64,000 nucleotides of DNA, taken from the NCBI GenBank assembly GCA_016927065.1, contig JAFGNJ010000005.1, forward strand, positions 62,001 to 126,000, read 5' to 3'. This document shows, piece by piece, positions 1 to 64,000 of this stretch. A program made the position numbers and the translations under genes. The notes beneath the pieces were generated by a model. It was not told the origin of the DNA. It did not search any database and saw nothing but the letters and a program-made list of their open reading frames with translations. Numbering within the stretch: the first letter of the stretch is position 1; the number at the start of each line of letters is the position of its first letter. The DNA is from Deltaproteobacteria bacterium. GTDB taxonomy: Bacteria; Desulfobacterota; B13-G15; RBG-16-54-18.

Positions 1-228
1 CCTCAATTCTTGAGGCTTGACTGCGAGGATGATCACCTGCACCTGGGATGCGAGTTTTTTATTATCCTGCTCTACCTCCACACCATAGGTTTTCTTGATG
101 AAGTCTCTCCTCTCAGGACGAGTCTCGCTAACGACGATGTTCTTGGTCATCCCCTTGTGATGGAGACCTCGCAGGATGGCCTCACCCATATTGCCGCAGC
201 CGATGATCCCGATCTTTTTCTTCAGCAT
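1..228 (-). CDS. proC: Pyrroline-5-carboxylate reductase, N-terminal part (cut by window edge)
   Basis: The last step of proline synthesis: NAD(P)H-dependent reduction of 1-pyrroline-5-carboxylate in the cytoplasm. Only the first 76 residues lie in the window. They begin MLKKKIGIIGCGNMGEAIL, a Rossmann dinucleotide-binding motif (GxGNMG) at residues 9-14, and continue to VIILAVKPQ, the second conserved ProC block. The ATG at 228 is preceded by AAAGGAGCGG, a good ribosome binding site. The rest of the gene lies beyond base 1. The family call is firm; the exact substrate is inferred from the motif set. Confidence 0.88.
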   Translation of the reverse strand, partial: MLKKKIGIIGCGNMGEAILRGLHHKGMTKNIVVSETRPERRDFIKKTYGVEVEQDNKKLASQVQVIILAVKPQELR

Positions 229-385
229 ATCCCGCTCCTTTTGTATTAATTGCAATACAATTACTCACCCCCGCTGCACAAGAGAGGGTCCTCAGTTGCA
301 TATGGTATGTTCTAGGATTGCACGTGCTTCAAGACGGAAAAAAGGCACTCTCTTGCTGCCGCGGAGTATCTATGTAATAAAAAAA

Positions 386-461
386 TGGTGGAGATGGGGG
401 GATTCGAACCCCCGACCCTCACGTTGCGAACGTGATGCTCTCCCAACTGAGCTACATCCCC
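386..461 (-). tRNA. tRNA-Ala (anticodon CGC), CCA encoded
   Basis: Read on the minus strand the 76 bases fold as a cloverleaf. The acceptor stem GGGGATG pairs with CATCTCC with one G-U wobble. The D arm holds AGCTCAGTTGGGAGAGC, and the anticodon stem TCACG/CGTGA encloses the loop TTCGCAA with anticodon CGC, which reads the alanine codon GCG. The T arm carries GGTTCGAATCC. The discriminator is A and the 3' CCA is in the genome. It lies alone between proC and a receiver-domain gene. Confidence 0.96.
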
Positions 462-474
462 ACACAGATGCCCT

Positions 475-834
475 TTATTCCTTCTTTTCGGAAAATCCCT
501 TGATCACCCCTTTGAGTTCCGACAAGTCCGAGCTCTTCACCACATAGGCATCAGAGGCCCAGGTGGCAAGGTCCCTCTTATAATCCCCGTAGGCGGTGCA
601 AATGACCACTGGCAAATCCTTGTCTTGCTTTCGTACCCGCTCCAGAACTTCCATCCCTCCCATACCCGGCATTTTGAGGTCAAGGACGACTATGTCCGGT
701 TTCGATTCACTCAGTTTCGTGAGGGCCTCTTCACCTCCTCGAGCCAGCTCAACCTCATACCCCTCTTCCTCTAGCTCCTCCTTGTAGAGGAGGCGGATTC
801 CCTCCTCGTCATCGACCACTAATATTTTTTTCAT
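475..834 (-). CDS. Single-domain response regulator (CheY-like receiver)
   Basis: A stand-alone receiver domain of 119 residues with no output domain. The acidic pair D8-D9 and the phosphoacceptor D52 in DIVVLDLKMPG are present, followed by the conserved threonine in VICTAYG and the lysine in VVKSS near residue 99. Such proteins relay phosphate or bind a partner when phosphorylated. No kinase gene is adjacent; the neighbours are a tRNA and a nadD-like gene, so the partner cannot be named. The start ATG at 834 begins MKKILVVDDE, the usual N-terminus of the family. Confidence 0.9.
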   Translation of the reverse strand: MKKILVVDDEEGIRLLYKEELEEEGYEVELARGGEEALTKLSESKPDIVVLDLKMPGMGGMEVLERVRKQDKDLPVVICTAYGDYKRDLATWASDAYVVKSSDLSELKGVIKGFSEKKE

Positions 835-863
835 ATCTACTCACAAAAAAATATTATCTTATT

Positions 864-1634
864 TCACGGACCCTGTCTACTGTAAAATCTCCGTTTACGC
901 AAGAACTCCTCCAGCGTTGGGGGTATCAAATCCTTTATCGATTTTCCCTCTGCCAACCGCCGTCGGACCTGAGAGGAAGAGATTCCGGCCAGGTCAGTGG
1001 AAAGTGTGAGGGTGGAAACCTGTGCCGCAAAGGGACGGTTCTCCTCACGCTCAAAAAGCTCCGTGAGTTCCGCTTTGCCACAATCCCCTCGATTGGCCAC
1101 CAAAAATCCAGCCTGAGAAAAGAGCGAGCGGAGGGCTTCCTCTCTATCCTCATAGTATCTGTGGTCAAGAACCCGAACAATAGTATCGTACCCCACGATA
1201 AAATAGATCTGTGTATCTCGAGGATACATGTGCTGCAAGGCCTCGACCTTATCGAGGAATAACCCCCGGTTAGAGATCCCCAGAGAGATGCGAGGGTCAC
1301 CCCCAAAGAAGACGAGGAGCATGAGAAGCCTGTCCTCCAACGGGGCACCGAAATACTCTTTGTCCATGGCCTGCTGGTCCAGGATTAGCAGGATTTCATC
1401 AAAGGCGACAGTCTTATCCGCCTCTCTCAACAGGGCTTGGTGTGCTACGGTAGGTGGATTAAAAGAAGCAGGCAGAACACCTAACACATTTCGCTTATCA
1501 GCACGTACCCCCCCCTGCGCTTGTTTTATTATCGTGATGCGGGGTGGGCCTTCCTGTGGAAGGGAACGCACCGCCTCATGCAGATACTCACGGGTGCGAG
1601 GATCGAAGGGTTCTATGAGATCAGAGATGAACAT
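864..1634 (-). CDS. NadD-like nicotinate-nucleotide adenylyltransferase family protein
   Basis: A nucleotidyltransferase of the NadD/NMNAT type, which joins AMP to nicotinate mononucleotide in NAD synthesis. Visible family marks are ASFNPPTVAHQALL near residue 57 (the T-x-x-H form of the adenylyltransferase motif), VGYDTIVRVL in the middle, and the C-terminal ISSSQVRRRL, equivalent to the ISSTxIR phosphate-binding loop. About 50 residues precede the Rossmann core, making it longer (256 aa) than a typical NadD of about 200-220. That extension could mean a divergent paralogue, so no symbol is assigned. It runs in the same direction as the receiver gene downstream, with a 29-base gap. Confidence 0.75.
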   Translation of the reverse strand: MFISDLIEPFDPRTREYLHEAVRSLPQEGPPRITIIKQAQGGVRADKRNVLGVLPASFNPPTVAHQALLREADKTVAFDEILLILDQQAMDKEYFGAPLEDRLLMLLVFFGGDPRISLGISNRGLFLDKVEALQHMYPRDTQIYFIVGYDTIVRVLDHRYYEDREEALRSLFSQAGFLVANRGDCGKAELTELFEREENRPFAAQVSTLTLSTDLAGISSSQVRRRLAEGKSIKDLIPPTLEEFLRKRRFYSRQGP

Positions 1635-1773
1635 ATGGTTATTCTACCATAGATGCGTAATCATTCGAACCGTATCTCATCGTTACTCACCTGTGAGCTA
1701 CGCTGAATACGGCAACAAACATGGCGAGGCATCAATCAAACCTATTTGATCAGATTGTATAAAGTAAGACTTT

Positions 1774-2775
1774 GTGGGTGTGGTCAAGGTACGCATAATC
1801 AGTTATACTATGCATGTGAGTGGTGACTCCTTTCATGGCACACAAGGCATCATCTTCAATAAAACGGGGAGAGTAAAGGACGATTTTTACGTCTTAGGGC
1901 ACACGTGGATGCCCAGCTACCTGTTAGATGGTCCAAGGCCGGTCATATTTGAGTCCGGACTGACCTGCTTGGGAAAAATCTATGAGCAGGACATTCGGTC
2001 GGTGTTGGGCAACCGACAACCTGAGTTCCTTTTTCTCTCCCATGTTCACTATGATCACTGCGGCGCTACCTCCTACCTCAAGAATGCCTTCCCCTCGCTC
2101 CAGGTGGCCGCTTCATCAAAGGCGGCCCAGATCATCAAACGTCCTACCGCCCAGCGGTTGATGAAGACCTTGAGCAAAAAAGCGGCCTCTTTGATTTCAG
2201 GGGTGCCGAAGGATAACCTGTTAACGGAGCCCTTCAAACCCTTCACGATAGACATGCTATTGACCGATGGGCAGGTGATAGAAATGGGCGAAGGAGGATC
2301 TGTCCACGTCCTTGCAACGCCCGGTCACACCCGGGATCTGTTGAGTTACTATATCCCAGAAAAAAGGATCCTTATCGCAACCGAGGCTGCAGGTTGTGCT
2401 GATAGAACCGGGTATGTCGTTACGGAGTTCCTCGTTGATTATGAAAGCTACCTAACTGGGTTGAAACGCTTGGCCGCCTTAGATATTGAGATCCTATGTC
2501 AGGGGCACCACTTTGTCTATGTTGGTGCGGCTGTGAAGGAATTTTTTGCTCGGTCGCTTAACTCGGCCGAAACGTTCCGAGCAAGGGTAGAAGAACTTTT
2601 GCGGGCTGAGGGAGGATCAGTGGAGCGAGTCGTAGCCCGGATCAAGGCTGAAGAGCACGATATGAAACCGCTTCCAAAACAGCCGGAAAAAGCCTATCTC
2701 CTCAACCTGAGGGCCCGCGTAAGCCATCTTGCTGAGCGGATGGGATATATTGAAGGGCACCGGGTCAAAGCTTGA
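1774..2775 (+). CDS. Metallo-beta-lactamase fold hydrolase
   Basis: An MBL-fold protein of up to 333 residues. The metal-binding motif HxHxDH is seen as SHVHYDHCGA near residue 91, and further ligands are likely in the TPGHTRDLL segment and in CQGHHFVYVG. The layout resembles MBL hydrolases that act on thioesters, lactones or phosphodiesters; the substrate is not predictable. The longest frame starts with GTG at 1774. The in-frame ATG at 1810 is an alternative, and neither has a strong ribosome binding site. The C-terminal 80 residues (from about 250) are helical and charged, as in larger MBL-fold subfamilies. Confidence 0.82.
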   Translation: MGVVKVRIISYTMHVSGDSFHGTQGIIFNKTGRVKDDFYVLGHTWMPSYLLDGPRPVIFESGLTCLGKIYEQDIRSVLGNRQPEFLFLSHVHYDHCGATSYLKNAFPSLQVAASSKAAQIIKRPTAQRLMKTLSKKAASLISGVPKDNLLTEPFKPFTIDMLLTDGQVIEMGEGGSVHVLATPGHTRDLLSYYIPEKRILIATEAAGCADRTGYVVTEFLVDYESYLTGLKRLAALDIEILCQGHHFVYVGAAVKEFFARSLNSAETFRARVEELLRAEGGSVERVVARIKAEEHDMKPLPKQPEKAYLLNLRARVSHLAERMGYIEGHRVKA

Positions 2776-2907
2776 TCTTTTCAAACGCAATGGTATGCTA
2801 TCGTAGGGATAAGCAATCTTGCGTTCGGCACAATTGGTTTGCAAGGCATTACTTTTAGCCTCCCCGATCAGGTATAAACGGTACAGCAAAAAAAAGGAGA
2901 AGAAAGC

Positions 2908-3396
2908 ATGCAGGTCCTCATCACGTATTACTCAAAATCCGGCCATACAAAAACATTGGCTGAAGAAATAGCCAAAGGCGTGAAAGAAGTTGAGGATATC
3001 GTATGTGTCGTGAAACCAGTGGCTGAAATTACGAAAGATGACTTTGTGGCTTCTGACGGGATTATCGCCGGGTCCCCTGTCTATTTCGGGACAATGGCTT
3101 CCGAACTGAAAGCGGTCTTTGATAAATTTGTGGCTGTTCGCAGGAAAATGGAGAATAAAATAGGGGCTGCCTTCGCCACCTCTGGTGATTCATCAGGGGG
3201 TAAAGAAACGACGATCATGTCGATTATCCAAGCCTTCCTGATTTATGGTATGATCATCGTGGGAGACCCGCTTGATGCAACGGGACATTACGGAGTATCG
3301 TGTGTTGGGTCACCCGATAAAAGTACCACAATCAATGCCGTGCTGTTAGGCAAGCGGGTTGCATCCTTAGTTAAACAATTAAAAAGCTCCGGATAA
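2908..3396 (+). CDS. Flavodoxin/NAD(P)H:quinone reductase family protein
   Basis: A 162-residue flavodoxin-fold protein. It opens with MQVLITYYSKSGHTKTLAEE, the beta1 strand and FMN-phosphate loop of flavodoxins and WrbA-like quinone reductases. GSPVYFGTMASELKAVFDKF contacts the isoalloxazine ring in this family. An AAGGAG ribosome binding site lies just upstream of the ATG. It probably carries out FMN-dependent electron transfer or quinone reduction in the cytoplasm. It precedes an unrelated membrane protein gene by 18 bases and may be co-transcribed with it. Confidence 0.87.
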   Translation: MQVLITYYSKSGHTKTLAEEIAKGVKEVEDIVCVVKPVAEITKDDFVASDGIIAGSPVYFGTMASELKAVFDKFVAVRRKMENKIGAAFATSGDSSGGKETTIMSIIQAFLIYGMIIVGDPLDATGHYGVSCVGSPDKSTTINAVLLGKRVASLVKQLKSSG

Positions 3397-3414
3397 GAAA
3401 GCCGGTTCACTTAC

Positions 3415-4122
3415 ATGATTAGCCCCCCCTTTTCAGGTTCCATGCTCATCTACAGCGCCCTCGCACTTTTGACCATTGGCATGGTGCTGTTCATGGTGTT
3501 CATTGTGAGGCGGGTGCTCCGTATTATACGCCGTGTGGGGAGGAAACCGGTGAAGCGGCTCGGTATCATAGCCAGTACTTTGCGATTGCTCCTCATCCTG
3601 TTGCTCATCGCTGTCTCGTTTGCCCTGTTATTCCTGGGCGCTTTTATTCAGTCCTACACCTCTTTTACACGCCGCGAATTTGCCGCCACGGTCCACTGCA
3701 CCGCCGTGCCTGGTACGGAAGATACGATGATCCTTGAACTCGTGACGCAAGAATCACCGACAAGTGCCCACATCCGTCGCTATCGCCTGCGCGGCCAGCA
3801 ATGGACCGTGGAAGGACACATCCTCAAGTGGGATGACTGGCTGAATTTCCTCGGCCTCAAAACCATGTACAAGTTGACACGCGTGCGCGGACGCTATCTA
3901 CGGGCCGATGACGAGATGAACAAACCCGCCACGGTATACAGTTTAGTCGCCAACGAGGAGGACTCCCACTGGCGCTGGCTATACGAGTATGGTGCTCGTC
4001 TCCCCTTTGTGCAGGCGGTGTACGGCAACACGGTCTTTACCTTCCCGTCTGGAACAAAGAGCTTCGATATCTACGTCACTACGTCGGGCTTCATGATTTC
4101 CGAAGAGGAAAAAAATAGATAA
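3415..4122 (+). CDS. Membrane protein with two N-terminal TM helices, unknown function
   Basis: I do not recognise this family. The 235-residue product has hydrophobic helices at about residues 9-32 and 58-82, joined by a very basic loop (RRVLRIIRRVGRKPVKR), which predicts a cytoplasmic loop by the positive-inside rule. About 150 soluble residues follow, presumably on the outer face of the inner membrane, with a beta-rich look. There is no recognisable catalytic motif. It follows the flavodoxin gene closely. Confidence 0.7.
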   Translation: MISPPFSGSMLIYSALALLTIGMVLFMVFIVRRVLRIIRRVGRKPVKRLGIIASTLRLLLILLLIAVSFALLFLGAFIQSYTSFTRREFAATVHCTAVPGTEDTMILELVTQESPTSAHIRRYRLRGQQWTVEGHILKWDDWLNFLGLKTMYKLTRVRGRYLRADDEMNKPATVYSLVANEEDSHWRWLYEYGARLPFVQAVYGNTVFTFPSGTKSFDIYVTTSGFMISEEEKNR

Positions 4123-4245
4123 AAACTTATTGTCGCGCAGGATAATGCAGAGCGACCAATAACTTTACCTCGAGTATCGTCTTGAGCGCTGAAAGAATCT
4201 TCCCATTCCGAAGAAAAAAAGGTACAATTATGAAGGGTGAAAACG

Positions 4246-4557
4246 ATGGTTGAGAAACCTGAACGGAGAAAGGCTATCCGTGTTTGTTCCTTGAATTTTA
4301 TCAACATAGATTCAGGGAAAGAAAATCCGGTCACCTACGGTCTCGGGCGAACCCTTGAATTAAACGTGGAAGGAGCTACCCTCGAGGTTGCTGATAAATT
4401 GCCCGTTGGAGTCTTCATTGAAGTTGAACTCGCCATGGGCGACGTGATCACCACCCTTAAAGGTGAGGTAAAGAACGTTCAGCCTTCTGCTTCTGAATCA
4501 GGCCTCTACCGTGTCGGCATCCAATTTCTCAAACCGAACACGGTCCATCTGGAATGA
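4246..4557 (+). CDS. PilZ domain protein
   Basis: A 103-residue stand-alone PilZ domain, a receptor for cyclic di-GMP. The N-terminal ERRKAIR carries the RxxxR ligand-binding motif. The second motif (D/N-x-S-x-x-G) is represented by LNVEGATLEV, where the serine is not conserved, so c-di-GMP affinity may be reduced. The ATG at 4246 is preferred because AAGGGTGA sits six bases upstream; a GTG at 4237 is also in frame. A GGDEF protein gene lies 2.6 kb downstream and could supply the ligand, but nothing in the sequence links them directly. Confidence 0.78.
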   Translation: MVEKPERRKAIRVCSLNFINIDSGKENPVTYGLGRTLELNVEGATLEVADKLPVGVFIEVELAMGDVITTLKGEVKNVQPSASESGLYRVGIQFLKPNTVHLE

Positions 4558-4639
4558 GAAAGCGAGGGGGCATGAATTGGTCTGAAAGGAAGTCTTAAAA
4601 AGGCACCCCCCCATCAATCAAACCTTATAGATTTCCTTC

Positions 4640-6790
4640 TCAATTTTTAGCCCCGTATCGTTCGATGAGGGCTTGGGTCTCGGCGTCCAATAGACCGAAC
4701 GCTGCCAGCGTCTCTTGGGTGGGGACACCGTTGCGATCGTACCCCTTCTCCTCATATACGGCATCACAGAGTTCCTGATAGTGTCTCTGACGGATGCCGA
4801 TGAGCAGGTCGAGACGTTGCTGGAGGTCTGCCGGCAACCGATCCTCCCCCCCCACTATCTCAGCGAGCTGTGAGTCGTAGCGTTCTTGCCGTGAACGGTA
4901 CTCTTCGAGATAGACAGGGCTCATGGCGCGCAACGGGATCTGATCGTGCTCTCGGGTGCCGACGCCATGCTTGAGATTGATGAGTTTCTGCAAGGTGTAC
5001 AGGCGCTCTGAATCCCTGAGCAGATCATCCAAATTTTTGTTGGTTCCTACTGTCCCATTGTAGTGCTCGACAAAATATTGGGCGCTGGGTAGATTTTTGG
5101 CCGGTTCGGGGGTGCTGGCGGCCTCGGGATGCCGGATATCAATCCAGGGGAGTTTGCACAAACCTGTGGCGTTAAACCAGGTGCGAAAAAGCGGAAACCA
5201 CTTCAGGGCCTTCGCTTTCAGCTCGAAGTTGGGGAGTTCATTATTCACCTGATCCATAAAGATCATCCATGCCTCGTCATGCTGTGCCCCTTTGAGGGCG
5301 AAACCGTACCCTCCCTGCTGGGCCAGCGATTCTTTGGTGATATACAGAGAAAACTCAAGCCCCTTGCACTCCATACCGAATTTCTCCAGTTCACTCAGTA
5401 CGACCGCTCGATCACCGTGGTTGTTCCGCCCATAGTTCTCTGCAATCCACCCCTTGAGAAAACGGATTCCCTTTCCCGCTATCCGCCCAAACCCTTTGCC
5501 TGCGGCGATCTCATGAATCAGGCGGAGTGCCGTTTCCCTCTCCCCCCATCTCAGGGAATAGCCGATATCGTCGGCTTGCAGGAAGCCATGTTGGAAGCAC
5601 TCCATAAGGAATGCCGTGGTAACCCCTGCTGATATGGTATCCAAGCCATACTCGTCGCAGTACCAGTTATATTCGAGGATGAAGCGGGGGTCAAAAACCC
5701 CCGTAACGGGTCCAATCGCAGCGGTCTCGTATTCCGGCCCGTCGACGCTTACTTCTCTTCCCTTGTGGGGACCTGATTGTAAGGTAATGCCCTCAACCCC
5801 CTTGGCGCAGGCGAGGTTGCATCCATAATAACATCCATCGGGGTATCCGGCGGAAAAATATTCATCCTTGAAGACACCTCCATAGATACGATGCGACTCC
5901 TCATGGGTGCCCGTTTGAAAGTTGTGGATAGGAAGAATATCGAATTTGTCCATGTGGTCGACAAGACCGGTGGTTCCCCATTCCCTGAGGCGTATGCCGT
6001 GTGGGTCCTGGATCTTGATGATATGCTTCAGCTTACGCCCGGCCTCTCTAACCATATCAGGATTGGCCGGATGATTCGCCTTTCCCCGCGACAGACTGCT
6101 CGTCACGACAATAGCCTTGAGCCCTTTGAGCCTCATTACGGTCCCTGTGCCGCCTCGGCCCGCCTGCTTTGCGCGGAGACGGCTGCGCTTAGTATCAAAA
6201 AAGATGCTGTTGATAATGCCAAATAAGGAGTTTTTTCCCCCTATACCAGCAGCGACCGCGGCGATATGCTCCCGCTTTTTCCCCGGACAGAAGTACTTTA
6301 TCACCTGCTCTGCATAGCTTATGCTACCCTCTCCCTCGGGGGCTCTCATTAACTTAATCACCCCCCCATCTCCATCAATGAAGAGACATACATCCTGCGG
6401 GGCAATCCCCCTGATCGCCATGGCATCGAAGCCTGCAAGCTTGAATAGGGGAGCGAAATGCCCACCCGCATTGGAGTCGATGAAGGTACCGGTCAGGGGA
6501 GAGATGGTCCCTACGATAAACTTTCCGGTGCCTGGGAAGAGGGGTTCAGCCCCCAATGGCCCCCCGGCGAGAACCAGGATGTTCTCGGGGCTGTCGTAAC
6601 GGGTCTTCTCATCGGTGCCGTCCCAGATCAGTTTTAAGGCGTATCCCCTGCCGCCGATCCACTTCTCTTTGAAGTCTTCGGGCAACGCCTCGATCTGTAT
6701 CGAGTTATCCGCGAGGTCAACCCTCAGAATCCTGTCCGTGTATCCCCCCTTTACCTCAGCAGGACTGTATGGTACCTCGGCAATTGTCAT
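4640..6790 (-). CDS. Aldehyde ferredoxin oxidoreductase (AOR) family tungstopterin enzyme
   Basis: About 716 residues of the AOR family, oxidoreductases with a bis-pterin tungsten cofactor and one [4Fe-4S] cluster. Visible marks are GGRGYALKLIWD near the N-terminus, NILVLAGGPLGAEP, RGGTGTVMRLKGLKAIVV (pterin-binding region), the cluster cysteines in GCYYGCNLACAKG (C-x3-C-x3-C, not the usual C-x2-C-x3-C) and a later cysteine in ATGLCKLPW. The start at 6790 is chosen because GGAG lies eight bases upstream and a promoter (6822-6850) lies inside the longer frame. The substrate cannot be told: the family includes aldehyde oxidoreductases and benzoyl-CoA reductase BamB. No MoaD or ferredoxin partner gene is adjacent. 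Confidence 0.87.
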   Translation of the reverse strand: MTIAEVPYSPAEVKGGYTDRILRVDLADNSIQIEALPEDFKEKWIGGRGYALKLIWDGTDEKTRYDSPENILVLAGGPLGAEPLFPGTGKFIVGTISPLTGTFIDSNAGGHFAPLFKLAGFDAMAIRGIAPQDVCLFIDGDGGVIKLMRAPEGEGSISYAEQVIKYFCPGKKREHIAAVAAGIGGKNSLFGIINSIFFDTKRSRLRAKQAGRGGTGTVMRLKGLKAIVVTSSLSRGKANHPANPDMVREAGRKLKHIIKIQDPHGIRLREWGTTGLVDHMDKFDILPIHNFQTGTHEESHRIYGGVFKDEYFSAGYPDGCYYGCNLACAKGVEGITLQSGPHKGREVSVDGPEYETAAIGPVTGVFDPRFILEYNWYCDEYGLDTISAGVTTAFLMECFQHGFLQADDIGYSLRWGERETALRLIHEIAAGKGFGRIAGKGIRFLKGWIAENYGRNNHGDRAVVLSELEKFGMECKGLEFSLYITKESLAQQGGYGFALKGAQHDEAWMIFMDQVNNELPNFELKAKALKWFPLFRTWFNATGLCKLPWIDIRHPEAASTPEPAKNLPSAQYFVEHYNGTVGTNKNLDDLLRDSERLYTLQKLINLKHGVGTREHDQIPLRAMSPVYLEEYRSRQERYDSQLAEIVGGEDRLPADLQQRLDLLIGIRQRHYQELCDAVYEEKGYDRNGVPTQETLAAFGLLDAETQALIERYGAKN

Positions 6791-6821
6791 GTACTCAGCT
6801 CCAAGCATAAAAGAATCTAAA

Positions 6822-6850
6822 CTATTAATAAAGAAGGGGTTATTTGTCAA
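6822..6850 (-). promoter_or_regulatory. Sigma-70 type promoter of the AOR-family gene
   Basis: On the minus strand a perfect TTGACA (6850-6845) is followed after 17 bases by TAATAG (6827-6822). The ATG at 6790 lies about 30 bases beyond, with a GGAG ribosome binding site between. This fits a short leader. Confidence 0.6.
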
Positions 6851-6975
6851 GGATTATCAAGTATGGCTTTTCACTATTTTCCAGATAAGCAAAACGCATT
6901 GTGGAGATAAAAAGATGCTACGAGGATCAGGATCGGAGGCCTTTTCACTCCTATGGTGTATCGTTCGTAAGACAG

Positions 6976-6990
6976 TGACAAAAAATGGCA
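6976..6990 (+). promoter_or_regulatory. Candidate enhancer (UAS) of the PAS-GGDEF gene
   Basis: TGACA-AAAAA-TGGCA, an inverted repeat with one mismatch. It begins exactly 107 bases before the GG of the sigma-54 promoter at 7082. A nearly identical, perfect copy lies at 9795-9809 with exactly the same spacing to the second sigma-54 promoter. It is probably bound by a shared enhancer-binding activator, which is not encoded in the window. Confidence 0.6.
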
Positions 6991-7081
6991 ACAAAAGGAA
7001 GCCTTAAGAGGCAGTTTCCCTGTAATGTTCATAACATACCGTTTTTTAAACGATTTTTACTTCAAATAAATTTATTAAAAT

Positions 7082-7097
7082 TGGCACAAAAAATGCT
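7082..7097 (+). promoter_or_regulatory. Sigma-54 (RpoN) promoter, -24/-12
   Basis: TGGCACAAAAAATGCT matches the consensus TGGCAC-N5-TTGC-W at all fixed positions except one T, with GG and GC 12 bases apart. It lies 91 bases before the start codon of the PAS-GGDEF gene, in a 337-base intergenic region otherwise AT-rich. The AT-rich tract between it and the palindrome at 6976 could hold an IHF site. Confidence 0.8.
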
Positions 7098-7187
7098 ACA
7101 TTATAAACAAACTAGTTGTATTCTCTTTAAGATACCGATACTAGTAATGACAAGCTCGATCAAAAAACGACAGGTTAGAAAGCAAGG

Positions 7188-9662
7188 ATGAAAAATACTG
7201 ACAAAATAAAAGAACAACTTAAGAGAAAAGTGGCCGTACTGCGCAAGCGGATTGCTGACCTGGAGCAATCCGAAAAGGTGCTGCGGGAATCTGAAGAAGA
7301 ACTTAAAGCGATCTTTAACGACGGCCAAATAGGCATAGCTATTTTTGATATGACCGGGAAGATCCTCAGAGTTAACAAACAAATACTAGAAGTTGGAAAA
7401 TACACCGAAAAAGAAATTGTTGGGAAACGCATTGAGCTCTTGAAGATGTTCCCCAAAAAAAGTATAGCAAAGATGCTCGCTAACTTTACCAAGCTGATTT
7501 CAGGTAAAAACGTACCTCCTTTTGATGTAGAGGTGCATACCAAAGGGGGAGAAAAACTCATTACTGAACTGCATGGTTTCCTTTTAAAGAAAAAAAAGAG
7601 AGCTGCGGGTATGGTAGGGATCATGCACGATGTCACCGAACAAAGGCGGACAGGGGATGCGTTGCGGGAGAGTGAAGAAGAGTTAGAGGCAATTTTTAAT
7701 GATGTACGGGATGGTATCGTGGTGCTTGACCTAACGGGTAAGATCATCAAAATCAATAAGCGAATAACAGAAAGAACCGAATATACAGAAAAAGACCTCG
7801 TGGGAAAACGGTTTGCTGTGTTAAAGATGCTTACCCCCCAAAGCATCGCTAAAATGATAGCTTCGTTTCCAAAAACCATAGCAGGCCGTCAGGGAACCCC
7901 CTATGAAGTGGAAGGTTATTCAAAAACAGGCAAGAAAATGATTGGTGAAATCTACGGAGCTCTCTTACGGAAAAGGGGAAAGGTGACAGGTGTTGTCGCC
8001 GTGATGAGAGACATAACCGAGCGCAAACAAACGGAAGAACTGCTAAAAACGGAACGGGAAACCTTCTATTCAACATTACAAGAATCCCCCAACGGAGTGG
8101 CCTTGATTGATAAGGATGGCAGGTATCTCTATATTAATCCCCAATTTACCATTATCACCGGATATACCCTCCAGGATGTCCCCACGGGAAGGGATTGGTT
8201 CCACAAGGCCTATCCAGAGCCAGAATATCGGCGGCAGATCATCACAATGTGGAAGAAAGATTTTGACCGCAAGGCCATTGACAGGATACTCAGCGTGACC
8301 TGCAATGACGGGGAGGTGAGGGCGATAGAGTTTAAAGGGACTGTGCTCAAAGATGATCGTGCAATAGTAATATTGACCGATATCACCGAACGCAAAAGGG
8401 CGGAAGAGGCGTACCATGCGGTTGTTGAACAATCCTTGCAAGGGCTGCACATCATCCAAGACCAACGGGAGGTCTTTGTTAATTCCGCCTACGCCGAGAT
8501 GCTCGGGTACACGGTGGAAGAGTTATTGGCCTTATCTCCCAAACAAGTCCGAGATCTCGTGCATCCGGAGGATCGAGAAACCATTAAGAAGTATTATCAG
8601 AATCGCCTTGCAGACATACAGCAACACCAGCGATACGAATTTCGCGTCATCCGCAAGGATGGATCAAAGCGCTGGGTGGAGGCGTTTCCGAGCCGCATCG
8701 ACTATCAAGGACGACCTGCGGTGCAAGTCGCTATGGTAGATATCACCGAACGCAAAAAAGCGGAGGCGACGTTGCGAAATTCCGAGGAACGATATCGCAC
8801 CCTTGTTGAGAGTTCTACCGATGCCATCTTGATGCTTGATAGAGAGAGAAACATTGTCACCTGTAATCAGGCCTTCCTCAAACTCTTTGGCTATAAAAAA
8901 GGAGAGGTAGAGGATAAATCGACACGGATTATCCATCCCTCAGAAGAGAGCTTCCGTTCCTATGGAAAGACGGCATATACATTGATTGAGCGGGTTGGTT
9001 CCCTCAGAGAGGAATGGAATTTAAAAAGAAAAGACGGTACGATCTTTTCGGCGGAAATCGTTACCTCGCCCGTACGGGCATCCGATGGAACAACAACCGG
9101 ATACATCTGCATTATTAGGGACATCACGGAGCGCAAGCGTGCCGAGGAAGAACTCGAATATATGGCCACCCATGATGTCCTCACCGGCCTTCCCAACCGC
9201 ACCCTATTCAATGACCGGCTCGCTTTAGCACTCAACCATGCGCAGCGCTTCCATAACAATCTGGCCGTAATGTTGCTTGACTTGGATTATTTTAAGGATG
9301 TCAACGATACCCTCGGGCACACCATGGGGGATCAGCTGCTTCACGCTGTCGGCGTGCGGCTCACAGAGCTGCTGCGTAAGGGCGATACCGTCGCCCGCAG
9401 TGGCGGTGATGAATTCTTGTTGCTATTACCGGAAATGACTCAGGTGGAGTACGCAAACACGATAGCCAAAAAAATCTTACAGGGCTTTCGACAACCTTTT
9501 TCCTTCGATGATCACCAACTTCACATTACTACCAGCATCGGGATCGCCATATATCCTGATGATGGCAACGATGCTGATACATTGGTAAAGAATGCCGATA
9601 GTGCCATGTATCACGCTAAGCAAAAAGGGCGAGATAACTTTCAATCGTATACGTCAGTCTAA
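7188..9662 (+). CDS. Multi-PAS diguanylate cyclase
   Basis: A soluble 824-residue sensor that probably makes cyclic di-GMP. Five PAS domains start near residues 37, 160, 290, 408 and 532, several ending in the DITERK linker. The GGDEF domain occupies about 663-824 with an intact GGDEF signature at 739-743 and an RxxD inhibitory site (RKGD) five residues before it, so product feedback inhibition is expected. There is no EAL domain, transmembrane helix or signal peptide. The first two PAS domains are closely similar to each other (both contain the IFND...TGKI block), which suggests a recent internal duplication. Transcription is likely RpoN-dependent. Confidence 0.92.
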   Translation: MKNTDKIKEQLKRKVAVLRKRIADLEQSEKVLRESEEELKAIFNDGQIGIAIFDMTGKILRVNKQILEVGKYTEKEIVGKRIELLKMFPKKSIAKMLANFTKLISGKNVPPFDVEVHTKGGEKLITELHGFLLKKKKRAAGMVGIMHDVTEQRRTGDALRESEEELEAIFNDVRDGIVVLDLTGKIIKINKRITERTEYTEKDLVGKRFAVLKMLTPQSIAKMIASFPKTIAGRQGTPYEVEGYSKTGKKMIGEIYGALLRKRGKVTGVVAVMRDITERKQTEELLKTERETFYSTLQESPNGVALIDKDGRYLYINPQFTIITGYTLQDVPTGRDWFHKAYPEPEYRRQIITMWKKDFDRKAIDRILSVTCNDGEVRAIEFKGTVLKDDRAIVILTDITERKRAEEAYHAVVEQSLQGLHIIQDQREVFVNSAYAEMLGYTVEELLALSPKQVRDLVHPEDRETIKKYYQNRLADIQQHQRYEFRVIRKDGSKRWVEAFPSRIDYQGRPAVQVAMVDITERKKAEATLRNSEERYRTLVESSTDAILMLDRERNIVTCNQAFLKLFGYKKGEVEDKSTRIIHPSEESFRSYGKTAYTLIERVGSLREEWNLKRKDGTIFSAEIVTSPVRASDGTTTGYICIIRDITERKRAEEELEYMATHDVLTGLPNRTLFNDRLALALNHAQRFHNNLAVMLLDLDYFKDVNDTLGHTMGDQLLHAVGVRLTELLRKGDTVARSGGDEFLLLLPEMTQVEYANTIAKKILQGFRQPFSFDDHQLHITTSIGIAIYPDDGNDADTLVKNADSAMYHAKQKGRDNFQSYTSV

Positions 9663-9794
9663 CGTTCAGCGCTTTTTTATGAGACCACCCTTGTGTTGAT
9701 CGTTGTCTATGCCATTTTTTCATCTCTCACGTGAAGAAATAATTCGCTCCCCATTTAACACTTCGTACAATCAAAATTCCATTATCTCAAAAAG

Positions 9795-9809
9795 TGACAA
9801 AAAATGTCA
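9795..9809 (+). promoter_or_regulatory. Candidate enhancer (UAS) of the PAS histidine kinase gene
   Basis: TGACA-AAAAA-TGTCA, a perfect inverted repeat starting 107 bases before the GG of the sigma-54 promoter at 9901. It is the twin of the element at 6976-6990. The 320-base gap that holds it (9663-9982) contains no gene. Confidence 0.62.
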
Positions 9810-9900
9810 TTTTTGTGAATAATTAACGCTTCTGTCTACCTATCACCTTCGTAGTTATAAATAAAACATTGATATTTAAAGGTTTTTTAGCTTTTCATGT

Positions 9901-9916
9901 TGGCACAGAATATGCT
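9901..9916 (+). promoter_or_regulatory. Sigma-54 (RpoN) promoter, -24/-12
   Basis: TGGCACAGAATATGCT has the -24 GG and -12 GC doublets 12 bases apart and agrees with the RpoN consensus at all but one position. It lies 66 bases before the start codon of the PAS histidine kinase gene, the first of the signalling run to 19.7 kb. Confidence 0.8.
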
Positions 9917-9982
9917 GGAATTAACATAGATTTTGTCTAATTTTTGTAGTACGCAAATCGTGCATTAATTTGTGAAACAGTT

Positions 9983-12763
9983 ATGGGACTAGTTGATAAA
10001 AACATGGTACGTGAAAAAACATTACAAGCACCCCTCAGAGCAACGGATAGCCACACGAGGAAGAAATTGTCTTTTCCTCGTGCCGTGAGCTATCGGACAC
10101 TGGCGGATAATATCAAGCACGGGATCAACCTTATAGACGTTGACTTCAATATACACATGGTAAACGCCGTCCAGAGGAAAAATTTTAACAAATCAAAGCG
10201 TGAGCTTATCGGAAAAAAATGCTTTCGGGAATTCGAGAAACGCGATGCCGTGTGCCCTCATTGCCCTGGGGTCAAGGCAATGGCTACCGGCAAACCCGCA
10301 GAGGTCGAGACTGAGGGGGTGAGAGACGACGGGAGCCGTTTTCATGTGAGGCTTCAGGCCTTTCCCATCTTCGCAGAGGATGGTGCAACAACCGGCTTCA
10401 TAGAAATTGTAGAAGATATAAGTGAGCGCAAGCAAATGGAGCAGAAGCTGCACGAGAGCGAGGAGAAATATCGATCTCTGGTGGAGAATATAAAACTTGG
10501 CATTAGCCTCATAGATGCCGACCACACTATAATTATGATAAACCCTGCACAAAGCAAAAGGTTTCAAAAACCAGCTAGTGAACTGATCGGAAAGAAATGT
10601 TACCAGGTATTCGAAGGTCGTGACACCGTATGTCCGCATTGCCCTGGGATTCAGACAATGGCTACCGGTCGGCCTGCAGAGGCTAATACTGAAGTTGTAA
10701 AAAATGATCGGGCCCGCTTTCATGTACGGCTGCAAACCTTTCCCATCTTCGGGGAGGATGGTTCAGCGTCCGGATTTATAGAAGTGTGTGAAGATATCAC
10801 TAAACGCGTGCAGGCAGAAGAGGCGATCCGTGCCAGTGAAAAGCGTTTCAAGATGCTGGCGGAAAATGCTCCGTTTGGTATCTCAATCATGGCACCTGAT
10901 AGGCACTTTGAGTATTTCAACCCCCTATTTACGGAGATCTTCGGCTATACGCTGGAGGATATCCCTGACAAGGCTACCTGGATTACCCACGCCTATCCTG
11001 ATGAAGAATATAGGAACAGCGTGTTCTCCCTGTGGGAAAAGGATCTCGCCGAAGGGGTGAAGATCGGGGACGAGAATCAGCGGGTCTTTACCGTACGATG
11101 TAAAGATGGCACGGATAAGATTATTGACTTCAGACAGGTATATTTAAAGGATGGAAAACAATATCTCACCTATGAGGATATCACCGCACGCATACAGGCT
11201 GAGGAGACATTGCGAGAGAGCGAAAAACAATTTCAGACAATCATGGATGCTGCGCCGATAGCCATTTCATGGGCCGATACCGACAAAAAATTTCAGTATT
11301 TTAACAAAAAATTCATTGACCTTTTCGGTTACACCATTAAAGAAATGCCCACAGTGGCAGACTGGCGCCGCCTGGCATATCCTGAGGAGGCAGAGCGCAA
11401 AAAGGTAGTTTCATTAACGTCTGCTTTTGTGAAATCACATGATCAAGAAAAAGCACCTCCAAGCGCGGAAAGGAAAGTTACATGTAAAGACGGGTCTATC
11501 CGCTATGTTGAAATTATGGGAGTAAATGTTGCAAATAAATTAGTAGCCATGTTGAATGATATCACCGAGCGCAAGCAGATGGAGGAGCAACTGCGGCAGA
11601 GTGAAGAGCGCTTTCGCAAGTTGGTGGAGACGATGCGCGTTGGTCTGAGCGCTGTAGACGCAAATGGGGTAATTACGTACGTCAACAATCAAATTTGTAA
11701 GATGTTGGGATACTCAATGGGTGAGATTGTCGGACATCCGACGACTGACTTTCAGGATGAGGAGAGTCGAAAGCTTCAAAAAGAGATGTTTGCAAAGCGA
11801 AGGAAAGGGGTGAAAGATCCTACTCCGTACGAGATTACCTGGGTGACAAAAGACGGGCGTAAGGTCAACACGATCCTGACGCCGACCCCTGGTTTCAATG
11901 TGGCAGGGAAATTCACCGGCAGTTTTGCCATATTTACCGACATCACCGAGCGCAAGCAGATGGAGAAACGTCTGCAGCGCTACGCGACAGAGATGGAGCG
12001 GAGCAACGAAGAGGTCAAGAACTTTGCCTATATCGTTTCCCACGATCTGCGGGTACCGCTCGTCAACCTAAAGGGGTACAGTGACGAGCTGCGTACCGCC
12101 TTGGGGGTAATCGGCGCGAATTTTGATGCAGTCCTGCCGCAGCTGCCGGATGAAAAGCGCTCTGAAGTTGCCCTGGCCCTGCATGAAGACGTGCCCGAGG
12201 CCCTGGAATTTATCACCAATTCGGTCTCCCTCATGGACAGCTTTATCAACTCCGTCTTGCTGTTAGCCCGTTTGGGCAGGCGGGATCTCAAACTCGAGCC
12301 CCTTGATATGAACGCCCTGGTCAAGCCGATCGTGGAGGGCATGTCGCACCAGATCCAAGAAAAAGGGATTACGATGACCATTGATTCCCTGCCCGAGGTC
12401 GTTGCCGACCGCACCTCTATGGAGCAAATTGTGGGGAACATCCTGGGCAATGCCGTCAAATACCTCGACCATGAACGCCCCGGGGAGATAGAGATAACCG
12501 GGGAGGCCAATGGCGGGGAGACGGTCTTCCGTATCCGCGACAACGGCCGGGGGATTGCCGAGGATGATATGGATAAGGTCTTTGCCCCCTTCCGCCGGGC
12601 AGGCAAGCAGGATACGCCGGGTGAGGGTATGGGGCTTTCCTATGTGCAGACCCTGGTGCGCCGCCACAACGGGCGCATCTGGTGTGAGTCCGAGATCGGA
12701 AAGGGCACTACCTTTATCTTCACTATCTCTAACCCTTCTGAACAAGGAGTTCGCCATGCATGA
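9983..12763 (+). CDS. PAS-rich sensor histidine kinase with two CPHCPG PAS domains
   Basis: A cytoplasmic 926-residue histidine kinase. Five PAS domains begin near residues 37, 160, 287, 412 and 540. The first two are tandem duplicates, each with a VCPHCPG motif (residues 90-96 and 216-222) and a partner cysteine in KKCFREFE or KKCYQVFE, a layout that could bind a metal, Fe-S cluster or heme, or be redox-sensitive. The phosphoacceptor H687 lies in IVSHDLRVPLVNL, and the ATPase domain shows NILGNAVKYL, DNGRGIAEDD and GEGMGLSYV. The gene overlaps the next response regulator by eight bases (ATGCATGA), so the two form a cognate pair. Confidence 0.92.
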   Translation: MGLVDKNMVREKTLQAPLRATDSHTRKKLSFPRAVSYRTLADNIKHGINLIDVDFNIHMVNAVQRKNFNKSKRELIGKKCFREFEKRDAVCPHCPGVKAMATGKPAEVETEGVRDDGSRFHVRLQAFPIFAEDGATTGFIEIVEDISERKQMEQKLHESEEKYRSLVENIKLGISLIDADHTIIMINPAQSKRFQKPASELIGKKCYQVFEGRDTVCPHCPGIQTMATGRPAEANTEVVKNDRARFHVRLQTFPIFGEDGSASGFIEVCEDITKRVQAEEAIRASEKRFKMLAENAPFGISIMAPDRHFEYFNPLFTEIFGYTLEDIPDKATWITHAYPDEEYRNSVFSLWEKDLAEGVKIGDENQRVFTVRCKDGTDKIIDFRQVYLKDGKQYLTYEDITARIQAEETLRESEKQFQTIMDAAPIAISWADTDKKFQYFNKKFIDLFGYTIKEMPTVADWRRLAYPEEAERKKVVSLTSAFVKSHDQEKAPPSAERKVTCKDGSIRYVEIMGVNVANKLVAMLNDITERKQMEEQLRQSEERFRKLVETMRVGLSAVDANGVITYVNNQICKMLGYSMGEIVGHPTTDFQDEESRKLQKEMFAKRRKGVKDPTPYEITWVTKDGRKVNTILTPTPGFNVAGKFTGSFAIFTDITERKQMEKRLQRYATEMERSNEEVKNFAYIVSHDLRVPLVNLKGYSDELRTALGVIGANFDAVLPQLPDEKRSEVALALHEDVPEALEFITNSVSLMDSFINSVLLLARLGRRDLKLEPLDMNALVKPIVEGMSHQIQEKGITMTIDSLPEVVADRTSMEQIVGNILGNAVKYLDHERPGEIEITGEANGGETVFRIRDNGRGIAEDDMDKVFAPFRRAGKQDTPGEGMGLSYVQTLVRRHNGRIWCESEIGKGTTFIFTISNPSEQGVRHA

Positions 12764-13199
12764 TATACAAGATGTAACGATACTGCTGGCTGAGGATGAT
12801 CCGGGGCACGCCCGTCTGATCGAAAAAAACCTGCGCCGAGCGAATATCAAAAACAAGATCCACTTTGCCAACAATGGGCAGGAGGCCCTCGACTACCTGT
12901 TCTGTGAAGGGGAATACGCCGACAACAAGAACCCATCACCTATGTTGGTCCTGCTCGATTTGAACATGCCGGTGCTTGACGGTTATCAGGTCTTGCAGCG
13001 TATGAAGGCTGATGAGCGCACCAAACGCATCCCTGTCATAGTCCTTACCACTACCGATGAACCTCGGGAGGTAACGCGTTGTTATGAGCTTGGCTGCAAT
13101 GTCTATATTACCAAACCAGTGGATTACGAACAGTTTGCTGAGGCAATGCGTAAGCTCGGATTGTTTTTATTGGTTGTCATGATACCGGATGGAGGGTAG
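12756..13199 (+). CDS. Response regulator, Rcp1-like single receiver domain
   Basis: A 147-residue receiver domain of the type paired with phytochrome-like or PAS kinases. It has the acidic pair in LLAEDDPGHARL, the phosphoacceptor in LVLLDLNMPVLDGYQVL, the threonine stretch IVLTTTDE and the lysine in YITKPVDY. The insert FCEGEYADNKNP is typical of the Rcp1-like subgroup. The start at 12756 overlaps the stop of the histidine kinase and has AAGGAG nine bases upstream. With no output domain it probably passes phosphate to the hybrid kinase downstream or to a protein partner. Confidence 0.9.
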   Translation: MHDIQDVTILLAEDDPGHARLIEKNLRRANIKNKIHFANNGQEALDYLFCEGEYADNKNPSPMLVLLDLNMPVLDGYQVLQRMKADERTKRIPVIVLTTTDEPREVTRCYELGCNVYITKPVDYEQFAEAMRKLGLFLLVVMIPDGG

Positions 13200-13205
13200 C
13201 GGTAT

Positions 13206-15599
13206 ATGGCTCAGTCTGATCCCATACGCATCCTTTACATTGAGGATGATCCCGGTCTGGCCCGTCTGGTGCAGAAGCGGTTGCAGCGGTCCGGGTATAT
13301 GGTGGACATTGCCACTGATGGTGAACAGGGGGTAGCCAAGTACGAGGCCGATTCTTATGATCTCATGTTTGTGGATCAGAATCTCCCCGTCTACGATGGG
13401 TTGGAGGTAATCCGTATCTTGGGTTCCAAGGGAATCTTGCCTCCCACGATCATGATCACAGGTTCCGGTGATGAACGGGTGGCGGTGGAGTCAATGAAGC
13501 TGGGAGCGAGCGACTACATCGTCAAAGATACGGGGGCGGGGTATCTTGAGCTCCTCCCCTCTGCTATCGAGAAGATACTCCAGCAACGGCGGGCCGAGGA
13601 AGCGCTGCGTGAGAGTCAGGAACAATACCGCACGCTCTTCGAGGGGTCCAAAGACGCGGTTTATATTACCACACGTGATGGCATGTTTATTGACGCCAAT
13701 CAAGCTGCCTTAGATCTCTTTGACTATACGATGGAAGAGATGCGACAGATTAACGCCCAAAAAATCTATGCTGATCATGCCGATATCCAGAGATTTCAGA
13801 AGGAGATAGAAAAAAAAGGATTTGTTCGGGACTTTGAATTAAAGTTGCGCAAGAAAGATGAGGTGGAAATAGATTGCCTGCTGACCGCGAATGTGCGGCG
13901 AGATTCTGTGGGAAATATTCTAGGATACCATGGAATTATCCGTGACATCACAGAACGCAAACGCATGGAAGAGGAACTGAGAAAGGCCAAAGATGAAGCT
14001 GAAACGGCCAACCGCGCCAAGACCGAATTTCTCGCCAGCATGAGTCACGAGATCAGAACACCGATGAACGCCATTATCGGCATGGCCGACCTGCTCTTAG
14101 AAACAGACTTAACCCCTGAACAGCAGCAATATGTCCAAGTCTTCCAGTCGGCAGGGGAAAATCTTTTAAACATCATTAATGACATCATCGATATTTCCAA
14201 GGTGGAGGCCGGCCACGTTCAACTCGAAACCATCGATTTTAATCTCACCGATATCATTGAAAGCACCTGTGACGTGATGGCCGTTCGTGCCCATGAAAAG
14301 GGCCTGGAGCTGGTTTATAGTGCTATGCCGGATGTCCCGACCGAACTCTTGGGTGACCCGACACGTTTGCGTCAGGTCCTGGTAAACCTTATCGGAAATT
14401 CCATCAAGTTCACTGAGAAAGGTGAGGTGTTCATTCAGATCAAAAGTCAGGAGGTAAAAAAAGAAACGGTTGAACTACTATTTTCGATAACTGACACCGG
14501 CATCGGCATTGCCCCGGAACAGATAGATAAGATCTTTGACTCCTTTACACAGGCCGATTCATCAACTACCCGCAAGTATGGTGGGACAGGACTCGGCCTG
14601 GCCATCTCAAAACAACTGGTGGAACTCATGGGCGGGCATATAACGGTGGAGAGCACGGTGGGCCAAGGTAGTATTTTTTCATTTACTGTGCAGTTTGCGA
14701 TTCAGGCCGAACCAAAAGAACGTATGGAGAAGATTGCGCTGGACATAAGAGGAGTTAAGGTACTTGTTGTTGATGACAACGAAACTAATCGCATGATATT
14801 GCGAAATACACTCTCCAAATTAGGTGCCATTATAACAGAATCGGACAGCGGCGAACATGGACTTGCCGAATTCAAGCGTGCCATGAAGACAAAAAGTCCA
14901 TATCAACTGGCATTAATCGACCACCGCATGCCGGGCATGGACGGGTTCGAGCTGGCCAAACACATAAAAGAAACCATGGGAAACATTAAGAACACGGCCG
15001 TCATGATGCTCACCTCAGATAACAGGAGCGGCGATCGTGCCCTCTGCAAAGAATTTGATATAACGTTTTATTTGGTAAAACCCGTAAAAAAGGCGGAACT
15101 GCTGGTTGCTATTGCTACCATTATGGGCCGCAAAATTGAGCCTGTTGTTGGCAAGATCCCGGAGGCAAGATCCGTCGACCTTACTAAAATACGCTCCCTG
15201 AACCTCCTCCTTGTCGAGGATTCCGCGGACAATCGTCTGATTATCCAGGCCTATTTCAAGAGGGCCTCGGATCATATAGACATAGCTGAAAATGGCGCCA
15301 TTGCCGTTGAAAAGTTCAAATCAGGGAAATATGACCTCGTGCTGATGGATGTACAGATGCCGGTCATGGACGGTTATGCTGCCACCCGGGAGATCAGGAA
15401 GTGGGAGCAGGAACAGGGGAGAAAACAAACACCTATCATTGCCTTGACCGCCCATGCCATGAAGGAAGATGTCCAAAAGAGCCTTGACGCAGGATGCACG
15501 GACCATCTGACAAAACCGATAAAACGGGCAACGCTGATGGAGGCCGTCCAAAAATATACAGGGGAAAAAATAACAAATAAAAAACCGGACCTCGTATGA
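13206..15599 (+). CDS. Hybrid histidine kinase (REC-PAS-HisKA-HATPase-REC-REC)
   Basis: A 797-residue soluble hybrid kinase. An N-terminal receiver (about 6-125, phosphoacceptor in [11 protein letters not shown]) is followed by a PAS domain (about 137-255), HisKA with H281 in [13 protein letters not shown], and HATPase with NSIKFTEKG and [10 protein letters not shown]. Two more receivers begin near residues 517 and 663, with acceptors in [13 protein letters not shown] and [13 protein letters not shown]. The architecture resembles BarA-type kinases. The input receiver suggests control by another kinase, and the following HPt gene is the natural phosphate acceptor. It starts six bases after the preceding response regulator gene. 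Confidence 0.92.
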
Positions 15600-15651
15600 T
15601 AAAACGCGGCCGAAAATTGGCAAACAATAAAGATTTTAAGGAGGATAAATC

Positions 15652-15978
15652 ATGACTCAGCATAGTGCCCTCAAACACAATGAAAGGATCATCATCCACG
15701 TAGACCCCGAGATCGCCGACCTCGTCCCCGGTTTCCTTGAAAACAGGCGCAAGGACATAAAAACCATGGATGCAGCCCTCAAACAGGGTGATTTTGAGAC
15801 CATCCAGATTCTCGGGCACAGCATGAAGGGTGCGGGCGGAAGCTATGGATTCGACGCCGTTACCGACATAGGAAAATCATTGGAGGATGCCGCTAAAAAC
15901 AATAATGCCGAAGAGATCCAGAGGTCGGTAGGGGAACTTGCTGCATACCTTGACCGAGTTGAGGTGATCTACGAGTGA
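15652..15978 (+). CDS. HPt (histidine phosphotransfer) domain protein
   Basis: A 108-residue stand-alone HPt domain. The phosphorylatable H56 lies in ILGHSMKGAGGSYGF, followed by the helix DAVTDIGKSLEDAA, the standard four-helix bundle signature. AAGGAGG precedes the ATG. It would carry phosphate from the C-terminal receivers of the upstream hybrid kinase to another receiver. The nearest candidates are the two receivers on the PilB-like ATPase encoded immediately downstream. Confidence 0.9.
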   Translation: MTQHSALKHNERIIIHVDPEIADLVPGFLENRRKDIKTMDAALKQGDFETIQILGHSMKGAGGSYGFDAVTDIGKSLEDAAKNNNAEEIQRSVGELAAYLDRVEVIYE

Positions 15979-16058
15979 ACATAGGACGTCGCTGAGCAGG
16001 TTTGAATACAACCCTGCTGCATGCTTACCGTAACGATGGGGAGCAACGAGGTGATACG

Positions 16059-18644
16059 GTGAACACACCTGTAAAACCCTTGATCATGGTTGTTGACGAC
16101 AACCCAGATCAACTCAAACTGATGGAACGATTTCTGGCAAGCAGCGGCTATGCGGTCATCACTGCCGATAGCGGCAGCAACGGACTTGGTGTACTGGGCG
16201 AAGTCAAACCAGCTCTTATTCTGCTCGATGTCATGATGCCGGAGATGGATGGGTACGAGGTGTGTTCACGGCTGCAGAAAAACAGCGAGACTGCTTATAT
16301 CCCTGTCATTTTTATAACCGCCTTGGGAGAAGAACAGGACAAGGCCAGGGCCTTCGCTGTCGGCGCAGTTGACTACTTGGTAAAACCCGTCCAAAAGGAA
16401 ACCCTGCTCGAAAAGGTCCATATACATCTCACAACAAATAGCCGGTGGCAGGAACTCAAACAAGGTGTCGCTACCCCTGAGGAAAAGATTGAACCATCCG
16501 ATTTTCCTCACTTCAAGCAATTCTTGTTCGATCAATTAGATATTGATTCCACAAAGAAAGATCAAGTCACTGCTACGCCACCCTCCCATATCTATTCCAT
16601 GGCCCGTCACCTGGGGATCAGCAACAGCCAGATGGCCAAATATATCGCTGACTTTCTCAAGCTCCCCTATTACTCCCAAATCAACCCGTATGATGTCAAA
16701 TTGGGGGTCCTCCCCAGGCCTTTTTGCAAGACAAACCTCGTCGTTGCCCTCGGCAATGGAACAGAAAGAAACACCTTTGCACTGAGCAATCCCTTTAACT
16801 TGGAAACCCTGGATAATCTAAGAAAAATAAGCGGAGAGGATAAGGCCCTTAAGCTCGCCGTAACCGAACCCGAACATATCGAATTATTATTTCAGTATGA
16901 GTCAGACCTTGGTGCCGAGCAACCGACTAAAAAAGTCGTTATGGGTGGGAGCGTACAAGAAATCGAAGGGCCCACCCGGCAATTCCCCGTCGAAGAGCCA
17001 ATTGAACAAATATCGGAGGCAGATATTAAAAAACACCCTGTTGTGTATATTGCCAATACTATGATCAACAAGGCAGTTGCCGAACGGGCCAGCGACATCC
17101 ATGTTGAACCCAAGGAGGAGGAAACAGTCATCCGCTTCCGGGTTGACGGGGATTTGAAGGATTCATTTGCCCTGAAGAAGAACACCGGCGTTATGCTCAT
17201 TTCCCGACTCAAGGTCCTCGGCGGCCTTGACCTGGCTGAAAGACGGAAACCGCAGGATGGCTCTTTTGCGGCAACCATTAATAATAAGACCTTCAAGTTG
17301 AGGTTGGCTACCACGTCCACGCCGTACGGTGAAAGTCTCATTATTCGCTTGTTGGAACCGAGCGCCAAACCAAAAGACCTGAGTGAACTCGGCATGATGG
17401 ACAAACAAGTTAGCACCATGGCTGATTTTGCCAATCGAACCCATGGCGTTATCCTGATGGTCGGGCCCACCGGGTCGGGGAAGACAACGACCATCTACAG
17501 CTTCCTATCCCATATCGATTGCCAAACACGAAGCTTAATGTCCGTGGAAGACCCCGTAGAATACAATATAGCCTATGCCAATCAGCAGCAGGTAAACGAA
17601 AAGGCCGGGATTACCTTTGAATCCCTCCTCAAATCAGCAGTGAGGCAGGACCCCGACGTATTATTCTTGGGAGAGGTCAGAGACCCCTATTCCGCCAAGA
17701 TGTCGATAGACTTTGCCAGCACCGGTCACCTGACCGTCACGACGTTGCATACGTCCAATGCAACCACTGCCATCTTCCGCCTTGAGAGGCTGGGGCTTGA
17801 CCGGGGGACGATGGCGGACACCCTCATCGGGGTTGTCGCCCAGAGGTTATTGAAAAAGCTTTGCCCCCATTGCAAGCAGGTAGCGCAGATCTCACCGGAA
17901 GAAAGAGCAATGCTTGCACCATTTACGGATGAAGTTCCGTCCCAAGTTGCGCATCCTGTCGGATGTCCAAAGTGCAACAACACCGGTTACTTTGGCAGAG
18001 AAGGAATATATGAGATCATAAAATTTGATCATCAAATCTCTGATATGGTCCGTTCAGGCATGCCTATATCTGAGATAAGAAATTTTATCAGAGACAGGGG
18101 GGATTTTCTTATTAGCACCCATGTAGTGGAAAAGGCAAAAAAACTCCTGTTCGCTCCCAAGGATATTTATGAGCAAGTGCTGGTGGAGGAATTGGCATTT
18201 GAAGAAAAGAAACCTCAAAAGGAAGACCCCAAAAAGGAAAGTCATCACATACCCATCGAGGAAAAGGAGATAAAGGATCGGATATCGATCCTCGTTGTCG
18301 AGGACGATGCAGATTCTCGGAAGTTGGTAACCCGTTTCCTGGAAAATCACGGTTACGCCGTGACCCCTGCAGAAGATGGCGTCAGCGCCCTTCTTCAGCT
18401 AGGCAAAGGTACCTTTGACCTGATCATCTCGGATGTAAACATGCCTAACCTGAACGGCTTTAAATTACTGGAGATGAAGGGGCAAAAGGGGATTGAAACG
18501 CCTGTGATATTCCTGACATCCCGGTCCGATCCGGAAGACATGAACAGGGGATTAGGGCTTGGTGCGGTGGACTATATCACCAAACCGACCAAGAAGGATA
18601 TCTTGCTGGCAAAAGTCAAAGCAGTTCTTGAAAAAAGACAATAA
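16059..18644 (+). CDS. Type II/IV secretion (PilB/GspE-like) ATPase flanked by two receiver domains
   Basis: An 861-residue protein with the order REC, GspE/PilB ATPase, REC. The first receiver (about 8-125) has its acceptor in LILLDVMMPEMDG. A winged-helix-like N-terminal ATPase region follows, then GPTGSGKTTT (Walker A, from residue 469), the aspartate box, LFLGEVRDP (Walker B), the histidine box TTLHTSN, and the zinc-binding pair CPHC (about 605) and CPKC (about 637). The second receiver (about 742-858) has its acceptor in LIISDVNMPNLNG. GTG at 16059 with GAGG upstream is preferred; a TTG at 16002 would add 19 residues. Such ATPases power pilin polymerisation. Receivers at both ends are unusual and imply phosphorylation control. 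Confidence 0.9.
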   Translation: MNTPVKPLIMVVDDNPDQLKLMERFLASSGYAVITADSGSNGLGVLGEVKPALILLDVMMPEMDGYEVCSRLQKNSETAYIPVIFITALGEEQDKARAFAVGAVDYLVKPVQKETLLEKVHIHLTTNSRWQELKQGVATPEEKIEPSDFPHFKQFLFDQLDIDSTKKDQVTATPPSHIYSMARHLGISNSQMAKYIADFLKLPYYSQINPYDVKLGVLPRPFCKTNLVVALGNGTERNTFALSNPFNLETLDNLRKISGEDKALKLAVTEPEHIELLFQYESDLGAEQPTKKVVMGGSVQEIEGPTRQFPVEEPIEQISEADIKKHPVVYIANTMINKAVAERASDIHVEPKEEETVIRFRVDGDLKDSFALKKNTGVMLISRLKVLGGLDLAERRKPQDGSFAATINNKTFKLRLATTSTPYGESLIIRLLEPSAKPKDLSELGMMDKQVSTMADFANRTHGVILMVGPTGSGKTTTIYSFLSHIDCQTRSLMSVEDPVEYNIAYANQQQVNEKAGITFESLLKSAVRQDPDVLFLGEVRDPYSAKMSIDFASTGHLTVTTLHTSNATTAIFRLERLGLDRGTMADTLIGVVAQRLLKKLCPHCKQVAQISPEERAMLAPFTDEVPSQVAHPVGCPKCNNTGYFGREGIYEIIKFDHQISDMVRSGMPISEIRNFIRDRGDFLISTHVVEKAKKLLFAPKDIYEQVLVEELAFEEKKPQKEDPKKESHHIPIEEKEIKDRISILVVEDDADSRKLVTRFLENHGYAVTPAEDGVSALLQLGKGTFDLIISDVNMPNLNGFKLLEMKGQKGIETPVIFLTSRSDPEDMNRGLGLGAVDYITKPTKKDILLAKVKAVLEKRQ

Positions 18645-18659
18645 GAGGAAAACAGCATC

Positions 18660-19175
18660 ATGACTGATGAACCAAAGATAAACACTGTGTGCAAAGGGTG
18701 TGGGAAGTTACTCAGCCCGGACGAGCAAGGCTCTGAATATTGTAGCAGTTGTATGATCGAACGGGCAGAGGAATATGTCCCCGAAGCGCCGGAAAAATCA
18801 CCAATAAAACGGGAAAAGAAGAGCAAGGCATGGGTGATAGTACAAGTGGCGATCATCGTGATCGGCCTCGCCGTCATGGCTTTACAAACCCCCCGCTTAA
18901 TTGCCGCTTTACACGAGGGGCAACCGCTCAGAGAAGGCACCTATGCAACCGATACAGAGACCGATCAGTGTATCAAGAACCTCTGGCACATATCAAAACT
19001 CCTCCAAGAAGGACAATTGCATACGAACGGCATAGTCTGTCCCCTCAGCAACAAGCCGTATGAAATACGAGATACAGGGGAAGAGATCGTGGTGAGCTGT
19101 CCCAATCCGGAGCTTCATGGATTGAAGCAAATCCAGGTAAGCAAAAGACATCCTGTACCTAAGGTCAGCAAATGA
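18660..19175 (+). CDS. Zinc-ribbon membrane protein of the pilus-like locus
   Basis: A 171-residue protein of unknown function. The N-terminus has four cysteines (CKGCGKLL...YCSSC) arranged as a zinc ribbon at about residues 12-36. A single membrane helix follows at about 58-77 ([18 protein letters not shown]). The C-terminal region carries [24 protein letters not shown] and [11 protein letters not shown], a block resembling the variable part of minor pilins. It overlaps the downstream pilin gene by four bases (ATGA) and so is translationally coupled to it. It is possibly a pilin partner or membrane anchor; no family name is known to me. Confidence 0.7.
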
Positions 19176-19687
19176 AACGGCATGCAAAAAACAAGGGATT
19201 TACCCTCATAGAACTCATGTTGGTTGTAACCATTGCCGGTGTTTTGGCCTCAATTGCCATCCCTTCGTATCTCAATTACGTCCAGAAGGCGCGGGCAACA
19301 CAATGCCATGTAGACAGGGGTGAAGTACAGAATATCATCGTCCAATATTACCATGACCATTCCGATACCGAACTTCAAAGCCTGCAACAGTTGGTCGATG
19401 AAGGATACCTGCACAGCGCGTCTAATTGTCCTTTGGGAGGAGAGTATGTATTGATCCCACCAGAACTCGTTGGTTCCGAATATCCGGTTGTGGCATGTTC
19501 CCTTCACTATCTGCCGGAAATGGTATCACAGGAGGAATCTGAAACACCACAGGAACCAGCAACACCTGAAGAGTCAGATATCACAGAACACCCCCAAACG
19601 CCGGAAGAACCAGAACAAACAGAAGAGCCGGTAGACTCCGGCAAGAAAGACAAAGAAAAGAAGCAAAAAAAGGAAAAAAAGAAGTAA
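19172..19687 (+). CDS. Type IV pilin-like protein with prepilin signal
   Basis: A 171-residue type IV pilin or pseudopilin. MKRHAKNKG is a short basic leader, cleavage by prepilin peptidase is expected at G-FTLIE, and E5 of the mature form is present, followed by the hydrophobic helix [20 protein letters not shown]. Two cysteines lie in the globular part. The last 55 residues are unusual: a glutamate/proline/threonine-rich stretch (about 115-155), then a run of lysines ([14 protein letters not shown]). Its gene is coupled to the zinc-ribbon gene and lies downstream of the receiver-controlled ATPase, its probable motor. Confidence 0.9.
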
Positions 19688-19837
19688 AAAGCTCTAAATA
19701 TTCCTGGCAAGTTTGAGGTCCACATTTAAAGATAAGGGGGGGGCAAGAACCAACGGGTGTGGAGTGTCTTGTTATACGTACCACTATTCATGGGCATTCC
19801 CTTTCTCGCTCTTATCTCCATATACACCACGGGCGAG

Positions 19838-20686
19838 CTACTGTTTCATTCTCCACCTAATTGATCGTATCGATTTAAGCTGCGCCTTGAGAGGAGACTC
19901 CTTTTTATACACGTAGTCGCCGATACGGCGCATGCGCTCCAATTCTTCCTCACTCATAGGACCGCGCTCCAAGGCAGTAAGATCTTCCTTAAGCTGCTTC
20001 ATGCTGTTCGGGCCACAAACCGCTACATGTACGCAAGGATGAGAGAGCACAAAGCGGTAGCAATCGGCCGCAGTAGGAGGGAATTCATCCGGTGGCATAT
20101 TGGCCGGGTTGAGCAAACTCCCCCACCGGGTGTTAGTGAAGGAGACGATGCCGGGACCGCCTGCCTTCGGAAGACTATTGAAAACCTCTGTTTCAGCCCC
20201 CCGGTGCGCTGCATTGTACCGAACATGAAAGATATCAAACTGCTTCTCCTGCTCAAGTCTTGGGAAGAGGAGGCGATGGTGACTCGATATGGCCAAAGCA
20301 CGAATAACCCCATCATCCTTGAGCGTATCGGCATGTTCGACGAGCCGTGACCTGGGCCCTTGAGGATATCCCCCCATTCCCAGCAAGAGGACATCGATAT
20401 AATCGACGCCCAAACGCTTCATGCTTTTGTATACAACCCTGTTCATGGAAGGCACGGTACGGGCCATGGTCTACACTACAATAATAAGACCATCTCGATT
20501 TTTGCGAGCTACCCTTTTAATACCCTCGGCCATCCTTCGGGTCCGCAATGCCCCCCAGTAGAGATAATTCACGCCGTGGGCCACTGCCTCCTCGACCATG
20601 GCCTCGTCCGTACCATAGCTTGAGGCAATGCCAAGGCGAGTGACGGAAAACCCGGTCCGGCCCAGCTTGATCCTCTCAAACAACAT
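19838..20686 (-). pseudogene. Aldo/keto reductase interrupted by an in-frame amber codon
   Basis: Two open stretches in the same frame, 20686-20471 and 20470-19838, together encode one aldo/keto reductase family oxidoreductase. The first begins MLFERIKLGRTGFSVTRLG and ends DGLIIVV, then TAG at 20473-20471, then TMARTVPSMNRVVYKSMKRL and LGVDYIDVLLLG. No bases are missing, so a single substitution (for example CAG to TAG) explains the stop. A second ATG three bases after the stop could restart translation of the C-terminal 209 residues, but these lack the first strand and helix of the barrel. Readthrough is possible but there is no evidence for it. Confidence 0.82.
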
Positions 20687-20803
20687 AACTTCCCTTTCTA
20701 AATTACTATGGGTGGTTTTGCGGATAGCGCGGTGAGTGTAAGCGTATGAAGACCCGGACCGAGACGTCTATCCCGAAAGGGGGCTTCTTGGGCCATACAT
20801 ACC

Positions 20804-20947
20804 ATGGCACAAAAACAAACAAAAAGACTTATTATCAAAACAGACATCGTGTTCCGAATATGCCTTTGCGTCATTCTCGGCTTACTTCTCATGCTTTTTG
20901 CTGTCAACTGTTTCAGGGGAAGTGCTTCTCATCTCCCGTTACCTTGA
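20804..20947 (+). CDS. Possible small single-helix membrane protein (47 aa)
   Basis: An open frame from ATG at 20804 in the roughly 300-base gap between the aldo/keto reductase and the amidohydrolase. It begins MAQKQTKRLIIKTDIVF, then a hydrophobic stretch of about 20 residues (RICLCVILGLLLMLFAV), and ends ASHLPLP. The basic head followed by one helix suits a small inner-membrane protein. There is no clear ribosome binding site and I know of no homologue, so it may be chance. Nothing else is seen in this gap. Confidence 0.28.
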   Translation: MAQKQTKRLIIKTDIVFRICLCVILGLLLMLFAVNCFRGSASHLPLP

Positions 20948-20987
20948 GTAATGATGGGGCAACGCTAGTCTCAATGTAAAAACTAAT

Positions 20988-21926
20988 TTACCTACAATGA
21001 TCTGGGAGTCTATATTCATCCAGCCTCCACATCCGCTCTGCATTGCCGTGCGCAAGGGCATGAGCGATGTTTGATGGAAGCTCATGCAAGGCATCTTGCC
21101 ATAGTTTCACAACGTGTTTATATTGCACGTCCCAATGATATCTCCACACATTATCTATGGCAAAAATAAATCTTTTCGGATAAGCGGTTATCAATTCTTT
21201 CCATTCAGGTTTCAGCATCAGTGTTTCCTCGTCAAACATTTGTGTCCAAGGCTGATTAGATCCGGCACCCTGTATAGGGTTGCAGCAGGATGTCATAAAA
21301 TAGATACGGTCACTTTCCTCAAGCAGTTCACTCATCATCGTATCATTCATCTGCGCCATATGGATCAGCACTATGGGGTGTTTTGCCTGTCTTGATAATG
21401 ACCATAACTCTTTGAGTTCTCGTTTAAATCTCATTAATTCTTGCAGTTCAGTTGCAGATCTTTCACGTTCTATACGGGACATAAAGGCCGCATACTCGAT
21501 GTGAGCCACAAGCGGCCAGCCTTTTGCCTTCGCAGCATTATACGCTGCCTCAACTTGAGGATCCTTTGGACACACAAGTACCTCACCTGCGATGACCTCA
21601 CCCGCTTGATTCCTCTTTGCAGCATGATAGAGTAGAACCTCTCCAAGAGCACCAAAGCAGTTGCTTGTAACATGTTGATGAAGATTTTCGTAATACTGAG
21701 GATCGTTATTGATGTAAGCCTGTCCTTTGGTTCGAATCGCAGGTATTATGAGGCCCGGTACATTTGCGGCGGTAAAATCCAGGATGTCACGATGTGTCCG
21801 CATACCGCGGGGCGCAAGTATGGTACGCTTTACTCCTGACTTAGACATTCTCCTGGTGATCAGGCTCAGGTCAGTCAAGTGTTCATCCACCTGACTATGG
21901 GCATCAACAAAATAAAGGTCGTCCAT
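20988..21926 (-). CDS. Amidohydrolase family (TIM-barrel) protein
   Basis: A 312-residue protein of the amidohydrolase-2 type. VDAHSQVDEHL takes the place of the usual DxHxH metal motif (the second histidine is not in the standard position). AHIEYA and IVLIHMAQMND match later metal-ligand strands, and FAIDNVW supplies the terminal aspartate region. HGNAERMWRL is the common C-terminal HxNAxRLL signature of the family. The substrate is unknown. A large imperfect palindrome (21938-22003) sits just upstream of its start. It stands at the edge of the attC-bearing region and may not be part of it. Confidence 0.75.
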   Translation of the reverse strand: MDDLYFVDAHSQVDEHLTDLSLITRRMSKSGVKRTILAPRGMRTHRDILDFTAANVPGLIIPAIRTKGQAYINNDPQYYENLHQHVTSNCFGALGEVLLYHAAKRNQAGEVIAGEVLVCPKDPQVEAAYNAAKAKGWPLVAHIEYAAFMSRIERERSATELQELMRFKRELKELWSLSRQAKHPIVLIHMAQMNDTMMSELLEESDRIYFMTSCCNPIQGAGSNQPWTQMFDEETLMLKPEWKELITAYPKRFIFAIDNVWRYHWDVQYKHVVKLWQDALHELPSNIAHALAHGNAERMWRLDEYRLPDHCR

Positions 21927-21937
21927 TATCCTTTAGG

Positions 21938-22003
21938 GTAACGTTCAGCTTGAAGGACGTGGGCGGAGCACATAGCGTAATAAACGTCCTTCTCAAACAT
22001 TAC
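21938..22003. repeat. Imperfect palindrome upstream of the amidohydrolase gene
   Basis: GAAGGACGT (21952-21960) pairs with ACGTCCTTC (21984-21992), and the outer flanks GTAAC and ATTAC extend the dyad imperfectly. It could be an operator for the amidohydrolase gene or a degraded attC-like element at the end of the cassette region. Confidence 0.4.
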
Positions 22004-22081
22004 TCCACCCCCTTCTGCAAAAATTTTTGTAAGTTTGTTAATCTGTTTATCTTGGGACCGAAGGTTTATAAAGTTCCTGAT

Positions 22082-22120
22082 CAGCCGCGCTTTTCGTCGG
22101 CTGCATTAGCCTTGTTAGGG
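22082..22120 (-). repeat. Partial attC site of the methyltransferase cassette
   Basis: On the minus strand CCCTAACAAGG (R''-like box) is followed by a stem CAGCCG-acgaaaagcg-CGGCTG, the typical attC core. The matching R' box is not recognisable, so the site looks decayed. It begins four bases after the methyltransferase stop codon, where a cassette attC is expected. Confidence 0.55.
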
Positions 22121-22123
22121 CTG

Positions 22124-22779
22124 CTATTTTAAGCTTGGCTTTTTTGCAAATGCATAAGCCCTTCGGCTTTCGTACTCCACTTCGGGATATGGTTCTCTCT
22201 CGATTATCTCTATCTTCTCAAATCCAACCTTCTTTAGACAACGAGAAATAAAATCTGTAGTGAAGAGCATGAAATCTATATCGATTTTTTTGCCGAGGAA
22301 CTCTTCTATGCAGATTGTATCCTCGCCAATATGGTATGTAAAGAGGAATAATCCGCCTAACTATAATACACAAAATACTTCACCAAAGAACATTTCTACC
22401 TGTTCTTCTGTGAAGTGAACAATAGCATAGAAGGCCACAACATCGGCTATCGAGCCGTTTCAAATTCGAGTTCAAGAATATTTCCCTTTCGGAAGTGTAT
22501 CTCCGGATGAATTAATCTTGCCTGTTCTAGTATTTTTTCTGATAGATCCAGCCCAGAGATTTCAACGCCAAGATCCTTCAGGTATTTTGTAGTTTGACCG
22601 GGACCGCAGCCGAAATCCCAGACCGGCCTTCTGTCCCCGATCTCTTGAGAAAATCTGTGGAGTATTTCTTGGTCCTTCGTTTTCTTTTCGTGTTCACCAG
22701 CAAATGCCTCCGCATATTCCTTCGCTACCGTATCGTACGCCCTTGCAATTTTATTTAATTCCTGTCCCATAATACTCAT
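22124..22779 (-). pseudogene. SAM-dependent class I methyltransferase, frameshifted
   Basis: The first 110 residues read MSIMGQELNKIARAYDTVAKEY... with VWDFGCGPGQTTKYL, the SAM-binding motif I, and ISGLDLSEKILEQA. The frame then stops at about 22447. A one-base shift there opens a continuation: IADVVAFYAIVHFTEEQVE, then a TAG after FGEVFCVL, then LGGLFLFTYHIGED and, to the natural end, KKVGFEKIEIIEREPYPEVEY. At least two lesions separate it from a functional gene. Its neighbours are cassette genes with attC-like sites on either side. Confidence 0.82.
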
Positions 22780-22781
22780 AG

Positions 22782-22841
22782 CACTAATGCCGAAAACCAG
22801 CCGCGCGGCCTTTTGTGTTGGTTGAATTTGCCTTATGAGCC
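22782..22841 (-). repeat. Degenerate attC-like site
   Basis: Lies immediately downstream of the unknown gene at 22846-23385. Outer boxes GCTCATAAGGC and GGCATTAGTGC, with inner arms AACCA and TGGTT around GGCCGCGCGGC, form an imperfect dyad of attC type. The boxes depart from the RYYYAAC/GTTRRRY consensus, so it is called with caution. Confidence 0.42.
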
Positions 22842-22845
22842 GCTC

Positions 22846-23385
22846 TCATCTCTCCCTTGTATTCTCAAGTAATTCATTAAGCCGAATAAAAAATTCATTT
22901 CGTATCTTTTCAATATGCAACGCTTCTTGAAAATCAATTATTGCCGTATCTTCATACTTAAACCGATCTGGTTCCACTTGCAGCGCATAAGAATTTACCT
23001 GTCTCTCCCAAAACCATTCTGCACAACAGAATTGGACGTTATCCGGATCGATAGCCGGGATTTCCTTTAATGCTTCAAAGAGCTTTCTTCCCGCCAGACT
23101 ATTCTCAATGCAGAAGGCAATGTATGCAATCCTGTACTCCACTTTGTCAATGCTACCTTTTGCCGGCAAGGGATCAAAGTTATGAGAATCCTTTTGACCG
23201 TTGTAGACAAAATGACCATAACAGCTTTGCAGAGTGAAGCAATAAGGCAATTCGTTGAACCCTTTGATAAGATCTATAATAGGCAAGTCAATCATATCAT
23301 CAGTAAGAGCGCGCAGTATTTTCTTTTTTTGCGCTTGATAATGCGGATTTTCCGTTAATTCTTTCAGTTCAGTAAAGGTTTCCAA
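22846..23385 (-). CDS. Cassette-encoded protein of unknown function (179 aa)
   Basis: I do not recognise this protein. It is soluble, without signal peptide or membrane helices, and moderately rich in aromatic residues (FTLQSCYGHFVYNGQK, FCCAEWFWERQVNSYAL). Two cysteines adjoin in QFCCAEW. It is a single-gene unit on the minus strand, with an attC-like element after its stop and a hairpin (23399-23429) before its start, as expected for a mobile cassette gene. Confidence 0.6.
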   Translation of the reverse strand: METFTELKELTENPHYQAQKKKILRALTDDMIDLPIIDLIKGFNELPYCFTLQSCYGHFVYNGQKDSHNFDPLPAKGSIDKVEYRIAYIAFCIENSLAGRKLFEALKEIPAIDPDNVQFCCAEWFWERQVNSYALQVEPDRFKYEDTAIIDFQEALHIEKIRNEFFIRLNELLENTRER

Positions 23386-23398
23386 TGTGCTGTCCCTG

Positions 23399-23429
23399 AT
23401 ACTAAATAAGGGAAAGCCCCATTTAGTAT
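23399..23429. repeat. Hairpin between two cassette genes
   Basis: ATACTAAAT (23399-23407) and ATTTAGTAT (23421-23429) are perfect inverted arms around a 13-base spacer whose AGGG and CCCC can extend the stem. It follows the stop codon of the small membrane protein gene (23440). There is no T-run, so a plain terminator is less likely than a degraded recombination site. Confidence 0.45.
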
Positions 23430-23439
23430 GAAGTTTAGG

Positions 23440-23847
23440 TTAAAGATTGCTTTTAAATTCCTGCATAGAAAGTTTTTCAGGTATTGACTTTTTATGCAAA
23501 AAAATGGGGTGGGGGATTGTATTATAGGTATGTACCAATGATAAATAATTTTGCTTCCTTGATCTGAAATGCTCTTTTGCTTCATCCATCCTCAATAATA
23601 AAGCATCCCCTTGCTCTATGAGAGAGATGGTTCTTTGGTCTTTGCGGTTCTCATTTTTTAAGAAGGATATTTGATCTTGGATTTGCTCTCCTTTCACTAA
23701 AAAATCATCTATCATCATCAATTCATCTTCCACTATCTGGAACTGTTTATATACGGATAGTTTTCTATTATATAATCCATTATCCCTAATAATAAGAACT
23801 ACGATCAAGAGTATTAAAAAGCCAATAAAGATTGAAAGTTTTTTCAT
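23440..23847 (-). CDS. Small cassette-encoded membrane protein
   Basis: A 135-residue protein starting MKKLSIFIGFLILLIVVLIIRDNG, a single N-terminal membrane helix or uncleaved signal anchor. The rest is charged and probably helical or coiled-coil (QFQIVEDELMMIDDFLVKGEQIQDQISFLKNENRKDQRTI). Its function is unknown. The ATG at 23847 is chosen because a longer frame upstream would run through the attC site at 23856-23921, which is not expected to be coding. Confidence 0.6.
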   Translation of the reverse strand: MKKLSIFIGFLILLIVVLIIRDNGLYNRKLSVYKQFQIVEDELMMIDDFLVKGEQIQDQISFLKNENRKDQRTISLIEQGDALLLRMDEAKEHFRSRKQNYLSLVHTYNTIPHPIFLHKKSIPEKLSMQEFKSNL

Positions 23848-23855
23848 AAGTAAGA

Positions 23856-23921
23856 ACCTAACACCCAGTTTCACAGGACGCGGCGACCTATCAGCGTTCC
23901 TGTGCAAACTGATGTTAGAGC
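23856..23921 (-). repeat. attC recombination site (integron cassette)
   Basis: About 66 bases on the minus strand begin with CTCTAAC (R'') and end with GTTAGGT (R'), both matching the attC consensus. Inside, CAGTTTGCACAGGAACG and CGTCCTGTGAAACTG form the characteristic imperfect stem with an unpaired base. It lies 50 bases after the stop of the nuclease-like gene 23972-24463, the normal position in a cassette. Confidence 0.82.
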
Positions 23922-23971
23922 AGGCCCTCATTCCTTCATGCCATTGTTCACCATAGAAAAGACTATAAGTA

Positions 23972-24463
23972 TTACCAGGACCAATTTGTTTCTTGAAAAT
24001 TGATTTTAATGTGTTTCACCAATGGATCTGATATATACTTCTCCTGATATTTGGGTCCCATTTTCCAATCGTCTATAGCTTTCCCACTGCGGCGATAATT
24101 AGCGTCGTAGTTTTCAAGACTCGTCAGATATATGTCAGCCTGATCCGTCGCCTCAACGTAGACAGCTAGCCAAGGCTCACAGGCGAAGGTTTCACAGGCA
24201 GCTATTGTTTTCTGGCGGTCATCTTTGCCCTTCTGGTATGAAAAGATATTTACAGACGATTCCTCCTTACCAATAGTACGAGTTCTGGATTTGACTGTGA
24301 TGCCAAGACGGCGACGAGTAGAAGGGCTATAGGCCACGATATCAATTCCGGTATGATCTACTATCGCTACTTCCCAGCCTGAACGTGAGAGCCAATTGCA
24401 TATAATCAACTCACCACAATCTCCGATGATCTTTTGATGTCGCGTACTTTTTAGGATACCCAT
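23972..24463 (-). CDS. PD-(D/E)XK nuclease-like protein, cassette-encoded
   Basis: A 163-residue protein with the sequence order of the PD-(D/E)XK nuclease core: an N-terminal helix with a glutamate (IIGDCGELIICNWLSRSG), then HTGIDIVAYSP and RRLGITVKSRTR, where D, then T-V-K (in place of E-x-K), would form the active site. The glutamate of the E-x-K pair is replaced, so catalysis needs testing. It is followed by a good attC site. The neighbouring upstream gene encodes a different protein of the same fold. Defence or plasmid-maintenance roles are common for cassette genes, but none is shown here. Confidence 0.6.
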   Translation of the reverse strand: MGILKSTRHQKIIGDCGELIICNWLSRSGWEVAIVDHTGIDIVAYSPSTRRRLGITVKSRTRTIGKEESSVNIFSYQKGKDDRQKTIAACETFACEPWLAVYVEATDQADIYLTSLENYDANYRRSGKAIDDWKMGPKYQEKYISDPLVKHIKINFQETNWSW

Positions 24464-24478
24464 TAGGAAATTCCCATC

Positions 24479-24500
24479 CGCCTGCAGGCGCTAGTTAGAG
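24479..24500 (-). repeat. Vestigial attC site
   Basis: CTCTAAC (R''-like, containing the stop codon of the upstream gene) followed by the perfect palindrome CGCCTGCAGGCG. The second half with the R' box is absent, and the next gene starts 16 bases beyond. It is probably a deleted or fused cassette junction. Confidence 0.45.
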
Positions 24501-24995
24501 CCTGCTGCTAATCATGGACCAATTGTCTTTATAGTCTCGCAAATCCCGTTCGACGATGGCGCAATGCAGTGAATCGGGTTTTCTGGGCCTTACTCCGCCA
24601 TGAGAGTCAAGCCAACGCGAGTAGTTTGCGATTAGAATGTCCTGCACTTTCGACCATTCAAGTATGAAGAATTGATCCTCGCCGTACTTCTCTGCAGCAA
24701 GAACGAACACGCACACCAATTGTCGAATTGGAAGAGGTTTCTTACCCCCGATGAGCTGCTTGCTTCCATCGAAAGTAATGTCTGCGAATTTGTCGATCGA
24801 GAATTGCCATGCCCCTCCTTTGATGGTTTTTACCTGGATTGGACATGAAGAACCCTTGAAGTCGGTAGCTATGAGATCAAAGTCAGGAACATTGCCAGAA
24901 AAGGTTGCAACGAGAAGCCCTCGTCGAGCAAGCTCGCAGGCAACCAGATATTCGCCGATCTGTTTGATTAGCTGATTACTTCGCCCTGTGGCCAT
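24495..24995 (-). CDS. PD-(D/E)XK nuclease-like protein, cassette-encoded
   Basis: A 166-residue protein with GEYLVACELARRGL (helix with conserved glutamate), then VPDFDLIATDFKG and PIQVKTIKG. D, then Q-V-K, occupy the positions of the PD-(D/E)XK catalytic residues, with glutamine in place of the acidic residue as in some active nucleases. This N-terminal layout resembles small restriction-endonuclease-like proteins and Holliday junction resolvase-like folds. Its stop codon lies inside the R'' box of a vestigial attC. Only 31 bases separate it from the next nuclease-like gene, so the two may be co-transcribed. Confidence 0.62.
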   Translation of the reverse strand: MATGRSNQLIKQIGEYLVACELARRGLLVATFSGNVPDFDLIATDFKGSSCPIQVKTIKGGAWQFSIDKFADITFDGSKQLIGGKKPLPIRQLVCVFVLAAEKYGEDQFFILEWSKVQDILIANYSRWLDSHGGVRPRKPDSLHCAIVERDLRDYKDNWSMISSRL

Positions 24996-25017
24996 ACACT
25001 TCCATCCTTTTCCTGAG

Positions 25018-25085
25018 TTCTAACAAAGCTCGGGGTCAGGCGCGGAGGCGCGTTAGCGCCGATGTGCCTGGAACTGTTGTTAGCC
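25018..25085 (-). repeat. attC recombination site (integron cassette)
   Basis: A 68-base site on the minus strand runs from GGCTAAC (R'') to GTTAGAA (R'). The inner arms GTTCCAGGC-ACATCGGCGC and GCGCC-TCCGCGCCTGACC pair imperfectly around TAAC, as in classical 59-base elements. It lies 66 bases past the stop of the endonuclease III-like gene. Confidence 0.85.
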
Positions 25086-25150
25086 ATTTCCAATTAATGG
25101 CGCGAACATCTCATAGCTGGGACAAAGAACGCCATTGTTCATTAGCCACT

Positions 25151-25888
25151 TTACGCAGAGACTACTTTTCTGCACTCTGAAGAGACAATGCAGTCACTGC
25201 AGTTTGGTAGTTTTGGGCGACACCACTTCCTTCCAATTTCCCAACATGAAAAATCTATTATTCCAGGGAAATCAGGATTCAATTCACGCGCCTTATAGAT
25301 AACCATGTCGTTATTAGCATCGGAAGGAACAAAGCCCATTCGTTTCATTACTCTAATGATGTGTACATCGGGAGATATATCGATTGAGTAATAATCGGAA
25401 AATGGAATCCTGAATTGTCTGGCAAGAATATTAGCCGCCATCGTTGATATTTTGATGCCACTCCCTTTGAATTCTAAGAATCTATATACAACTGCTGAAC
25501 TACTTGGATTGTTGCTCCAGATATTAGCGGCATTACCTTCATACTTATTATTGATCTGCAATATGGCATCATGAAACACAGATGCCATAGTATCGTTAAA
25601 TCTGTGGAGCTTATTTATATTAAAAATTCGTTTCAGTTCCAAGAGTCCAACCTTTGAGAGGTCCTCTAAGAGAAACGAATTCAGTTCTTTGTAGATTGAA
25701 TAGGGAATTGCCCACGCACGTTCAGCCTTAATCTGTCGATCCATGAGACATGCAAGTACATATGCGTGAGGATATTTCTTGAGATCATTCAGGATGCTAT
25801 TTGCCTTATCATCATCCACAAAATGCACCATCTGGCTTGTTGGGTGCATGAAGCGCTCTTTGGCAATTCGGACAAGCAAGCTTTCCAT
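25151..25888 (-). CDS. Endonuclease III-like HhH/Fe-S protein, cassette-encoded
   Basis: A 245-residue protein of the HhH-GPD base-excision superfamily. The C-terminus has WCRPKLPNCSDCIVSSEC, the C-x6-C-x2-C-x5-C iron-sulphur loop of endonuclease III and MutY. SIDISPDVHIIRVMKRMGF corresponds to the segment with the catalytic aspartate region (DxHV) in these glycosylases. The N-terminal 120 residues are divergent. It may act in DNA base repair or, given its cassette location, as a defence nuclease or glycosylase. It carries its own attC downstream (25018-25085). Confidence 0.72.
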   Translation of the reverse strand: MESLLVRIAKERFMHPTSQMVHFVDDDKANSILNDLKKYPHAYVLACLMDRQIKAERAWAIPYSIYKELNSFLLEDLSKVGLLELKRIFNINKLHRFNDTMASVFHDAILQINNKYEGNAANIWSNNPSSSAVVYRFLEFKGSGIKISTMAANILARQFRIPFSDYYSIDISPDVHIIRVMKRMGFVPSDANNDMVIYKARELNPDFPGIIDFSCWEIGRKWCRPKLPNCSDCIVSSECRKVVSA

Positions 25889-25906
25889 AGGTTATGCTCT
25901 TTTCAG

Positions 25907-25995
25907 GGTTAATGGCCGAGTTGAGCGGAATCCGAGCAACGGAGAAAAGGTTGATATTTTGGGGTTAGGCGGATTTCCGCTCCAGTGCCTTGTTC
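25907..25995 (-). repeat. Degenerate attC-like site upstream of the first cassette
   Basis: GAGCGGAATCCG (25923-25934) and CGGATTTCCGCTC (25970-25982) form an inverted repeat. On the minus strand GAACAAGGC opens the element and ATTAACC closes it, each one or two bases from the R''/R' consensus. It would be the site at which the endonuclease III-like cassette joined a now-lost neighbour. The stretch from 26000 to 26432 holds no gene that I can support: GC-rich up to 26130, then AT-rich with a TATAAT at 26228. Confidence 0.45.
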
Positions 25996-26432
25996 GCGCC
26001 GGAGGCGCGGCAAAGCGTCTGAGTGGAGCTCAGCTCGGCCATTCGCGCCGCCGTCGCCCATTATCTCTTCCCTATTTTTCCTCGCGACCAACTACACCTC
26101 CGCGCCCAGCTGTTGTAATAGGCGGCGCGAACATTTATTTTTAAGCGTATTCTACTAAATATCCAATTTTATTTCGTAAAAGGAAGGTTGTCAAGAATTG
26201 TTGCGTAGAAATAGCCAGAAAATTCTATATAATAATAAGCTGGTTTTCAAACTGATAGCTTTTACCGTTTTCCACTTTCAGTTAACAGCTTCCCGTTTGC
26301 AATCACCTTCCTATCGCACAGTTGGGACAATAAAACTCATTCGAACGGATTCTTAACACCTTTTCCCATTGAACTCCCCCTCACCCCACGATATAATATA
26401 AGTTCACAGTTTTTCTGGAGATTACCCTGTCT

Positions 26433-27779
26433 ATGAAAATCCTTTTGATTTCACCGGAACGGGAGAGAAAAAAAGAGGAAGACTTCCTCTTCCGCCTCGG
26501 CTTTTTGAACCTCCCCTATGTGGCCTCGGTGACACCTCCGGATTGCGAGGTGCGGATCGTGGATGAGGCCTATGAAAAAATAGACTTCGATGACAAAGTA
26601 GACCTGGTGGGGATATCGGCCCAGACCCCGGTGGCTCCTCGGGCTTACCGGGTCGCCGAGGAATTTCGCAAGCGGGGGGTGCCGGTGGTCATGGGCGGCG
26701 TGCATGCCAGCGTGCTCCCCGAAGAGGCCTTAGAGCATGTGGATGCGGTAGTGATCGGCGAGGCAGAGGCCACGTGGCCTCAACTCCTTGAGGATTTTCG
26801 CCAGGGCAAATTAAAAAAAATTTACAAATCCAACGGATGGGTGCAGGGGGATACCATTCCCCTGCCGCGAAGAGAGCTGTTAAACCCTCGCCACTATTTC
26901 CCTTTGAAACTCTTAGAGACAACCCGCGGCTGTCCCCACCGGTGCGATTTCTGCCAGGTATCGCGTTTCTTCGGCAACCGGTACCGCACCCGCCCCCTTG
27001 CGGAAATCGCCAAAGAACTTGACTCTATGTTCGGACAAGGCCCGGTTATGCCCCCCTGGGCCGCACGGCTCCTCTCTCTTATCAGCAAAGACCTCCCTTA
27101 TTTTTTGAAGCGGAGGCTTTTGTACATCATCGATAACAATGTAGTTTCGAATAAGCAATTTGCCATCGAATTGCTCTCTCTCTTGAAAGACTATGACCTC
27201 CTGTGGTGGGGACATGCCCCGGTCTCCATCGCCCAAGACGATAAACTCCTGAGGCTCTTTGCCGCAAGCGGCTGTATCGCCGTCAACATCGGCTTCGAAT
27301 CCCTCTCCCCCAAAAACCTCAAGCACATCAAGAAGGGATTCAACAAGCCCTCGCAGTATCAGGAGGTGATCAAAAAAATCCACGGGTATGGGATAGGGAT
27401 CATGGGGACCTTTATCGTGGGTCTGGATGACGACGACCCCGGGGTGTTTCAGGAGACCATAGACTTTATTCTAGAAAACAAACTCGATTGGGCCTTGGCC
27501 TTTATCATGACCCCCTACCCCGGCACCGAGTCCTTTGAGCGGCTGGAGAGGGAGGGGAGGATCCTGCACAGGGATTGGGAGCGATACGATTCCCTGAATA
27601 CTGTCTATCAACCCCTCCTGATGAGCGCGGAGGAACTGGAACAAGGGTTACGGCGTATATGGAAAGAGATCTTCTCCCTCAGATCCCTCTTCCACAGGAT
27701 CATTAAATCCCCGCGCGTCCACCCCCTCTTTTACCTCCCCATGAACTGGGGTTTTCACCGCCTCACCAAGAACTGGTAG
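26433..27779 (+). CDS. B12-binding domain radical SAM protein
   Basis: A 448-residue radical SAM enzyme. An N-terminal cobalamin-binding-like Rossmann domain (about 1-130) shows VGISAQTPVAPRAY and VVMGGVHASVLPEEAL, typical of the B12-radical SAM subgroup. The core follows with TTRGCPHRCDFCQVSRFFG, the CxxxCxxC motif for the [4Fe-4S] cluster and SAM, and later ILENKLDWALAFIMTPYPGT. Members perform methylations, ring contractions or other radical chemistry on many substrates; none can be assigned here. It is a monocistronic-looking gene next to the integron-like region and upstream of ccsB. Confidence 0.87.
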   Translation: MKILLISPERERKKEEDFLFRLGFLNLPYVASVTPPDCEVRIVDEAYEKIDFDDKVDLVGISAQTPVAPRAYRVAEEFRKRGVPVVMGGVHASVLPEEALEHVDAVVIGEAEATWPQLLEDFRQGKLKKIYKSNGWVQGDTIPLPRRELLNPRHYFPLKLLETTRGCPHRCDFCQVSRFFGNRYRTRPLAEIAKELDSMFGQGPVMPPWAARLLSLISKDLPYFLKRRLLYIIDNNVVSNKQFAIELLSLLKDYDLLWWGHAPVSIAQDDKLLRLFAASGCIAVNIGFESLSPKNLKHIKKGFNKPSQYQEVIKKIHGYGIGIMGTFIVGLDDDDPGVFQETIDFILENKLDWALAFIMTPYPGTESFERLEREGRILHRDWERYDSLNTVYQPLLMSAEELEQGLRRIWKEIFSLRSLFHRIIKSPRVHPLFYLPMNWGFHRLTKNW

Positions 27780-27885
27780 CCTTTTCGCATAATCCTGTGT
27801 TAAAATAAAAAGCGAACCCCCTAAGATCAGTGAAGAACAGAGAAAACAATATAGTGGCTGTCTTTCTCCCAAAGGTTATCAGGTG

Positions 27886-28713
27886 ATGAACGTCATCTTT
27901 TTCCAAATCACCCTGCTCTTTTATGTCTGCGGTACCATCGCCTACCTCATCTACCTGGTCTCCTTCCACAGGAAGGTTGCCTGGGTGGGAAGAATGCTCT
28001 TGAGTGTGGGCTTTATCGCCCATTGCCTTACCTTCTTTCTGAGATATATAGAGGCTGGCCACACGCCAGTGATCAATCTCTATGAATCTCTGTCGTTCTT
28101 CGCCTGGCTCGTGGTCGGCTTGTACCTTCTGTTGCGCTTTCGGTATAAGGTTGAGGTGCTGGGGGCCTTCGTCTCCCCTCTGGCCCTGCTGCTCGTCATC
28201 TGGGCCGCGACTCTGCCGAAGGAAATCCTCTCCCTCCCCCCTATCCTCAAAAGCTGGTGGTTTCCTATCCATGTGACCTTTGCCTTTCTGGGGTACGCCG
28301 CTTTCACCCTTGCTTTCTGTGCTGGGGTGGTCTATCTCATCCAGGAGAGATTGGTCAAAACCAAAAACATAGGAACCTTTTTAGAACGGCTTCCTTCTCT
28401 GGAGGTCCTCGACAAAATCAGCTACCGAGCCTTGACGATCGGCTTTCCCCTGCTCACCATCGGGATCATCACCGGAGCGGCATGGGCGGAGTATGCCTGG
28501 GGGGCTTATTGGAGCGGGGATCAAAAAGAGACCTGGTCTCTTATCACGTGGCTGCTTTACGCCGCACTCCTGCACCAACGCCTGATGGTGGGGTGGCGGG
28601 GTAAAAAGGCGGCCATTATGGCCATCGTAGGATTTGGTGCAGTGCTGTTCACTTTTTTAGGGGTCAACCTTCTCATGGAAGGCCACCATACCTATGCCGC
28701 GTGGTTCAGGTGA
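27886..28713 (+). CDS. ccsB: Cytochrome c biogenesis protein CcsB/ResC-type (CcsA family)
   Basis: A polytopic membrane protein of about 275 residues in the heme-handling CcsA/CcmC family of system II cytochrome c maturation. The tryptophan-rich motif WGAYWSGDQKETWSLITW (WWD-domain equivalent) is near residues 204-221, and conserved histidines occur in FIAHCLTFF, FPIHVTFAF, LHQRLMVGW and EGHHTYAAW. About eight membrane helices are visible. It is followed after three bases by hemA, a neighbour pair often seen in Desulfobacterota, linking heme synthesis to heme delivery. ATG at 27886 is used; an in-frame GTG lies one codon earlier. Confidence 0.88.
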   Translation: MNVIFFQITLLFYVCGTIAYLIYLVSFHRKVAWVGRMLLSVGFIAHCLTFFLRYIEAGHTPVINLYESLSFFAWLVVGLYLLLRFRYKVEVLGAFVSPLALLLVIWAATLPKEILSLPPILKSWWFPIHVTFAFLGYAAFTLAFCAGVVYLIQERLVKTKNIGTFLERLPSLEVLDKISYRALTIGFPLLTIGIITGAAWAEYAWGAYWSGDQKETWSLITWLLYAALLHQRLMVGWRGKKAAIMAIVGFGAVLFTFLGVNLLMEGHHTYAAWFR

Positions 28714-28716
28714 TCC

Positions 28717-29988
28717 ATGAAGGAAGTTATTCTCGTCGGACTCAACCACCACACGGCCCCCGTGGAGATCAGGGAGCGGATCTCCTTCCCGGAAGAAGAG
28801 CTGGATAGATACCTCAAGGCGCTTTATGACCTCCCCAGCGTTGCCGAGGGGCTTATCCTCTCTACCTGTAACCGCGTGGAGATATACGCGGCCACGAAGG
28901 TTCCGGATAAGGGCGTCGAGGAAATAAAGGCCTTCCTCGCGCACCAGCACCATCTCTCCGTGCCCGAATTCGAAAACAACCTCTATGTCCTTCAGGGGGA
29001 GGAGTTGGTGAGTCACGTCTTTCGGGTGGCCTCCAGCCTCGACTCCATGGTGGTGGGGGAACCGCAGATCTTAGGCCAGATCAAGGAGGCCTATCGCACA
29101 GCCCACACGGCAAAGGGCACCGGAACCTTGTTGAACAAGCTGCTCCACAAGGCCTTCTCCGTAGCCAAGAGGGTGCGGACCGAGACCAGCATCGGGAACG
29201 GAGCGGTCTCAGTGAGCTTTGTCGCCGTAGAGTTGGCAAAGCGAATCTTTGCCAACCTGGATGAAAAAGAGGTCCTGATCATCGGGGCGGGAGAGATGTG
29301 CGAGCTGACCGCTCAACATCTGGTCCGCGGCGGTATAAAAAAGGTCCTCGTGGCCAACCGAACGGAGAAACGAGCCGTGGAATTGGCCGAACGATTTCAC
29401 GGAGAGGCAATTCCCTTCTCGGAACTCCCTCATGCCCTGCTGCGGGCCGATATCGTCATCAGCTCTACCGGATCGCAGGACGTTATCGTGAGCAAAAAAG
29501 ATGTTTCGGCAATCATTAAAAAGAGAAAAAACAGCCCGCTCTTTTTCATTGATATTGCGGTCCCGAGAGATATCGACCCCCAGGTAAACACCATTGATAA
29601 CGTCTATCTCTATGATATCGACGACCTGCAGGAGGTGGCGGAGGCAAACATCAAAGATCGTCAGCACGAGGCCCAAAGGGCGGAAGAGATCGTTTCGACC
29701 GAAGCAAAACAGTTTTGCCGCTGGTATCAATCCCTGGAGGTAATACCGACCATCATTTCGTTAAAAGAAAAAATGGAAAAAATAAGGGAAAAAGAATTGG
29801 GTAAGACCCTCGCTGCCCTTCCGCAACTCTCAGAAAAGGAACGCAGGGCACTGGAGGCCCTCTCCGAGGCCATCGTCAAAAAGATCATCCACGCCCCCAT
29901 TTCACTCTTGAAAAAGGAAAGCCGGAACTCCGAGGGGGAGACATATGTGGACGTGGTGCAAAAACTTTTCGGTTTAGATGAGGAGTAG
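28717..29988 (+). CDS. hemA: Glutamyl-tRNA reductase
   Basis: The first committed step of C5-pathway tetrapyrrole synthesis: NADPH reduction of glutamyl-tRNA(Glu) to glutamate-1-semialdehyde. The 423 residues are normal length. The nucleophile C51 is in LILSTCNRVEIYA, followed by LDSMVVGEPQILGQIKEAY, the NADPH-binding VLIIGAGEMCELTAQHL and the C-terminal dimerisation helices. The N-terminal GLNHHTAPVEIRERISF is diagnostic. It is translated directly after ccsB. Confidence 0.96.
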   Translation: MKEVILVGLNHHTAPVEIRERISFPEEELDRYLKALYDLPSVAEGLILSTCNRVEIYAATKVPDKGVEEIKAFLAHQHHLSVPEFENNLYVLQGEELVSHVFRVASSLDSMVVGEPQILGQIKEAYRTAHTAKGTGTLLNKLLHKAFSVAKRVRTETSIGNGAVSVSFVAVELAKRIFANLDEKEVLIIGAGEMCELTAQHLVRGGIKKVLVANRTEKRAVELAERFHGEAIPFSELPHALLRADIVISSTGSQDVIVSKKDVSAIIKKRKNSPLFFIDIAVPRDIDPQVNTIDNVYLYDIDDLQEVAEANIKDRQHEAQRAEEIVSTEAKQFCRWYQSLEVIPTIISLKEKMEKIREKELGKTLAALPQLSEKERRALEALSEAIVKKIIHAPISLLKKESRNSEGETYVDVVQKLFGLDEE

Positions 29989-29994
29989 ATTGAC

Positions 29995-31401
29995 ATGAGC
30001 GTTCAATTATTTTCATCGCTTCCCATACGATCTGTTGTCGCCCGTGTAGTTCTCTGCTTCATCATTTTCGCCCTTTTCCCCACTGCGGGAAGTGCCTCTA
30101 TGACCGTGGAAGAAGAAAGAGAGATGGGGGATAAGCTGGCCATACAGATCCAGCAAAACGTGGGGATCATCAATGACCCCATTATCACGGCGTATGTGGA
30201 TGAAATTGGCAGACGTCTCGTAGAAACTACTCATGATCGCCGCTTCCGCTATCGCTTTTACGTATTCAAGGAACAAGAACCCAACGCCTTCGCCATCCCT
30301 GGAGGGCATATCTTTATCAGCAGCGGGCTGATTCGCTTGATAGACATAGAGGATGAGTTGGCCGGTGTAATCGGCCATGAAATCGCTCACGGCGTGCTGA
30401 GGCACATTGACAAGGCAATGGATAGAGCCAGACGCCTCTCCCTCGTCACGCTGGCGGCCATCATCGCTGGGGCCTTCCTTTCCAAAGATGCCGAGGGAAC
30501 TGCCACCTTGACTACCGGCGCCATGGCCTTGGCCCAATCCTTGATGCTCAAATATACCCGGGCGAACGAGGTTGAGGCGGATCAAAAGGGAATGACATAC
30601 ATGGCCGATGCCGGCTACGATCCCAAAGCGATGGTGATCTTCCTCAAAAAAATCTATCGCTGGCAGCGGTTTAGTTCGCCGGACGTCCCTACCTACCTCT
30701 CCACCCATCCCGGAATCGAATCGCGCATCTCCTATCTGTCTGATAACTTCATGTCTAGTCCACAGTCTCCTTCTGCGCCCCCGCCGGCGTCAGGGGATTT
30801 GAAAAAGATCCAAATACAGCTTTTCCTCAAGGAAAGGGGGGGAGCGGAAGGAATCAACCAATACACCTCTCTACTGCGAGAAAGGCCAGGGAATGTAGAT
30901 ATCCTCTATGGCCTGGGGGTCTCATATAGCCTGGTGGGTAGAAGCAAAGAGGCTGTATCTTTTTTATCTGAGGCCCTTCAGGCCGCACCAAAAGATCCAT
31001 ACATAATCCGTGAGCTGGGTATAGCCTATTTCCATACAAAGGAAATAGATAAGGCGCTCGATGCCCTGAAGACAGCATTGGATACGTTCCCGCACGACAC
31101 TACTATCCTCTATTATCTCGCCCAGGGGTATCAGGAGAAGAACCAATGGGATGAGGCCCTTGCTTTCTACCAACAGGTGTTGGATTTAGATCCTCGAAGG
31201 GTGGAAATTTACTACAACCTCGGGGTGGTCTATGACAAAAAAGGGCTTTTAGGCCCAGCACATGAACATTTCGGCCTCTATTTCCAGCATAAAAGGCAAT
31301 GGGAAACCGCCCTGTTTCACTTCAGAAAGGCATTGGAACAGACTCAGGATCCGAGAAAAAGGAGACAACTGGAACAACTCATCAAAGAATTAGAAGGATA
31401 A
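29995..31401 (+). CDS. M48 family metalloprotease with TPR repeats (BepA-like)
   Basis: A 468-residue periplasmic zinc protease. An N-terminal signal peptide (VVARVVLCFIIFALFPTAGSAS) precedes the protease domain with HEIAH at 128-132 and the third ligand in ANEVEADQKG. Tetratricopeptide repeats fill about 270-465 (ILYGLGVSYSLVGRSKEAV, IIRELGIAYFHTKEIDKAL, ILYYLAQGYQEKNQWDEAL). This order matches BepA, which degrades misassembled outer-membrane proteins in E. coli. AGGAG from the hemA stop region serves as ribosome binding site, so it is probably in the ccsB-hemA operon. Confidence 0.88.
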   Translation: MSVQLFSSLPIRSVVARVVLCFIIFALFPTAGSASMTVEEEREMGDKLAIQIQQNVGIINDPIITAYVDEIGRRLVETTHDRRFRYRFYVFKEQEPNAFAIPGGHIFISSGLIRLIDIEDELAGVIGHEIAHGVLRHIDKAMDRARRLSLVTLAAIIAGAFLSKDAEGTATLTTGAMALAQSLMLKYTRANEVEADQKGMTYMADAGYDPKAMVIFLKKIYRWQRFSSPDVPTYLSTHPGIESRISYLSDNFMSSPQSPSAPPPASGDLKKIQIQLFLKERGGAEGINQYTSLLRERPGNVDILYGLGVSYSLVGRSKEAVSFLSEALQAAPKDPYIIRELGIAYFHTKEIDKALDALKTALDTFPHDTTILYYLAQGYQEKNQWDEALAFYQQVLDLDPRRVEIYYNLGVVYDKKGLLGPAHEHFGLYFQHKRQWETALFHFRKALEQTQDPRKRRQLEQLIKELEG

Positions 31402-31501
31402 GAAACCTATCTCCCCTCCCCTGTACCTTCCTCGATTTTACAGAGAATTATAACCCCAGCAGGCCTTTTTTAAAAAATACCTAACCCACCTAAATTTTAT
31501 A

Positions 31502-31567
31502 TTGACAATCTAATCCCACTGTAGTAGTAGAAATTAAATAATAAAATTTTAATAGTAAAATATTATT
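31502..31567 (+). promoter_or_regulatory. Candidate promoter and AT-rich dyad of the polyketide operon
   Basis: TTGACA at 31502-31507 is followed after 17 bases by TAGTAG (31525-31530), a weak -10. Directly downstream AATAAT (31537-31542) and ATTATT (31562-31567) bracket an AT-rich imperfect dyad that could be an operator. The first gene starts at 31633. No better promoter is visible in the 231-base gap. Confidence 0.35.
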
Positions 31568-31632
31568 ATTTTTGGCTGTGGGGTATATCGAGCTTACATA
31601 ACTATTCGAAATTAAAGATTTGGCGAATCAAA

Positions 31633-32637
31633 ATGAACATAGCGGTGATCGGAGCAGGCGCAATAGGGGGGTTGGTAGCAGGGTATCTAGTCGATAAAGG
31701 TGAGCAGGTAATATTAGCGGCTCATCCAGAGCACGTCGCACCTATTTTACAAAACGGCCTAACTATCGAAGGCGCTCGTGGCAGGCTGTGTGTCAGATTA
31801 CCGGTAAAACGTCAGTTGGAGGAACAGGTGGATGTAGCCATTTTGGCAACCAAGACTCCTGATTTAGAAGAGGCCATCACGCAAAATTTTGAATATCTCA
31901 AGGATACACGAATAGTATCCGTCCAGAATGGCGTCCGGGGAGAAAAGATTATTGCCGAGCATTTAGGCGCGGGTAGGCTTTTCCCCAGCATAGTTATGTT
32001 CGGGGCAACGTATCTGGCTCCGGGAAAGATCGTACATAACTTTGAAGGTGACTGGATTATAGGGGGGGCGAATTCAGGCGAGAATGAGATGTTCCATGAA
32101 ATCATTAAGGTAACTTCCAAGATATTCCCCTCCCCTGCAAGCGATGAAATAGAGGGAATGAAATGGATGAAATTATTCATAAATGCCAATAACTGTCTCC
32201 CTGCCATCTTAGGGAAGAGCATGCAGGAAACATTCAGTAATATCCCCGTCTGTAAAATTAGTATGCGGATTTGGCAAGAAGGCTTCGAGTTAGTAAATAA
32301 AGCACAGCTTACCTTATCCTCTTTACCAACATTCCCGGTAGAAAGGCTCACGCAGCTTATCGCTATGCCGTTGGACGAATCGGCGAAGGTATTCTCTTCC
32401 ATCATGCTCAATTTAAGCAAGGAGCCGCTGTATGGTTCTATCTTGCAGAGCATTCATAGAAAACGTCCTTCGGAGATCGATTATATCAACGGAGAGTTTG
32501 TTAATCTTGCCGTATCGATGGGGCAAAAGGCCTCGCTTAATGCAAAGCTTGTACAAATGGTGCACGACGTAGAAAAGAGTGGGAAATTTTTCAGCACGGA
32601 TGATTTAGTCAATCAAACAAAGGAGTTGATGAACTAA
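31633..32637 (+). CDS. Ketopantoate reductase family (PanE/ApbA) oxidoreductase
   Basis: A 334-residue NAD(P)H-dependent reductase. It starts MNIAVIGAGAIGGLVAGYL, the GxGAIG Rossmann motif of 2-dehydropantoate 2-reductase. The catalytic-lysine helix is in EGMKWMKLFINANNCLPAIL, and the C-terminal helical domain is of normal size. In panE the product feeds pantothenate and thereby coenzyme A and 4'-phosphopantetheine. Its place as first gene of an operon with ACP and AcpS could reflect that link, or it could reduce a 2-keto group in the product. It is followed after two bases by the next gene. Confidence 0.82.
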   Translation: MNIAVIGAGAIGGLVAGYLVDKGEQVILAAHPEHVAPILQNGLTIEGARGRLCVRLPVKRQLEEQVDVAILATKTPDLEEAITQNFEYLKDTRIVSVQNGVRGEKIIAEHLGAGRLFPSIVMFGATYLAPGKIVHNFEGDWIIGGANSGENEMFHEIIKVTSKIFPSPASDEIEGMKWMKLFINANNCLPAILGKSMQETFSNIPVCKISMRIWQEGFELVNKAQLTLSSLPTFPVERLTQLIAMPLDESAKVFSSIMLNLSKEPLYGSILQSIHRKRPSEIDYINGEFVNLAVSMGQKASLNAKLVQMVHDVEKSGKFFSTDDLVNQTKELMN

Positions 32638-32639
32638 TT

Positions 32640-33224
32640 ATGGTGAATACGCCATTCCCTAAATTGAAGCTCACTGTCACAAAAGTAGAAGGGAGATGCT
32701 ATCACAATTACGAAATGGGTGATGAAATAATCCTGGAGGATTTCACTCATCCACCGGAGCACTTCTGTTTGGGCTTGGCACACGCGCTTTTCCCCGCCAT
32801 CTATTCGCTGAGTTTTGCTGCCTGTCTACCCTTCATGGAGAATCAGCGATCACTGTACGTGACGTGTCCGGACGGAGGGAAGCTGGAATTCTTGGCTGAG
32901 GTGCTGGATTACAGCGGTAATGTCTCCGTAATACCAAAAGACCCCACCTATCAGGGGCCCCGGCCAAAAAAATTGTTGGTAGAGGTGGTTCAAGACAGGG
33001 GCGGCTGCACGTATGGGTACAAGCTGGGGGACCAGTTTGAGTTTGAGGGGTTGAAGTGCAAGGAGGGATTTTGCGGGGCGGCGTACCACCTCCTTTTCCC
33101 CGCGCTCTTTGGGCTTAATTTCGGGGCCAAGTTTTTTTTCATGCAGAACCCCGATTCGATAGATACCGTGACGTGTCCCGACAAAGGCAAGATAGTCTTT
33201 AAGGTAACGAGAGAAGAAGAATGA
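32640..33224 (+). CDS. Tandem TIGR04076-like protein
   Basis: Two copies of one small domain (about 8-95 and 105-190). Each has KVEGRCYHNYEMGDEI or QDRGGCTYGYKLGDQF, then a cysteine block (HFCLGLAHALFPAIYSL or GFCGAAYHLLFPALFGL) and a CPD motif (VTCPDGGKLEF or VTCPDKGKIVF). This pattern fits the TIGR04076 family of small cysteine-containing proteins of unknown function, usually single-domain. Four cysteines per repeat suggest metal or Fe-S binding. It overlaps the ketosynthase start by four bases. Confidence 0.62.
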   Translation: MVNTPFPKLKLTVTKVEGRCYHNYEMGDEIILEDFTHPPEHFCLGLAHALFPAIYSLSFAACLPFMENQRSLYVTCPDGGKLEFLAEVLDYSGNVSVIPKDPTYQGPRPKKLLVEVVQDRGGCTYGYKLGDQFEFEGLKCKEGFCGAAYHLLFPALFGLNFGAKFFFMQNPDSIDTVTCPDKGKIVFKVTREEE

Positions 33225-34486
33225 AAAAGAGAGCGGTTGTCACTGGGTTAGGTGTCATCGCACCGAGCGGTATAGGCCTAGAGCAGTTCTGGCGGAATAT
33301 TGCCGGCGGGGTACCAGCCATAAAGAAAGTAAGAGATTTCGATGTTTCACCATTCAACTCCCAGATAGCGGCGCAGGTGGAGAATTTCCTCCCCCAAAAC
33401 TTCGGCCTCAGCGAAAAAACTGCTCAAAGGATGGATCGCTATGTCCAATTTGCCGTGGCGGCTGCCAAGATGGCCGTTGAAGATGCCTCTCTGGATTTCA
33501 GCCGATTGGACAAAAGGCGTGCCGGCGTAATCCTGGCAAATGCCATCAGCGGCACAAAATACATGGAAGAGGAATTCTTGCGCGTTACCAATAATGGAAA
33601 AGAACCTATTGATCCCCGTCTTGTTCGTTCCGATCTCTACGATGCCTCAATGTTCAATACACCATCAAGCGAGATCTCCAATTTTTGGAAATTAAACGGT
33701 ATCTGCACGACGGTCTCTACCGGCTGCACTGCAGGAACTGATTCCGTTGGTTTGTCTTTGGAGATGATTCAAGACGGGAGGCAGGATGTCATTATCACGG
33801 GAGCCTCAGAGGCCCCTCTCACCCCCATCACCTTCGGCGCGTTTGATGTCATCAATGTGCTCTCTACTCATAACGATGAGCCGGCCAAGGCCTCTCGACC
33901 CTTTGATGGCAAACGGAATGGTTTTGTCATCGCCGAGGGCTGCGGCATTCTCATCTTGGAGGAATTAGAGCATGCGATAAGGCGCAAGGCCAAGATCTAT
34001 GCCGAAGTCCTTGGCTACGGAACGTGCAATAACGCATTTCATATGACTGATCTCCCTGCCGATGGTGAGGCAATGGCCGAGTGTATAACGCTGGCATTAG
34101 AAGATGCCTCTATTACGCCGGATAAAATCGGATATATCAACGCCCATGGTTCCTCAACACATCAGAATGATATCTTTGAAACAGCCGCGTATAAAAAGGT
34201 CTTTCAGGATCTCGCCTATAAAATACCCATTAGCTCTTTAAAATCGATGTTCGGACATCCCTTGGCCGCAGCGAATGCGGTGGAGTTCGTTGCCTGTGCC
34301 TTAATATTTAAACACGACTTCCTGCCGCCAACTATTAACCAGGAGGTCCCTGATCCGCTGTGTGACTTGGATTACATCCCAAATAAAGGCAGAAAAGAGA
34401 AAGTAGATTATATACTCAAGACGAGTTCAGGATTTTCTGGGCTCCACTCCTCATTAATAATGAAACGCTGGGAGGAAAAATCATGA
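33221..34486 (+). CDS. Type II PKS beta-ketoacyl synthase, KS-alpha
   Basis: A 421-residue condensing enzyme of the FabF/KS-alpha class that extends an ACP-bound chain by decarboxylative Claisen condensation. The triad is intact: C169 in STGCTAGTDSVG, H309 in NAHGSSTHQND and H346 in MFGHPLAAAN, with K341 before the last motif. It is coupled (four-base overlap) to a partner that lacks this triad, the arrangement of KS-alpha/KS-beta heterodimers. The adjacent ACP, aromatase, ketoreductase and AcpS genes support polyketide rather than housekeeping fatty acid synthesis. Confidence 0.88.
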   Translation: MKKRAVVTGLGVIAPSGIGLEQFWRNIAGGVPAIKKVRDFDVSPFNSQIAAQVENFLPQNFGLSEKTAQRMDRYVQFAVAAAKMAVEDASLDFSRLDKRRAGVILANAISGTKYMEEEFLRVTNNGKEPIDPRLVRSDLYDASMFNTPSSEISNFWKLNGICTTVSTGCTAGTDSVGLSLEMIQDGRQDVIITGASEAPLTPITFGAFDVINVLSTHNDEPAKASRPFDGKRNGFVIAEGCGILILEELEHAIRRKAKIYAEVLGYGTCNNAFHMTDLPADGEAMAECITLALEDASITPDKIGYINAHGSSTHQNDIFETAAYKKVFQDLAYKIPISSLKSMFGHPLAAANAVEFVACALIFKHDFLPPTINQEVPDPLCDLDYIPNKGRKEKVDYILKTSSGFSGLHSSLIMKRWEEKS

Positions 34487-35769
34487 AAGACATAGTGATT
34501 ACGGGAATGGGGGTCGCCGCGCCACCCGGGATCGGCACGGAAGACTTCTGGCACAACATCAGGGACGGAAGGTCTTTCGTTGGTCCTATTTCGCGCTTTG
34601 ATTCTTCCCTCTATCCGTCACGTATTGCCGGACAAATTAATGGCTTAGAGTCATATAGTGAAAGATTATCTCCCCGACTACTGAAAAAGATAGACCGCTT
34701 CTCTCACATGGCCTTGGTGACTTCGGAATTAGCCCTGAAGGATGCAAGCATCGATTTACATAATTTTAATCTTAACCGCACGGGTATTTTTATGGGTAAT
34801 ACACTCGGCGGCTGGTTGTTTGCAGAAACAGAATTAAGGGATCTCCATGTAGAAGGGCGTGAGGGCGTGAGCCCCTATATGGCCTCGGCCTGGTTTCCCG
34901 CTGCCCCCCAGGGACAGATCTCTATACTGTATGGCATTAAGGGTTATTCCAAGACCGTAATTGCTGATCGAGCCGGTTCTCTGATGGCCATTGCGTATGG
35001 TGCGCAGATCTTAGCGCGGGGGAAACTGGATTTGGTCCTAGCGGGCGGGACAGAAGCGCCGGTTACCCCGTATGCGCTTTTATGCTGCAATACGTATGAT
35101 TTGCTTTCCCGAAAGAACGATGCCCCTGAAACAGCCTATGCACCCTTTGATAAAAACCGTGACGGCCTTGTTGTTGCAGAGGGTGCCGGCATCGTAACGT
35201 TGGAACGACTTGATGACGCGCGAAAACGAAACGCGCCACTCTATGCCAAGATTTGCGGTTTTTATACCAATTGCGACGGACATGACCGTGTTGTGTTTGA
35301 GCCGGAGGGACTTGCCTTAGCGTGGGCTATTGAAGAAGCGCTCAAAGAGGCAGAATTCGACAAAGATAGTATCGATTATATCTGTGCTGATGGAGCAGCC
35401 AATGCCTCCGGAGATATCAGCGAGACTCGGGCAATAAAGAAGGTCTTTGGCAAAAGGGCAAAGGAAATCCCGGTAAGCGCCCCGAAGTCGATGTTCGGCA
35501 ATTTGCTGGGGGCGCAGGGGAGTGTAGACGTTATTACGACCGTTCTAAGCATGATGTTCAACAATATTTGCCCGACGATAAATCATAGAAATCCTGACCC
35601 GGAGTGTGATTTAGATTATGTTCCCAACAAAGCCCAGCAGAAAGACATCAAACGTGCCTTGGTGATATCCCGAGGTCGAGGCGGCATCAATGCGGTGATG
35701 GCCTTGGAAAGGCTCCGCAATGGTCATAAACCCACGACGCTTACAGGAGGAAATCACTATGTCAGTTGA
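34483..35769 (+). CDS. Type II PKS chain-length-factor-like KS-beta (inactive ketosynthase)
   Basis: A 428-residue thiolase-fold protein similar in length and order to the upstream KS. All three catalytic positions are changed: the cysteine is R in IADRAGSLMAIAYG, the first histidine is D in CADGAANASGD and the second is N in MFGNLLGAQGS. This is how chain length factors differ from their KS partners, although the canonical CLF has glutamine at the cysteine position. It is presumed to form the heterodimer that fixes chain length. It overlaps KS-alpha by four bases and the ACP gene by eleven. Confidence 0.85.
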   Translation: MKDIVITGMGVAAPPGIGTEDFWHNIRDGRSFVGPISRFDSSLYPSRIAGQINGLESYSERLSPRLLKKIDRFSHMALVTSELALKDASIDLHNFNLNRTGIFMGNTLGGWLFAETELRDLHVEGREGVSPYMASAWFPAAPQGQISILYGIKGYSKTVIADRAGSLMAIAYGAQILARGKLDLVLAGGTEAPVTPYALLCCNTYDLLSRKNDAPETAYAPFDKNRDGLVVAEGAGIVTLERLDDARKRNAPLYAKICGFYTNCDGHDRVVFEPEGLALAWAIEEALKEAEFDKDSIDYICADGAANASGDISETRAIKKVFGKRAKEIPVSAPKSMFGNLLGAQGSVDVITTVLSMMFNNICPTINHRNPDPECDLDYVPNKAQQKDIKRALVISRGRGGINAVMALERLRNGHKPTTLTGGNHYVS

Positions 35770-35998
35770 ACAGGAGGTTCAACAGATTATCATCCAGACC
35801 TTAAATGTGCTTCCAGAAGAACTCAAAATAGATGAGCGGCTCTATGACTCGTTAGGGGTCGATTCAACGGAGATGGTAGAGCTAGTCATTGTCTTGGAGA
35901 AAAAATTCGGCATCACCATTGAAGATAAGCAAATCACTAAATTTAGCTCACCGCGGGAGATCATTATGCTCATGGAGCAAAAGAGGGGAACAGCGTAG
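35759..35998 (+). CDS. Acyl carrier protein
   Basis: A 79-residue acidic ACP. S36 in LGVDSTEMVELV is the 4'-phosphopantetheine attachment site, and the helical layout is standard. CAGGAGG at 35744 fixes the ATG at 35759, inside the end of the KS-beta gene. It carries the growing polyketide between KS, ketoreductase and cyclases. The AcpS homologue encoded at 42746 is the likely activator. Confidence 0.92.
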   Translation: MSVEQEVQQIIIQTLNVLPEELKIDERLYDSLGVDSTEMVELVIVLEKKFGITIEDKQITKFSSPREIIMLMEQKRGTA

Positions 35999-35999
35999 C

Positions 36000-36803
36000 A
36001 TGAAATATATTGATTTAAGCCTACCGATCGATGAAGGAAACCCTGAGGCGCATCCTATTAGGATAGAAAGGCTCGCGCACAAGAAAGGCATCGAGCATTT
36101 GAATTGGGTCATGATGCGGAAAGGCCTCAAGGGCGTTATTTCCTATCTGATGGGTAAAAGAATAATCAAACCCGCCGATTTGCCTGATGGAGAATTTCTC
36201 TCTTTGGAGATGGTCTATTGCAGTGTGCATACCGGAACACATGTGGATGCCCCCTTTCATTTTGGTACCACCTGTGAAAACAGGGATTCTAAAAAGATTG
36301 ATGAGTTGCCTCTCGATTGGTTTTTTCAAAACGGAGTTGTCTTAGATATGACACATAAAAATCCGGCCGAGGCAATTAATAAAGAAGACGTGATAACCGC
36401 TTTGGATAGAATCAATTACGCCTTAAAGCCGAAAGACATCGTACTGTTCCATACCGGTGCTGACAAATATTTCGGCAGTAAAGATTATATGAATAAGTTC
36501 TGCGGCGTAAGTGCAGAAGCCATAGAGTGGTTGTGGGACCAAGACATAAAGGTTATGGGCATAGATGCCTTGGGTTTTGACAGACCATACCCTGCGATGC
36601 TCAAAGACTTTTTGTCAAACCAAGACAAAACAGCCCTCTGGCCGGCCCACTTTTGCGGCCGCAAAAAAGAGTATGCGCATATTGAACGCCTGGCTAATCT
36701 TGATAAGCTTCCTCAACCGTTTGGCTTTAAGGTCGCCTGTTTCCCGATCAGAATAAAAGACGCGGGAGCTAGTTTCGCCCGTGTCGTGGCTATGACTGAA
36801 TAA
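36000..36803 (+). CDS. Kynurenine formamidase-like cyclase family protein
   Basis: A 267-residue metal-dependent hydrolase/cyclase fold protein. It opens MKYIDLSLPIDEGNPEAHP, and SVHTGTHVDAPFHF contains the HxGTHxDAPxH zinc signature. Family members hydrolyse formylkynurenine or act as polyketide cyclases. In a polyketide operon a ring-closing or hydrolytic role is plausible. It starts two bases after the ACP stop codon. Confidence 0.82.
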   Translation: MKYIDLSLPIDEGNPEAHPIRIERLAHKKGIEHLNWVMMRKGLKGVISYLMGKRIIKPADLPDGEFLSLEMVYCSVHTGTHVDAPFHFGTTCENRDSKKIDELPLDWFFQNGVVLDMTHKNPAEAINKEDVITALDRINYALKPKDIVLFHTGADKYFGSKDYMNKFCGVSAEAIEWLWDQDIKVMGIDALGFDRPYPAMLKDFLSNQDKTALWPAHFCGRKKEYAHIERLANLDKLPQPFGFKVACFPIRIKDAGASFARVVAMTE

Positions 36804-36823
36804 AGCTGTAGAAGGGAGAACTT

Positions 36824-37264
36824 ATGGGTCATACGAACAATTCCATCGTCATTAACGCTCCTTACGAAAAGGTATTTGATATCTCCAATGACATTGAACG
36901 GTGGACAGAATTATTTGGCGGGGAATATACGGAGGCAAAGATTGTAAAGCGTGAAGGGAACAAAATCACCTTTCAGTTAACCGATGATGAAGGTCGTTCC
37001 TGGCAATCTTTCCGTCTGCTTTTTAAAAATAATTATTTCGCCTACGCCCAAAAACTTCCGCCGGAATTTCCTTTTACCCATATGAAGATTATCTGGCTCT
37101 ATACTCCTCAAGACGGAAGCATTGTGATGACGTGGATACAAGATTTTCATATGGATGAGAAGGCCTCGTTCAATGATGACCAAGTTGAAGAGATGATCAA
37201 TAAGCACTCTCAAGAAAACATGAAGATATTCAAGCGTATCATCGAACAGGAGGCAGGCACATAA
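36824..37264 (+). CDS. SRPBCC aromatase/cyclase-like protein
   Basis: A 146-residue START-like (SRPBCC) protein. It opens with NSIVINAPYEKVFDISNDIERWTELFGGEYTEAKIV, the form seen in type II PKS aromatase/cyclases (TcmN N-terminal type), where the pocket directs first-ring folding of the poly-beta-keto chain. WLYTPQDGSIVMTWIQDFHM forms the later strands. AAGGGAG precedes the ATG. Ketosynthases, ACP and ketoreductase in the same operon support an aromatic product. The alternative is a generic lipid-binding SRPBCC role. Confidence 0.8.
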   Translation: MGHTNNSIVINAPYEKVFDISNDIERWTELFGGEYTEAKIVKREGNKITFQLTDDEGRSWQSFRLLFKNNYFAYAQKLPPEFPFTHMKIIWLYTPQDGSIVMTWIQDFHMDEKASFNDDQVEEMINKHSQENMKIFKRIIEQEAGT

Positions 37265-37287
37265 AACGTTCAGTTTTTATCATTATC

Positions 37288-38400
37288 ATGTCAGCCGGTT
37301 TTGTTCTGTCCTTTAATGTGGCAGCTATCTCAGCCTTAATCCCCTCAGTTGCTGAAACATTGAAGGTAGATGAATTTCTCGCCGGCAAAGCGGTATGGCT
37401 CTATATGCTTCCGTATGGGTTGGCGGCATTGTTATACGGACCTCTGGCCAGAGGGGTGGAGTATAAAAAGATACTGTTGTTCTGCATAGGGGGTCTCTCG
37501 ATAGCCAATGTTATCGCTGGCATTGCCTCACATATATACGTCCTTTTTGCTGCGAGGATCCTCGCCGGCATAGCCGGGGCGGCCATTATACCGTTAAGTT
37601 TAATTCTTATTGCCACGACCTCTCCCGCGGGACAGAGAGGCAAAAAAGTAGGTGGGTTTTTTAGCCTCACATTTCTCTCTACGCTGTTGGGGGTGTTTTT
37701 AAGCGGCGTAATCTTCTGGCGCTGGATTTTTCTGTTACCGGGAATTGCGGCAGCATTTGTCGCCCTGGGAGTTTATGTGTATTTCCCCGAATTCTCCGGC
37801 AAAAAAGAAAGGGTGAGATTCCGTTATATTCAAGTACTTTCAGACAAACACGTCTATCGTTTATTTGTTTACATTTTCTTTATGAGTTTTCTATTCCATG
37901 GCATACGGCAATGGCTTGGGGTCTATTTCTCCACGATATATGGGTTTGAGCAATTTCTTATCAGCATGCTTTTGACGACCATATCTCTCAGCGGCATTCT
38001 CGGGGAATCATTAGGAGGGATATTGGCCGATCGGCTGGGTAGGATCAAGGTAGTCAATGTGGGGGTGCTTTTGATGGTTACTGTCTTAATTATACTGTTG
38101 TTTAAAAACAGTATGGTCCTCCTTTTCGCCCTGATGTTTGTCTGGGGTTTAGGGTGGACCTTTAATCATGCAGGGATTTCCACAAACATATGCGACCTTC
38201 CGCACAGGCTCCTGCACGAATCAACCAGTCTCAATAGTGCTGTCCGATTTTTATCGGGAGGCTTAGGGGCAGTCTTCGGAGGGATGGTCGCTCAGAGGAA
38301 CTTTCGCTTAGAATTTGCCGTTTTCGCCAGTTGTTTGTTGTTGTTGGTTGTTTTTAGCAAAAAGCTTTTACTGACGACGGAGGCATTCACATATGGATAA
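37288..38400 (+). CDS. MFS transporter of the polyketide operon
   Basis: A 12-helix-type major facilitator protein of about 370 residues. After the second helix comes YGPLARGVEYKKILLFCIG (motif A position), and in the second half GGILADRLGRIKVVNVG is a clear motif A. It may export the product. The start is uncertain: ATG at 37288 has no ribosome binding site. A perfect AGGAGG lies eight bases before ATA at 37261, which overlaps the previous stop codon and would give the N-terminus KRSVFIIIMSAGF. It overlaps the downstream SDR gene by eight bases. Confidence 0.83.
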   Translation: MSAGFVLSFNVAAISALIPSVAETLKVDEFLAGKAVWLYMLPYGLAALLYGPLARGVEYKKILLFCIGGLSIANVIAGIASHIYVLFAARILAGIAGAAIIPLSLILIATTSPAGQRGKKVGGFFSLTFLSTLLGVFLSGVIFWRWIFLLPGIAAAFVALGVYVYFPEFSGKKERVRFRYIQVLSDKHVYRLFVYIFFMSFLFHGIRQWLGVYFSTIYGFEQFLISMLLTTISLSGILGESLGGILADRLGRIKVVNVGVLLMVTVLIILLFKNSMVLLFALMFVWGLGWTFNHAGISTNICDLPHRLLHESTSLNSAVRFLSGGLGAVFGGMVAQRNFRLEFAVFASCLLLLVVFSKKLLLTTEAFTYG

Positions 38401-39166
38401 CCTCAAAGGCAAAAATGCGATTATCAGCGGGGCAAGTAAGGGTATCGGCAAGGCTATTGCCAATAGGTTGGCCCAACATGGTGTCAATCTAGTTTTGGCG
38501 GCTCGGACCAAGTCGAAATTAGATAAGACAGCAAAAGAATTACAAGCGGAACATGCCGTTAAGGTAATAGGAGTCCCCTGTGATGTATCGCGTTTATCCG
38601 ATTTAGAGAACTTATGTACGGTAGCTGTGGAGACATTGGGGCGAGTCGATATCTTGATTAACAATGCCGGTGTTTCCAGTCAATATCCCTTCGAGCAACA
38701 GCCGTTAGAGGATTTAGAACGTCTCGCGCACACCAACTATTTGGGGTATGTACGGCTTACCCGTCTTATTATCCCCCATATGCTAAAGAACAAATCCGGA
38801 TCCATTATTAATCTGGTCTCGGGTTCGGTCTTGGTGGAACCTGTACCGCGCAGTTTTCTGGTGTATAGCTCGCTGAAGGTCGGGCTGCGTGCCTTTTCTA
38901 AAGGACTCTTTTGGGAGATGCGCGACCACGGTATCAAGGTCACGGCCATTATGCCAGGTGTTACCGATACCGAGTTGACCGGGAAGCTATCCGAAATAAC
39001 AGAGGAGCAGAAAGAGAGGTTAATCTCAACTCAATCAATAGAAGACGCCGTGATGTTTGCCTTGACCGTCCCTCAGAATGTCTGTCCCTTGGAGTTGGCG
39101 GTGATTAATCAGCAGACGCCGTGGACAAAGCCGGTCATCCCGTTTACACAAAAGCATCCTCAATAA
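38393..39166 (+). CDS. Short-chain dehydrogenase/reductase (ketoreductase)
   Basis: A 257-residue classical SDR. The cofactor motif is ISGASKGIGKAIA, followed by DILINNAGVSS. The catalytic serine lies in INLVSGSVL and Y-x-x-x-K in VYSSLKVGL. It is likely the ketoreductase that reduces a specific carbonyl of the polyketide chain. The N-terminus DNLKGKNAIISGAS fits the start at 38393. Confidence 0.9.
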   Translation: MDNLKGKNAIISGASKGIGKAIANRLAQHGVNLVLAARTKSKLDKTAKELQAEHAVKVIGVPCDVSRLSDLENLCTVAVETLGRVDILINNAGVSSQYPFEQQPLEDLERLAHTNYLGYVRLTRLIIPHMLKNKSGSIINLVSGSVLVEPVPRSFLVYSSLKVGLRAFSKGLFWEMRDHGIKVTAIMPGVTDTELTGKLSEITEEQKERLISTQSIEDAVMFALTVPQNVCPLELAVINQQTPWTKPVIPFTQKHPQ

Positions 39167-39167
39167 T

Positions 39168-39581
39168 ATGAAGAGACGCGACAAAAAGAATCTCCAGTTT
39201 CGTTATTTGTTATGGCTGTATAAAAGTACCAAGGAGGAATTTGACCGCATCGAAAGAAAATTTACCCAGGTCGAAATAGACAGAAGGCTCTTGCATTATA
39301 TGCAAGAGCATAACGACACCTCAAAGATCAAACGAAAAAAAGAAGCAAGAACGTTTCTTACAAATTTCAAAGAATATACCGATCAAAAAGAAAAGGATGG
39401 ACTGACATTAAAATATGAAGGTAGAAAGCCAAGGCCTGAATATTATCATCTTTCGCTGAAACTAGAAGCTATCGAGGAAAGCATAGTTGTTGAACTGGGA
39501 AAAAAAGGATTAAGAACGATAAAGGGCCTCTATGAGCAAGAGATGCGAAGGAGAATTATAGAGGCACAAGAACACCAATAA
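39168..39581 (+). CDS. Uncharacterised basic protein (137 aa)
   Basis: No family recognised. The product is strongly charged, lysine- and arginine-rich and predicted helical (EEFDRIERKFTQVEIDRRLLHYMQEHNDTSKIKRKKEART), without signal peptide or membrane helix. It begins two bases after the SDR gene and ends 20 bases before the radical SAM gene, so it is part of the operon. It could be a small accessory or assembly protein. Confidence 0.6.
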   Translation: MKRRDKKNLQFRYLLWLYKSTKEEFDRIERKFTQVEIDRRLLHYMQEHNDTSKIKRKKEARTFLTNFKEYTDQKEKDGLTLKYEGRKPRPEYYHLSLKLEAIEESIVVELGKKGLRTIKGLYEQEMRRRIIEAQEHQ

Positions 39582-39601
39582 AATTTGAAAGGAGACATAC
39601 T

Positions 39602-41068
39602 ATGAAAGTCTTATTTGTTACTCCCAAATTAGGTGCGTGGGCAACGCATGGCCACCATGTGGCGGCCAATCAGATGCACGCCCATTGGGCTGCCTATGCT
39701 CGCGAACAAGGAACCATTGAACCTGAAGTATTGGATTGCAAGGCATGGGATATCCCCATGGACAAAATGGCAGAGATTGTAAAGGAAAAGAATCCTGATG
39801 TCGTGGTGTTGGGGGATATGCTCCATTCTTACGGAGGGTTTGCCGTCCAGTGGTATTTCAATGAGGCAGCTAAAATAATTAAACAGGCACTGCCTCAGGT
39901 AAAAGTCGTCGTGGGTGGCTTATGGTATTCCTATTTGAGCAAAGAGACTCTTGAACAAAATCCGCCAATAGACTTCGTCGTCATGGGTGAAGGAGAGGTA
40001 ACCTTTAACGAGTTAATGGATGCCCTGGGCAACGGCAAAAAAGACGCCTATGATATCGCTGGAGTGGCTTCCCGAAAGAATGGCGAAATAGTCTTCGGGC
40101 CGGTACGTGATCTTATAAAAGATTTAGATTCGCTGCCCCTGCCCGCCTACGATTTATTCCCAATGGAAAAATATGTGGGGCACACGTACTGGAAACCCTT
40201 TATGGAGATTGTTACCTCGCGCGGATGCCCCCATGCTTGCACGTTTTGTTATGAGTGGAGTGAACATGACCCACGGGCATTAAAACATTTTACTAATTGG
40301 CGCGCTAAGTCGGCCAAACGCGTGGTTGATGAGGTGGAACTTTTGGAGAAAAAATTCGGTGTTCAGGTTATCGTTATTCAAGAAGATAACTTTAATGTTA
40401 ACGGTAAAAGGGCGCGGGAGTTCTGTGAAGAAAAGATGAAGCGCGGTCTGGATATGAAATGGGTAAGCCTTGGGTGCGCCAGTGACTGGGTAAAAGCTGA
40501 ACAAGACATCCCCCTCATGAAAGAAGCGGGGATGTTTATGGGTGTGTTCGGCATCGAGGTGGCCAGCGAGCAGGAATTGAGAAAGCTCGACAAAGGCATA
40601 ACTATTGATCAAATATATAAGACCATCGAGATCTTGCGCAAAAATGATATCGCCATCGTCGGCGACATCATGATCGGATTTGACTACGACACAGAGCAGA
40701 TTATTAAAGAACGGCTTGCCTTTGCAGATGAGGTTGACCCCGACATCTTGTGGATTGGATATCTCACGCCTCCGCCTGGTTCACCCCATTGGGAGGATTC
40801 GATAAAACAAGGCTGGGTAGATCCTAACAATGTCGATATCTTAAAGTGGGACTTTTTACACCCCATTATTCCGACCAACCATCTTTCTATTGAAGATTTA
40901 GGGAGGTTGGGTGCGTGGTGTATGCGCGAATTTTTTAGTAAGCCGGGGAGGATCCACCGCATATTAGAGAGCAACTTCGACCCCTTGGCTAAGGTCTGCT
41001 TTCAGGATGTCATGGATCATGTCCCACAGTGGGAAGCCGGGGCGGTGGAAGGGAAACTGCACGTATAA
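39602..41068 (+). CDS. B12-type radical SAM enzyme of the polyketide operon
   Basis: A 488-residue radical SAM protein. The N-terminal Rossmann-like domain (about 1-140) contains VVLGDMLHSYGG and KVVVGGLWYSYLSKETLE, cobalamin-domain-like but without a clear DxHxxG motif. The core cluster motif is TSRGCPHACTFCYEWSEHD (CxxxCxxC). The C-terminal region has MIGFDYDTEQIIKERLAFADE and WIGYLTPPPGSPHWED, usual for this group. GAAAGGAG precedes the ATG. It would generate a 5'-deoxyadenosyl radical or add a methyl group; products of that chemistry are the substrates expected for the downstream phosphorylase-isomerase-aldolase set. Confidence 0.88.
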   Translation: MKVLFVTPKLGAWATHGHHVAANQMHAHWAAYAREQGTIEPEVLDCKAWDIPMDKMAEIVKEKNPDVVVLGDMLHSYGGFAVQWYFNEAAKIIKQALPQVKVVVGGLWYSYLSKETLEQNPPIDFVVMGEGEVTFNELMDALGNGKKDAYDIAGVASRKNGEIVFGPVRDLIKDLDSLPLPAYDLFPMEKYVGHTYWKPFMEIVTSRGCPHACTFCYEWSEHDPRALKHFTNWRAKSAKRVVDEVELLEKKFGVQVIVIQEDNFNVNGKRAREFCEEKMKRGLDMKWVSLGCASDWVKAEQDIPLMKEAGMFMGVFGIEVASEQELRKLDKGITIDQIYKTIEILRKNDIAIVGDIMIGFDYDTEQIIKERLAFADEVDPDILWIGYLTPPPGSPHWEDSIKQGWVDPNNVDILKWDFLHPIIPTNHLSIEDLGRLGAWCMREFFSKPGRIHRILESNFDPLAKVCFQDVMDHVPQWEAGAVEGKLHV

Positions 41069-41073
41069 GCGCA

Positions 41074-41997
41074 ATGCCTCCAGTCTGGGATGCACATACG
41101 CATTGGATGCCACCAGAAGTGGCTGAACATACCGCTTTTTACAAAAAGGGCTGGTCGGATATCGATTTGTTGTTACAGACCCTCGACGACGCAGGGATAG
41201 AAAGGGCGGTGTTGCTGTATCCCACTTCTGATGCCCACCTGAACCTGGGTGGATGGTCATGGGTGTGCGATGTGTACAACAGGGGAATCTCCAAAAAGGT
41301 ACAGGAGCACCCCGATCGCTTGATTGGGGCGGGAATTCTGCCTTTGGATAGCCCCAATGATATGGTCCGGGAGATCGATACAATACAAGACTTGGGGTTA
41401 TCCTGTCTCACTGTAGCTTCAAGTTACGAGAGCCGATATTTAGACGATGAGAGTTTCCTCCCAATATGGGAGAAGGCGGAGCAAGAAAATCTGCCCATTT
41501 TTGTGCATTCCCAGACTATCAACCCCATAGGCTTTGACAGAATAAAGGATCCGCTTTTAATGCCGGTTGTGGAATATCTCTTCGATATTACCATGTGTGC
41601 CGGCACCATGATGATGTCTGATCTATTAACACACCGTAATGGCCTTAAGGTTGTGTTTGCCCATTTTGCTGGGGTACTTCCCTTTTTAGCTGATCGCTTC
41701 GACTCGACGTACTCCATGTTGCGTTCACGGAATATGGTCAAAGACTTGGGAAGTGCCCCCTCGCATATTCTAAAGAATATCTTTGTCGATATAAGCGGCG
41801 TAACATCAACCTCCCTGTTGAATATGGCCTTAGAGTTTTTTGGGCCAAATCGAATAGTATGGGGGTCAGATTTTCCCGCACAAAAAAATCCAGCGGCAAG
41901 CATCAATGCCTTAGAGAACCTAAATATTCAACGAGAAGAAAAGAACAATATCATGGGCGGTAACGTGATTAATCTATTTCAAAACAAAGGAGGATAA
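41074..41997 (+). CDS. Amidohydrolase family 2 protein (ACMSD-like)
   Basis: A 307-residue TIM-barrel metal enzyme. It begins MPPVWDAHTHWMPP with the HxH metal motif. The later ligand histidines are in FVHSQTINP and VFAHFAGVLPFLADRF, and the aspartate is in IVWGSDFPAQKNPA. It belongs with 2-amino-3-carboxymuconate semialdehyde decarboxylase-like and other small decarboxylases or hydrolases. Decarboxylation or ring hydrolysis of an aromatic intermediate would fit the operon. The start at 41074 is six bases after the radical SAM stop codon; the frame is open further upstream but lies inside the previous gene. Confidence 0.83.
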   Translation: MPPVWDAHTHWMPPEVAEHTAFYKKGWSDIDLLLQTLDDAGIERAVLLYPTSDAHLNLGGWSWVCDVYNRGISKKVQEHPDRLIGAGILPLDSPNDMVREIDTIQDLGLSCLTVASSYESRYLDDESFLPIWEKAEQENLPIFVHSQTINPIGFDRIKDPLLMPVVEYLFDITMCAGTMMMSDLLTHRNGLKVVFAHFAGVLPFLADRFDSTYSMLRSRNMVKDLGSAPSHILKNIFVDISGVTSTSLLNMALEFFGPNRIVWGSDFPAQKNPAASINALENLNIQREEKNNIMGGNVINLFQNKGG

Positions 41998-41999
41998 CG

Positions 42000-42749
42000 A
42001 TGCCAATGCAAAAAGAAATCCATTTAACCGGAAGCGATTTAGCAGGAATGGTGCAATTGCGCCCGCAAGATATAGGAAAGTATGTCATTATGCCGGGCAC
42101 TCCGGATAGGTTAGAGGCCTTGGTTAAGAAAATTCAAAATCCCCTCAAGAATTTCTCCTTTATGGAACATACGATGTATACCGGAGAATACGATGGGGTA
42201 CGCATCACAGCCATGAATGGGGGTATGTTCTCGGCCAATACTGCCATTACCACAGAAATCGTGTGTAGTATTCAGGGAGAAAACCTCATTCGTTTGGGCT
42301 CTTGTGGCGCCTTGCGTGAGGATATCAAAGTAGGAAATCTCATTTTAGCCACCGCTTCAATAAGAGGCGATGGAGTAACGCCGTACTATGTCGACAGCAG
42401 CTTTGAAACCGCTCCTGATCCCGCACTTACCGAGGCCTTGGAGAAGGCGGCGGAAAAAGTGGGTGCGACAGTGCATAAGGGCAAAGTGTGGTCTACTGAT
42501 GCCCTCCTAAGAGAGACAAAGGAACTGGTAGAGGAAAAGGCAGCTGCTGGGGCCATTGCCGTAGATATGGTTTCTTCCACATTCTTAACCATCGCGCAGC
42601 TCAATAAGGCAAAGGCCGCCTCTATTCTTGCCGTCAGCGATAATGTGATGACGGGAGAGATGGGTTTTACCAATCCTGCCTATTATATTTCGGAAACGAC
42701 GATGATTAATGTCGCCCTGGAGGCAATTAAGCAACTAGAAAAAAAATGA
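42000..42749 (+). CDS. Nucleoside phosphorylase (NP-I family, uridine phosphorylase-like)
   Basis: A 249-residue NP-I family protein that would cleave a nucleoside with phosphate to give free base and sugar 1-phosphate. It shows YVIMPGTPDRLEAL (phosphate-binding glycine loop), NLIRLGSCGALREDIKVGN and ASILAVSDNVMTGEMGFT (base-site aspartate). The ribose-binding motif normally E-M-E reads D-M-V in AVDMVSSTFL, losing the glutamate that holds the ribose hydroxyls, which may signal an altered sugar. It overlaps the AcpS gene by four bases and follows the amidohydrolase by two. Confidence 0.85.
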   Translation: MPMQKEIHLTGSDLAGMVQLRPQDIGKYVIMPGTPDRLEALVKKIQNPLKNFSFMEHTMYTGEYDGVRITAMNGGMFSANTAITTEIVCSIQGENLIRLGSCGALREDIKVGNLILATASIRGDGVTPYYVDSSFETAPDPALTEALEKAAEKVGATVHKGKVWSTDALLRETKELVEEKAAAGAIAVDMVSSTFLTIAQLNKAKAASILAVSDNVMTGEMGFTNPAYYISETTMINVALEAIKQLEKK

Positions 42750-43084
42750 TAGGGATAGATATAGTAGAAGTCAATCGGATCAAAAATATGTTCCAGCGAC
42801 ATGAATCTCTGTTCTTAGAGAAGATATTAGATGCACAGGAGATCCATGAGCTCCCTGCGGATCGAAACAGATATTTTTTTAGAAGACTGAGTTGCTATAT
42901 TGCCTCCAAAGAGGCTATATATAAAGCCTATCCTGATGGGGATCTGGGCTGGAAGGACATCGTCATCCGTAATATTACGGAGACACCAGTTATATACATA
43001 AAAAAATCCGATGAGACAAAAAAGATTAAGCTGGCATTGACTATAAGCAGAGATATGGTGATATCTCAAGCCATGATTATTTGA
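42746..43084 (+). CDS. 4'-phosphopantetheinyl transferase, AcpS type
   Basis: A short (112 aa) holo-ACP synthase. IGIDIVEVNRIKNMF contains the first metal-binding aspartate motif, and CYIASKEAIYKAYPDGDLGWKDIVI the second (the canonical W-x-x-KEA-x-x-K, here IASKEAIYKA). It would transfer 4'-phosphopantetheine from CoA to S36 of the operon's ACP. Its placement far from the ACP but inside the same operon supports a dedicated, self-contained polyketide system. A 92-base gap follows, the widest in the operon. Confidence 0.85.
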   Translation: MIGIDIVEVNRIKNMFQRHESLFLEKILDAQEIHELPADRNRYFFRRLSCYIASKEAIYKAYPDGDLGWKDIVIRNITETPVIYIKKSDETKKIKLALTISRDMVISQAMII

Positions 43085-43179
43085 CCGCCTGAAAGTTTAT
43101 ACTCATGTACTGTTATCTTATGGTAAAAAAAAACGTCAACCGCGCTCAGGCCGTGCCTGTACCGTGATCGAGGCAATTG

Positions 43180-44088
43180 ATGGATACCCCCCTTGCATTC
43201 CCGGTACGGTTACAAGCAGAAAATACGATCTATGTCCTTGATGAAACTAAGTTGCCTTTTGAGGAAACCTATATAGAAGTGAAAACCCTCAATGATGCCC
43301 TGAAGGTCCTCGGTCAGATGAAGACCAGGGCCTTCGGCCAAGTGCTATTGTTTTTTTATATGTGTGTGCTCGAGGGATCGGTTGATGACGTAACGAAAGC
43401 CTTTCAGGACACCCGCCCTACCTTTGACTTTTCCCTTTTGGCAGATATCTTAAAAAGACGTGCAAAAAAAACATCCACGCTGAAAGAAGCAGCCGAGAGT
43501 ATTATCAGAGGGCTTGATGAACAAAAAAGGACGCGGGCGAGACGATTGGCCGAAATCCTCCCCCGCGATGCCCACATTTTGACTATCTGCAACGTAAGCG
43601 GTGAGCTTATCTATCTCTATGAAGCCCTCAAGGGAATAGGGAAAACCGCTACCTTTTTTGTCTCTGAGACTCGGCCGTATCTGCAAGGTACTCGGCTCAC
43701 CTTCTGGGAACTGAGCAGGGCCCATATACCTGCGCACGTACTCTGCGATAACCAAGCAGCCATAGTGATGAAAAATGGTTTAATTAACTGTGTAGTCACC
43801 GGTTCTGATAGGTCCACTGAGAGAGGTGATATCATAAATAAAATCGGCACCTATGCCATAGCCCGACTCTCACGTTATTTCGGAATACCCCTATATGTCT
43901 TGATACAATTTCCGAGCGACATAGTTGTAGAAGCGATATCTATCGAAGAACGCCCTGCCCAGGAAGTCTTTATGTGGCTTGACGGGAAAGATCCCTGGCC
44001 TGAGGCCCTGTATCCATCTTTTGATATCACCCCCTCTAACTTTATTTCGGGCTGGATAGACATCTTAGGGGAGGTACGATGCTCTTAA
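43180..44088 (+). CDS. MtnA-like aldose-ketose phosphate isomerase (IF2B superfamily)
   Basis: A 302-residue protein of the methylthioribose-1-phosphate isomerase group. LDETKLPFEE, the active-site cysteine in ILTICNVSG, SETRPYLQGTRLTFWEL, the catalytic aspartate in GSDRSTERGDIINKIGTYAIA and the terminal FDITPSNFI are all MtnA hallmarks. MtnA converts a 5-substituted ribose 1-phosphate to the ribulose 1-phosphate. The N-terminal VRGA motif is changed (KTRAFGQ) and the protein is shorter than the usual 340-370, so the 5-substituent may differ. ATG at 43180 follows GAGG by six bases; a TTG lies one codon earlier. Confidence 0.82.
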   Translation: MDTPLAFPVRLQAENTIYVLDETKLPFEETYIEVKTLNDALKVLGQMKTRAFGQVLLFFYMCVLEGSVDDVTKAFQDTRPTFDFSLLADILKRRAKKTSTLKEAAESIIRGLDEQKRTRARRLAEILPRDAHILTICNVSGELIYLYEALKGIGKTATFFVSETRPYLQGTRLTFWELSRAHIPAHVLCDNQAAIVMKNGLINCVVTGSDRSTERGDIINKIGTYAIARLSRYFGIPLYVLIQFPSDIVVEAISIEERPAQEVFMWLDGKDPWPEALYPSFDITPSNFISGWIDILGEVRCS

Positions 44089-44549
44089 GCGAATCGGGAG
44101 AACTCATACTCCTGTGGGGTATTCCTCTCAACAAAGAAATGGATGATATCAAAAAGAAGGTAGAGGCAGAGCGGGGGGTATCTGTCCTGGTACCCGAGAT
44201 GAGGCCTCATTTGCTTGGTTCAGTGATAGCGAAGAGACTGCAAAAGAAAAGAATTAAACACGTCTATATCACCGATAATATGCTGGGGATCCTTTTTTAC
44301 CAACACAAGATTAAAGAGGTCCTCTTTTTTTATAAAGAGCGGGGGGATCACCACTGGTGGGGCATCAACGGCAGCCTCTATGTCTGCCTGCTCGCCCACA
44401 TGCATGACGTGCCGATACAGCCTCTGCAAGGAGACACGGTGATACGGGCTGCTGAGATCAGTTTATCGCTTGACGACTATATGTGCTTTCACTATAACGA
44501 TCTTATAAAGGCGGAGGATGAAGCTGTCCCCGATGAGGTAATCCAATGA
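44079..44549 (+). CDS. Degenerate half-size IF2B-like protein
   Basis: A 156-residue protein overlapping the isomerase gene by ten bases. It resembles the C-terminal half of the same fold: VPEMRPHLLGSVIAKRL recalls the ETRP-x-x-x-G motif, KHVYITDNMLG the strand after it, and INGSLYVCLLAHMHDVPIQPL the NKIGT helix and strand. The catalytic aspartate and NKIGT motif are missing (YKERGDHHWWGING). It is probably a non-catalytic partner of the adjacent MtnA-like protein that arose by duplication. This is inferred from pattern only. Confidence 0.6.
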   Translation: MLLSESGELILLWGIPLNKEMDDIKKKVEAERGVSVLVPEMRPHLLGSVIAKRLQKKRIKHVYITDNMLGILFYQHKIKEVLFFYKERGDHHWWGINGSLYVCLLAHMHDVPIQPLQGDTVIRAAEISLSLDDYMCFHYNDLIKAEDEAVPDEVIQ

Positions 44550-45532
44550 CGTACGAAAAGGAAAAGCAGGAAATCCGTTTTTGGGGCTTGCAGCTGCACC
44601 GACAAGGGATCAACTTCGGGCGGTCGGGCAATATATCGAAGAGAACCGGAGATAAAATCCTCATCACAGCCCATGAGAGCTACCTGGGATTCCTCGATGA
44701 GGATGATATTTTGGTTATGGATAAAGACGGCAAAATCGTAGAAGGAGAAAAGGAACCTACTTCTGAAAAACTCCTCCATATATATCTCTATCAGCACTAT
44801 CCTCAAAAACAGGTGATCATCCATGCGCATCCGCCCTATACGGTTCATTATTTCCACTCCTCTGAGACCTTGACTCCCATCACCCTCGAGGAGCGGGTAT
44901 ATCTTGGAAAGGTCGGCGCCATCACTCAAAAAACCCCCACGATTACAGATATTCAACCTGTCCAAGAGGCCTTAGACACCAACGATATTGTTGTCATAAA
45001 AGACCACGGCGTAGTAGCCATAGGGGAAGACTTTAAATACACCTTCTCCCTCATCGAGCTCTTAGAGGTCAATGCGAGGGTGCGTTTGACCACGACACAT
45101 TCTCCGTTAAGGATGGAGAAACCGGTTCAAGATAAAAAACAATCAAGGAAGTATAAACTCTTTTCTCCGGATCATATAAACGCCTTAGTTGAGGTTATCA
45201 ACAGCGATGAGAGCGCGCAGTCCCTCGGAAAGGAATATGACCTGACAACCACCATATGCACTAAGGTGACGGACAGTGAGGAGGTCTTCTCCTTCTGCTA
45301 TGAACAAGGAAAGATCATCGAAGTAAAATATAATGATGATGGAGCTGATTTTGTCTTTTCCGCCAAACGAGGAACGTGGCAAAATATCTTCGCGGGGAAC
45401 CTTGACCCCTTTGTAGCTAGAACACAAGGAAAAATCAAATTAAAGGGCGACTTCAATCTCCTCTCGCGATGGTTCCCCGTCTTTGAAAGGACTTTTTCCC
45501 TCTGGATGAAGTTGCCGCTGGAGTCATCATGA
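44546..45532 (+). CDS. Class II aldolase fused to an SCP2-like lipid-binding domain
   Basis: A 328-residue two-domain protein. The first 200 residues are a class II aldolase/adducin domain: GRSGNISKRTGDKILITA (phosphate loop), IIHAHPPYTVHYF (zinc histidines) and VVIKDHGVVAIGED (third histidine). Such enzymes split fuculose 1-phosphate or 5-deoxyribulose 1-phosphate to DHAP and an aldehyde. The remaining residues (about 210-325; LVEVINSDESAQ, GADFVFSAKRGTWQNIFAGNLDPFVARTQGKIKLKGDF) match the SCP2 sterol-carrier domain, which binds hydrophobic ligands. The fusion suggests a greasy substrate. It overlaps its neighbours by four bases on each side. Confidence 0.83.
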   Translation: MTYEKEKQEIRFWGLQLHRQGINFGRSGNISKRTGDKILITAHESYLGFLDEDDILVMDKDGKIVEGEKEPTSEKLLHIYLYQHYPQKQVIIHAHPPYTVHYFHSSETLTPITLEERVYLGKVGAITQKTPTITDIQPVQEALDTNDIVVIKDHGVVAIGEDFKYTFSLIELLEVNARVRLTTTHSPLRMEKPVQDKKQSRKYKLFSPDHINALVEVINSDESAQSLGKEYDLTTTICTKVTDSEEVFSFCYEQGKIIEVKYNDDGADFVFSAKRGTWQNIFAGNLDPFVARTQGKIKLKGDFNLLSRWFPVFERTFSLWMKLPLESS

Positions 45533-46953
45533 CGCAATACCCCATGTATATAAGAGGAGAATTTAAAGAAAAATCAGAGCGGATTGATATTGAAGATCCC
45601 TATAAGCAAGAAATCTTCGCTCAGATATCTCAGGCAGATCAGGAAGATTTAACGGACTGCATCGAAAAGGCTCGAAGGGCACAAAAAGTATGGCAGGAAA
45701 CTCCTCTGAAAGAAAGATCGGATTTACTAGTGGAAGTTTCGCATGTCATTATCGATAATCTCAAGGAATTGGCAGAGATCGAGTCCAGAGAGATCGGCAA
45801 GCCGATCAAAGAAACGCTCTTCGTGGATGTCCCGCTCGCCGCCAATTGTTTTGAGTACTATGGATCATTATTGCAGAATTTTCCCGCCTCTCTCTCCGCC
45901 CGCCAAGAGACCGTTGATATGATCCACTACCATCCCTTTGGAATCGCGGGGATTTTCTTACCGTATAATGTGCCGTTGATGATCTTTGGATTCAACGCTG
46001 CCGCCGCATTAGCGGCGGGGAATGCAATCATTGTCAAACCATCGGAGTTTGGAAGTCTTTCGTTATTGACCTTGGCCAAATATCTTCATGAGCTAGAGTT
46101 CCCCCGTGGGCTGATCAATATCGTCACCGGAGTAGGCCCTGGCATCGGTAAGACATTGGCCTCATCGGATGTAGACATCATCTCGTTCACTGGTTCAAGC
46201 GTAACACTCCAAGAGGTATTCAAAAATATAACACAACCGAAAAAGCTCCTCTGTGAATTGAGCGGCGCAAACATGGCGATTATTTTCACCGATGCGAACA
46301 TGGAGGAGGCAATTGAAAATCTCACCGCCTCGACGTTTATGAAGCAAGGCCAGATGTGCATCGGTACCAGTATAGCCGCGGTAGAAGAAAATATCTATGA
46401 AGAATTCTTGGCTATGCTCGTAAATAAAACTGAAAAAATAAAGACAGGCAATCCCCTTGCGTCTACCACCCATATGGGTCCTCTGAGATCAAAAGAGCAC
46501 CTAAAAAAGGTTATAAACAAGGTGGAACAATTTAAAAAAACGGGGAAAATTGTTACGGGGGGAAAGCGTATCGAAACACAAGGGTATTTTTTCGAGCCCA
46601 CCATTATCGAAATCCAGGAGATGATATACGAAGAGTGCTTCGCCCCCATCCTCTTGATAAAGAAATGCAAAAAGGAAGATATGGAAATGCTGGTAGAAAA
46701 TAACCCCACCGGCCTGGTTTTACAGATTTGGACGCACGATATGCAAAAGGCGCATTCGTTAGCTATGCAAGCCCACTGTGGAACCGTATGGATCAACACC
46801 TTTGCCCAAATGGATACCTCAACGCCATTCGGCGGATGTAAGGGGAGCGGTTGGGGAAGCGTCTTAGGTAAAGAGGGATTACTTGAATACCTCCAGCCTA
46901 AACATATCGGGATCTGCTACGGCAAAAGTCAGGTGTCGGGTTGGTTTGGATAG
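45529..46953 (+). CDS. Aldehyde dehydrogenase (NAD(P)+-dependent)
   Basis: A 474-residue member of the ALDH superfamily. The active-site asparagine is in FLPYNVPLMIFG, NAD-binding residues are in IIVKPSEFGS and SFTGSSVTL, the general base is in LCELSGANMAII and the catalytic cysteine in KQGQMCIGTS. It would oxidise the aldehyde released by the upstream aldolase to a carboxylate. Its four-base overlap with the aldolase gene makes consecutive action likely. It is the last gene of the operon; 186 bases without a gene follow. Confidence 0.9.
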   Translation: MTQYPMYIRGEFKEKSERIDIEDPYKQEIFAQISQADQEDLTDCIEKARRAQKVWQETPLKERSDLLVEVSHVIIDNLKELAEIESREIGKPIKETLFVDVPLAANCFEYYGSLLQNFPASLSARQETVDMIHYHPFGIAGIFLPYNVPLMIFGFNAAAALAAGNAIIVKPSEFGSLSLLTLAKYLHELEFPRGLINIVTGVGPGIGKTLASSDVDIISFTGSSVTLQEVFKNITQPKKLLCELSGANMAIIFTDANMEEAIENLTASTFMKQGQMCIGTSIAAVEENIYEEFLAMLVNKTEKIKTGNPLASTTHMGPLRSKEHLKKVINKVEQFKKTGKIVTGGKRIETQGYFFEPTIIEIQEMIYEECFAPILLIKKCKKEDMEMLVENNPTGLVLQIWTHDMQKAHSLAMQAHCGTVWINTFAQMDTSTPFGGCKGSGWGSVLGKEGLLEYLQPKHIGICYGKSQVSGWFG

Positions 46954-47139
46954 TATAAAATCTACTCTTCACAACAAGCGCGGTACAGACCAGAATCCCA
47001 TTTTCCTAATATCTATTGTCTCTCACCTCTATGACTTTTTTATAGATCTGTCTTATGCTGTCGTCACGTATGCCGTATGTTGACATCTTTGTTTGCTTTG
47101 TAATAGCATAGGGCCCATATCGAAATGAAAAGGTGATCG

Positions 47140-47841
47140 ATGAAGATTAAAAATCCCAACCTCCAAATAATTATAGAGTCACAGATAAACCAGTGGTTCA
47201 CCAAAGAGAAGGAGAAGCTGGAGCAAAAGAAGAGCAAAAAACCACCCATCCTTATCTCGAGACAGCGAGGAGCAGGTGGGCTTACTGTGGCCGAAAGACT
47301 CTCAGAGATACTCAAATGGCCCTACTATGATAAAAACATCATCAAAGAAATCGCAGAGACGGTGGGTGCCGAAGTGAAACAACTGGCATTCTTGGATGAA
47401 ACGGACCGAAATATCTTTACTGAGTTCCTCAATGTATTTCGCCGGGACCCAGAGGTTTCTCAAGATGAATATGTTCAGTATCTCAAACGGTTCATTAAAA
47501 CATTAGGCGAGGTAGGAGGCAGTATTATCGTAGGCAGGGGTGCGGAATGCATCCTTCCCCCTCAAGATGCTTTGCGGATTCGGCTAGTGGGTGAGTTAGA
47601 TACACGGTTGCGTTTTGCCGCACAAAAATATAGCCTTCATGAGGAGGAAGCCCTCAAGCTTTTGAACAAACGGGATCAGGAAAGGAAAAAGTTCGTCAAA
47701 CGCCATTTCGACAAGGATATTGACGACCCCACCAACTATGATCTGGTAATCAACACCGGCTACCTCGAACTCGACGGTGCCGTGGAACTCATTATTACTG
47801 CCTATAAACAGAAATTCCCAGGTATCATGAAAGAATTATAG
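47140..47841 (+). CDS. Cytidylate kinase-like family protein
   Basis: A 233-residue P-loop protein. ILISRQRGAGGLTVAERLSEILKWPYYDKNIIKEIAE is the signature of the cytidylate-kinase-like family found in many anaerobes, often next to CBS-domain or regulatory genes. SIIVGRGAECILPP and RIRLVGELDTRLRFA are conserved further on. It probably phosphorylates a small molecule or protein; true CMP kinase activity is uncertain. It appears monocistronic and converges with the ribonucleotide reductase gene. Confidence 0.8.
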   Translation: MKIKNPNLQIIIESQINQWFTKEKEKLEQKKSKKPPILISRQRGAGGLTVAERLSEILKWPYYDKNIIKEIAETVGAEVKQLAFLDETDRNIFTEFLNVFRRDPEVSQDEYVQYLKRFIKTLGEVGGSIIVGRGAECILPPQDALRIRLVGELDTRLRFAAQKYSLHEEEALKLLNKRDQERKKFVKRHFDKDIDDPTNYDLVINTGYLELDGAVELIITAYKQKFPGIMKEL

Positions 47842-47850
47842 GTAACACAA

Positions 47851-49581
47851 CTAGCAGAGTTGATTTAATCCGCAGGTAAGAACCTGTCCCATCCTCGTCC
47901 CACTCCGGTACATAGTGACCCCTTTACAACCCATGCGGTACGCTAGAAGGAAGGCCTCCCGTACATCGGCCATGGACGCATCGGGAGGAAAGTTTATGGT
48001 CTTAGAGACGGCGTTATCGGTGTACCGCTGAAAGGCGGCCTGCATCTGAACGTGCCGGCTTGGAGGAATCTCAAAGGCGGTAACGAAGAGAGAGCGCACA
48101 TGCGGTGGTAGCTTTTCCTCCGCACTCAAGAAGCCGGTCTGCTGAATGGCATCCATCATTTCCTGTCGCCAAAAACCCATCTCTTTGCTCAGTCTTACAA
48201 AGAGCGGATCGATTTCAAAAAACTCCATATCTTCCAATGCCCTCCTGGTATAACTGAGAGCAAAAAGTGGCTCGATCCCTGAAGAGCAATTGGCGATGAT
48301 GCTAAGGGTTCCGGTCGGAGCGATAGTGGTGACGGTAGCGTTCCTTAGGGGGGGCTTCCCCTCCTGATCATAACGGCTCCCGGTAAAGTTCGGAAAGGAC
48401 CCGCGCAGCTCGGCCAGTTCTCGGGAGGCCTCGTGCCCCTGCTCTTGGATGAACCGCATCACCTCTTCCCCCAATTGCACCCCCTCCTCTGAATCGTAGG
48501 ATATCCCCATCAGTATGAGGAAATGGGCAAACCCCATTACCCCGAGGCCGATCTTGCGGTTCCCCAGGCTGACCTGCTCAATCTGCGGCAGGGGATAATG
48601 GTTTATCTCAATGACATTATCGAGGAACCGAACCGCAAGACGCACGGCACGTCCGAGTTTCTCCCAATCGACGCGGGGACCTTCCGCACCATCCTTAATC
48701 ATCTGCACCAGATTAATGGAGCCCAAATTGCAGGCCTCATACGGGAGGAGTGGCTGTTCACCACAAGGATTGGTGCTCTCGATATGGCCAAGATGAGGGG
48801 TGGGGTTGTCCTTGTTGATATGGTCGAGAAAGACGATCCCGGGCTCTCCGTTTTCCCAAGCACACTCCACGATAAGATCTAAGATCTTTCTCGCCTCAAC
48901 CGTTTCGACGCTGCGGCCCGTGCGCGGATCGATAAGTTCAACCTCCCCTCCCCTTTCCACGGCCTCTATGAATGCGCGGGTAATCCCCACCGAAAGATTA
49001 AAGCTGGTAAGCTCTCGGGGGTCCCTCTTTGCCGCGATGAATTCCATGATATCGGGGTGGTCAACCCGTAAAATCCCCATATTGGCACCTCGCCGAGTTC
49101 CCCCCTGTTTTATGACCTCCGTGGCCATGTTAAAGACCCGCATAAAGGAAACTGGACCACTGGCCACGCCGCTGGTGGTCGAAACAACGGCATTTTTAGG
49201 ACGAAGGTAACCGAAGGAAAAGCCCGTCCCCCCTCCGCTCTGGTGGATAAGGGCCGTGTCCTTGACTGCCTCAAAGATGGATTCCAGGGAATCCTCCACC
49301 GGCAGGACAAAACAGGCGGCGAGCTGCCCCAGTTCTCTTCCTGCATTCATCAGGGTTGGGGAGTTGGGAAGGAATTCCAATGAGGTCATCATCTGATAAA
49401 AAGCCCCTGCAATCTCATCCACCTTCGCCTGGGGATTAAAGATCGTCTCGGCCGAGGCAACATGATGCGCCACCCGTTGAAACATCTCCTCGGGAGACTC
49501 TACAACATGATCCTCTTGATCCTTTTTGAGGTAACGTGCCTGCAGAATGCGCAAGGCGTTTTCAGTTAACTCCAAAGACAT
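47851..49581 (-). CDS. nrdJ: Adenosylcobalamin-dependent (class II) ribonucleotide reductase
   Basis: A 576-residue class II reductase making deoxynucleotides without oxygen. Marks are PNSPTLMNAGRELGQLAACFVLPVEDSLE (first redox cysteine), QSGGGTGFSFGYLRP, the thiyl-radical region STNPCGEQPLLPYEACNLGSINL and ATVTTIAPTGTLSIIANCSSGIEP. It ends with two cysteines (TCGLNQLC) that can shuttle electrons, but it lacks the longer C-terminal extension of larger NrdJ forms. There is no N-terminal ATP cone. No cobalamin riboswitch was recognised upstream. Confidence 0.93.
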   Translation of the reverse strand: MSLELTENALRILQARYLKKDQEDHVVESPEEMFQRVAHHVASAETIFNPQAKVDEIAGAFYQMMTSLEFLPNSPTLMNAGRELGQLAACFVLPVEDSLESIFEAVKDTALIHQSGGGTGFSFGYLRPKNAVVSTTSGVASGPVSFMRVFNMATEVIKQGGTRRGANMGILRVDHPDIMEFIAAKRDPRELTSFNLSVGITRAFIEAVERGGEVELIDPRTGRSVETVEARKILDLIVECAWENGEPGIVFLDHINKDNPTPHLGHIESTNPCGEQPLLPYEACNLGSINLVQMIKDGAEGPRVDWEKLGRAVRLAVRFLDNVIEINHYPLPQIEQVSLGNRKIGLGVMGFAHFLILMGISYDSEEGVQLGEEVMRFIQEQGHEASRELAELRGSFPNFTGSRYDQEGKPPLRNATVTTIAPTGTLSIIANCSSGIEPLFALSYTRRALEDMEFFEIDPLFVRLSKEMGFWRQEMMDAIQQTGFLSAEEKLPPHVRSLFVTAFEIPPSRHVQMQAAFQRYTDNAVSKTINFPPDASMADVREAFLLAYRMGCKGVTMYRSGTRMGQVLTCGLNQLC

Positions 49582-49628
49582 GATACCATCGTGTAGAGTA
49601 CTGTAATGTTAGCAAAAACCCCAGTGAA

Positions 49629-50189
49629 TCATTTTACCAGCTTCAGTGCCTCCTTAAACTGATCGGTCCCTGCCTTCCCCAACAGTTCAAAGATCACCAT
49701 CTCAGTTGATGTGATAGTAAGGCCGGACTCGCGCATACGGCTTAAGGCGACCTCCCGATTGTGCGGAGACCTGGAAGAAACAGCATCACTCACCACATGC
49801 ACTCTATGGTGAGCTAGAGCGTGCAAGGCCGTCTGCGCCACGCAGATGTGCGCCTCGATACCGGCGATGATGAGGGTATTCCTGCCTGACTGGCCTACGT
49901 GCTCGGCAAAGGCAGGGGACTCAAAGCAATCAAACTCCAATTTAGTGATGGGTTCAACTCCCTTTAATAACGTACGAATCTCAGGGTTTGTCTCTCCAAG
50001 ATTTCCTTGTTCCGTGAGGATGATCGGCAACCCGATCATGCGGGAGAACTTAACAAGCTTCTGAATATTCTCAATTACTTTATCCTTATCCGAGATGACC
50101 GGCAGGAGCCGCTCCTGCATGTCGATGACCACCAAAATGGCATCATCCCCCCTGAGCAGGGGGGATGGGGATAGCTGCCTATCGCTCAT
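49629..50189 (-). CDS. Isochorismatase family cysteine hydrolase
   Basis: A 186-residue hydrolase of the isochorismatase/nicotinamidase fold. The catalytic aspartate is in ILVVIDMQERLLP, the lysine in PITKLEFDCFES and the cysteine in IEAHICVAQTALHA, a complete D-K-C triad. Closest in pattern to YcaC-like hydrolases; the substrate is unknown. ATG at 50189 is preferred, with AAGGTGA eight bases upstream; a longer frame to 50219 exists. It follows the ribonucleotide reductase by about 50 bases on the same strand. Confidence 0.86.
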   Translation of the reverse strand: MSDRQLSPSPLLRGDDAILVVIDMQERLLPVISDKDKVIENIQKLVKFSRMIGLPIILTEQGNLGETNPEIRTLLKGVEPITKLEFDCFESPAFAEHVGQSGRNTLIIAGIEAHICVAQTALHALAHHRVHVVSDAVSSRSPHNREVALSRMRESGLTITSTEMVIFELLGKAGTDQFKEALKLVK

Positions 50190-50224
50190 ATGGAAATCAC
50201 CTTGCTCTCCAACTCTCAACGCAT

Positions 50225-51028
50225 TTATTCCAATTGTTTTTTAAGTCCCTCTATCACATCTTTACCAACCGCCTTTTCAGCTTCCTCTGTGGCGCTTTTT
50301 TCCAGGTCCTCTAGCTCCTTTTCGCCTGCCTCTGTCGCTGCCTTCTCAACTGTCTTCAAGGTATCGCCAACATCCGCCTTGAGCGTGTCTAAATCGAAGT
50401 TGGCAAGCTGGGCGATATTTGTCTTCTGGAGAGCGCGCACGATAATAAGATTAACCAGCTTTTTGGGATCGGTAATGTTCCGGTAGACCTCATTGATGCC
50501 GATGTTGAAGGTCTTGGTGAAGGGCTTCGTGCTCCATGAATAATCCTTGTAGGTAACCTTCCCGATCTTCAAGACAAGCGTATCGATGACCACCTGCGGT
50601 GCCTTTTTTTCCTCCTTCTGCTCAACAGGCTTCCTTCCCTTTTGCTGCTTTTCACTCACCGATTTTAAGGCAGAAAGATTGAGTTTGCGATCTTTGTTTC
50701 GCACCACCATCAGTTCCTTGAGATCTAATACAATGGTCTCAACATGTGCCCCACCCTTGAAGAACGACGCAAGTTCGACGTCGACGAGGAACTTGGGTAT
50801 GTCGATCATCACCTTGTCGGGAAATCCAGCGGGATTAAGCAATCGCATATCTGTGATATCCACCTTCGACGAAAACAAGCCTACATCCATATCTTCGATG
50901 GTAAGCTCCAACCCTGTCGCCTTCCTTGTCCCACCCTCAACAGCCGCCTTGATGAGGATATTTTTAAACAAAAACAATAGGGCAAAGACAGCAACGACTA
51001 TCGCAGCTATTATGCCTAGTTTTTTCAT
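50225..51028 (-). CDS. AsmA-like membrane-anchored protein
   Basis: A 267-residue protein with one N-terminal helix (GIIAAIVVAVFALLFLFKNIL) and a beta-rich region containing VDITDMRLLNPAGFPDKVMIDIPKFLVDVELASFF and HVETIVLDLKELMVVRN. This resembles the AsmA/YhdP repeat style of envelope lipid-transfer proteins. The C-terminal 70 residues are charged and helical (TLKTVEKAATEAGEKELEDLEKSATEEAEKA). Function is not established; a role in the inner membrane facing the periplasm is inferred. Confidence 0.68.
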   Translation of the reverse strand: MKKLGIIAAIVVAVFALLFLFKNILIKAAVEGGTRKATGLELTIEDMDVGLFSSKVDITDMRLLNPAGFPDKVMIDIPKFLVDVELASFFKGGAHVETIVLDLKELMVVRNKDRKLNLSALKSVSEKQQKGRKPVEQKEEKKAPQVVIDTLVLKIGKVTYKDYSWSTKPFTKTFNIGINEVYRNITDPKKLVNLIIVRALQKTNIAQLANFDLDTLKADVGDTLKTVEKAATEAGEKELEDLEKSATEEAEKAVGKDVIEGLKKQLE

Positions 51029-51219
51029 CTTTTTCCTCCATGTAATTGTTAAATAACGAATGATTTTTAGTCACAAACTCCCTCACGTCGTGAGTATCGT
51101 ATCATAGCATGCACGTTCGGGCAATAAAAAGGCCCATTTTGAGAAGGGGCGGAGAATTAATGATCTCGGGGTGTTACTTAAGTTTTACGGGGCAGAAGTG
51201 GTTAAGTACTCGGTTAATC

Positions 51220-51267
51220 TTTGACTGTATGTTGAAAATTTCAACAGAGCAAGTTCCTTTAGTCAAA
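51220..51267. repeat. Nested palindromes in a 425-base intergenic region
   Basis: TTTGACT (51220-51226) pairs with AGTCAAA (51261-51267), enclosing the dyad GTTGAAAATTTCAAC (51231-51245). The gap 51029-51453 otherwise contains no gene that I can support. It could be an operator pair or an RNA structure for the cluster that starts at 51454. Confidence 0.4.
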
Positions 51268-51453
51268 GTTGATTTGAAACTTCATTTTTCTACCATCACC
51301 TTTAACATAAAGTCTATATCTATAACTTTGTAACAAATGGCAGCCAAACAGCTTGACCGTTTAACGCATAAAAGTTAGAATCATAAACAGTTTTTCTCGT
51401 AACGCATCTTTTCAGACAACTAATACTCTGAAGACAGGGGGGAATATCTTCTT

Positions 51454-52290
51454 ATGAAAGAGTCTCCTATGGATTTAAGACCAATGGGGATCGGAGATAT
51501 CTTGGATAGCTGTTTCCGGCTCTACCGTGCCAACTTCCTCAAGTTTATACTGATCGCAGCCATTCCTCAGTTGGTTTTATTTTTGATAAGCGGCACCTGG
51601 CAGTATTTTACGTTTTCTATAATGACCATGGGAACTCCTAAGTTAGAGGCAGCAATTCCAGTATTTGTTCTCTCCTCCATAGGAACGTTGCTCCTATTAA
51701 TACCTGCATGGTGTTTATATTTGGTAGGTACCGGCGCCTTGGCCTATGCGGTTTCAGAACGCTACCTAGGGCATTCGATAGATGTAAAGGAATCCTATAT
51801 ATATGTCCTGAAGAGGTTCTGGAGGCTTGTTGGCACCCTTCTGCTAACGGCACTGATGATTGTTTTTGGATTTTTCTTTTGCATAGTCCCAGGCATAGTT
51901 TTGATGATGCTATTTATATTTACCACCCAAACAGTAGTATTGGAGCAGTGTAGAGTAACAAAGGCCATATCCAGAAGCACCTCTTTAGCCTGGGACTGGG
52001 GCAACTTAGGAAAGATCTTTGTTATCGGTCTCTTGTACTTCATACTGTCTATGGTAGTCGGCGGGATTGTGACAGTGCCTTTTATGATAGTGAGTATGCT
52101 TCGTGCCCAGCACGCACTACTCCCTACATTTGAATTACAAATTCTCCAAACTGCAGCCCAAAGTATCAGCAATATCATTGTGAGCCCTATATTTATGATT
52201 TCCTTTACCCTCCTGTACTATGACATTCGGATACGCAAGGAAGGTTTTGATCTTCAGGTCATGGCTGAGAATTTGGGGCATGAATCTTAA
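51454..52290 (+). CDS. Polytopic membrane protein of the MoxR/DUF58 cluster
   Basis: A 278-residue membrane protein with about six helices. LRPMGIGDILDSCFRLYRANFLKFILIAAIPQ is a start shared with glycerophosphodiester phosphodiesterase membrane-domain (YckC/YciC-like) proteins. It has no catalytic motif. It is the first gene of a co-directional run leading to the MoxR ATPase and DUF58 genes. The longest gap inside the run is only about 60 bases. Confidence 0.7.
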   Translation: MKESPMDLRPMGIGDILDSCFRLYRANFLKFILIAAIPQLVLFLISGTWQYFTFSIMTMGTPKLEAAIPVFVLSSIGTLLLLIPAWCLYLVGTGALAYAVSERYLGHSIDVKESYIYVLKRFWRLVGTLLLTALMIVFGFFFCIVPGIVLMMLFIFTTQTVVLEQCRVTKAISRSTSLAWDWGNLGKIFVIGLLYFILSMVVGGIVTVPFMIVSMLRAQHALLPTFELQILQTAAQSISNIIVSPIFMISFTLLYYDIRIRKEGFDLQVMAENLGHES

Positions 52291-52318
52291 ACGTAAAACA
52301 ACCGAGTAGACTTCACAT

Positions 52319-53299
52319 ATGTTTAGAAATATCAGATCGATAGTCTTTTTCTCCCTCATCCTATTGCTTGCCGTCTTAACGGCTCCTACCGTTGCTATGA
52401 CATTACGTGAGTATGCAGGAGAAATAAAGAGCTCTATTCACACCCTGGAATCTATGAGGGATGAGGAAGTTGAAGGAGAGATAGAGCTGTTAAGAACAAG
52501 AATCTCCTCATGGGGGTCAGTAACAATGGAGGGGGTGACGATAAAGACTGACCATCGGTGGTTGTACTTACAACTCGATAGTATATCCAAAGAGCAAAAT
52601 TCTGAGAAACGAAAAGAATCTCTAAATAGACTAATAAAGAATTTGAGGGAGTTGCAGATAGCTTTGGAGATGCCCGAACCGATGGTACGCGATCCTAAGC
52701 CTCTCCTAAGAGAGATCCTTGAACGCGAGGAATTTGCCACAAAAGAGGTCAATCCCATCATGATGAGAATAATGAGCAAAATTTCTGAATGGTTACATAA
52801 ATTATTCGGGGGGCTACGTCCAAACGTAAGTCTGAGTCCCCAGTTTGTGTGGTTTCTCAAGGTATTGTTCTATGTGGTACTCGGTGGTCTACTGATAGTG
52901 ATAATTATCTTGCTTCTTCGCAGGATAAGCAAAATATCTCTTCCCCTTCAACACCGAGCAGAGGAACTCCCTCGTAGTGAACCTAATAGGCTGGGAAACT
53001 CCCAGGAACTTCAAGAGGAGGCCGGTAGGTATGCAAAAGAGGGAAATTATAGATATGCCGTAAGATATCTCTATATTGCCCTTTTAGTCTATCTGGATGA
53101 GAAAGGGAAGATCGAATACAACCCGACACAGACAAACTCTGAGTATTTAAGGAGGGCCTCAGAATATTCATCACTGTATGGGTTACTCAAGATTCTCACC
53201 TCAGCCTTTGAACGCTATTGGTATGGGTTGGTCTGGCCAAATGCAGAAGAGTATCACCAATTCCTAAATGAGTTTCAAAAGGCCCGAGAGAGCGCCTAA
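52319..53299 (+). CDS. DUF4129-type membrane protein
   Basis: A 326-residue protein with a cleavable signal peptide (IVFFSLILLLAVLTAPTVAM), an extracytoplasmic helical region and one membrane helix at about 180-202 (VLFYVVLGGLLIVIIILLL). The cytoplasmic tail contains YRYAVRYLYIALLVYLDEKGKIEYNPTQTNSEYLRRA and FERYWYGLVWPNAEEYHQFL, the DUF4129 signature. DUF4129 genes accompany MoxR/DUF58 genes in many bacteria, and the signature is decisive here. Confidence 0.8.
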   Translation: MFRNIRSIVFFSLILLLAVLTAPTVAMTLREYAGEIKSSIHTLESMRDEEVEGEIELLRTRISSWGSVTMEGVTIKTDHRWLYLQLDSISKEQNSEKRKESLNRLIKNLRELQIALEMPEPMVRDPKPLLREILEREEFATKEVNPIMMRIMSKISEWLHKLFGGLRPNVSLSPQFVWFLKVLFYVVLGGLLIVIIILLLRRISKISLPLQHRAEELPRSEPNRLGNSQELQEEAGRYAKEGNYRYAVRYLYIALLVYLDEKGKIEYNPTQTNSEYLRRASEYSSLYGLLKILTSAFERYWYGLVWPNAEEYHQFLNEFQKARESA

Positions 53300-53319
53300 T
53301 TGCCTCCGGCAGAATTAAT

Positions 53320-54525
53320 ATGAAAAAGGAGATAATAGCGCTATCAGTCATTCTTCTGATTATCATCGTAGGGAGCTTTCTTTTCTACCAGCCAAAAAAA
53401 GGGGTTCAGGTAGAGTTGGTTCCCGATCGCTCGACATACAACAATAAACCTACTGGTTGTAAAGCTTTTTATCTTTTGCTTCAAAAAATGGGACATGATA
53501 CCACCAGATGGCAATTCCCTATACAGAAGCTGGATTTATCTACAGCCACAAAGACTCTGCTTATAATGATTGATCCCCAGCTTATTGGTGGTTCCGGCTG
53601 TGAGGGACGTACCTGTTCATTCAGCAAAGAAGTAGAGAATATTCTTTCCTGGCTGAAAGAGGGAGGCAATCTTCTCATTATAGACGATTCAAACAATGAA
53701 CTTCTTAGGGCCCTAGGAATAGAAGTAGTGAAGACACAAGAAATATGGGAGGCAGAAGACCAAACACTTTACCCTATTCTTCCTACCGCCTATGTAAGAA
53801 AGGTAGAGAAAATTATGATAATGGCAACTGCACACGTGACTGATAATATCCCCTATGGGGCGATTGTCCATCTACAAGGTAAAAATGGTCCCGTACTAAT
53901 ATCTCAGCAGGTTGGCAAAGGGAAGGCAACCGTCCTAACGGCTCCCTATATAGCTTCGAACCGAGGCATAGCTAAGGAGGACAATATTCATCTTCTTATG
54001 AACATAATATGTAAAGAAGGGAATAATAGGAAAATATTTTTTGATGAGTACCATCACGGATATGACAGTTCTCTTTCTCTTTTTGGACATTATAGAGGTA
54101 CCCCTGTTGCTGGGATTTTTTTACAGATTTTATTAATAGCTATAGTTCTTTTCTATTCTGTAGGTCAACGCTTCGGGAAACCGCACCCTCTACAAAAACA
54201 GGGTAGCAGATCAGCATTAGAATATGTTAGATCTATGGCCTCCCTTTATTACAAAGCAAACCTCCAGAGCTTGGCTTTACGGTATGTGTATCTACGGTAT
54301 AAGAATCTTTGGATAAAGAGATTCGGGCTTAGCCCAAATATAGATTTAGAGGAACTATGCTCTTTTATCTCCATCAGAGTCAATCTTGAGCAAGAGAGGT
54401 TTTTAGCAATTCTTCTTAAATGCGAAAAAATTTCTAAGAAAGAAATGAAGCTCAAGGAGGGAGAATTCTTAAGTTTAATTAGCGATTTGGAAAACTATAG
54501 GAGGAGGATTTATGGCCAAGATTGA
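53320..54525 (+). CDS. DUF4350 domain membrane protein
   Basis: A 401-residue protein with helices near residues 5-25 and 265-285. The region between shows STYNNKPTGCKAFYLLLQKMGHDTTRWQFPIQKLD, NILSWLKEGGNLLIIDDSNNELLRALGIE and KIFFDEYHHGYDSS, the DUF4350 pattern (a GATase-like fold). It has no known enzyme activity. It overlaps the MoxR gene by 14 bases, so the two are translationally coupled. Confidence 0.78.
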   Translation: MKKEIIALSVILLIIIVGSFLFYQPKKGVQVELVPDRSTYNNKPTGCKAFYLLLQKMGHDTTRWQFPIQKLDLSTATKTLLIMIDPQLIGGSGCEGRTCSFSKEVENILSWLKEGGNLLIIDDSNNELLRALGIEVVKTQEIWEAEDQTLYPILPTAYVRKVEKIMIMATAHVTDNIPYGAIVHLQGKNGPVLISQQVGKGKATVLTAPYIASNRGIAKEDNIHLLMNIICKEGNNRKIFFDEYHHGYDSSLSLFGHYRGTPVAGIFLQILLIAIVLFYSVGQRFGKPHPLQKQGSRSALEYVRSMASLYYKANLQSLALRYVYLRYKNLWIKRFGLSPNIDLEELCSFISIRVNLEQERFLAILLKCEKISKKEMKLKEGEFLSLISDLENYRRRIYGQD

Positions 54526-55471
54526 ATATGTAAAGAAAGTAAGTGGCAGCATTACCCAAGAAATGAAGAAGGTAATAGTTGGCCAGGATGGAGTAATTGA
54601 ACTAATGCTGGTAGGCTTATTTGCTAGGGGTCATATTCTTATGGAAGGTGTGCCTGGAATTGCCAAGACTCTCATGGTTAAAACCTTAGCTAAGACCCTC
54701 AATGCTGAATTTAAACGTATCCAGTTTACTCCTGACTGCATGCCCTCAGATGTGATAGGAACTAATATCTTTGACTTATCTACCCATTCGTTTAAATTGA
54801 GGAAAGGACCAGTCTTTACCAATCTCTTGTTGACCGACGAAATTAATCGCACTCCTCCTAAAACCCAAGCTGCTCTTCTGGAAGCAATGGAAGAGAGACA
54901 GGTATCTTTAGATGGAAGTGTATATTCACTTCTAGAACCTTTTATGGTTTTAGCAACCCAAAACCCCATTGAATATGAAGGTACCTATCCATTACCAGAA
55001 GCACAACTTGACCGTTTTATGCTAAAAGTCCTCGCGGAATACCCCACTCAAGAAGAAGAACAACGGCTTCTTAAAAAATATGACGAGGGGTTTGATGCCC
55101 ATGATTTAGATGCAGCTGGAGTAAAAGCAATTGCTGACTCTAAGATTATCAACAAATGTCAGAAAGAAATACAGAAGATCACTGTCGGGGAAGAAATCCT
55201 CTCATACATTACCCAAATCGTTAAAAAGACCAGAGAGAGCCTTCAGGTAATATTAGGAGCAAGCCCCAGAGCTTCGGTAGCATTATTGCTTGCCGCAAAG
55301 ACCCTAGCAGGAATAAGAGGAAAAGAATTTGTAACCCCTGATGAAGTAAAAACTATCAGTTATGCAGTGCTCAGACATCGCCTCATATTAAAACCAGAAG
55401 CAGAGATAGAGGGAATGAATTCAGATACTATAATCCAAGACATTTTAAGTCAAATAGAGGTCCCAAGATAG
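54512..55471 (+). CDS. MoxR family AAA+ ATPase
   Basis: A 319-residue AAA+ protein. Walker A is GVPGIAKT, Walker B is LLTDEINRTPPKTQAALLEAMEERQVSLDG, and sensor 1 is in VLATQNPIEYEGTYPLPEAQLDRFML. These ATPases work as chaperones that assemble or activate metal or surface complexes together with VWA/DUF58 proteins. An AGGAGG ribosome binding site lies inside the upstream gene. DUF58 follows 61 bases later. Confidence 0.93.
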   Translation: MAKIEYVKKVSGSITQEMKKVIVGQDGVIELMLVGLFARGHILMEGVPGIAKTLMVKTLAKTLNAEFKRIQFTPDCMPSDVIGTNIFDLSTHSFKLRKGPVFTNLLLTDEINRTPPKTQAALLEAMEERQVSLDGSVYSLLEPFMVLATQNPIEYEGTYPLPEAQLDRFMLKVLAEYPTQEEEQRLLKKYDEGFDAHDLDAAGVKAIADSKIINKCQKEIQKITVGEEILSYITQIVKKTRESLQVILGASPRASVALLLAAKTLAGIRGKEFVTPDEVKTISYAVLRHRLILKPEAEIEGMNSDTIIQDILSQIEVPR

Positions 55472-55532
55472 GTGCTTGCTTGACTAATTACCACTTACCA
55501 ATTTTTGAATTTCTCAGTCTTTGGGGTAAACG

Positions 55533-56834
55533 ATGCTTTTTACCAAACGATTCCTAATACTGCTTAGTATAGGGATTATACCTCTCATCTTCGTCGGAAT
55601 ATCTCGTTTATTTATCTATCTGACAATAGGTTACGATCTATTGCTCGTTGGCTTGGCTCTAGGTGACTTTTTTATGAGTCCCTCGGAGAATTTTCTTACG
55701 TTACATAGACGACATGAAAAAAGACTCTCTTTGGGGACAGAGAATACTATATGGATTGATGTCCGTAATAGATCCCGAGTTGACGTAAGAATTGAAGTAA
55801 AAGACGAATATCCGTACCAATTTGATGCTAAAAATCCTTTTCTTAGGGCTAGGCTTCTACCATATTCCAAGGCCACTCTAAAATATACTCTCATACCAAA
55901 CCATAGGGGAAGCTATCAATTTGGTAGTATAAATTATCGGTACTCTTCTCCTCTCGGTTTAGTCAAAAAACAAAAAAAACATAAGAGCGCAGAGGAGATA
56001 AAAGTTTACCCTAGTCTCTTGGATGTTCGAAAGTATGAGTTAACCCACAAAAGGAGCCATTTGATAGAAACAGGAATCAAGCGATCTTTCTTAAGAGGCC
56101 AAGGGACAGATTTTGAGAGCTTGCGAGAGTATGTTCCTGATGATGACATTCGCTGGATAGATTGGAAGAATACCGCTAAATATGATCGTCCTATTAGCAA
56201 AAACTATCAAACGGAAAGGGTTCAGAATCTTTTATTGCTTATTGATGCGGGAAGAATGATGGCAACACGAATAGGAAGTCTGACTAAATTAGATCATGCT
56301 GTAAATGCCAGTCTTATATTAGGCTATATAGCCACTCATCAGGGTGACCGAGTAGGTATACTTCCCTTTTCAGATGAGATAATTTCCTTCCTGCCCCCTA
56401 CAAAGCAACTCAACCATATAATGGAAGCTCTCTATCCAATAGAAGCAAAACTCTGCGAACCAAACTACAGAGGTGTTCGTCGTTTTATATCCTTAAACCA
56501 TAGAAAACGTTCTTTAATTGTTGTATTTACAGACCTCAGTGATACTCAGTCATCATCTTCACTCTTTTCCTGCATCTCAGCACTATCTCGTCACCATCTT
56601 ACTCTTGTCGTTGCTTTAAACGATCCTCAATTAATAGAAACGGCTCAGCTTATCCCCCCTGATTCCCTTGCCGCTTATGAGAAGGGGGTGGCGAACTCAA
56701 TCCTTTTGGAGAGAGAACAGATTCTCAGTAGGCTCCTAAAAAAAGGAGCTTTGACCTTAGACGTTTCAGTGGAAAGATTATCTGTGGCGGTAATTAACAA
56801 ATATCTCGAAGTAAAAAGTAAGCATAGGCTTTAA
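55533..56834 (+). CDS. DUF58 domain protein
   Basis: A 433-residue protein. Two N-terminal helices precede a beta region (VDVRIEVKDEYPYQFDAKNPFLRARLLP), then the DUF58 hallmark LREYVPDDDIRWIDWKNTAKYDRPISKNYQTERVQNLLLLIDAG, the start of a VWA-like fold with a partial MIDAS motif. It is the usual partner of MoxR ATPases. Its job here is probably envelope or complex maturation; nothing in the window identifies the client. Confidence 0.88.
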   Translation: MLFTKRFLILLSIGIIPLIFVGISRLFIYLTIGYDLLLVGLALGDFFMSPSENFLTLHRRHEKRLSLGTENTIWIDVRNRSRVDVRIEVKDEYPYQFDAKNPFLRARLLPYSKATLKYTLIPNHRGSYQFGSINYRYSSPLGLVKKQKKHKSAEEIKVYPSLLDVRKYELTHKRSHLIETGIKRSFLRGQGTDFESLREYVPDDDIRWIDWKNTAKYDRPISKNYQTERVQNLLLLIDAGRMMATRIGSLTKLDHAVNASLILGYIATHQGDRVGILPFSDEIISFLPPTKQLNHIMEALYPIEAKLCEPNYRGVRRFISLNHRKRSLIVVFTDLSDTQSSSSLFSCISALSRHHLTLVVALNDPQLIETAQLIPPDSLAAYEKGVANSILLEREQILSRLLKKGALTLDVSVERLSVAVINKYLEVKSKHRL

Positions 56835-56918
56835 TTATGATTTCGGAAGAATTTGCTCATTTATATTAAAGCAAGAATCGACATAATTTGTAACCTCGTT
56901 TATCCTTAACAAGAATTT

Positions 56919-57875
56919 CTAATAACGTTTGCTGAATGAGAGATAAATCCATAGGGAAAAGCCGAGTAATATACCCATTGAGAACTTAAAAAAAGGGCTG
57001 ACTTCAGGCAGAGGGGAAAAGAAGCCCTCTACTATGGCGGCTACAATTAAGACGGGTATACAACCCAGAATTAACTTCACTGCTAAATTGCCTTTTACCA
57101 GCAAGCTTTCTTTCCGACTCAGGTCGGTGGCTATAAGCTGCGCACTTCCCAACAGTAATCCAGCACCACCAGCAATCATGATAGCAGACAGCTCAATTAT
57201 CCCATGCGGAAGGACAAAAGACCAAAAGGGAATTACCATACCTCTTGCTTGAATAAGATAACTCATGGTTCCTAGCAACAGCCCATTCAATGCCAATATA
57301 TACAAAGTCCCCATCCCCAACGTAACTCCCAAAGCAAAAGCAATAAACGTTACCGTAATATTATTAGTCATAATGGCGCTGGAAGCCTGAGGAGCAACAG
57401 TGGTGATCTTTGTGGTCCACATTTCGCCCTTCTCTATACTGTCTATTATGTGAGGCGGAATTACAAGAGAAGCGAAACTCTCATCTAGCATTACTGTAAA
57501 ATAACCAAGGATGGAAAATGCGATAAAAAATAAGAAGGCAAAAAGAGTATAATTCTTAGTATCACGAAAGATCTGTGGAAATTGATATCTGTAAAATCTT
57601 ATTACATTGCTCAGCCGAAAAGGCTCTTTTTGATAGATGTAATTATGAGCCTTCCCTGCGAGCACGTTAAGATAATCTGAGAGTTTCTCATCCCGAATTT
57701 GGTCTTTGGCATAGGCTAAATCAGAGCAGATACTTCGATAGAGTTGGCCTAAACCGTCAATTTCTTCTTCGCTGAGCTTACGCAGTCCCCTTTTTTCCGC
57801 TTTACTCAATATCTGAGATAACCTTTCCCAGTTAGCCCTCTTCTCTTTTATGAATGATTTAAGTTCAGCAGGCAT
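56919..57875 (-). CDS. SpoIIM family (stage II sporulation protein M-like) membrane protein
   Basis: A 318-residue membrane protein of the SpoIIM/DUF95 family, here in an organism with no sign of sporulation. An N-terminal helical region (FIKEKRANWERLSQILSKAEKRGLRKLSEEEIDGLGQLYR) is followed by about five helices, with NITVTFIAFALGVTLGMGTLYILALNGLLLG and FVLPHGIIELSAIMIAGGAGLLLG, the family core. SpoIIM and RDD genes commonly flank MoxR/DUF58 sets. It is encoded opposite to the cluster and divergently from the RDD gene. Confidence 0.86.
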   Translation of the reverse strand: MPAELKSFIKEKRANWERLSQILSKAEKRGLRKLSEEEIDGLGQLYRSICSDLAYAKDQIRDEKLSDYLNVLAGKAHNYIYQKEPFRLSNVIRFYRYQFPQIFRDTKNYTLFAFLFFIAFSILGYFTVMLDESFASLVIPPHIIDSIEKGEMWTTKITTVAPQASSAIMTNNITVTFIAFALGVTLGMGTLYILALNGLLLGTMSYLIQARGMVIPFWSFVLPHGIIELSAIMIAGGAGLLLGSAQLIATDLSRKESLLVKGNLAVKLILGCIPVLIVAAIVEGFFSPLPEVSPFFKFSMGILLGFSLWIYLSFSKRY

Positions 57876-57941
57876 TTGATAGTATTATACACCATTTTTT
57901 GCTAATATATAAATGCTATTGTTTTAAAATAAGGGATTACA

Positions 57942-58751
57942 ATGAAACAATCGTCATTGGAACCAAAAATTTCTATCCGAACTCCAGAGAATGTAGAAAT
58001 TCAATATCGTCTAGCAGGAATTGGTTCTCGCGGTCTGGCCCTGATAATAGATAATCTCGTACAAATAGCGACCATTATTATATTAGTGCTTGTTTTTATT
58101 ATCATCAATCTTTTTTTTACTGATCTAAAGAGGATTTTTGGTTCTGAATTTTTTGAATCTATTCCCACCTGGCTTATAGCTATATTGTTTATTGGCATAT
58201 ATCTGGTAAGAATGGGGTACTTCGTTTTGTTTGAAACCTTTTGGAATGGACAAACACCGGGCAAAAAACTCCTGAGAATCAGAACAGTCAAAGAAGATGG
58301 ATATGTTGTTGGTTTTATAGAGGCTATGACCAGAAACCTTCTTCGCATAGTGGATATTCTGCCGGGTCTTTATGGTGTCGGATTAGTCACTATCTTTATA
58401 AGTTCCAAGGAAAAGAGAATCGGTGACTATGTGGCCGGGACAATCGTAGTGAAGGAAAAAGTTCAAAGCATCCCTTCACCTGAGGAATTCAAGCTTCAAC
58501 CAGCACAAAGAAGCTTAATAGATTTTGGCTCATCCATTACAAAGATAAATAACCAGGAGTCTAAAATTGTCAAAAGTTTCCTCCAGCGTAGATTCGAACT
58601 CAATTCCACCTCGCGAAGACAATTAGCCAAGAAGATAGCGCTCCCCCTCATCGAAAAACTAGCAATACCTAAACCTTCAAATATGAGTTACGAGATTTTC
58701 CTTATTTATCTATTACAGGCTTATGAAGAAAGCACACCATTTATAGAATGA
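57942..58751 (+). CDS. RDD family membrane protein
   Basis: A 269-residue protein with three helices in the first 170 residues. GSRGLALIIDNLVQIATI contains the R and D residues that name the family, and FWNGQTPGKKLLRIRTVKEDGY the conserved GxTxGK motif. A 90-residue cytoplasmic tail follows. RDD proteins have been linked to ion exchange and to MoxR/DUF58 clusters. The start lies 66 bases from the divergent SpoIIM-like gene. The 58752-59046 gap holds no gene. Confidence 0.86.
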   Translation: MKQSSLEPKISIRTPENVEIQYRLAGIGSRGLALIIDNLVQIATIIILVLVFIIINLFFTDLKRIFGSEFFESIPTWLIAILFIGIYLVRMGYFVLFETFWNGQTPGKKLLRIRTVKEDGYVVGFIEAMTRNLLRIVDILPGLYGVGLVTIFISSKEKRIGDYVAGTIVVKEKVQSIPSPEEFKLQPAQRSLIDFGSSITKINNQESKIVKSFLQRRFELNSTSRRQLAKKIALPLIEKLAIPKPSNMSYEIFLIYLLQAYEESTPFIE

Positions 58752-59046
58752 AAAGTATACAAAGAATAAAGTAATCAAAGTCCTTCATTGACTCTTGAGT
58801 CAAACACGGACTTTATCCCATATTTTATTTTTCCCCCTCCTTCCATACCGTTTAGCCAAGTATGATTAATTTTAATTTTATCACGCTGATCTTGCAGGGG
58901 CAATAAAAATGCTTCTGATCGAATATGAATAGTTAGAAAGACTCAACACTGGTTAGACCAAGGGGAAAATAACTTGTCTTCTATTACCAGCCATGATATC
59001 ACCTCGAATGCCGGTTGAGTCAACCAACTATGAAAAAGAGGTAACA

Positions 59047-60216
59047 ATGGTTTCCTTTCGCTCACATATCCCGTCCCTGCTCTTTCTGGCGGGGATATTT
59101 TTTCTCAACTTCCTCTCGCGGATTATCCTAGCCCCCCTTCTGCCTGCGGTTGAAACAGACCTGCATATAGGACACGGCCAGGCAGGGGGGCTCTTTCTCC
59201 TCATCTCCCTCGGTTATTTTGTAGGGCTCCTTGGCTCCGGGTTCGTCTCTTCCCGTATCACCCACAGGAGGACGATCATTACCTCTTCAGTGGCCCTCGG
59301 CGGGGCCCTGCTCGTAGTCTCCCTTAGCCATACCCTCGGAGGGATTCGAGTAGGACTGATACTCTTGGGTCTGTCAGTCGGGCTCTATTTCCCCTCAGGC
59401 ATCGCCACCATTACCTCACTGGTGAAGGCACGCGATTGGGGCAAGGCCATCGCCATTCATGAACTGGCCCCCAACGTGAGCTTTATCGCAGCCCCCCTCG
59501 TGGCGGAGGGATTTTTGCTGTGGTGCTCCTGGCGGGGGGGTATCGTACTCATTGGGGTAGTAGCAATCCTTGCTGGCGTGGCCTTTCTACACTTTGGCAA
59601 AGGGGGGAGATTTCCCGGCGAGGCCCCCAGTCCAAAGACCCTGCGCGTTCTTTTTGTCCGACCTGGCTTTTGGATCATCATGGCCTTATTGAGTCTTGCC
59701 ATTGGTGCAAGCATGGGGATATATACCATGCTCCCGCTGTATCTGGTGGCAGAGCAAGGATTCGAGCGGAGCTGGGCCAATCACCTGGTGGCTTTCTCCC
59801 GGATTGCCGGGCCGATCTTCGCCTTTGGAGCAGGATGGGCCTCAGACAGACTGGGCCCAAAACGGGCCCTGGTAGGTATCGTTCTGGCCACCGGGGTGGC
59901 GACCGTTCTGTTGGGTATGGCCAGGGGGGGATGGATTGTTCCCCTCCTGTTTCTCCAACCTACGTTGGCTGTTTGCTTTTTCCCGGCGGGCTTCTCTGCC
60001 CTGTCCATGGTTGGCCCTCCCTCTGTCCGCAACGTCGCGTTCTCCCTCACCGTCCCTGTGGGCTTTCTCGTAGGGGGCGGCGCTGTACCCGCAGCCCTCG
60101 GCTTGATGGGGGAGCATGGCTCCTTTGCGCTGGGGATTATGCTGTTTGGTATATTAATGCTGGGGGGTATTATTCTGCTCAGATACCTCAGATTTCATGA
60201 AGATGTGTCTACCTAA
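59047..60216 (+). CDS. Major facilitator superfamily transporter
   Basis: A 389-residue, 12-helix MFS protein. The first half has the motif A region as GSGFVSSRITHRRTIITSS after helix 2; the second half has AGWASDRLGPKRALVGI. The substrate is unknown; the pattern recalls small anion or sugar-phosphate carriers of the family. ATG at 59047 has GAGGTAAC upstream; the frame extends to 58993. A decayed copy of its last 60 codons lies at 61338-61520. Confidence 0.86.
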   Translation: MVSFRSHIPSLLFLAGIFFLNFLSRIILAPLLPAVETDLHIGHGQAGGLFLLISLGYFVGLLGSGFVSSRITHRRTIITSSVALGGALLVVSLSHTLGGIRVGLILLGLSVGLYFPSGIATITSLVKARDWGKAIAIHELAPNVSFIAAPLVAEGFLLWCSWRGGIVLIGVVAILAGVAFLHFGKGGRFPGEAPSPKTLRVLFVRPGFWIIMALLSLAIGASMGIYTMLPLYLVAEQGFERSWANHLVAFSRIAGPIFAFGAGWASDRLGPKRALVGIVLATGVATVLLGMARGGWIVPLLFLQPTLAVCFFPAGFSALSMVGPPSVRNVAFSLTVPVGFLVGGGAVPAALGLMGEHGSFALGIMLFGILMLGGIILLRYLRFHEDVST

Positions 60217-60337
60217 ATCTACATGGAACGAGTCGCCTGTGCGAAGAAAACCCGAACAGGACGGGGTTTCATATTACATGTTTTGCGATAGGAAAGAACA
60301 AGGTACCACTTGGAATAGCCATCAAAAGCGTCTTTCA

Positions 60338-61156
60338 TTATTCTGTCAGGTTGAATGTGCATAAGTTGTTACTTTCGTTGTATTCTTCGACATCGTGTCC
60401 GTAGTCGACGATAAATCTTACGTCGCAGTTGTGATCCCAGCCGAATCTGATTATACTATATCCACTCCTATTGAGCCCTTCAATATGTACCCTGCTGACG
60501 CGCAAAACATCACAGCGAATCCCGAGCGCACAGATTTGAATGTTAAAAGGATTGTCTGGGTCTAGTTTGACCCTCCGCCAATTTTTATTTTCAACTTTCC
60601 ATACTAACCAGCGAATGTCAGAATCCTCAATCCACGCATCGGATATGACCAGGTCCGGTAAAGTAAAAATAGTATTCGTTACATGAGGCTTCGCCGTGAG
60701 ATTATTATCGGGTCTATTCACGGACGGCCCCGGTCCTATACCCCTAACCAGGGTAAAGGTACCATTACTTACATCCGTATACTGCCTGTTCCACATATCT
60801 GTAATTCGGATTGCGTATCCAGAATCTGCTGCTGCAGTGCCGCCTTGATATGTTCCAGCCCTCCATGTCCAACTCGAGGTTTCTCCAGGGACTCCTATCG
60901 ATATATTCGTACGAATGGTGCCTATTATGCTTCCATTGTGTAAGAGTTCCAGTTGTATTGCATGGTTTGCGGGCAATCCCGAAAACGTCCATGTTATGCT
61001 CTTGTTTTGGCCAATGCTCCAACTCTCCCCCCCATTTGGACTAAGAAGCTGTAAGGTTTGGGCATAAGCGAACGCCGTTAAAATAAACAAAAATAAGACA
61101 CTAAAAAAGAATACGTACATCGCCTTACCATATCTCTTTTGACTTTTATTCATCAT
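60338..61156 (-). CDS. Secreted protein with Ig-like and CARDB-like domains
   Basis: A 272-residue exported protein. The signal peptide ends at AYAQ (about residue 33). A first domain (about 35-138) opens LQLLSPNGGESWSIGQNKSITW, the Ser-Thr/Ig-like (Kre9/KNH-like) pattern of bacterial surface proteins. The C-terminal domain (about 168-270) starts PDLVISDAWIED and ends YGHDVEEYNESNNLC, a CARDB-type cell-adhesion module. Three cysteines lie in this second domain. It stands alone and is probably a surface or periplasmic binding protein. Confidence 0.78.
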   Translation of the reverse strand: MMNKSQKRYGKAMYVFFFSVLFLFILTAFAYAQTLQLLSPNGGESWSIGQNKSITWTFSGLPANHAIQLELLHNGSIIGTIRTNISIGVPGETSSWTWRAGTYQGGTAAADSGYAIRITDMWNRQYTDVSNGTFTLVRGIGPGPSVNRPDNNLTAKPHVTNTIFTLPDLVISDAWIEDSDIRWLVWKVENKNWRRVKLDPDNPFNIQICALGIRCDVLRVSRVHIEGLNRSGYSIIRFGWDHNCDVRFIVDYGHDVEEYNESNNLCTFNLTE

Positions 61157-61337
61157 GGTTCTCCCTCCTGTGGATGCTGACGAGAGGTGATTTGCTATTA
61201 ACCTTTATTATATCGTATGCTTATATACCATATTCTCCTTCATGCCACAAACATATAATCCTTCATGTCTTTCATAAGTTCGTTTTATTAATAAATACTA
61301 TAAAAGGATAGAAAGGTTCAAATCAATCTCCATTTTA

Positions 61338-61520
61338 AATGTCGCGGTCTCCCTCACCATCCCCGTGGCCTTTTTCATAGGAGGCGAGGCTGTCCCCGCA
61401 GGCCTCGGCATGATGGGAGAACACGGCTCCTTTGCGCTGGGGATCATGCTCTACGGCGTATTGCGCTTCGTCGGCCTCATCCTGCTGAGGTATCTCAGGT
61501 TTTATGAGGATGGAAAGTAA
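61338..61520 (+). pseudogene. Remnant of an MFS transporter gene (C-terminal 60 codons)
   Basis: Reading from 61338, the sequence NVAVSLTIPVAFFIGG continues through GEAVPAGLGMMGEHGSFALG to LLRYLRFYEDGK and a TAA stop. It matches the last 60 codons of the MFS gene at 59047-60216 (NVAFSLTVPVGFLVGG, then LGLMGEHGSFALG), with many scattered substitutions. No start codon or upstream part is present: the sequence just before is AT-rich and unrelated. It is therefore a truncated paralogue, not a sequencing duplicate. Confidence 0.85.
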
Positions 61521-61652
61521 TGATTGTGAGCAGGATGGACCTCATTATACAAAGCAACTGCTTAACGATAGTAGTGAGCTGCCGTTGAGGACGCAGAGTC
61601 AAGGGAGCTGCAAGTCTGCTTGTGGCGGTCAATTCGACCGCATGGTTGGGAG

Positions 61653-62438
61653 TCATGGGACGAGAGCCGGAAAGGTAAGGACTTTGTCAACCGTGATTTC
61701 CATATCAGTCGGTAGCGGCGGCGCACCCATCCTCCAAATAATAACTCGGACAGCAGCCTCCAGCCAGCGAAGGTCGTCTTGAGTCAAAGGCCTCGGCAAT
61801 TGACTGTCGACAACCTTTCGAACCGTAAGATAGTCGCCTCGAGTTCCTGTGAGAGCACCGATCCGATCAAAGACCTTACGGCTAATTTTGTACTTCTTCG
61901 CCGCACGATCATTGCCACCGCCAGCTACTGTCTGGACGAAAGTCAGGCAAAAGTAAGCCATTGATGTCAGCGGCTCTCGCCCTTCAATGTATGCCTGATG
62001 ACGAGCCCATAAGATTTCGACTTCTCGGCTAGCTAAGAATTTCGGCGCGGCACGAGGGTATCCAGTGCGAATTGGATGACTTGTTGCGGTCGCATACAGT
62101 TGGGGGACTGCCAACTGTGCTGCAACCAAGCCGTAATTACCACCATTGGATGGCGGAGAACGATCAATGATTTCTGCGCTTTCGAACTCGAAGGAAATCT
62201 CGGGACGACCCCGTCTCAACCCCGACGCTATAGCCCAGCCTTTGACGAAAGGATCAGTAACAGACCGAGCATCGGATTCAGACGCGAAGTGAACGTGCAT
62301 TTCCAAGACGAGTTTGCCAGCGGACAGCCGTGCACGAAATGCGTTCGTCTCGACCTCAATCGGCGCAACTTCAACGAACTCAATGAATGAGGCAGGAATG
62401 GCTCGGTAGCGCAAATGGGAAACATGCGGATCGTTCAT
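61653..62438 (-). CDS. Uncharacterised soluble protein (261 aa)
   Basis: I do not recognise this protein. There is no signal peptide or membrane helix. The N-terminal half looks beta-rich (RLSAGKLVLEMHVHFASESDARS), and the second half is helical and basic (GGGNDRAAKKYKISRKVFDRIGALTGTRGDYLTVRKVV), which could be a small DNA-binding or scaffold domain. It is flanked by an MFS gene relic and a gap of 144 bases, and may be a recent arrival. Confidence 0.6.
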   Translation of the reverse strand: MNDPHVSHLRYRAIPASFIEFVEVAPIEVETNAFRARLSAGKLVLEMHVHFASESDARSVTDPFVKGWAIASGLRRGRPEISFEFESAEIIDRSPPSNGGNYGLVAAQLAVPQLYATATSHPIRTGYPRAAPKFLASREVEILWARHQAYIEGREPLTSMAYFCLTFVQTVAGGGNDRAAKKYKISRKVFDRIGALTGTRGDYLTVRKVVDSQLPRPLTQDDLRWLEAAVRVIIWRMGAPPLPTDMEITVDKVLTFPALVP

Positions 62439-62582
62439 TCGATAACCCGCCGATGCTTCATGACAGCGAACAATTTTTATAAATCTCCTTATTATATTAC
62501 CCCAATATTGTTATATTGAGCATATAAGACATCTGCGAAAGATTGTAACTATTATTATCGCAGGTAGCCATGTTGTCAATCC

Positions 62583-63464
62583 CTACCGCCACACCACCTT
62601 CGCAGGATCGCGCTTCACGAGTCTCTGATATCTGATCTTCTGGTATCCGAGGGTCATGGCCCCGAAGCAGCGATGATCTCGCGGTATACCCAGCCATTTT
62701 TTGATCCGACGGCTGTTGTTCACGGCGCTCTGAAGATACCCATTGAAGCAGCATCCTATCCCCAGTGTGTGGGCCATGAGCGAGCAGTTATAGAGGGCCA
62801 ACGCGCCGTTAAAGGCCGAGCAGGTGTCCCACGATTCTGCATGGACCACCATCACCACCGGCGCTTGATAAAACAAGCGGTCCTCACCCTGGGCCATTAC
62901 TTCCTTGACGTGCTCGATCTTAGGGAGGGATTCCCGCAGGTTTTCAACGATTCTACGCCCGGCGAACAAACCCAACAGGAAGGCACCGAACCTCCCTCGG
63001 ACCAATCCAAAGATCCGCTCATAAAAGGCGATAGCCATTTCTCGAAGCTTGTCGATCTCCTCAGGGGCGGTCAATACTACATAGCGGACATTCTGGCTGT
63101 TGCTTCCGGTCGGGGCGTACCTGCCGGCCTCGATAATCCGCTCCAGCACCTTTTTGGGCACCGGCTTTCTGCGATAGTTCCTCACGGATCTGCGCTCACG
63201 GATCAGGAGCATGAGCTGCTCAGGAGTGATGGCAAGCTCCGACCCTGGCCGTGGACCTTTCCCAAGGGCAGCCGACTCATGCCGGATTGCCTCCTCCGGG
63301 CAGACGGCCCCGCAGTGCCCGCAGCCAATACACCAATCGCCTCTCACCACGGCGGCCGTGGCATCCATCAATTCGAACACAAAAGACGGACAGACCTCCA
63401 TGCACAAACCACAACCCGTGCACGTCTCCATAATAACCTCTGGTGGGGCATAGGTACGTCTCAT
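62583..63464 (-). CDS. Ferredoxin-nitroreductase fusion protein
   Basis: About 293 residues. The first 65 hold two [4Fe-4S] motifs, CTGCGLCMEVCP and CIGCGHCGAVCP. The rest is an FMN nitroreductase domain: RRSVRNYRRKPVPKKVLERIIEAGRYAPTGSNSQNVRYVV is the classic N-terminal FMN-binding stretch. Such fusions pass electrons from ferredoxin to FMN and reduce nitro compounds, quinones or other substrates in anaerobes. ATG at 63464 is chosen because AAAGGAGGG lies upstream; the longer frame uses TTG. Confidence 0.88.
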   Translation of the reverse strand: MRRTYAPPEVIMETCTGCGLCMEVCPSFVFELMDATAAVVRGDWCIGCGHCGAVCPEEAIRHESAALGKGPRPGSELAITPEQLMLLIRERRSVRNYRRKPVPKKVLERIIEAGRYAPTGSNSQNVRYVVLTAPEEIDKLREMAIAFYERIFGLVRGRFGAFLLGLFAGRRIVENLRESLPKIEHVKEVMAQGEDRLFYQAPVVMVVHAESWDTCSAFNGALALYNCSLMAHTLGIGCCFNGYLQSAVNNSRRIKKWLGIPRDHRCFGAMTLGYQKIRYQRLVKRDPAKVVWR

Positions 63465-63615
63465 GACGTGTTCACCCTCCTTTGTCAAAGTCTTCGTCGT
63501 CCTCCCTTTTTCGCACAGAATCTACCTCTGTGATAATATAAATTATCGTTCAGCGCAAGAAAGATTCAATACAGCCGTATCAATACAGAAAAACCACCGA
63601 GGGTGTTTTAAAGGG

Positions 63616-63644
63616 TTGACATTGTTCCGTTTTCGTAGAAATAT
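63616..63644 (+). promoter_or_regulatory. Candidate sigma-70 promoter of the TatT-like gene
   Basis: A perfect TTGACA at 63616-63621 is followed after 17 bases by AAATAT (63639-63644), a weak -10. The start codon lies at 63684, about 40 bases on, with GGAGGAG before it. The opposite-strand gene starts at 63464, so the roughly 220-base gap is a divergent promoter region. Confidence 0.5.
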
Positions 63645-63683
63645 TACATATACAGGGAAGTATTTGATCTGTTGGAGGAGAAT

Positions 63684-64000
63684 ATGAGTTTTTCACGGCG
63701 TTCGATAGGGGTTGCCCTTATACTATTGATCATTACCTCTCAATCTGCCTGCGTCTTCAGTAAAAAGGCACGAGTAGCAACGGCAGCGTTATTGTTGGAA
63801 GACGTCGCCAAGGCTGCCTACAAACAATCTGATCTCAAGGTAATCAGAGATGGCATGCCTGCCTACCTCATGCTGATGGACGGCATGATCGAGGCATGGC
63901 CGGACAACGAACAGCTATTAATCGCTGCCGCCCAGGCCTATTCATCCTTTGCCTCGATCTTTGGAGACGATCAGGACAAAGAATATTCTAAACAACTCTT
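63684..64000 (+). CDS. TatT-like TRAP-associated lipoprotein, N-terminal part
   Basis: The first 105 residues of a gene that runs off the window. An N-terminal lipoprotein signal (MSFSRRSIGVALILLIITSQSAC) ends at the lipid-modified cysteine C23. KAAYKQSDLKVIRDGMPAYLMLMDGMIEAWPDNEQLLIAAAQAYSSFASIFGDDQDKEY matches TatT, a TPR-like periplasmic component associated with TRAP transporters. The dctP/dctM partner genes, if present, lie beyond 64000. Confidence 0.78.
   Translation, partial: MSFSRRSIGVALILLIITSQSACVFSKKARVATAALLLEDVAKAAYKQSDLKVIRDGMPAYLMLMDGMIEAWPDNEQLLIAAAQAYSSFASIFGDDQDKEYSKQL

Follow-up and report, generated by a model that had tools for sequence, protein, structure and literature searches.

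Control of extension motors of the type IV pilus kind has been described through c-di-GMP, PilZ/FimX, partner proteins, inhibitor peptides, and inhibitors such as CpiA, and a 2024 review of PilB control makes no mention of a receiver domain. In Acinetobacter, PilB works on one machine together with TfpB (PMC11656802). TfpB is a further ATPase of the extension type, separate from PilB, found in the one-platform genome of Acinetobacter baylyi and described without receiver or HPt control (PMC8213720; PMC11656802). In Synechocystis, direct action on an extension motor has been proposed for the CheY-like receiver protein PixE, a PATAN-REC regulator, which would bind PilB1 in trans once released from PixD (PMC7690835). 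Combinations of receivers with MshEN-type domains were catalogued with c-di-GMP in mind; the accessible part of that survey describes neither an HPt linkage nor a double-receiver motor (PMC5013675). Hybrid kinase-HPt-response regulator phosphorelays, for their part, unite a donor kinase lacking an HPt domain, a separate HPt protein, and a receiver output, classically a DNA-binding or enzymatic domain.

The locus analyzed here lies in a window of 64,000 nucleotides from a Deltaproteobacteria bacterium. It encodes a protein, the motor, that shares with PilB, GspE, and MshE (PF00437) the ATPase core, the Walker, Asp, and His boxes, the tetracysteine site, and a partly MshEN-like N-domain. It differs from them in belonging to a separate clade, in scoring under the NCBIfam equivalog cut-offs (GspE, 392 of 630; TfpB, 369 of 850; PilB, 356 of 676 bits), in having receivers at one or both ends within its family, and in having a dedicated HPt protein. 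Like TfpB, it is a second extension-type ATPase in a one-platform genome. Unlike PixE, it has its receivers in the same chain and a linked HPt gene; unlike the architectures of the 2016 survey, its clade is devoid of the c-di-GMP motif; and the output of its cassette is a filament motor ATPase. The first-pass annotation knew of no characterized motor with a receiver-ATPase-receiver layout. The open-access literature bears this out, since we found in it neither a characterized receiver-fused extension motor nor an account of the HPt linkage; receiver fusions to MshEN or T2SSE proteins as such, however, had already been catalogued in 2016 (PMC5013675).

Domain structure of the motor and its neighbors

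The genes for a hybrid kinase, an HPt protein, the motor, a zinc-ribbon membrane protein, and a prepilin follow in this order on the plus strand (Table 1). The motor frame opens with a GTG codon, with GAGGTGA just 5′ of it; this start residue is common to the homologues, and the in-frame alternative is a TTG at 16002. Pfam searches returned two Response_reg domains (7.6e-59 in all; residues 9 to 120 and about 743 to 859), a T2SSE domain (1e-106; 357 bits against a curated cut-off of 24.9), and a partial MshEN match at residues 215 to 279 (1e-7) that was absent from the first-pass annotation.

Table 1. Features of the motor locus, in nucleotide positions of the window
Feature	Coordinates	Strand	Basis
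Hybrid histidine kinase, REC-PAS-HisKA-HATPase-REC-REC, without an HPt domain	13206-15599	+	Pfam
Single-domain HPt phosphotransfer protein; H56 in GHSMKGAGGSYGFD, codon 15817-15819	15652-15978	+	Pfam Hpt
Motor, REC - N-domain - PilB/GspE-type ATPase - REC, 861 aa	16059-18644	+	Pfam, site residues, motifs, tree
REC1, residues 9-120; D57 codon 16227-16229	16083-16418	+	Pfam, site residues, AlphaFold2
N-domain, residues 148-284, partly MshEN-like, without the c-di-GMP motif	16500-16910	+	Partial MshEN match
T2SSE ATPase core, residues 325-684, with Walker A/B, Asp and His boxes, Cys4	17031-18110	+	Pfam, motifs, fold search
REC2, residues 743-859; D792 codon 18432-18434	18285-18635	+	Pfam, site residues
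Membrane protein, 171 aa: N-terminal CxxC..CxxC zinc-ribbon-like, one transmembrane helix, pilin-like C-terminal stretch	18660-19175	+	
Type IV prepilin, GFTLIE, N_methyl 2e-8	19172-19687	+	Pfam

The phosphoacceptor aspartates noted earlier in both receivers proved to be part of full pentads, D13 D14 D57 T87 K109 in REC1 and E748 D749 D792 T820 K842 in REC2, i.e., the acidic pair, phospho-Asp, Thr, and Lys of a phosphorylatable response regulator. The ATPase motifs were likewise intact, as had been claimed: Walker A (GPTGSGKTT), Walker B (DPDVLFLGEVRD), the Asp box (ASDIHVEP), the His box (TGHLTVTTLHT), and the tetracysteine site (CPHC/CPKC) are kept, with minor variation, in all 28 members of the family, i.e., this motor and those of 27 relatives. 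The T2SSE score and these motifs place the motor in the PilB/GspE extension ATPase superfamily (PF00437), and its tetracysteine site and N-domain argue for an extension motor rather than a PilT.

A fold search with the motor model returned GspE/PilB and receiver structures, the same as those obtained from sequence. Two AlphaFold2 runs (9 and 24 sequences; mean pLDDT, 62 to 65) gave good models of the receivers and N-domain, with a confidence of about 80 to 92 for REC1, and a poor model of the ATPase, and neither fixes the domain arrangement or the placement of the receivers on the motor. The 24-residue c-di-GMP motif (RLGxx..., in the strict and relaxed forms of PMC5013675) is missing from the N-domain of all 28 members, and control by c-di-GMP through MshEN is therefore disfavored. 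The relaxed motif occurs in just 10 of 55 PilB/GspE proteins outside the family, so that lacking it does not set the family apart and gives no evidence that phosphate has replaced c-di-GMP.

The HPt protein and hybrid kinase that had been placed just upstream are both real by Pfam and, for the HPt protein, by its H56 site: the Hpt domain scores 2e-11 (44.4 bits), and the sequence GHSMKG fits H-x-x-K-G. Standalone and hybrid receivers are also encoded next to the motor. The membrane protein has no Pfam match. In several families the motor has homologues of this protein and of the prepilin among its linked genes; the membrane protein was found in 9 of 395 sampled genomes, in seven beside the motor, in one (G114) at a locus cut by a contig end, and in one (G152) without the motor. 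In this last genome (L241:1861-3227), the membrane protein, paired with the prepilin in the absence of a receiver motor, no longer has a zinc ribbon. The membrane proteins of G245 and G298 are fused to an HPt domain in which another residue stands in place of the His (ATNLKG and ASNLKG); each fusion (L147:6310-7131 and L224:9331-10170) has an intact HPt gene from that same family beside it. What resembled another membrane-protein fusion in G239, an open frame of 990 codons, was rejected as a run of N in the assembly.

The linked prepilins of several relatives carry 3keto-disac_hyd or Laminin_G_3 domains, both lectin-like folds, at their C termini (L145:3550-4467, L147:7110-8018, L149:8189-9091, and L216:3776-4819 and 5363-6226). 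In four relatives (G169, G010, G239, and G048) a radical-SAM gene closely follows the prepilin. Its counterpart in the window (26433-27779) is separated from the prepilin by about 6.7 kb of other genes (19688-26432), apparently a lineage-specific insertion.

Distribution of the receivers and linkage to the HPt gene

Relatives were sought in several hundred genomes of the same phylum. The double-receiver layout recurred in 14 genomes of five families (G000, G169, G010, G239, G048, G224, G245, G177, G298, G395, G350, G429, G407, and G474; REC2 of G239 is interrupted by an assembly gap), but one-receiver members and other fused ATPases came up as well. Receivers at both ends are thus real and not obligatory, half of the family having a single one. 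Eleven members have only REC2, REC1 being absent from nine, including G378, whose upstream region is broken by a stop codon, and degenerate in two (G355 and G421, with Ser-Ala in place of the acidic pair); a further three (G067, G417, and G391) have REC1 and no REC2. The double layout is patchy, occurring in 5 of 8 genomes of the home family and in 4 of 46 of another class.

Where present, the receivers are well kept. All relatives with a complete REC2 sequence conserve its pentad; that of REC1 is conserved in the 14 double-receiver members, with one D-to-N and one T-to-S exception. Rough dN/dS ratios for five pairs of relatives were 0.10 to 0.22 for REC1, 0.06 to 0.29 for REC2, and 0.04 to 0.17 for the ATPase core, indicating that the receivers are maintained by purifying selection. 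This selection and the occurrence of full-length relatives at 55 to 82% identity in other families led us to reject chance or a frame artifact. A pattern search of genome contigs for the fusion of receiver and ATPase yielded none among at least 80 loci listed; a common receiver peptide prevailed in its patterns, so that this result has no bearing on other phyla. No record in the plasmid collection covered 80% of the motor protein.

A single-domain HPt gene adjoins the motor in 28 of 28 members, often with an 8-base overlap. Order and orientation vary, and the adjacency persists even where the gene order is inverted. The H-x-x-K-G site is intact in every one of these HPt proteins (consensus GH-x-MKG-x-GG-x-YGFD; AHKIKG in one). 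A profile of the members' HPt proteins found none within about 1.5 kb at any of the 59 further PilB/GspE loci to which it was applied. Although members within one family are not independent, at least six families show the linkage. By this comparison the HPt protein is the most constant partner of the motor, and the combination of HPt, receiver, and motor is, on comparative grounds, more fundamental than receivers at both ends. A whole-genome search found one Hpt domain in this organism, that of the gene upstream of the motor; this sole HPt protein may serve other receivers too. Directly after the active His, the 14 double-receiver members all have Ser and all the other members Lys, a split that may reflect the receiver partner or only ancestry.

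The hybrid kinase is less constant. About half of the motor neighborhoods contain a homologue of it, some neighborhoods being cut by contig ends, and it was rejected as the constant partner. Sensor domains of the linked kinases vary (PAS, GAF, or Cache), the HisKA-HATPase-REC build is constant, and none of those examined has an HPt domain, which fits what a relay through a separate HPt protein needs. The proposal that the motor is switched directly by phosphorylation and fed by HPt and kinase is thus partly supported by comparative evidence: the HPt linkage, the sole HPt protein, the build of the linked kinases, and the chimeras described below.

A maximum-likelihood tree of 90 ATPase cores grouped 23 members in one clade (stem, 2.01 changes per site; support, 100/100). 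This genome's own PilB lies outside it, so that the motor belongs to a subfamily distinct from that PilB. Other receiver-fused ATPases (G135, G033, G071, G077, and G001) fell outside the clade. One-receiver PilB-type ATPases with the receiver at the N or C end lie outside it at L151:8736-10955, L152:5881-8103, L153:7959-10361, L154:8839-11079, and L155:3242-5638, and no HPt gene of the motor's family was found beside these five. Receivers have joined other PilB-type ATPases separately from the motor clade.

The three members without REC2 were rejected as plain members and classed as chimeras. The ATPase cores of G067 and G417 fall outside the member clade; G391 is cut by a contig end and was called from motifs alone. 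REC1 and the N-domain of G067 and G417 match the motor clade (202 bits, G067 to G224), whereas their core matches another type of PilB (564 bits to L163 versus 207 to 231 bits to clade members). The REC1 pentad is conserved in both complete chimeras. At the chimera loci (L150:8608-11067, L204, and L206) the different core likewise stands beside an HPt gene, arguing that the HPt gene goes with the receiver module rather than with a particular ATPase lineage.

Platform genes and alternative readings

Four T2SSE genes are present in the genome (2.48 Mb; 93.6% complete): the motor, a canonical PilB, PilT, and a PilT-like gene amid housekeeping genes. PilB and PilT sit on another contig in a pilB-pilT-pilC-pilS-pilR cluster, which holds the only PilC, with two T2SSF domains. 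PilC was present in 16 of 16 cassette genomes tested, never on the cassette contig, and in exactly one copy in seven, this genome included. An extra extension ATPase with a single PilC is, at the level of genes, a TfpB-like arrangement. A search for secretins in this 93.6% complete genome gave one weak, short match and nothing full length, although most relatives have a full-length secretin. The motor probably assembles its filament through the PilC shared with PilB and PilT. Heterologous PilB often fails on a foreign PilC (PMC11656802), so that sharing of the platform is not assured.

The single PilC and the separate pil cluster would also suit a motor that modulates the ordinary PilB under phosphate gating, joining or competing with it at PilC while phosphorylation sets a brake or a priming step, and both ATPase-ATPase interactions and a priming idea for TfpB have been reported (PMC11656802). 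We regard this as rather unlikely: a pure modulator would have no need of the catalytic residues kept in 28 of 28 members, the motor has a linked prepilin of its own, and its stem of 2.01 changes per site marks a strong divergence from PilB. Another product of the motor, i.e., a T2SS-like secretion pseudopilus or the surface display of a lectin-domain prepilin instead of a long dynamic pilus, is suggested by GspE being the nearest solved structure by score (287 bits) and giving the best NCBIfam score, under its cut-off, and by the big C-terminal lectin-like domains on the prepilins of relatives. The PilB scores are nearly equal to those of GspE, however, and there is no gsp operon nearby, making this product improbable.

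It is very unlikely that the receivers are phosphate sinks or docking sites for the sole HPt protein, with an ATPase that is not switched. The single HPt found genome-wide, the standalone and hybrid receivers next door, and the presence of one receiver only in some members are compatible with such a role, which explains neither the fusion of receiver and motor nor the move of the HPt gene, together with the REC1 and N-domain module, to a different core. Ordinary domain shuffling of little functional meaning might be read from the receiver fusions to MshEN and T2SSE proteins known elsewhere (PMC5013675); given the HPt linkage in 28 of 28 members, the conserved sites, and the purifying selection, this is already disfavored and hardly credible.

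A candidate phosphorelay-controlled extension motor

We favor, with moderate confidence, an additional, dedicated motor that extends type IV-type filaments under the control of a multistep phosphorelay. A signal would be sensed by a hybrid kinase, here probably the one encoded upstream, which would load its own receivers, and the stand-alone HPt protein, to which this kinase is probably the phosphate donor, would pass the phosphate to the receiver or receivers on the ATPase. A long helix connects REC1 to the N-domain, and phosphorylation of REC1 would change how the N-domain engages the membrane base. As the N-domain of PilB-type motors is thought to contact the stator and to undergo nucleotide-linked displacement (PMC11656802), a receiver fused there is well placed to act. 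REC2 would act from the C-terminal side of the motor, and both receivers together would allow or block assembly of the neighboring prepilin, which is probably the subunit handled by the motor, probably through the single PilC platform held in common with the ordinary PilB/PilT system. The zinc-ribbon membrane protein probably serves as an adaptor or as a pilin-like partner. Phosphotransfer, the direction of the switch, the use of PilC, and the identity of the subunit are the parts of this model that we infer. Against a phosphorelay motor count the single receiver of half of the members and a kinase that is sometimes not nearby, and we found no experiment on the clade.

The phosphorelay motor may combine two switches in a single chain, with REC1 on the N-domain that faces the base and REC2 toward the C terminus; both would be served by one dedicated HPt protein and form a two-input or sequential gate on assembly. 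The phospho-dead HPt domains of G245 and G298 might then dock a motor receiver at the membrane, HPt-receiver recognition being reused as a mechanical coupling. We put forward this elaboration tentatively and consider it unlikely.

Direct phosphate control of filament growth is undescribed in the open-access literature for any studied motor of the PilB/GspE kind. With one Asp and one His to address, the motor would be a testable system for the coupling of the poorly understood N-domain to the motor. If the model is true, built-in receivers and a dedicated HPt protein would constitute a direct two-component output on filament assembly. The filament probably bears sugar-binding domains in several relatives, whose lectin-like prepilins suggest controlled adhesion, under the command of phosphate.

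Follow-up and report, generated by a model that had tools for sequence, protein, structure and literature searches.

An operon of 18 tightly packed genes, all on the plus strand between positions 31633 and 46953 of the window (the whole 64,000-nucleotide stretch analysed here), joins a type II polyketide synthase (PKS) set to a B12-binding, BchE-like radical SAM enzyme, a decarboxylase-type amidohydrolase and a chain of enzymes of nucleoside-dismantling type (Table 1). As about one in three of the Omnitrophota genomes sampled carry both the PKS and the nucleoside-dismantling set, the two probably form one previously uncharacterised biosynthetic pathway. Pfam and NCBIfam profile searches, read with the gene coordinates, show that most genes overlap or abut, with gaps of at most 23 bp and a sole exception of 95 bp between AcpS and MTNA1. 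The original prediction, made from the sequence alone, had described some 18 plus-strand genes at short distances, and all 18 are present; each enzyme class that it named (KS-alpha, KS-beta, ACP, aromatase, ketoreductase, AcpS, radical SAM, phosphorylase, isomerase, aldolase and aldehyde dehydrogenase, ALDH) is backed by Pfam or NCBIfam, and the gene set supports its gene-level claim that a type II PKS and a radical SAM enzyme are linked with a DHAP-shunt-type route. Beyond that list we find a B12-binding domain on the radical SAM enzyme, two MtnA homologues and an SCP2 domain at the aldolase C-terminus, as well as genes for a ketopantoate-reductase-like protein, a TIGR04076 protein, an amidohydrolase-2, an MFS transporter and a conserved 137-aa protein.

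Table 1. Genes of the operon, in window coordinates, with the profile, structural or motif evidence for each.
Gene	Product	Position	Strand	Evidence
KPR	Ketopantoate reductase-like (ApbA/PanE) oxidoreductase, first of the PKS set	31633..32637	+	PF02558 4e-31
TIGR04076	TIGR04076 family protein, domain in two copies	32640..33224	+	TIGR04076 2.6e-28, two stretches
KS-alpha	Ketosynthase with active-site Cys (STGCTAGTDS)	33221..34486	+	Best PDB match 6smo_B, then actinorhodin KS 1tqy_A
KS-beta	Chain-length-factor-like partner without active-site Cys (IADRAGS)	34483..35769	+	PF00109/PF02801; actinorhodin KS2 1tqy_B among matches
ACP	Acyl carrier protein, GVDST phosphopantetheine site	35759..35998	+	PF00550 9e-11
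PF04199	Cyclase, metal motif HTGTHVDAPFHF	36000..36803	+	PF04199 4e-35
START	START-type aromatase/cyclase	36824..37264	+	PF10604/PF03364 ~5e-8
MFS	Predicted MFS exporter	37288..38400	+	PF07690 1.5e-39
SDR	SDR ketoreductase	38393..39166	+	PF00106 3e-51
U137	Conserved 137-aa protein	39168..39581	+	Homologues 48-51% identical, equivalent place in Omnitrophota clusters
rSAM2	B12-binding radical SAM enzyme of PKS-linked type	39602..41068	+	PF04055 1e-17, PF02310 1e-12
Amidohydrolase-2	ACMSD-type decarboxylase/hydrolase, HTH metal motif	41074..41997	+	PF04909 5e-19
PNP	Hexameric NP-I-type nucleoside phosphorylase	42000..42749	+	PF01048 4e-39; fold nearest 1odi and Sulfolobus MTAP
AcpS	AcpS-type phosphopantetheinyl transferase	42746..43084	+	PF01648 2e-9
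MTNA1	MtnA-like sugar-phosphate isomerase	43177..44088	+	PF01008 7e-34; Cys138, Asp211 invariant; solved MtnA 1t9k
MTNA2	Short MtnA paralogue without catalytic Cys/Asp	44079..44549	+	PF01008 3e-7
ALD	Class II aldolase with C-terminal SCP2 lipid-binding domain	44546..45532	+	PF00596 8e-31, PF02036 4e-7
ALDH	Aldehyde dehydrogenase	45529..46953	+	PF00171 2e-123; catalytic Cys277, Glu243 kept

The co-occurrence of the sugar-phosphate genes with the KS pair, which the original prediction had put forward as a test, is strongly positive in Omnitrophota and positive but small in the host's own phylum. Among 285 Omnitrophota genomes, 98 have KS-alpha and 104 the isomerase: 93 genomes carry both, five KS-alpha only, 11 the isomerase only and 176 neither, giving an odds ratio of about 300, and in the joint clusters the two genes lie 6-15 kb apart in 64 of the 66 pairs that share a contig. 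The linkage of the two sets is not accidental, and the gene combination, recurring as a joint cluster across the phylum, exceeds chance. Within the 395 genomes sampled from the host's own phylum, the PNP subfamily and the isomerase orthologue occur in exactly the same 10 genomes, while KS-alpha occurs in five, three of which also carry the module. Here the sugar-phosphate set is also found next to another B12 radical SAM enzyme where no PKS is present. Modules without a PKS are those of G113, G081, G167, G200 and G010, some of them incomplete: ALDH is missing from G113 and G081, and both aldolase and ALDH from G010. These PKS-free modules adjoin MMPL, DUF1329/LolA-like and DUF1302 membrane-export genes, neighbours that would fit a lipid-like product. 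Conversely, the PKS operon lacks a module at its locus in G046, G141 and G013, of which G046 and G141 carry both sets at separate loci.

The first part of the operon has the hallmarks of a type II PKS, with a KS-alpha that retains its Cys (GCTAGT), a KS-beta that lacks it (DRAGS), a free ACP (PF00550; an internal ATG was chosen as its start) and, in the same cluster, the START aromatase, the PF04199 cyclase and the SDR ketoreductase; the predicted product class is an aromatic-type polyketide. The best structural match of KS-alpha, 6smo_B, we take to be AntD of the Photorhabdus anthraquinone PKS. Several of the accessory genes are conserved: KPR is placed likewise, before TIGR04076/KS, in loci L087, L088, L098, L090, L156 and L160, the TIGR04076 gene lies beside KS-alpha in the related loci examined, the START-type aromatase/cyclase is kept in the full PKS loci examined, the MFS exporter gene recurs in L157, L160 and L152, an AcpS-type gene is found at the G002 locus, and the amidohydrolase-2 gene is a conserved last member of PKS operons. 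U137 had no match in the Pfam or NCBIfam profile searches. The PKS operons of relatives also include a gene for an aldehyde:ferredoxin-oxidoreductase-type enzyme. A glycyl radical enzyme gene adjoins the PKS of G141; arylacetate decarboxylation by this enzyme was considered and dropped, as its specificity is not assignable.

The radical SAM enzyme, rSAM2, is 60% identical over 488/488 aa to that of the G046 PKS operon and 88% identical to that of G469, as against about 40% to rSAM1 of the PKS-free modules. It is nearest to BchE and HpnJ, yet scores far under both equivalog cut-offs (216/481 and 161/578 bits, respectively). Searches for the hopanoid pair gave no HpnH match and an HpnG score of 47.8/187 bits, so the operon enzymes are not family-level homologues of these proteins.

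The remaining genes include the phosphorylase, MtnA-type isomerase and class II aldolase (PF01048, PF01008, PF00596) that characterise the DHAP shunt and 5-deoxyribose disposal, with the isomerase and aldolase catalytic residues and the phosphorylase phosphate site conserved. Alignments to solved phosphorylases and to the family show that PNP has DMVSS in place of the EMEA/EMES sugar motif, and it thus lacks the Glu that in canonical relatives binds the ribose 2'/3' hydroxyls; it also falls short of the canonical hexameric NP-I profiles for DeoD and uridine phosphorylase (TIGR01718 133/280 bits, TIGR00107 113/232 bits). The missing Glu would be odd for any unmodified ribose substrate, whether 5'-deoxyadenosine or a 5'-substituted adenosine, and because both carry the ribose diol we dropped this change as a means of telling the two apart. 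MTNA1 keeps the catalytic Cys and Asp, though it is below the canonical MtnA cut-off (TIGR00512 158/279 bits), and MTNA2 is presumed to be its non-catalytic-looking partner subunit; homologues of the two are fused in G200 as a 508-aa protein. In ALD, Glu74, His93, His95 and His154 are invariant in the family alignment, and the AF2 model (pLDDT 88) has FucA and the Bacillus thuringiensis aldolase 6btg/6btd as its nearest folds. All aldolase copies tested carry the SCP2 domain (matches in relatives of 1e-9 to 3e-6), and the full-length aldolase-SCP2 protein can be aligned across 10/10 members. In relatives the genes run phosphorylase, isomerase, aldolase, ALDH, acyl-CoA ligase; the ligase, nearest to the long-chain/aryl PRK06187 type and not to acetate ligase, is absent from this operon and is a frequent neighbour outside the operon's own family. 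Elsewhere the host genome encodes an MTAP-like protein, an EMEx NP-I enzyme and a canonical MtnA, the last of which rules out MTNA1 as the cell's sole MtnA; with these genes, the operon's set is not needed for plain salvage.

The operon is a mosaic whose parts meet between the phosphorylase and isomerase genes. One Omnitrophota genome has counterparts that are 68-88% identical to KS-alpha, the radical SAM enzyme, the amidohydrolase and PNP, but only 36-42% identical to the isomerase, aldolase and ALDH; a module from the host's own phylum matches the latter three at 59-65% identity. The displaced isomerase-aldolase-ALDH half was swapped for equivalent functions.

The explanation that we favour, tentatively and with slightly more doubt than belief, is a single anaerobic pathway in which a hydrophobic polyketide receives a 5'-deoxyadenosyl group that is then cut down to a two-carbon acid. 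The radical SAM enzyme would transfer the 5'-deoxyadenosyl group from SAM to the polyketide, and the phosphorylase would take off adenine, leaving a 5-substituted ribose 1-phosphate for the MtnA-like pair to isomerise to the ribulose 1-phosphate, which the aldolase, its SCP2 domain holding the hydrophobic part, would split into DHAP and polyketide-CH2-CHO. ALDH would then yield polyketide-CH2-COOH, which the acyl-CoA ligase could activate. The net result would be a two-carbon carboxymethyl extension whose carbons are C4' and C5' of the SAM ribose; PKS-free modules, with their different radical SAM enzyme, would act alike on another, lipid-like acceptor. Judged from the annotations, the module's gene order in relatives equals the order of these predicted steps, from 5'-substituted adenosine to activated acid.

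This scheme gains weight because the aldolase carries SCP2, the ligase of relatives is of long-chain/aryl type and the genome has a separate MTAP/MtnA pair; the KS-alpha co-occurrence, the matching distribution of PNP and isomerase in the host's phylum, the export neighbours and the half-module replacement also count for it. Against it stand the PKS-free sets beside a second radical SAM enzyme, the incomplete modules, the five KS-only and 11 isomerase-only genomes, and a PNP without the ribose-binding Glu. Moreover, we know of no B12-dependent radical SAM enzyme that transfers an adenosyl group, and to our knowledge none of the known adenosylating radical SAM enzymes (HpnH, MqnE) is of B12/BchE type. 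PKS and non-PKS systems can exchange the isomerase-aldolase-ALDH half, which a common small substrate, 5'-deoxyadenosine, explains more simply. In this main rival, which we regard as unlikely, the B12 radical SAM enzyme would modify the polyketide (by methylation, BchE-like anaerobic oxygenation or cyclisation) and the module would dispose of the freed 5'-deoxyadenosine as adenine, DHAP and acetate. The enzyme types match known 5'-deoxyribose disposal and the DHAP shunt (PMC6079011, PMC8102628), the module is found with either of two radical SAM types, the folds nearest to the modelled aldolase include the B. thuringiensis enzyme, and 5'-deoxyadenosine inhibits radical SAM enzymes (PMC8102628). 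Salvage alone does not, however, predict the SCP2 domain, the long-chain/aryl ligase or the inactive MtnA partner, the host encodes MTAP-like, MtnA and NP-I genes elsewhere, and the module is missing from 385 of the 395 own-phylum genomes, though radical SAM enzymes are near-universal.

It is also conceivable, if improbable, that the chain runs in reverse, with the acyl-CoA ligase, and ALDH acting as a reductase, supplying a hydrophobic aldehyde that the aldolase would condense with DHAP, the isomerase converting the product to a 5-substituted ribose 1-phosphate and the phosphorylase adding a base, to give a lipid- or polyketide-nucleoside then altered by the radical SAM enzyme. In aldol reactions of this type the equilibrium lies strongly on the side of condensation (PMC6079011), and an acyl-CoA ligase often adjoins the module outside the operon's own family; but this operon has none, its ALDH has kept both residues that are typical of the oxidising enzymes, Glu243 and Cys277, and none of the acyl-CoA reductase equivalogs scored above cut-off. 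Very improbable, in our view, is that two independent functions merely share an operon, the sugar-phosphate set serving another compound and linked to the PKS by inheritance only: modules without a PKS, and PKS operons without a module at their locus, would suit this, yet the co-occurrence and clustering are repeated in two phyla, half of the module was replaced in place by an equivalent, and G046 and G141 keep both sets at separate loci. A novel quinone pathway was ruled out as an explanation for all cases, since futalosine genes are retained in seven of the relatives that carry PKS and/or module. The operon itself does not fit the futalosine (menaquinone) pathway: the MqnB score was 25.7/125 bits, and genome G000 gave no match to PF02621 (MqnA/MqnD).

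Should the adenosylation scheme be true, a secondary metabolite or lipid would receive a two-carbon unit from SAM, and such pathways could be located by a clear marker, the SCP2-aldolase. More doubtfully still, we suggest that the B12 radical SAM enzyme with its dedicated phosphorylase, isomerase pair, SCP2-aldolase and ALDH may represent an undescribed C-C route with SAM as two-carbon donor, acting on one polyketide across Omnitrophota and some of the host's own phylum and on another lipid in further lineages. We know of no described aromatic polyketide pathway with SAM in that role; the literature searched contains no description of the PKS, radical SAM and nucleoside-dismantling combination, and nothing relevant joining SCP2, aldolase, isomerase and radical SAM. 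Even if the module only disposes of 5'-deoxyadenosine, the polyketide cluster is conserved in about one in three of the genomes sampled from Omnitrophota, a largely uncultured phylum, and its product therefore likely matters to these cells.

Several known systems resemble parts of the operon. In hopanoid synthesis, HpnH and HpnG adenosylate a lipid and then remove adenine, retaining the sugar, so that the likeness is one of logic only; here the sugar would be cut away. The fluorometabolite pathway of Streptomyces cattleya is PKS-free and draws its substrate from a fluorinase and not from a radical SAM enzyme, the aldehyde formed then being oxidised to an acid. Its breakdown of a 5'-substituted adenosine to DHAP and an aldehyde (PMC6079011) is like that proposed here, and the operon differs by its radical SAM enzyme and PKS. 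Likewise, 5-deoxyribose disposal (drdK/I/A) and the DHAP shunt use a phosphorylase or kinase, an MtnA-type isomerase and a class II aldolase to yield DHAP and an aldehyde (PMC6079011), whereas the operon has SCP2 on the aldolase, an often added second, inactive MtnA and a distinct NP-I subfamily, and it or its relatives have linked PKS, radical SAM and acyl-CoA ligase genes. On the polyketide side, a type II PKS catalogue (PMC10132072) already includes KS-CLF pairs of Omnitrophica and delta-proteobacteria, and in a word search of it neither radical SAM nor phosphorylase came up. In the coelulatin cluster, a HemN-like radical SAM enzyme, CoeI, methylates a type II aromatic polyketide, nucleoside-degrading genes going unmentioned in the abstract (PMC9714029). 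The anthraquinone Ant and actinorhodin PKSs share the KS-alpha/KS-beta/ACP core, with KS-alpha nearest to 6smo and 1tqy, but in the operon the KS-beta Cys is replaced by Arg/Lys, a B12 radical SAM enzyme is added and the hosts are assumed to be anaerobic.

The 18 co-directional genes of the window operon, whose families were assigned by Pfam and NCBIfam, nearly all overlap or sit within ~20 bp, the sole larger spacing being 95 bp upstream of the MtnA-like gene. The original prediction called its genes correctly; what it overlooked were the B12 domain of the radical SAM enzyme, the aldolase's SCP2 domain and two further genes, for the amidohydrolase and the second MtnA paralogue. In the polyketide part, KS-alpha has its active-site Cys (closest solved structures 6smo_B and the actinorhodin KS 1tqy_A), and KS-beta has DRAGS in its place, a loss expected of a chain-length factor; such factors usually carry Gln at the former Cys position, and this one carries Arg.

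Among the sugar-phosphate enzymes, the catalytic Cys and Asp of MtnA are conserved in the isomerase (11 of 11 aligned relatives), as are the metal-binding His triad and the catalytic Glu in the family alignment of the aldolase. In a confident AlphaFold model of the aldolase (mean pLDDT 88), the catalytic part most resembles L-fuculose-1-phosphate aldolase, and the B. thuringiensis aldolase 6btg/6btd ranks among the top matches too; the C-terminal domain of the enzyme matches SCP2, a sterol/lipid carrier (4e-7 in the window, 1e-9 to 3e-6 in relatives). The phosphorylase retains its phosphate-site residues and base-protonating Asp; in place of EMEA/EMES, the motif that in NP-I enzymes binds ribose hydroxyls through its second Glu, all aligned family members have DMVSS, DMVTS or DMISS, and EMEx is kept in a paralogue from the window genome and in aligned solved relatives. 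Canonical MtnA and an MTAP-like gene are present elsewhere in that genome. The short MtnA paralogue, which lacks catalytic residues, is probably a true partner of the isomerase, as both homologues form one fused 508-aa protein in genome G200.

Coordinates of the operon and of features near it or in related loci (L-numbers)
Locus	Position	Strand	Feature
Window	31633-46953		Operon, in gene order: ketopantoate-reductase-like, TIGR04076, KS-alpha, KS-beta, ACP, PF04199 cyclase, START aromatase, MFS exporter, SDR ketoreductase, 137-aa protein, B12-binding radical SAM, amidohydrolase-2, nucleoside phosphorylase, AcpS, MtnA-like isomerase, short MtnA paralogue, class II aldolase, ALDH
Window	39168-39581		137-aa protein, no Pfam/NCBIfam match; conserved at the equivalent position of Omnitrophota clusters, with 48-51% identity
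Window	26433-27779	+	Second B12-binding radical SAM gene, ~4 kb upstream of and outside operon; adjoins cytochrome c assembly and glutamyl-tRNA reductase genes
Window	22846-24995	-	Four successive short ORFs (163-179 aa), low-GC, no confident Pfam match; possibly a tandem family
L087	6654-8486	+	Aldehyde:ferredoxin-oxidoreductase-type gene beside radical SAM gene in the PKS operon of a related genome
L088	6391-8223	+	As L087
L098	7826-9727	-	As L087; PKS operon also has a ThiS/MoaD-like 80-aa protein (judged by eye)
L088, L097	15403-18701, 1713-3152	+, +	G141, directly downstream of PKS operon: glycyl radical enzyme, activase, extra radical SAM gene of the PKS-free-module type
L062	9526-11052	+	G200 fusion of active and inactive MtnA; adjoins CCG-domain Fe-S protein, no radical SAM gene nearby
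L063	8705-14975	+	G010: phosphorylase, isomerase, radical SAM, short MtnA paralogue, acyl-CoA ligase, without aldolase or ALDH; adjoins lipid A acyltransferase-like gene

Our survey covered two phyla, the window's own and Omnitrophota, and many of the genomes are incomplete, such that gene absence is weak evidence. In the window's phylum the phosphorylase subfamily occurs in 10 of 395 genomes and the isomerase orthologue in exactly those 10; KS-alpha orthologues occur in five, three of which also have the module (hypergeometric p ~1e-4, relatedness ignored), and G002, G113, G081, G167, G191, G200 and G010 carry modules although no KS-alpha orthologue was detected in them. Three other genomes of the phylum (G046, G141, G013) have the same core PKS operon in slightly variable order (radical SAM, AOR-type enzyme, ketopantoate-reductase-like, TIGR04076, KS-alpha, KS-beta, ACP, cyclase, aromatase, SDR, amidohydrolase), with the sugar-phosphate genes absent from that locus. 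In G046 and G141 the sugar set lies at a separate locus with its own, different B12 radical SAM and with MMPL, DUF1329/LolA-like, DUF1302 and acyl-CoA ligase genes. By sequence, the window radical SAM enzyme is of the PKS-linked type (60% full-length to that of the G046 PKS operon), not that of PKS-free modules (~40%). Unlike L087, L088 and L098, the window operon has an ALDH instead of an aldehyde:ferredoxin-oxidoreductase-type enzyme. G001 and G002, from the window's family, each contain one half of the operon and are uninformative on how the halves join, since their contigs stop within the radical SAM gene.

Omnitrophota were sampled (n=285) after one relative proved to be an Omnitrophota MAG. 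KS-alpha was found in 98 genomes and the isomerase, which bit score and coverage set apart from housekeeping MtnA, in 104 (both 93, KS only 5, isomerase only 11, neither 176; odds ratio 298, Fisher p 1.5e-55); relatedness is ignored, so this p-value describes association rather than independent events. The two genes lie 5.7-14.5 kb apart in 64 of the 66 cases in which they share a contig. Full clusters in G504 and G433 are near-identical in content to the window operon, 137-aa protein included, and run PKS genes, radical SAM, cyclases, SDR, amidohydrolase, phosphorylase, isomerase, aldolase-SCP2 and ALDH, followed in G504 by an acyl-CoA ligase closest to the long-chain/aryl PRK06187 group; G513 has the same functions, second MtnA included, in a different order.

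The window operon is itself a mosaic. Identity to G469 (Omnitrophota) is 81% for its KS-alpha, 88% for the radical SAM, 68% for the amidohydrolase and 82% for the phosphorylase, and its isomerase, aldolase and ALDH are 37%, 42% and 36% identical to G469 versus 63%, 59% and 65% to G046 (phosphorylase 50%). The two parts meet between phosphorylase and isomerase, at the site of AcpS and of the one large gap. The simplest reading is that horizontal exchange swapped half of the module for an equivalent half, which would argue that the function is needed and the enzymes interchangeable.

Read in order, the enzymes would release adenine, isomerise an aldose to a ketose and cleave it to DHAP plus an aldehyde, which would be oxidised to an acid and, in relatives, activated with CoA. 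Of the two substrates raised by the original prediction, we tentatively favour a polyketide on C5' of adenosine, such that the polyketide would be adenosylated and then cut back to carry a carboxymethyl group. In favour of this are the SCP2 domain, the type of the ligase, the presence of canonical salvage genes elsewhere in the genome and the conserved association with a pathway for a hydrophobic product; salvage of 5'-deoxyadenosine to acetaldehyde and then acetate seems to us rather unlikely. Pointing to such salvage, or to something else, are the interchangeable isomerase-aldolase-ALDH half, the modules that lack ALDH or aldolase, and the adenosyl transfer itself, as we know of no precedent for it by a B12 radical SAM enzyme. 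Neither substrate explains the altered phosphorylase motif. It is improbable that the module runs in reverse, in a biosynthetic direction, and quite improbable that PKS and sugar set serve unrelated functions; a small remainder of probability goes to none of these readings.

The combination of a PKS with nucleoside dismantling was not found in the open-licence papers searched. On its own, the PKS is nothing new, as type II KS-CLF pairs of Omnitrophica and delta-proteobacteria are already catalogued (PMC10132072). A type II PKS cluster with a radical SAM methylase is known from coelulatin (PMC9714029). The 5-deoxyribose disposal and DHAP-shunt sets comprise the same three enzyme types as the window module (PMC6079011, PMC8102628), with no mention of an SCP2 domain or PKS in the excerpts consulted.
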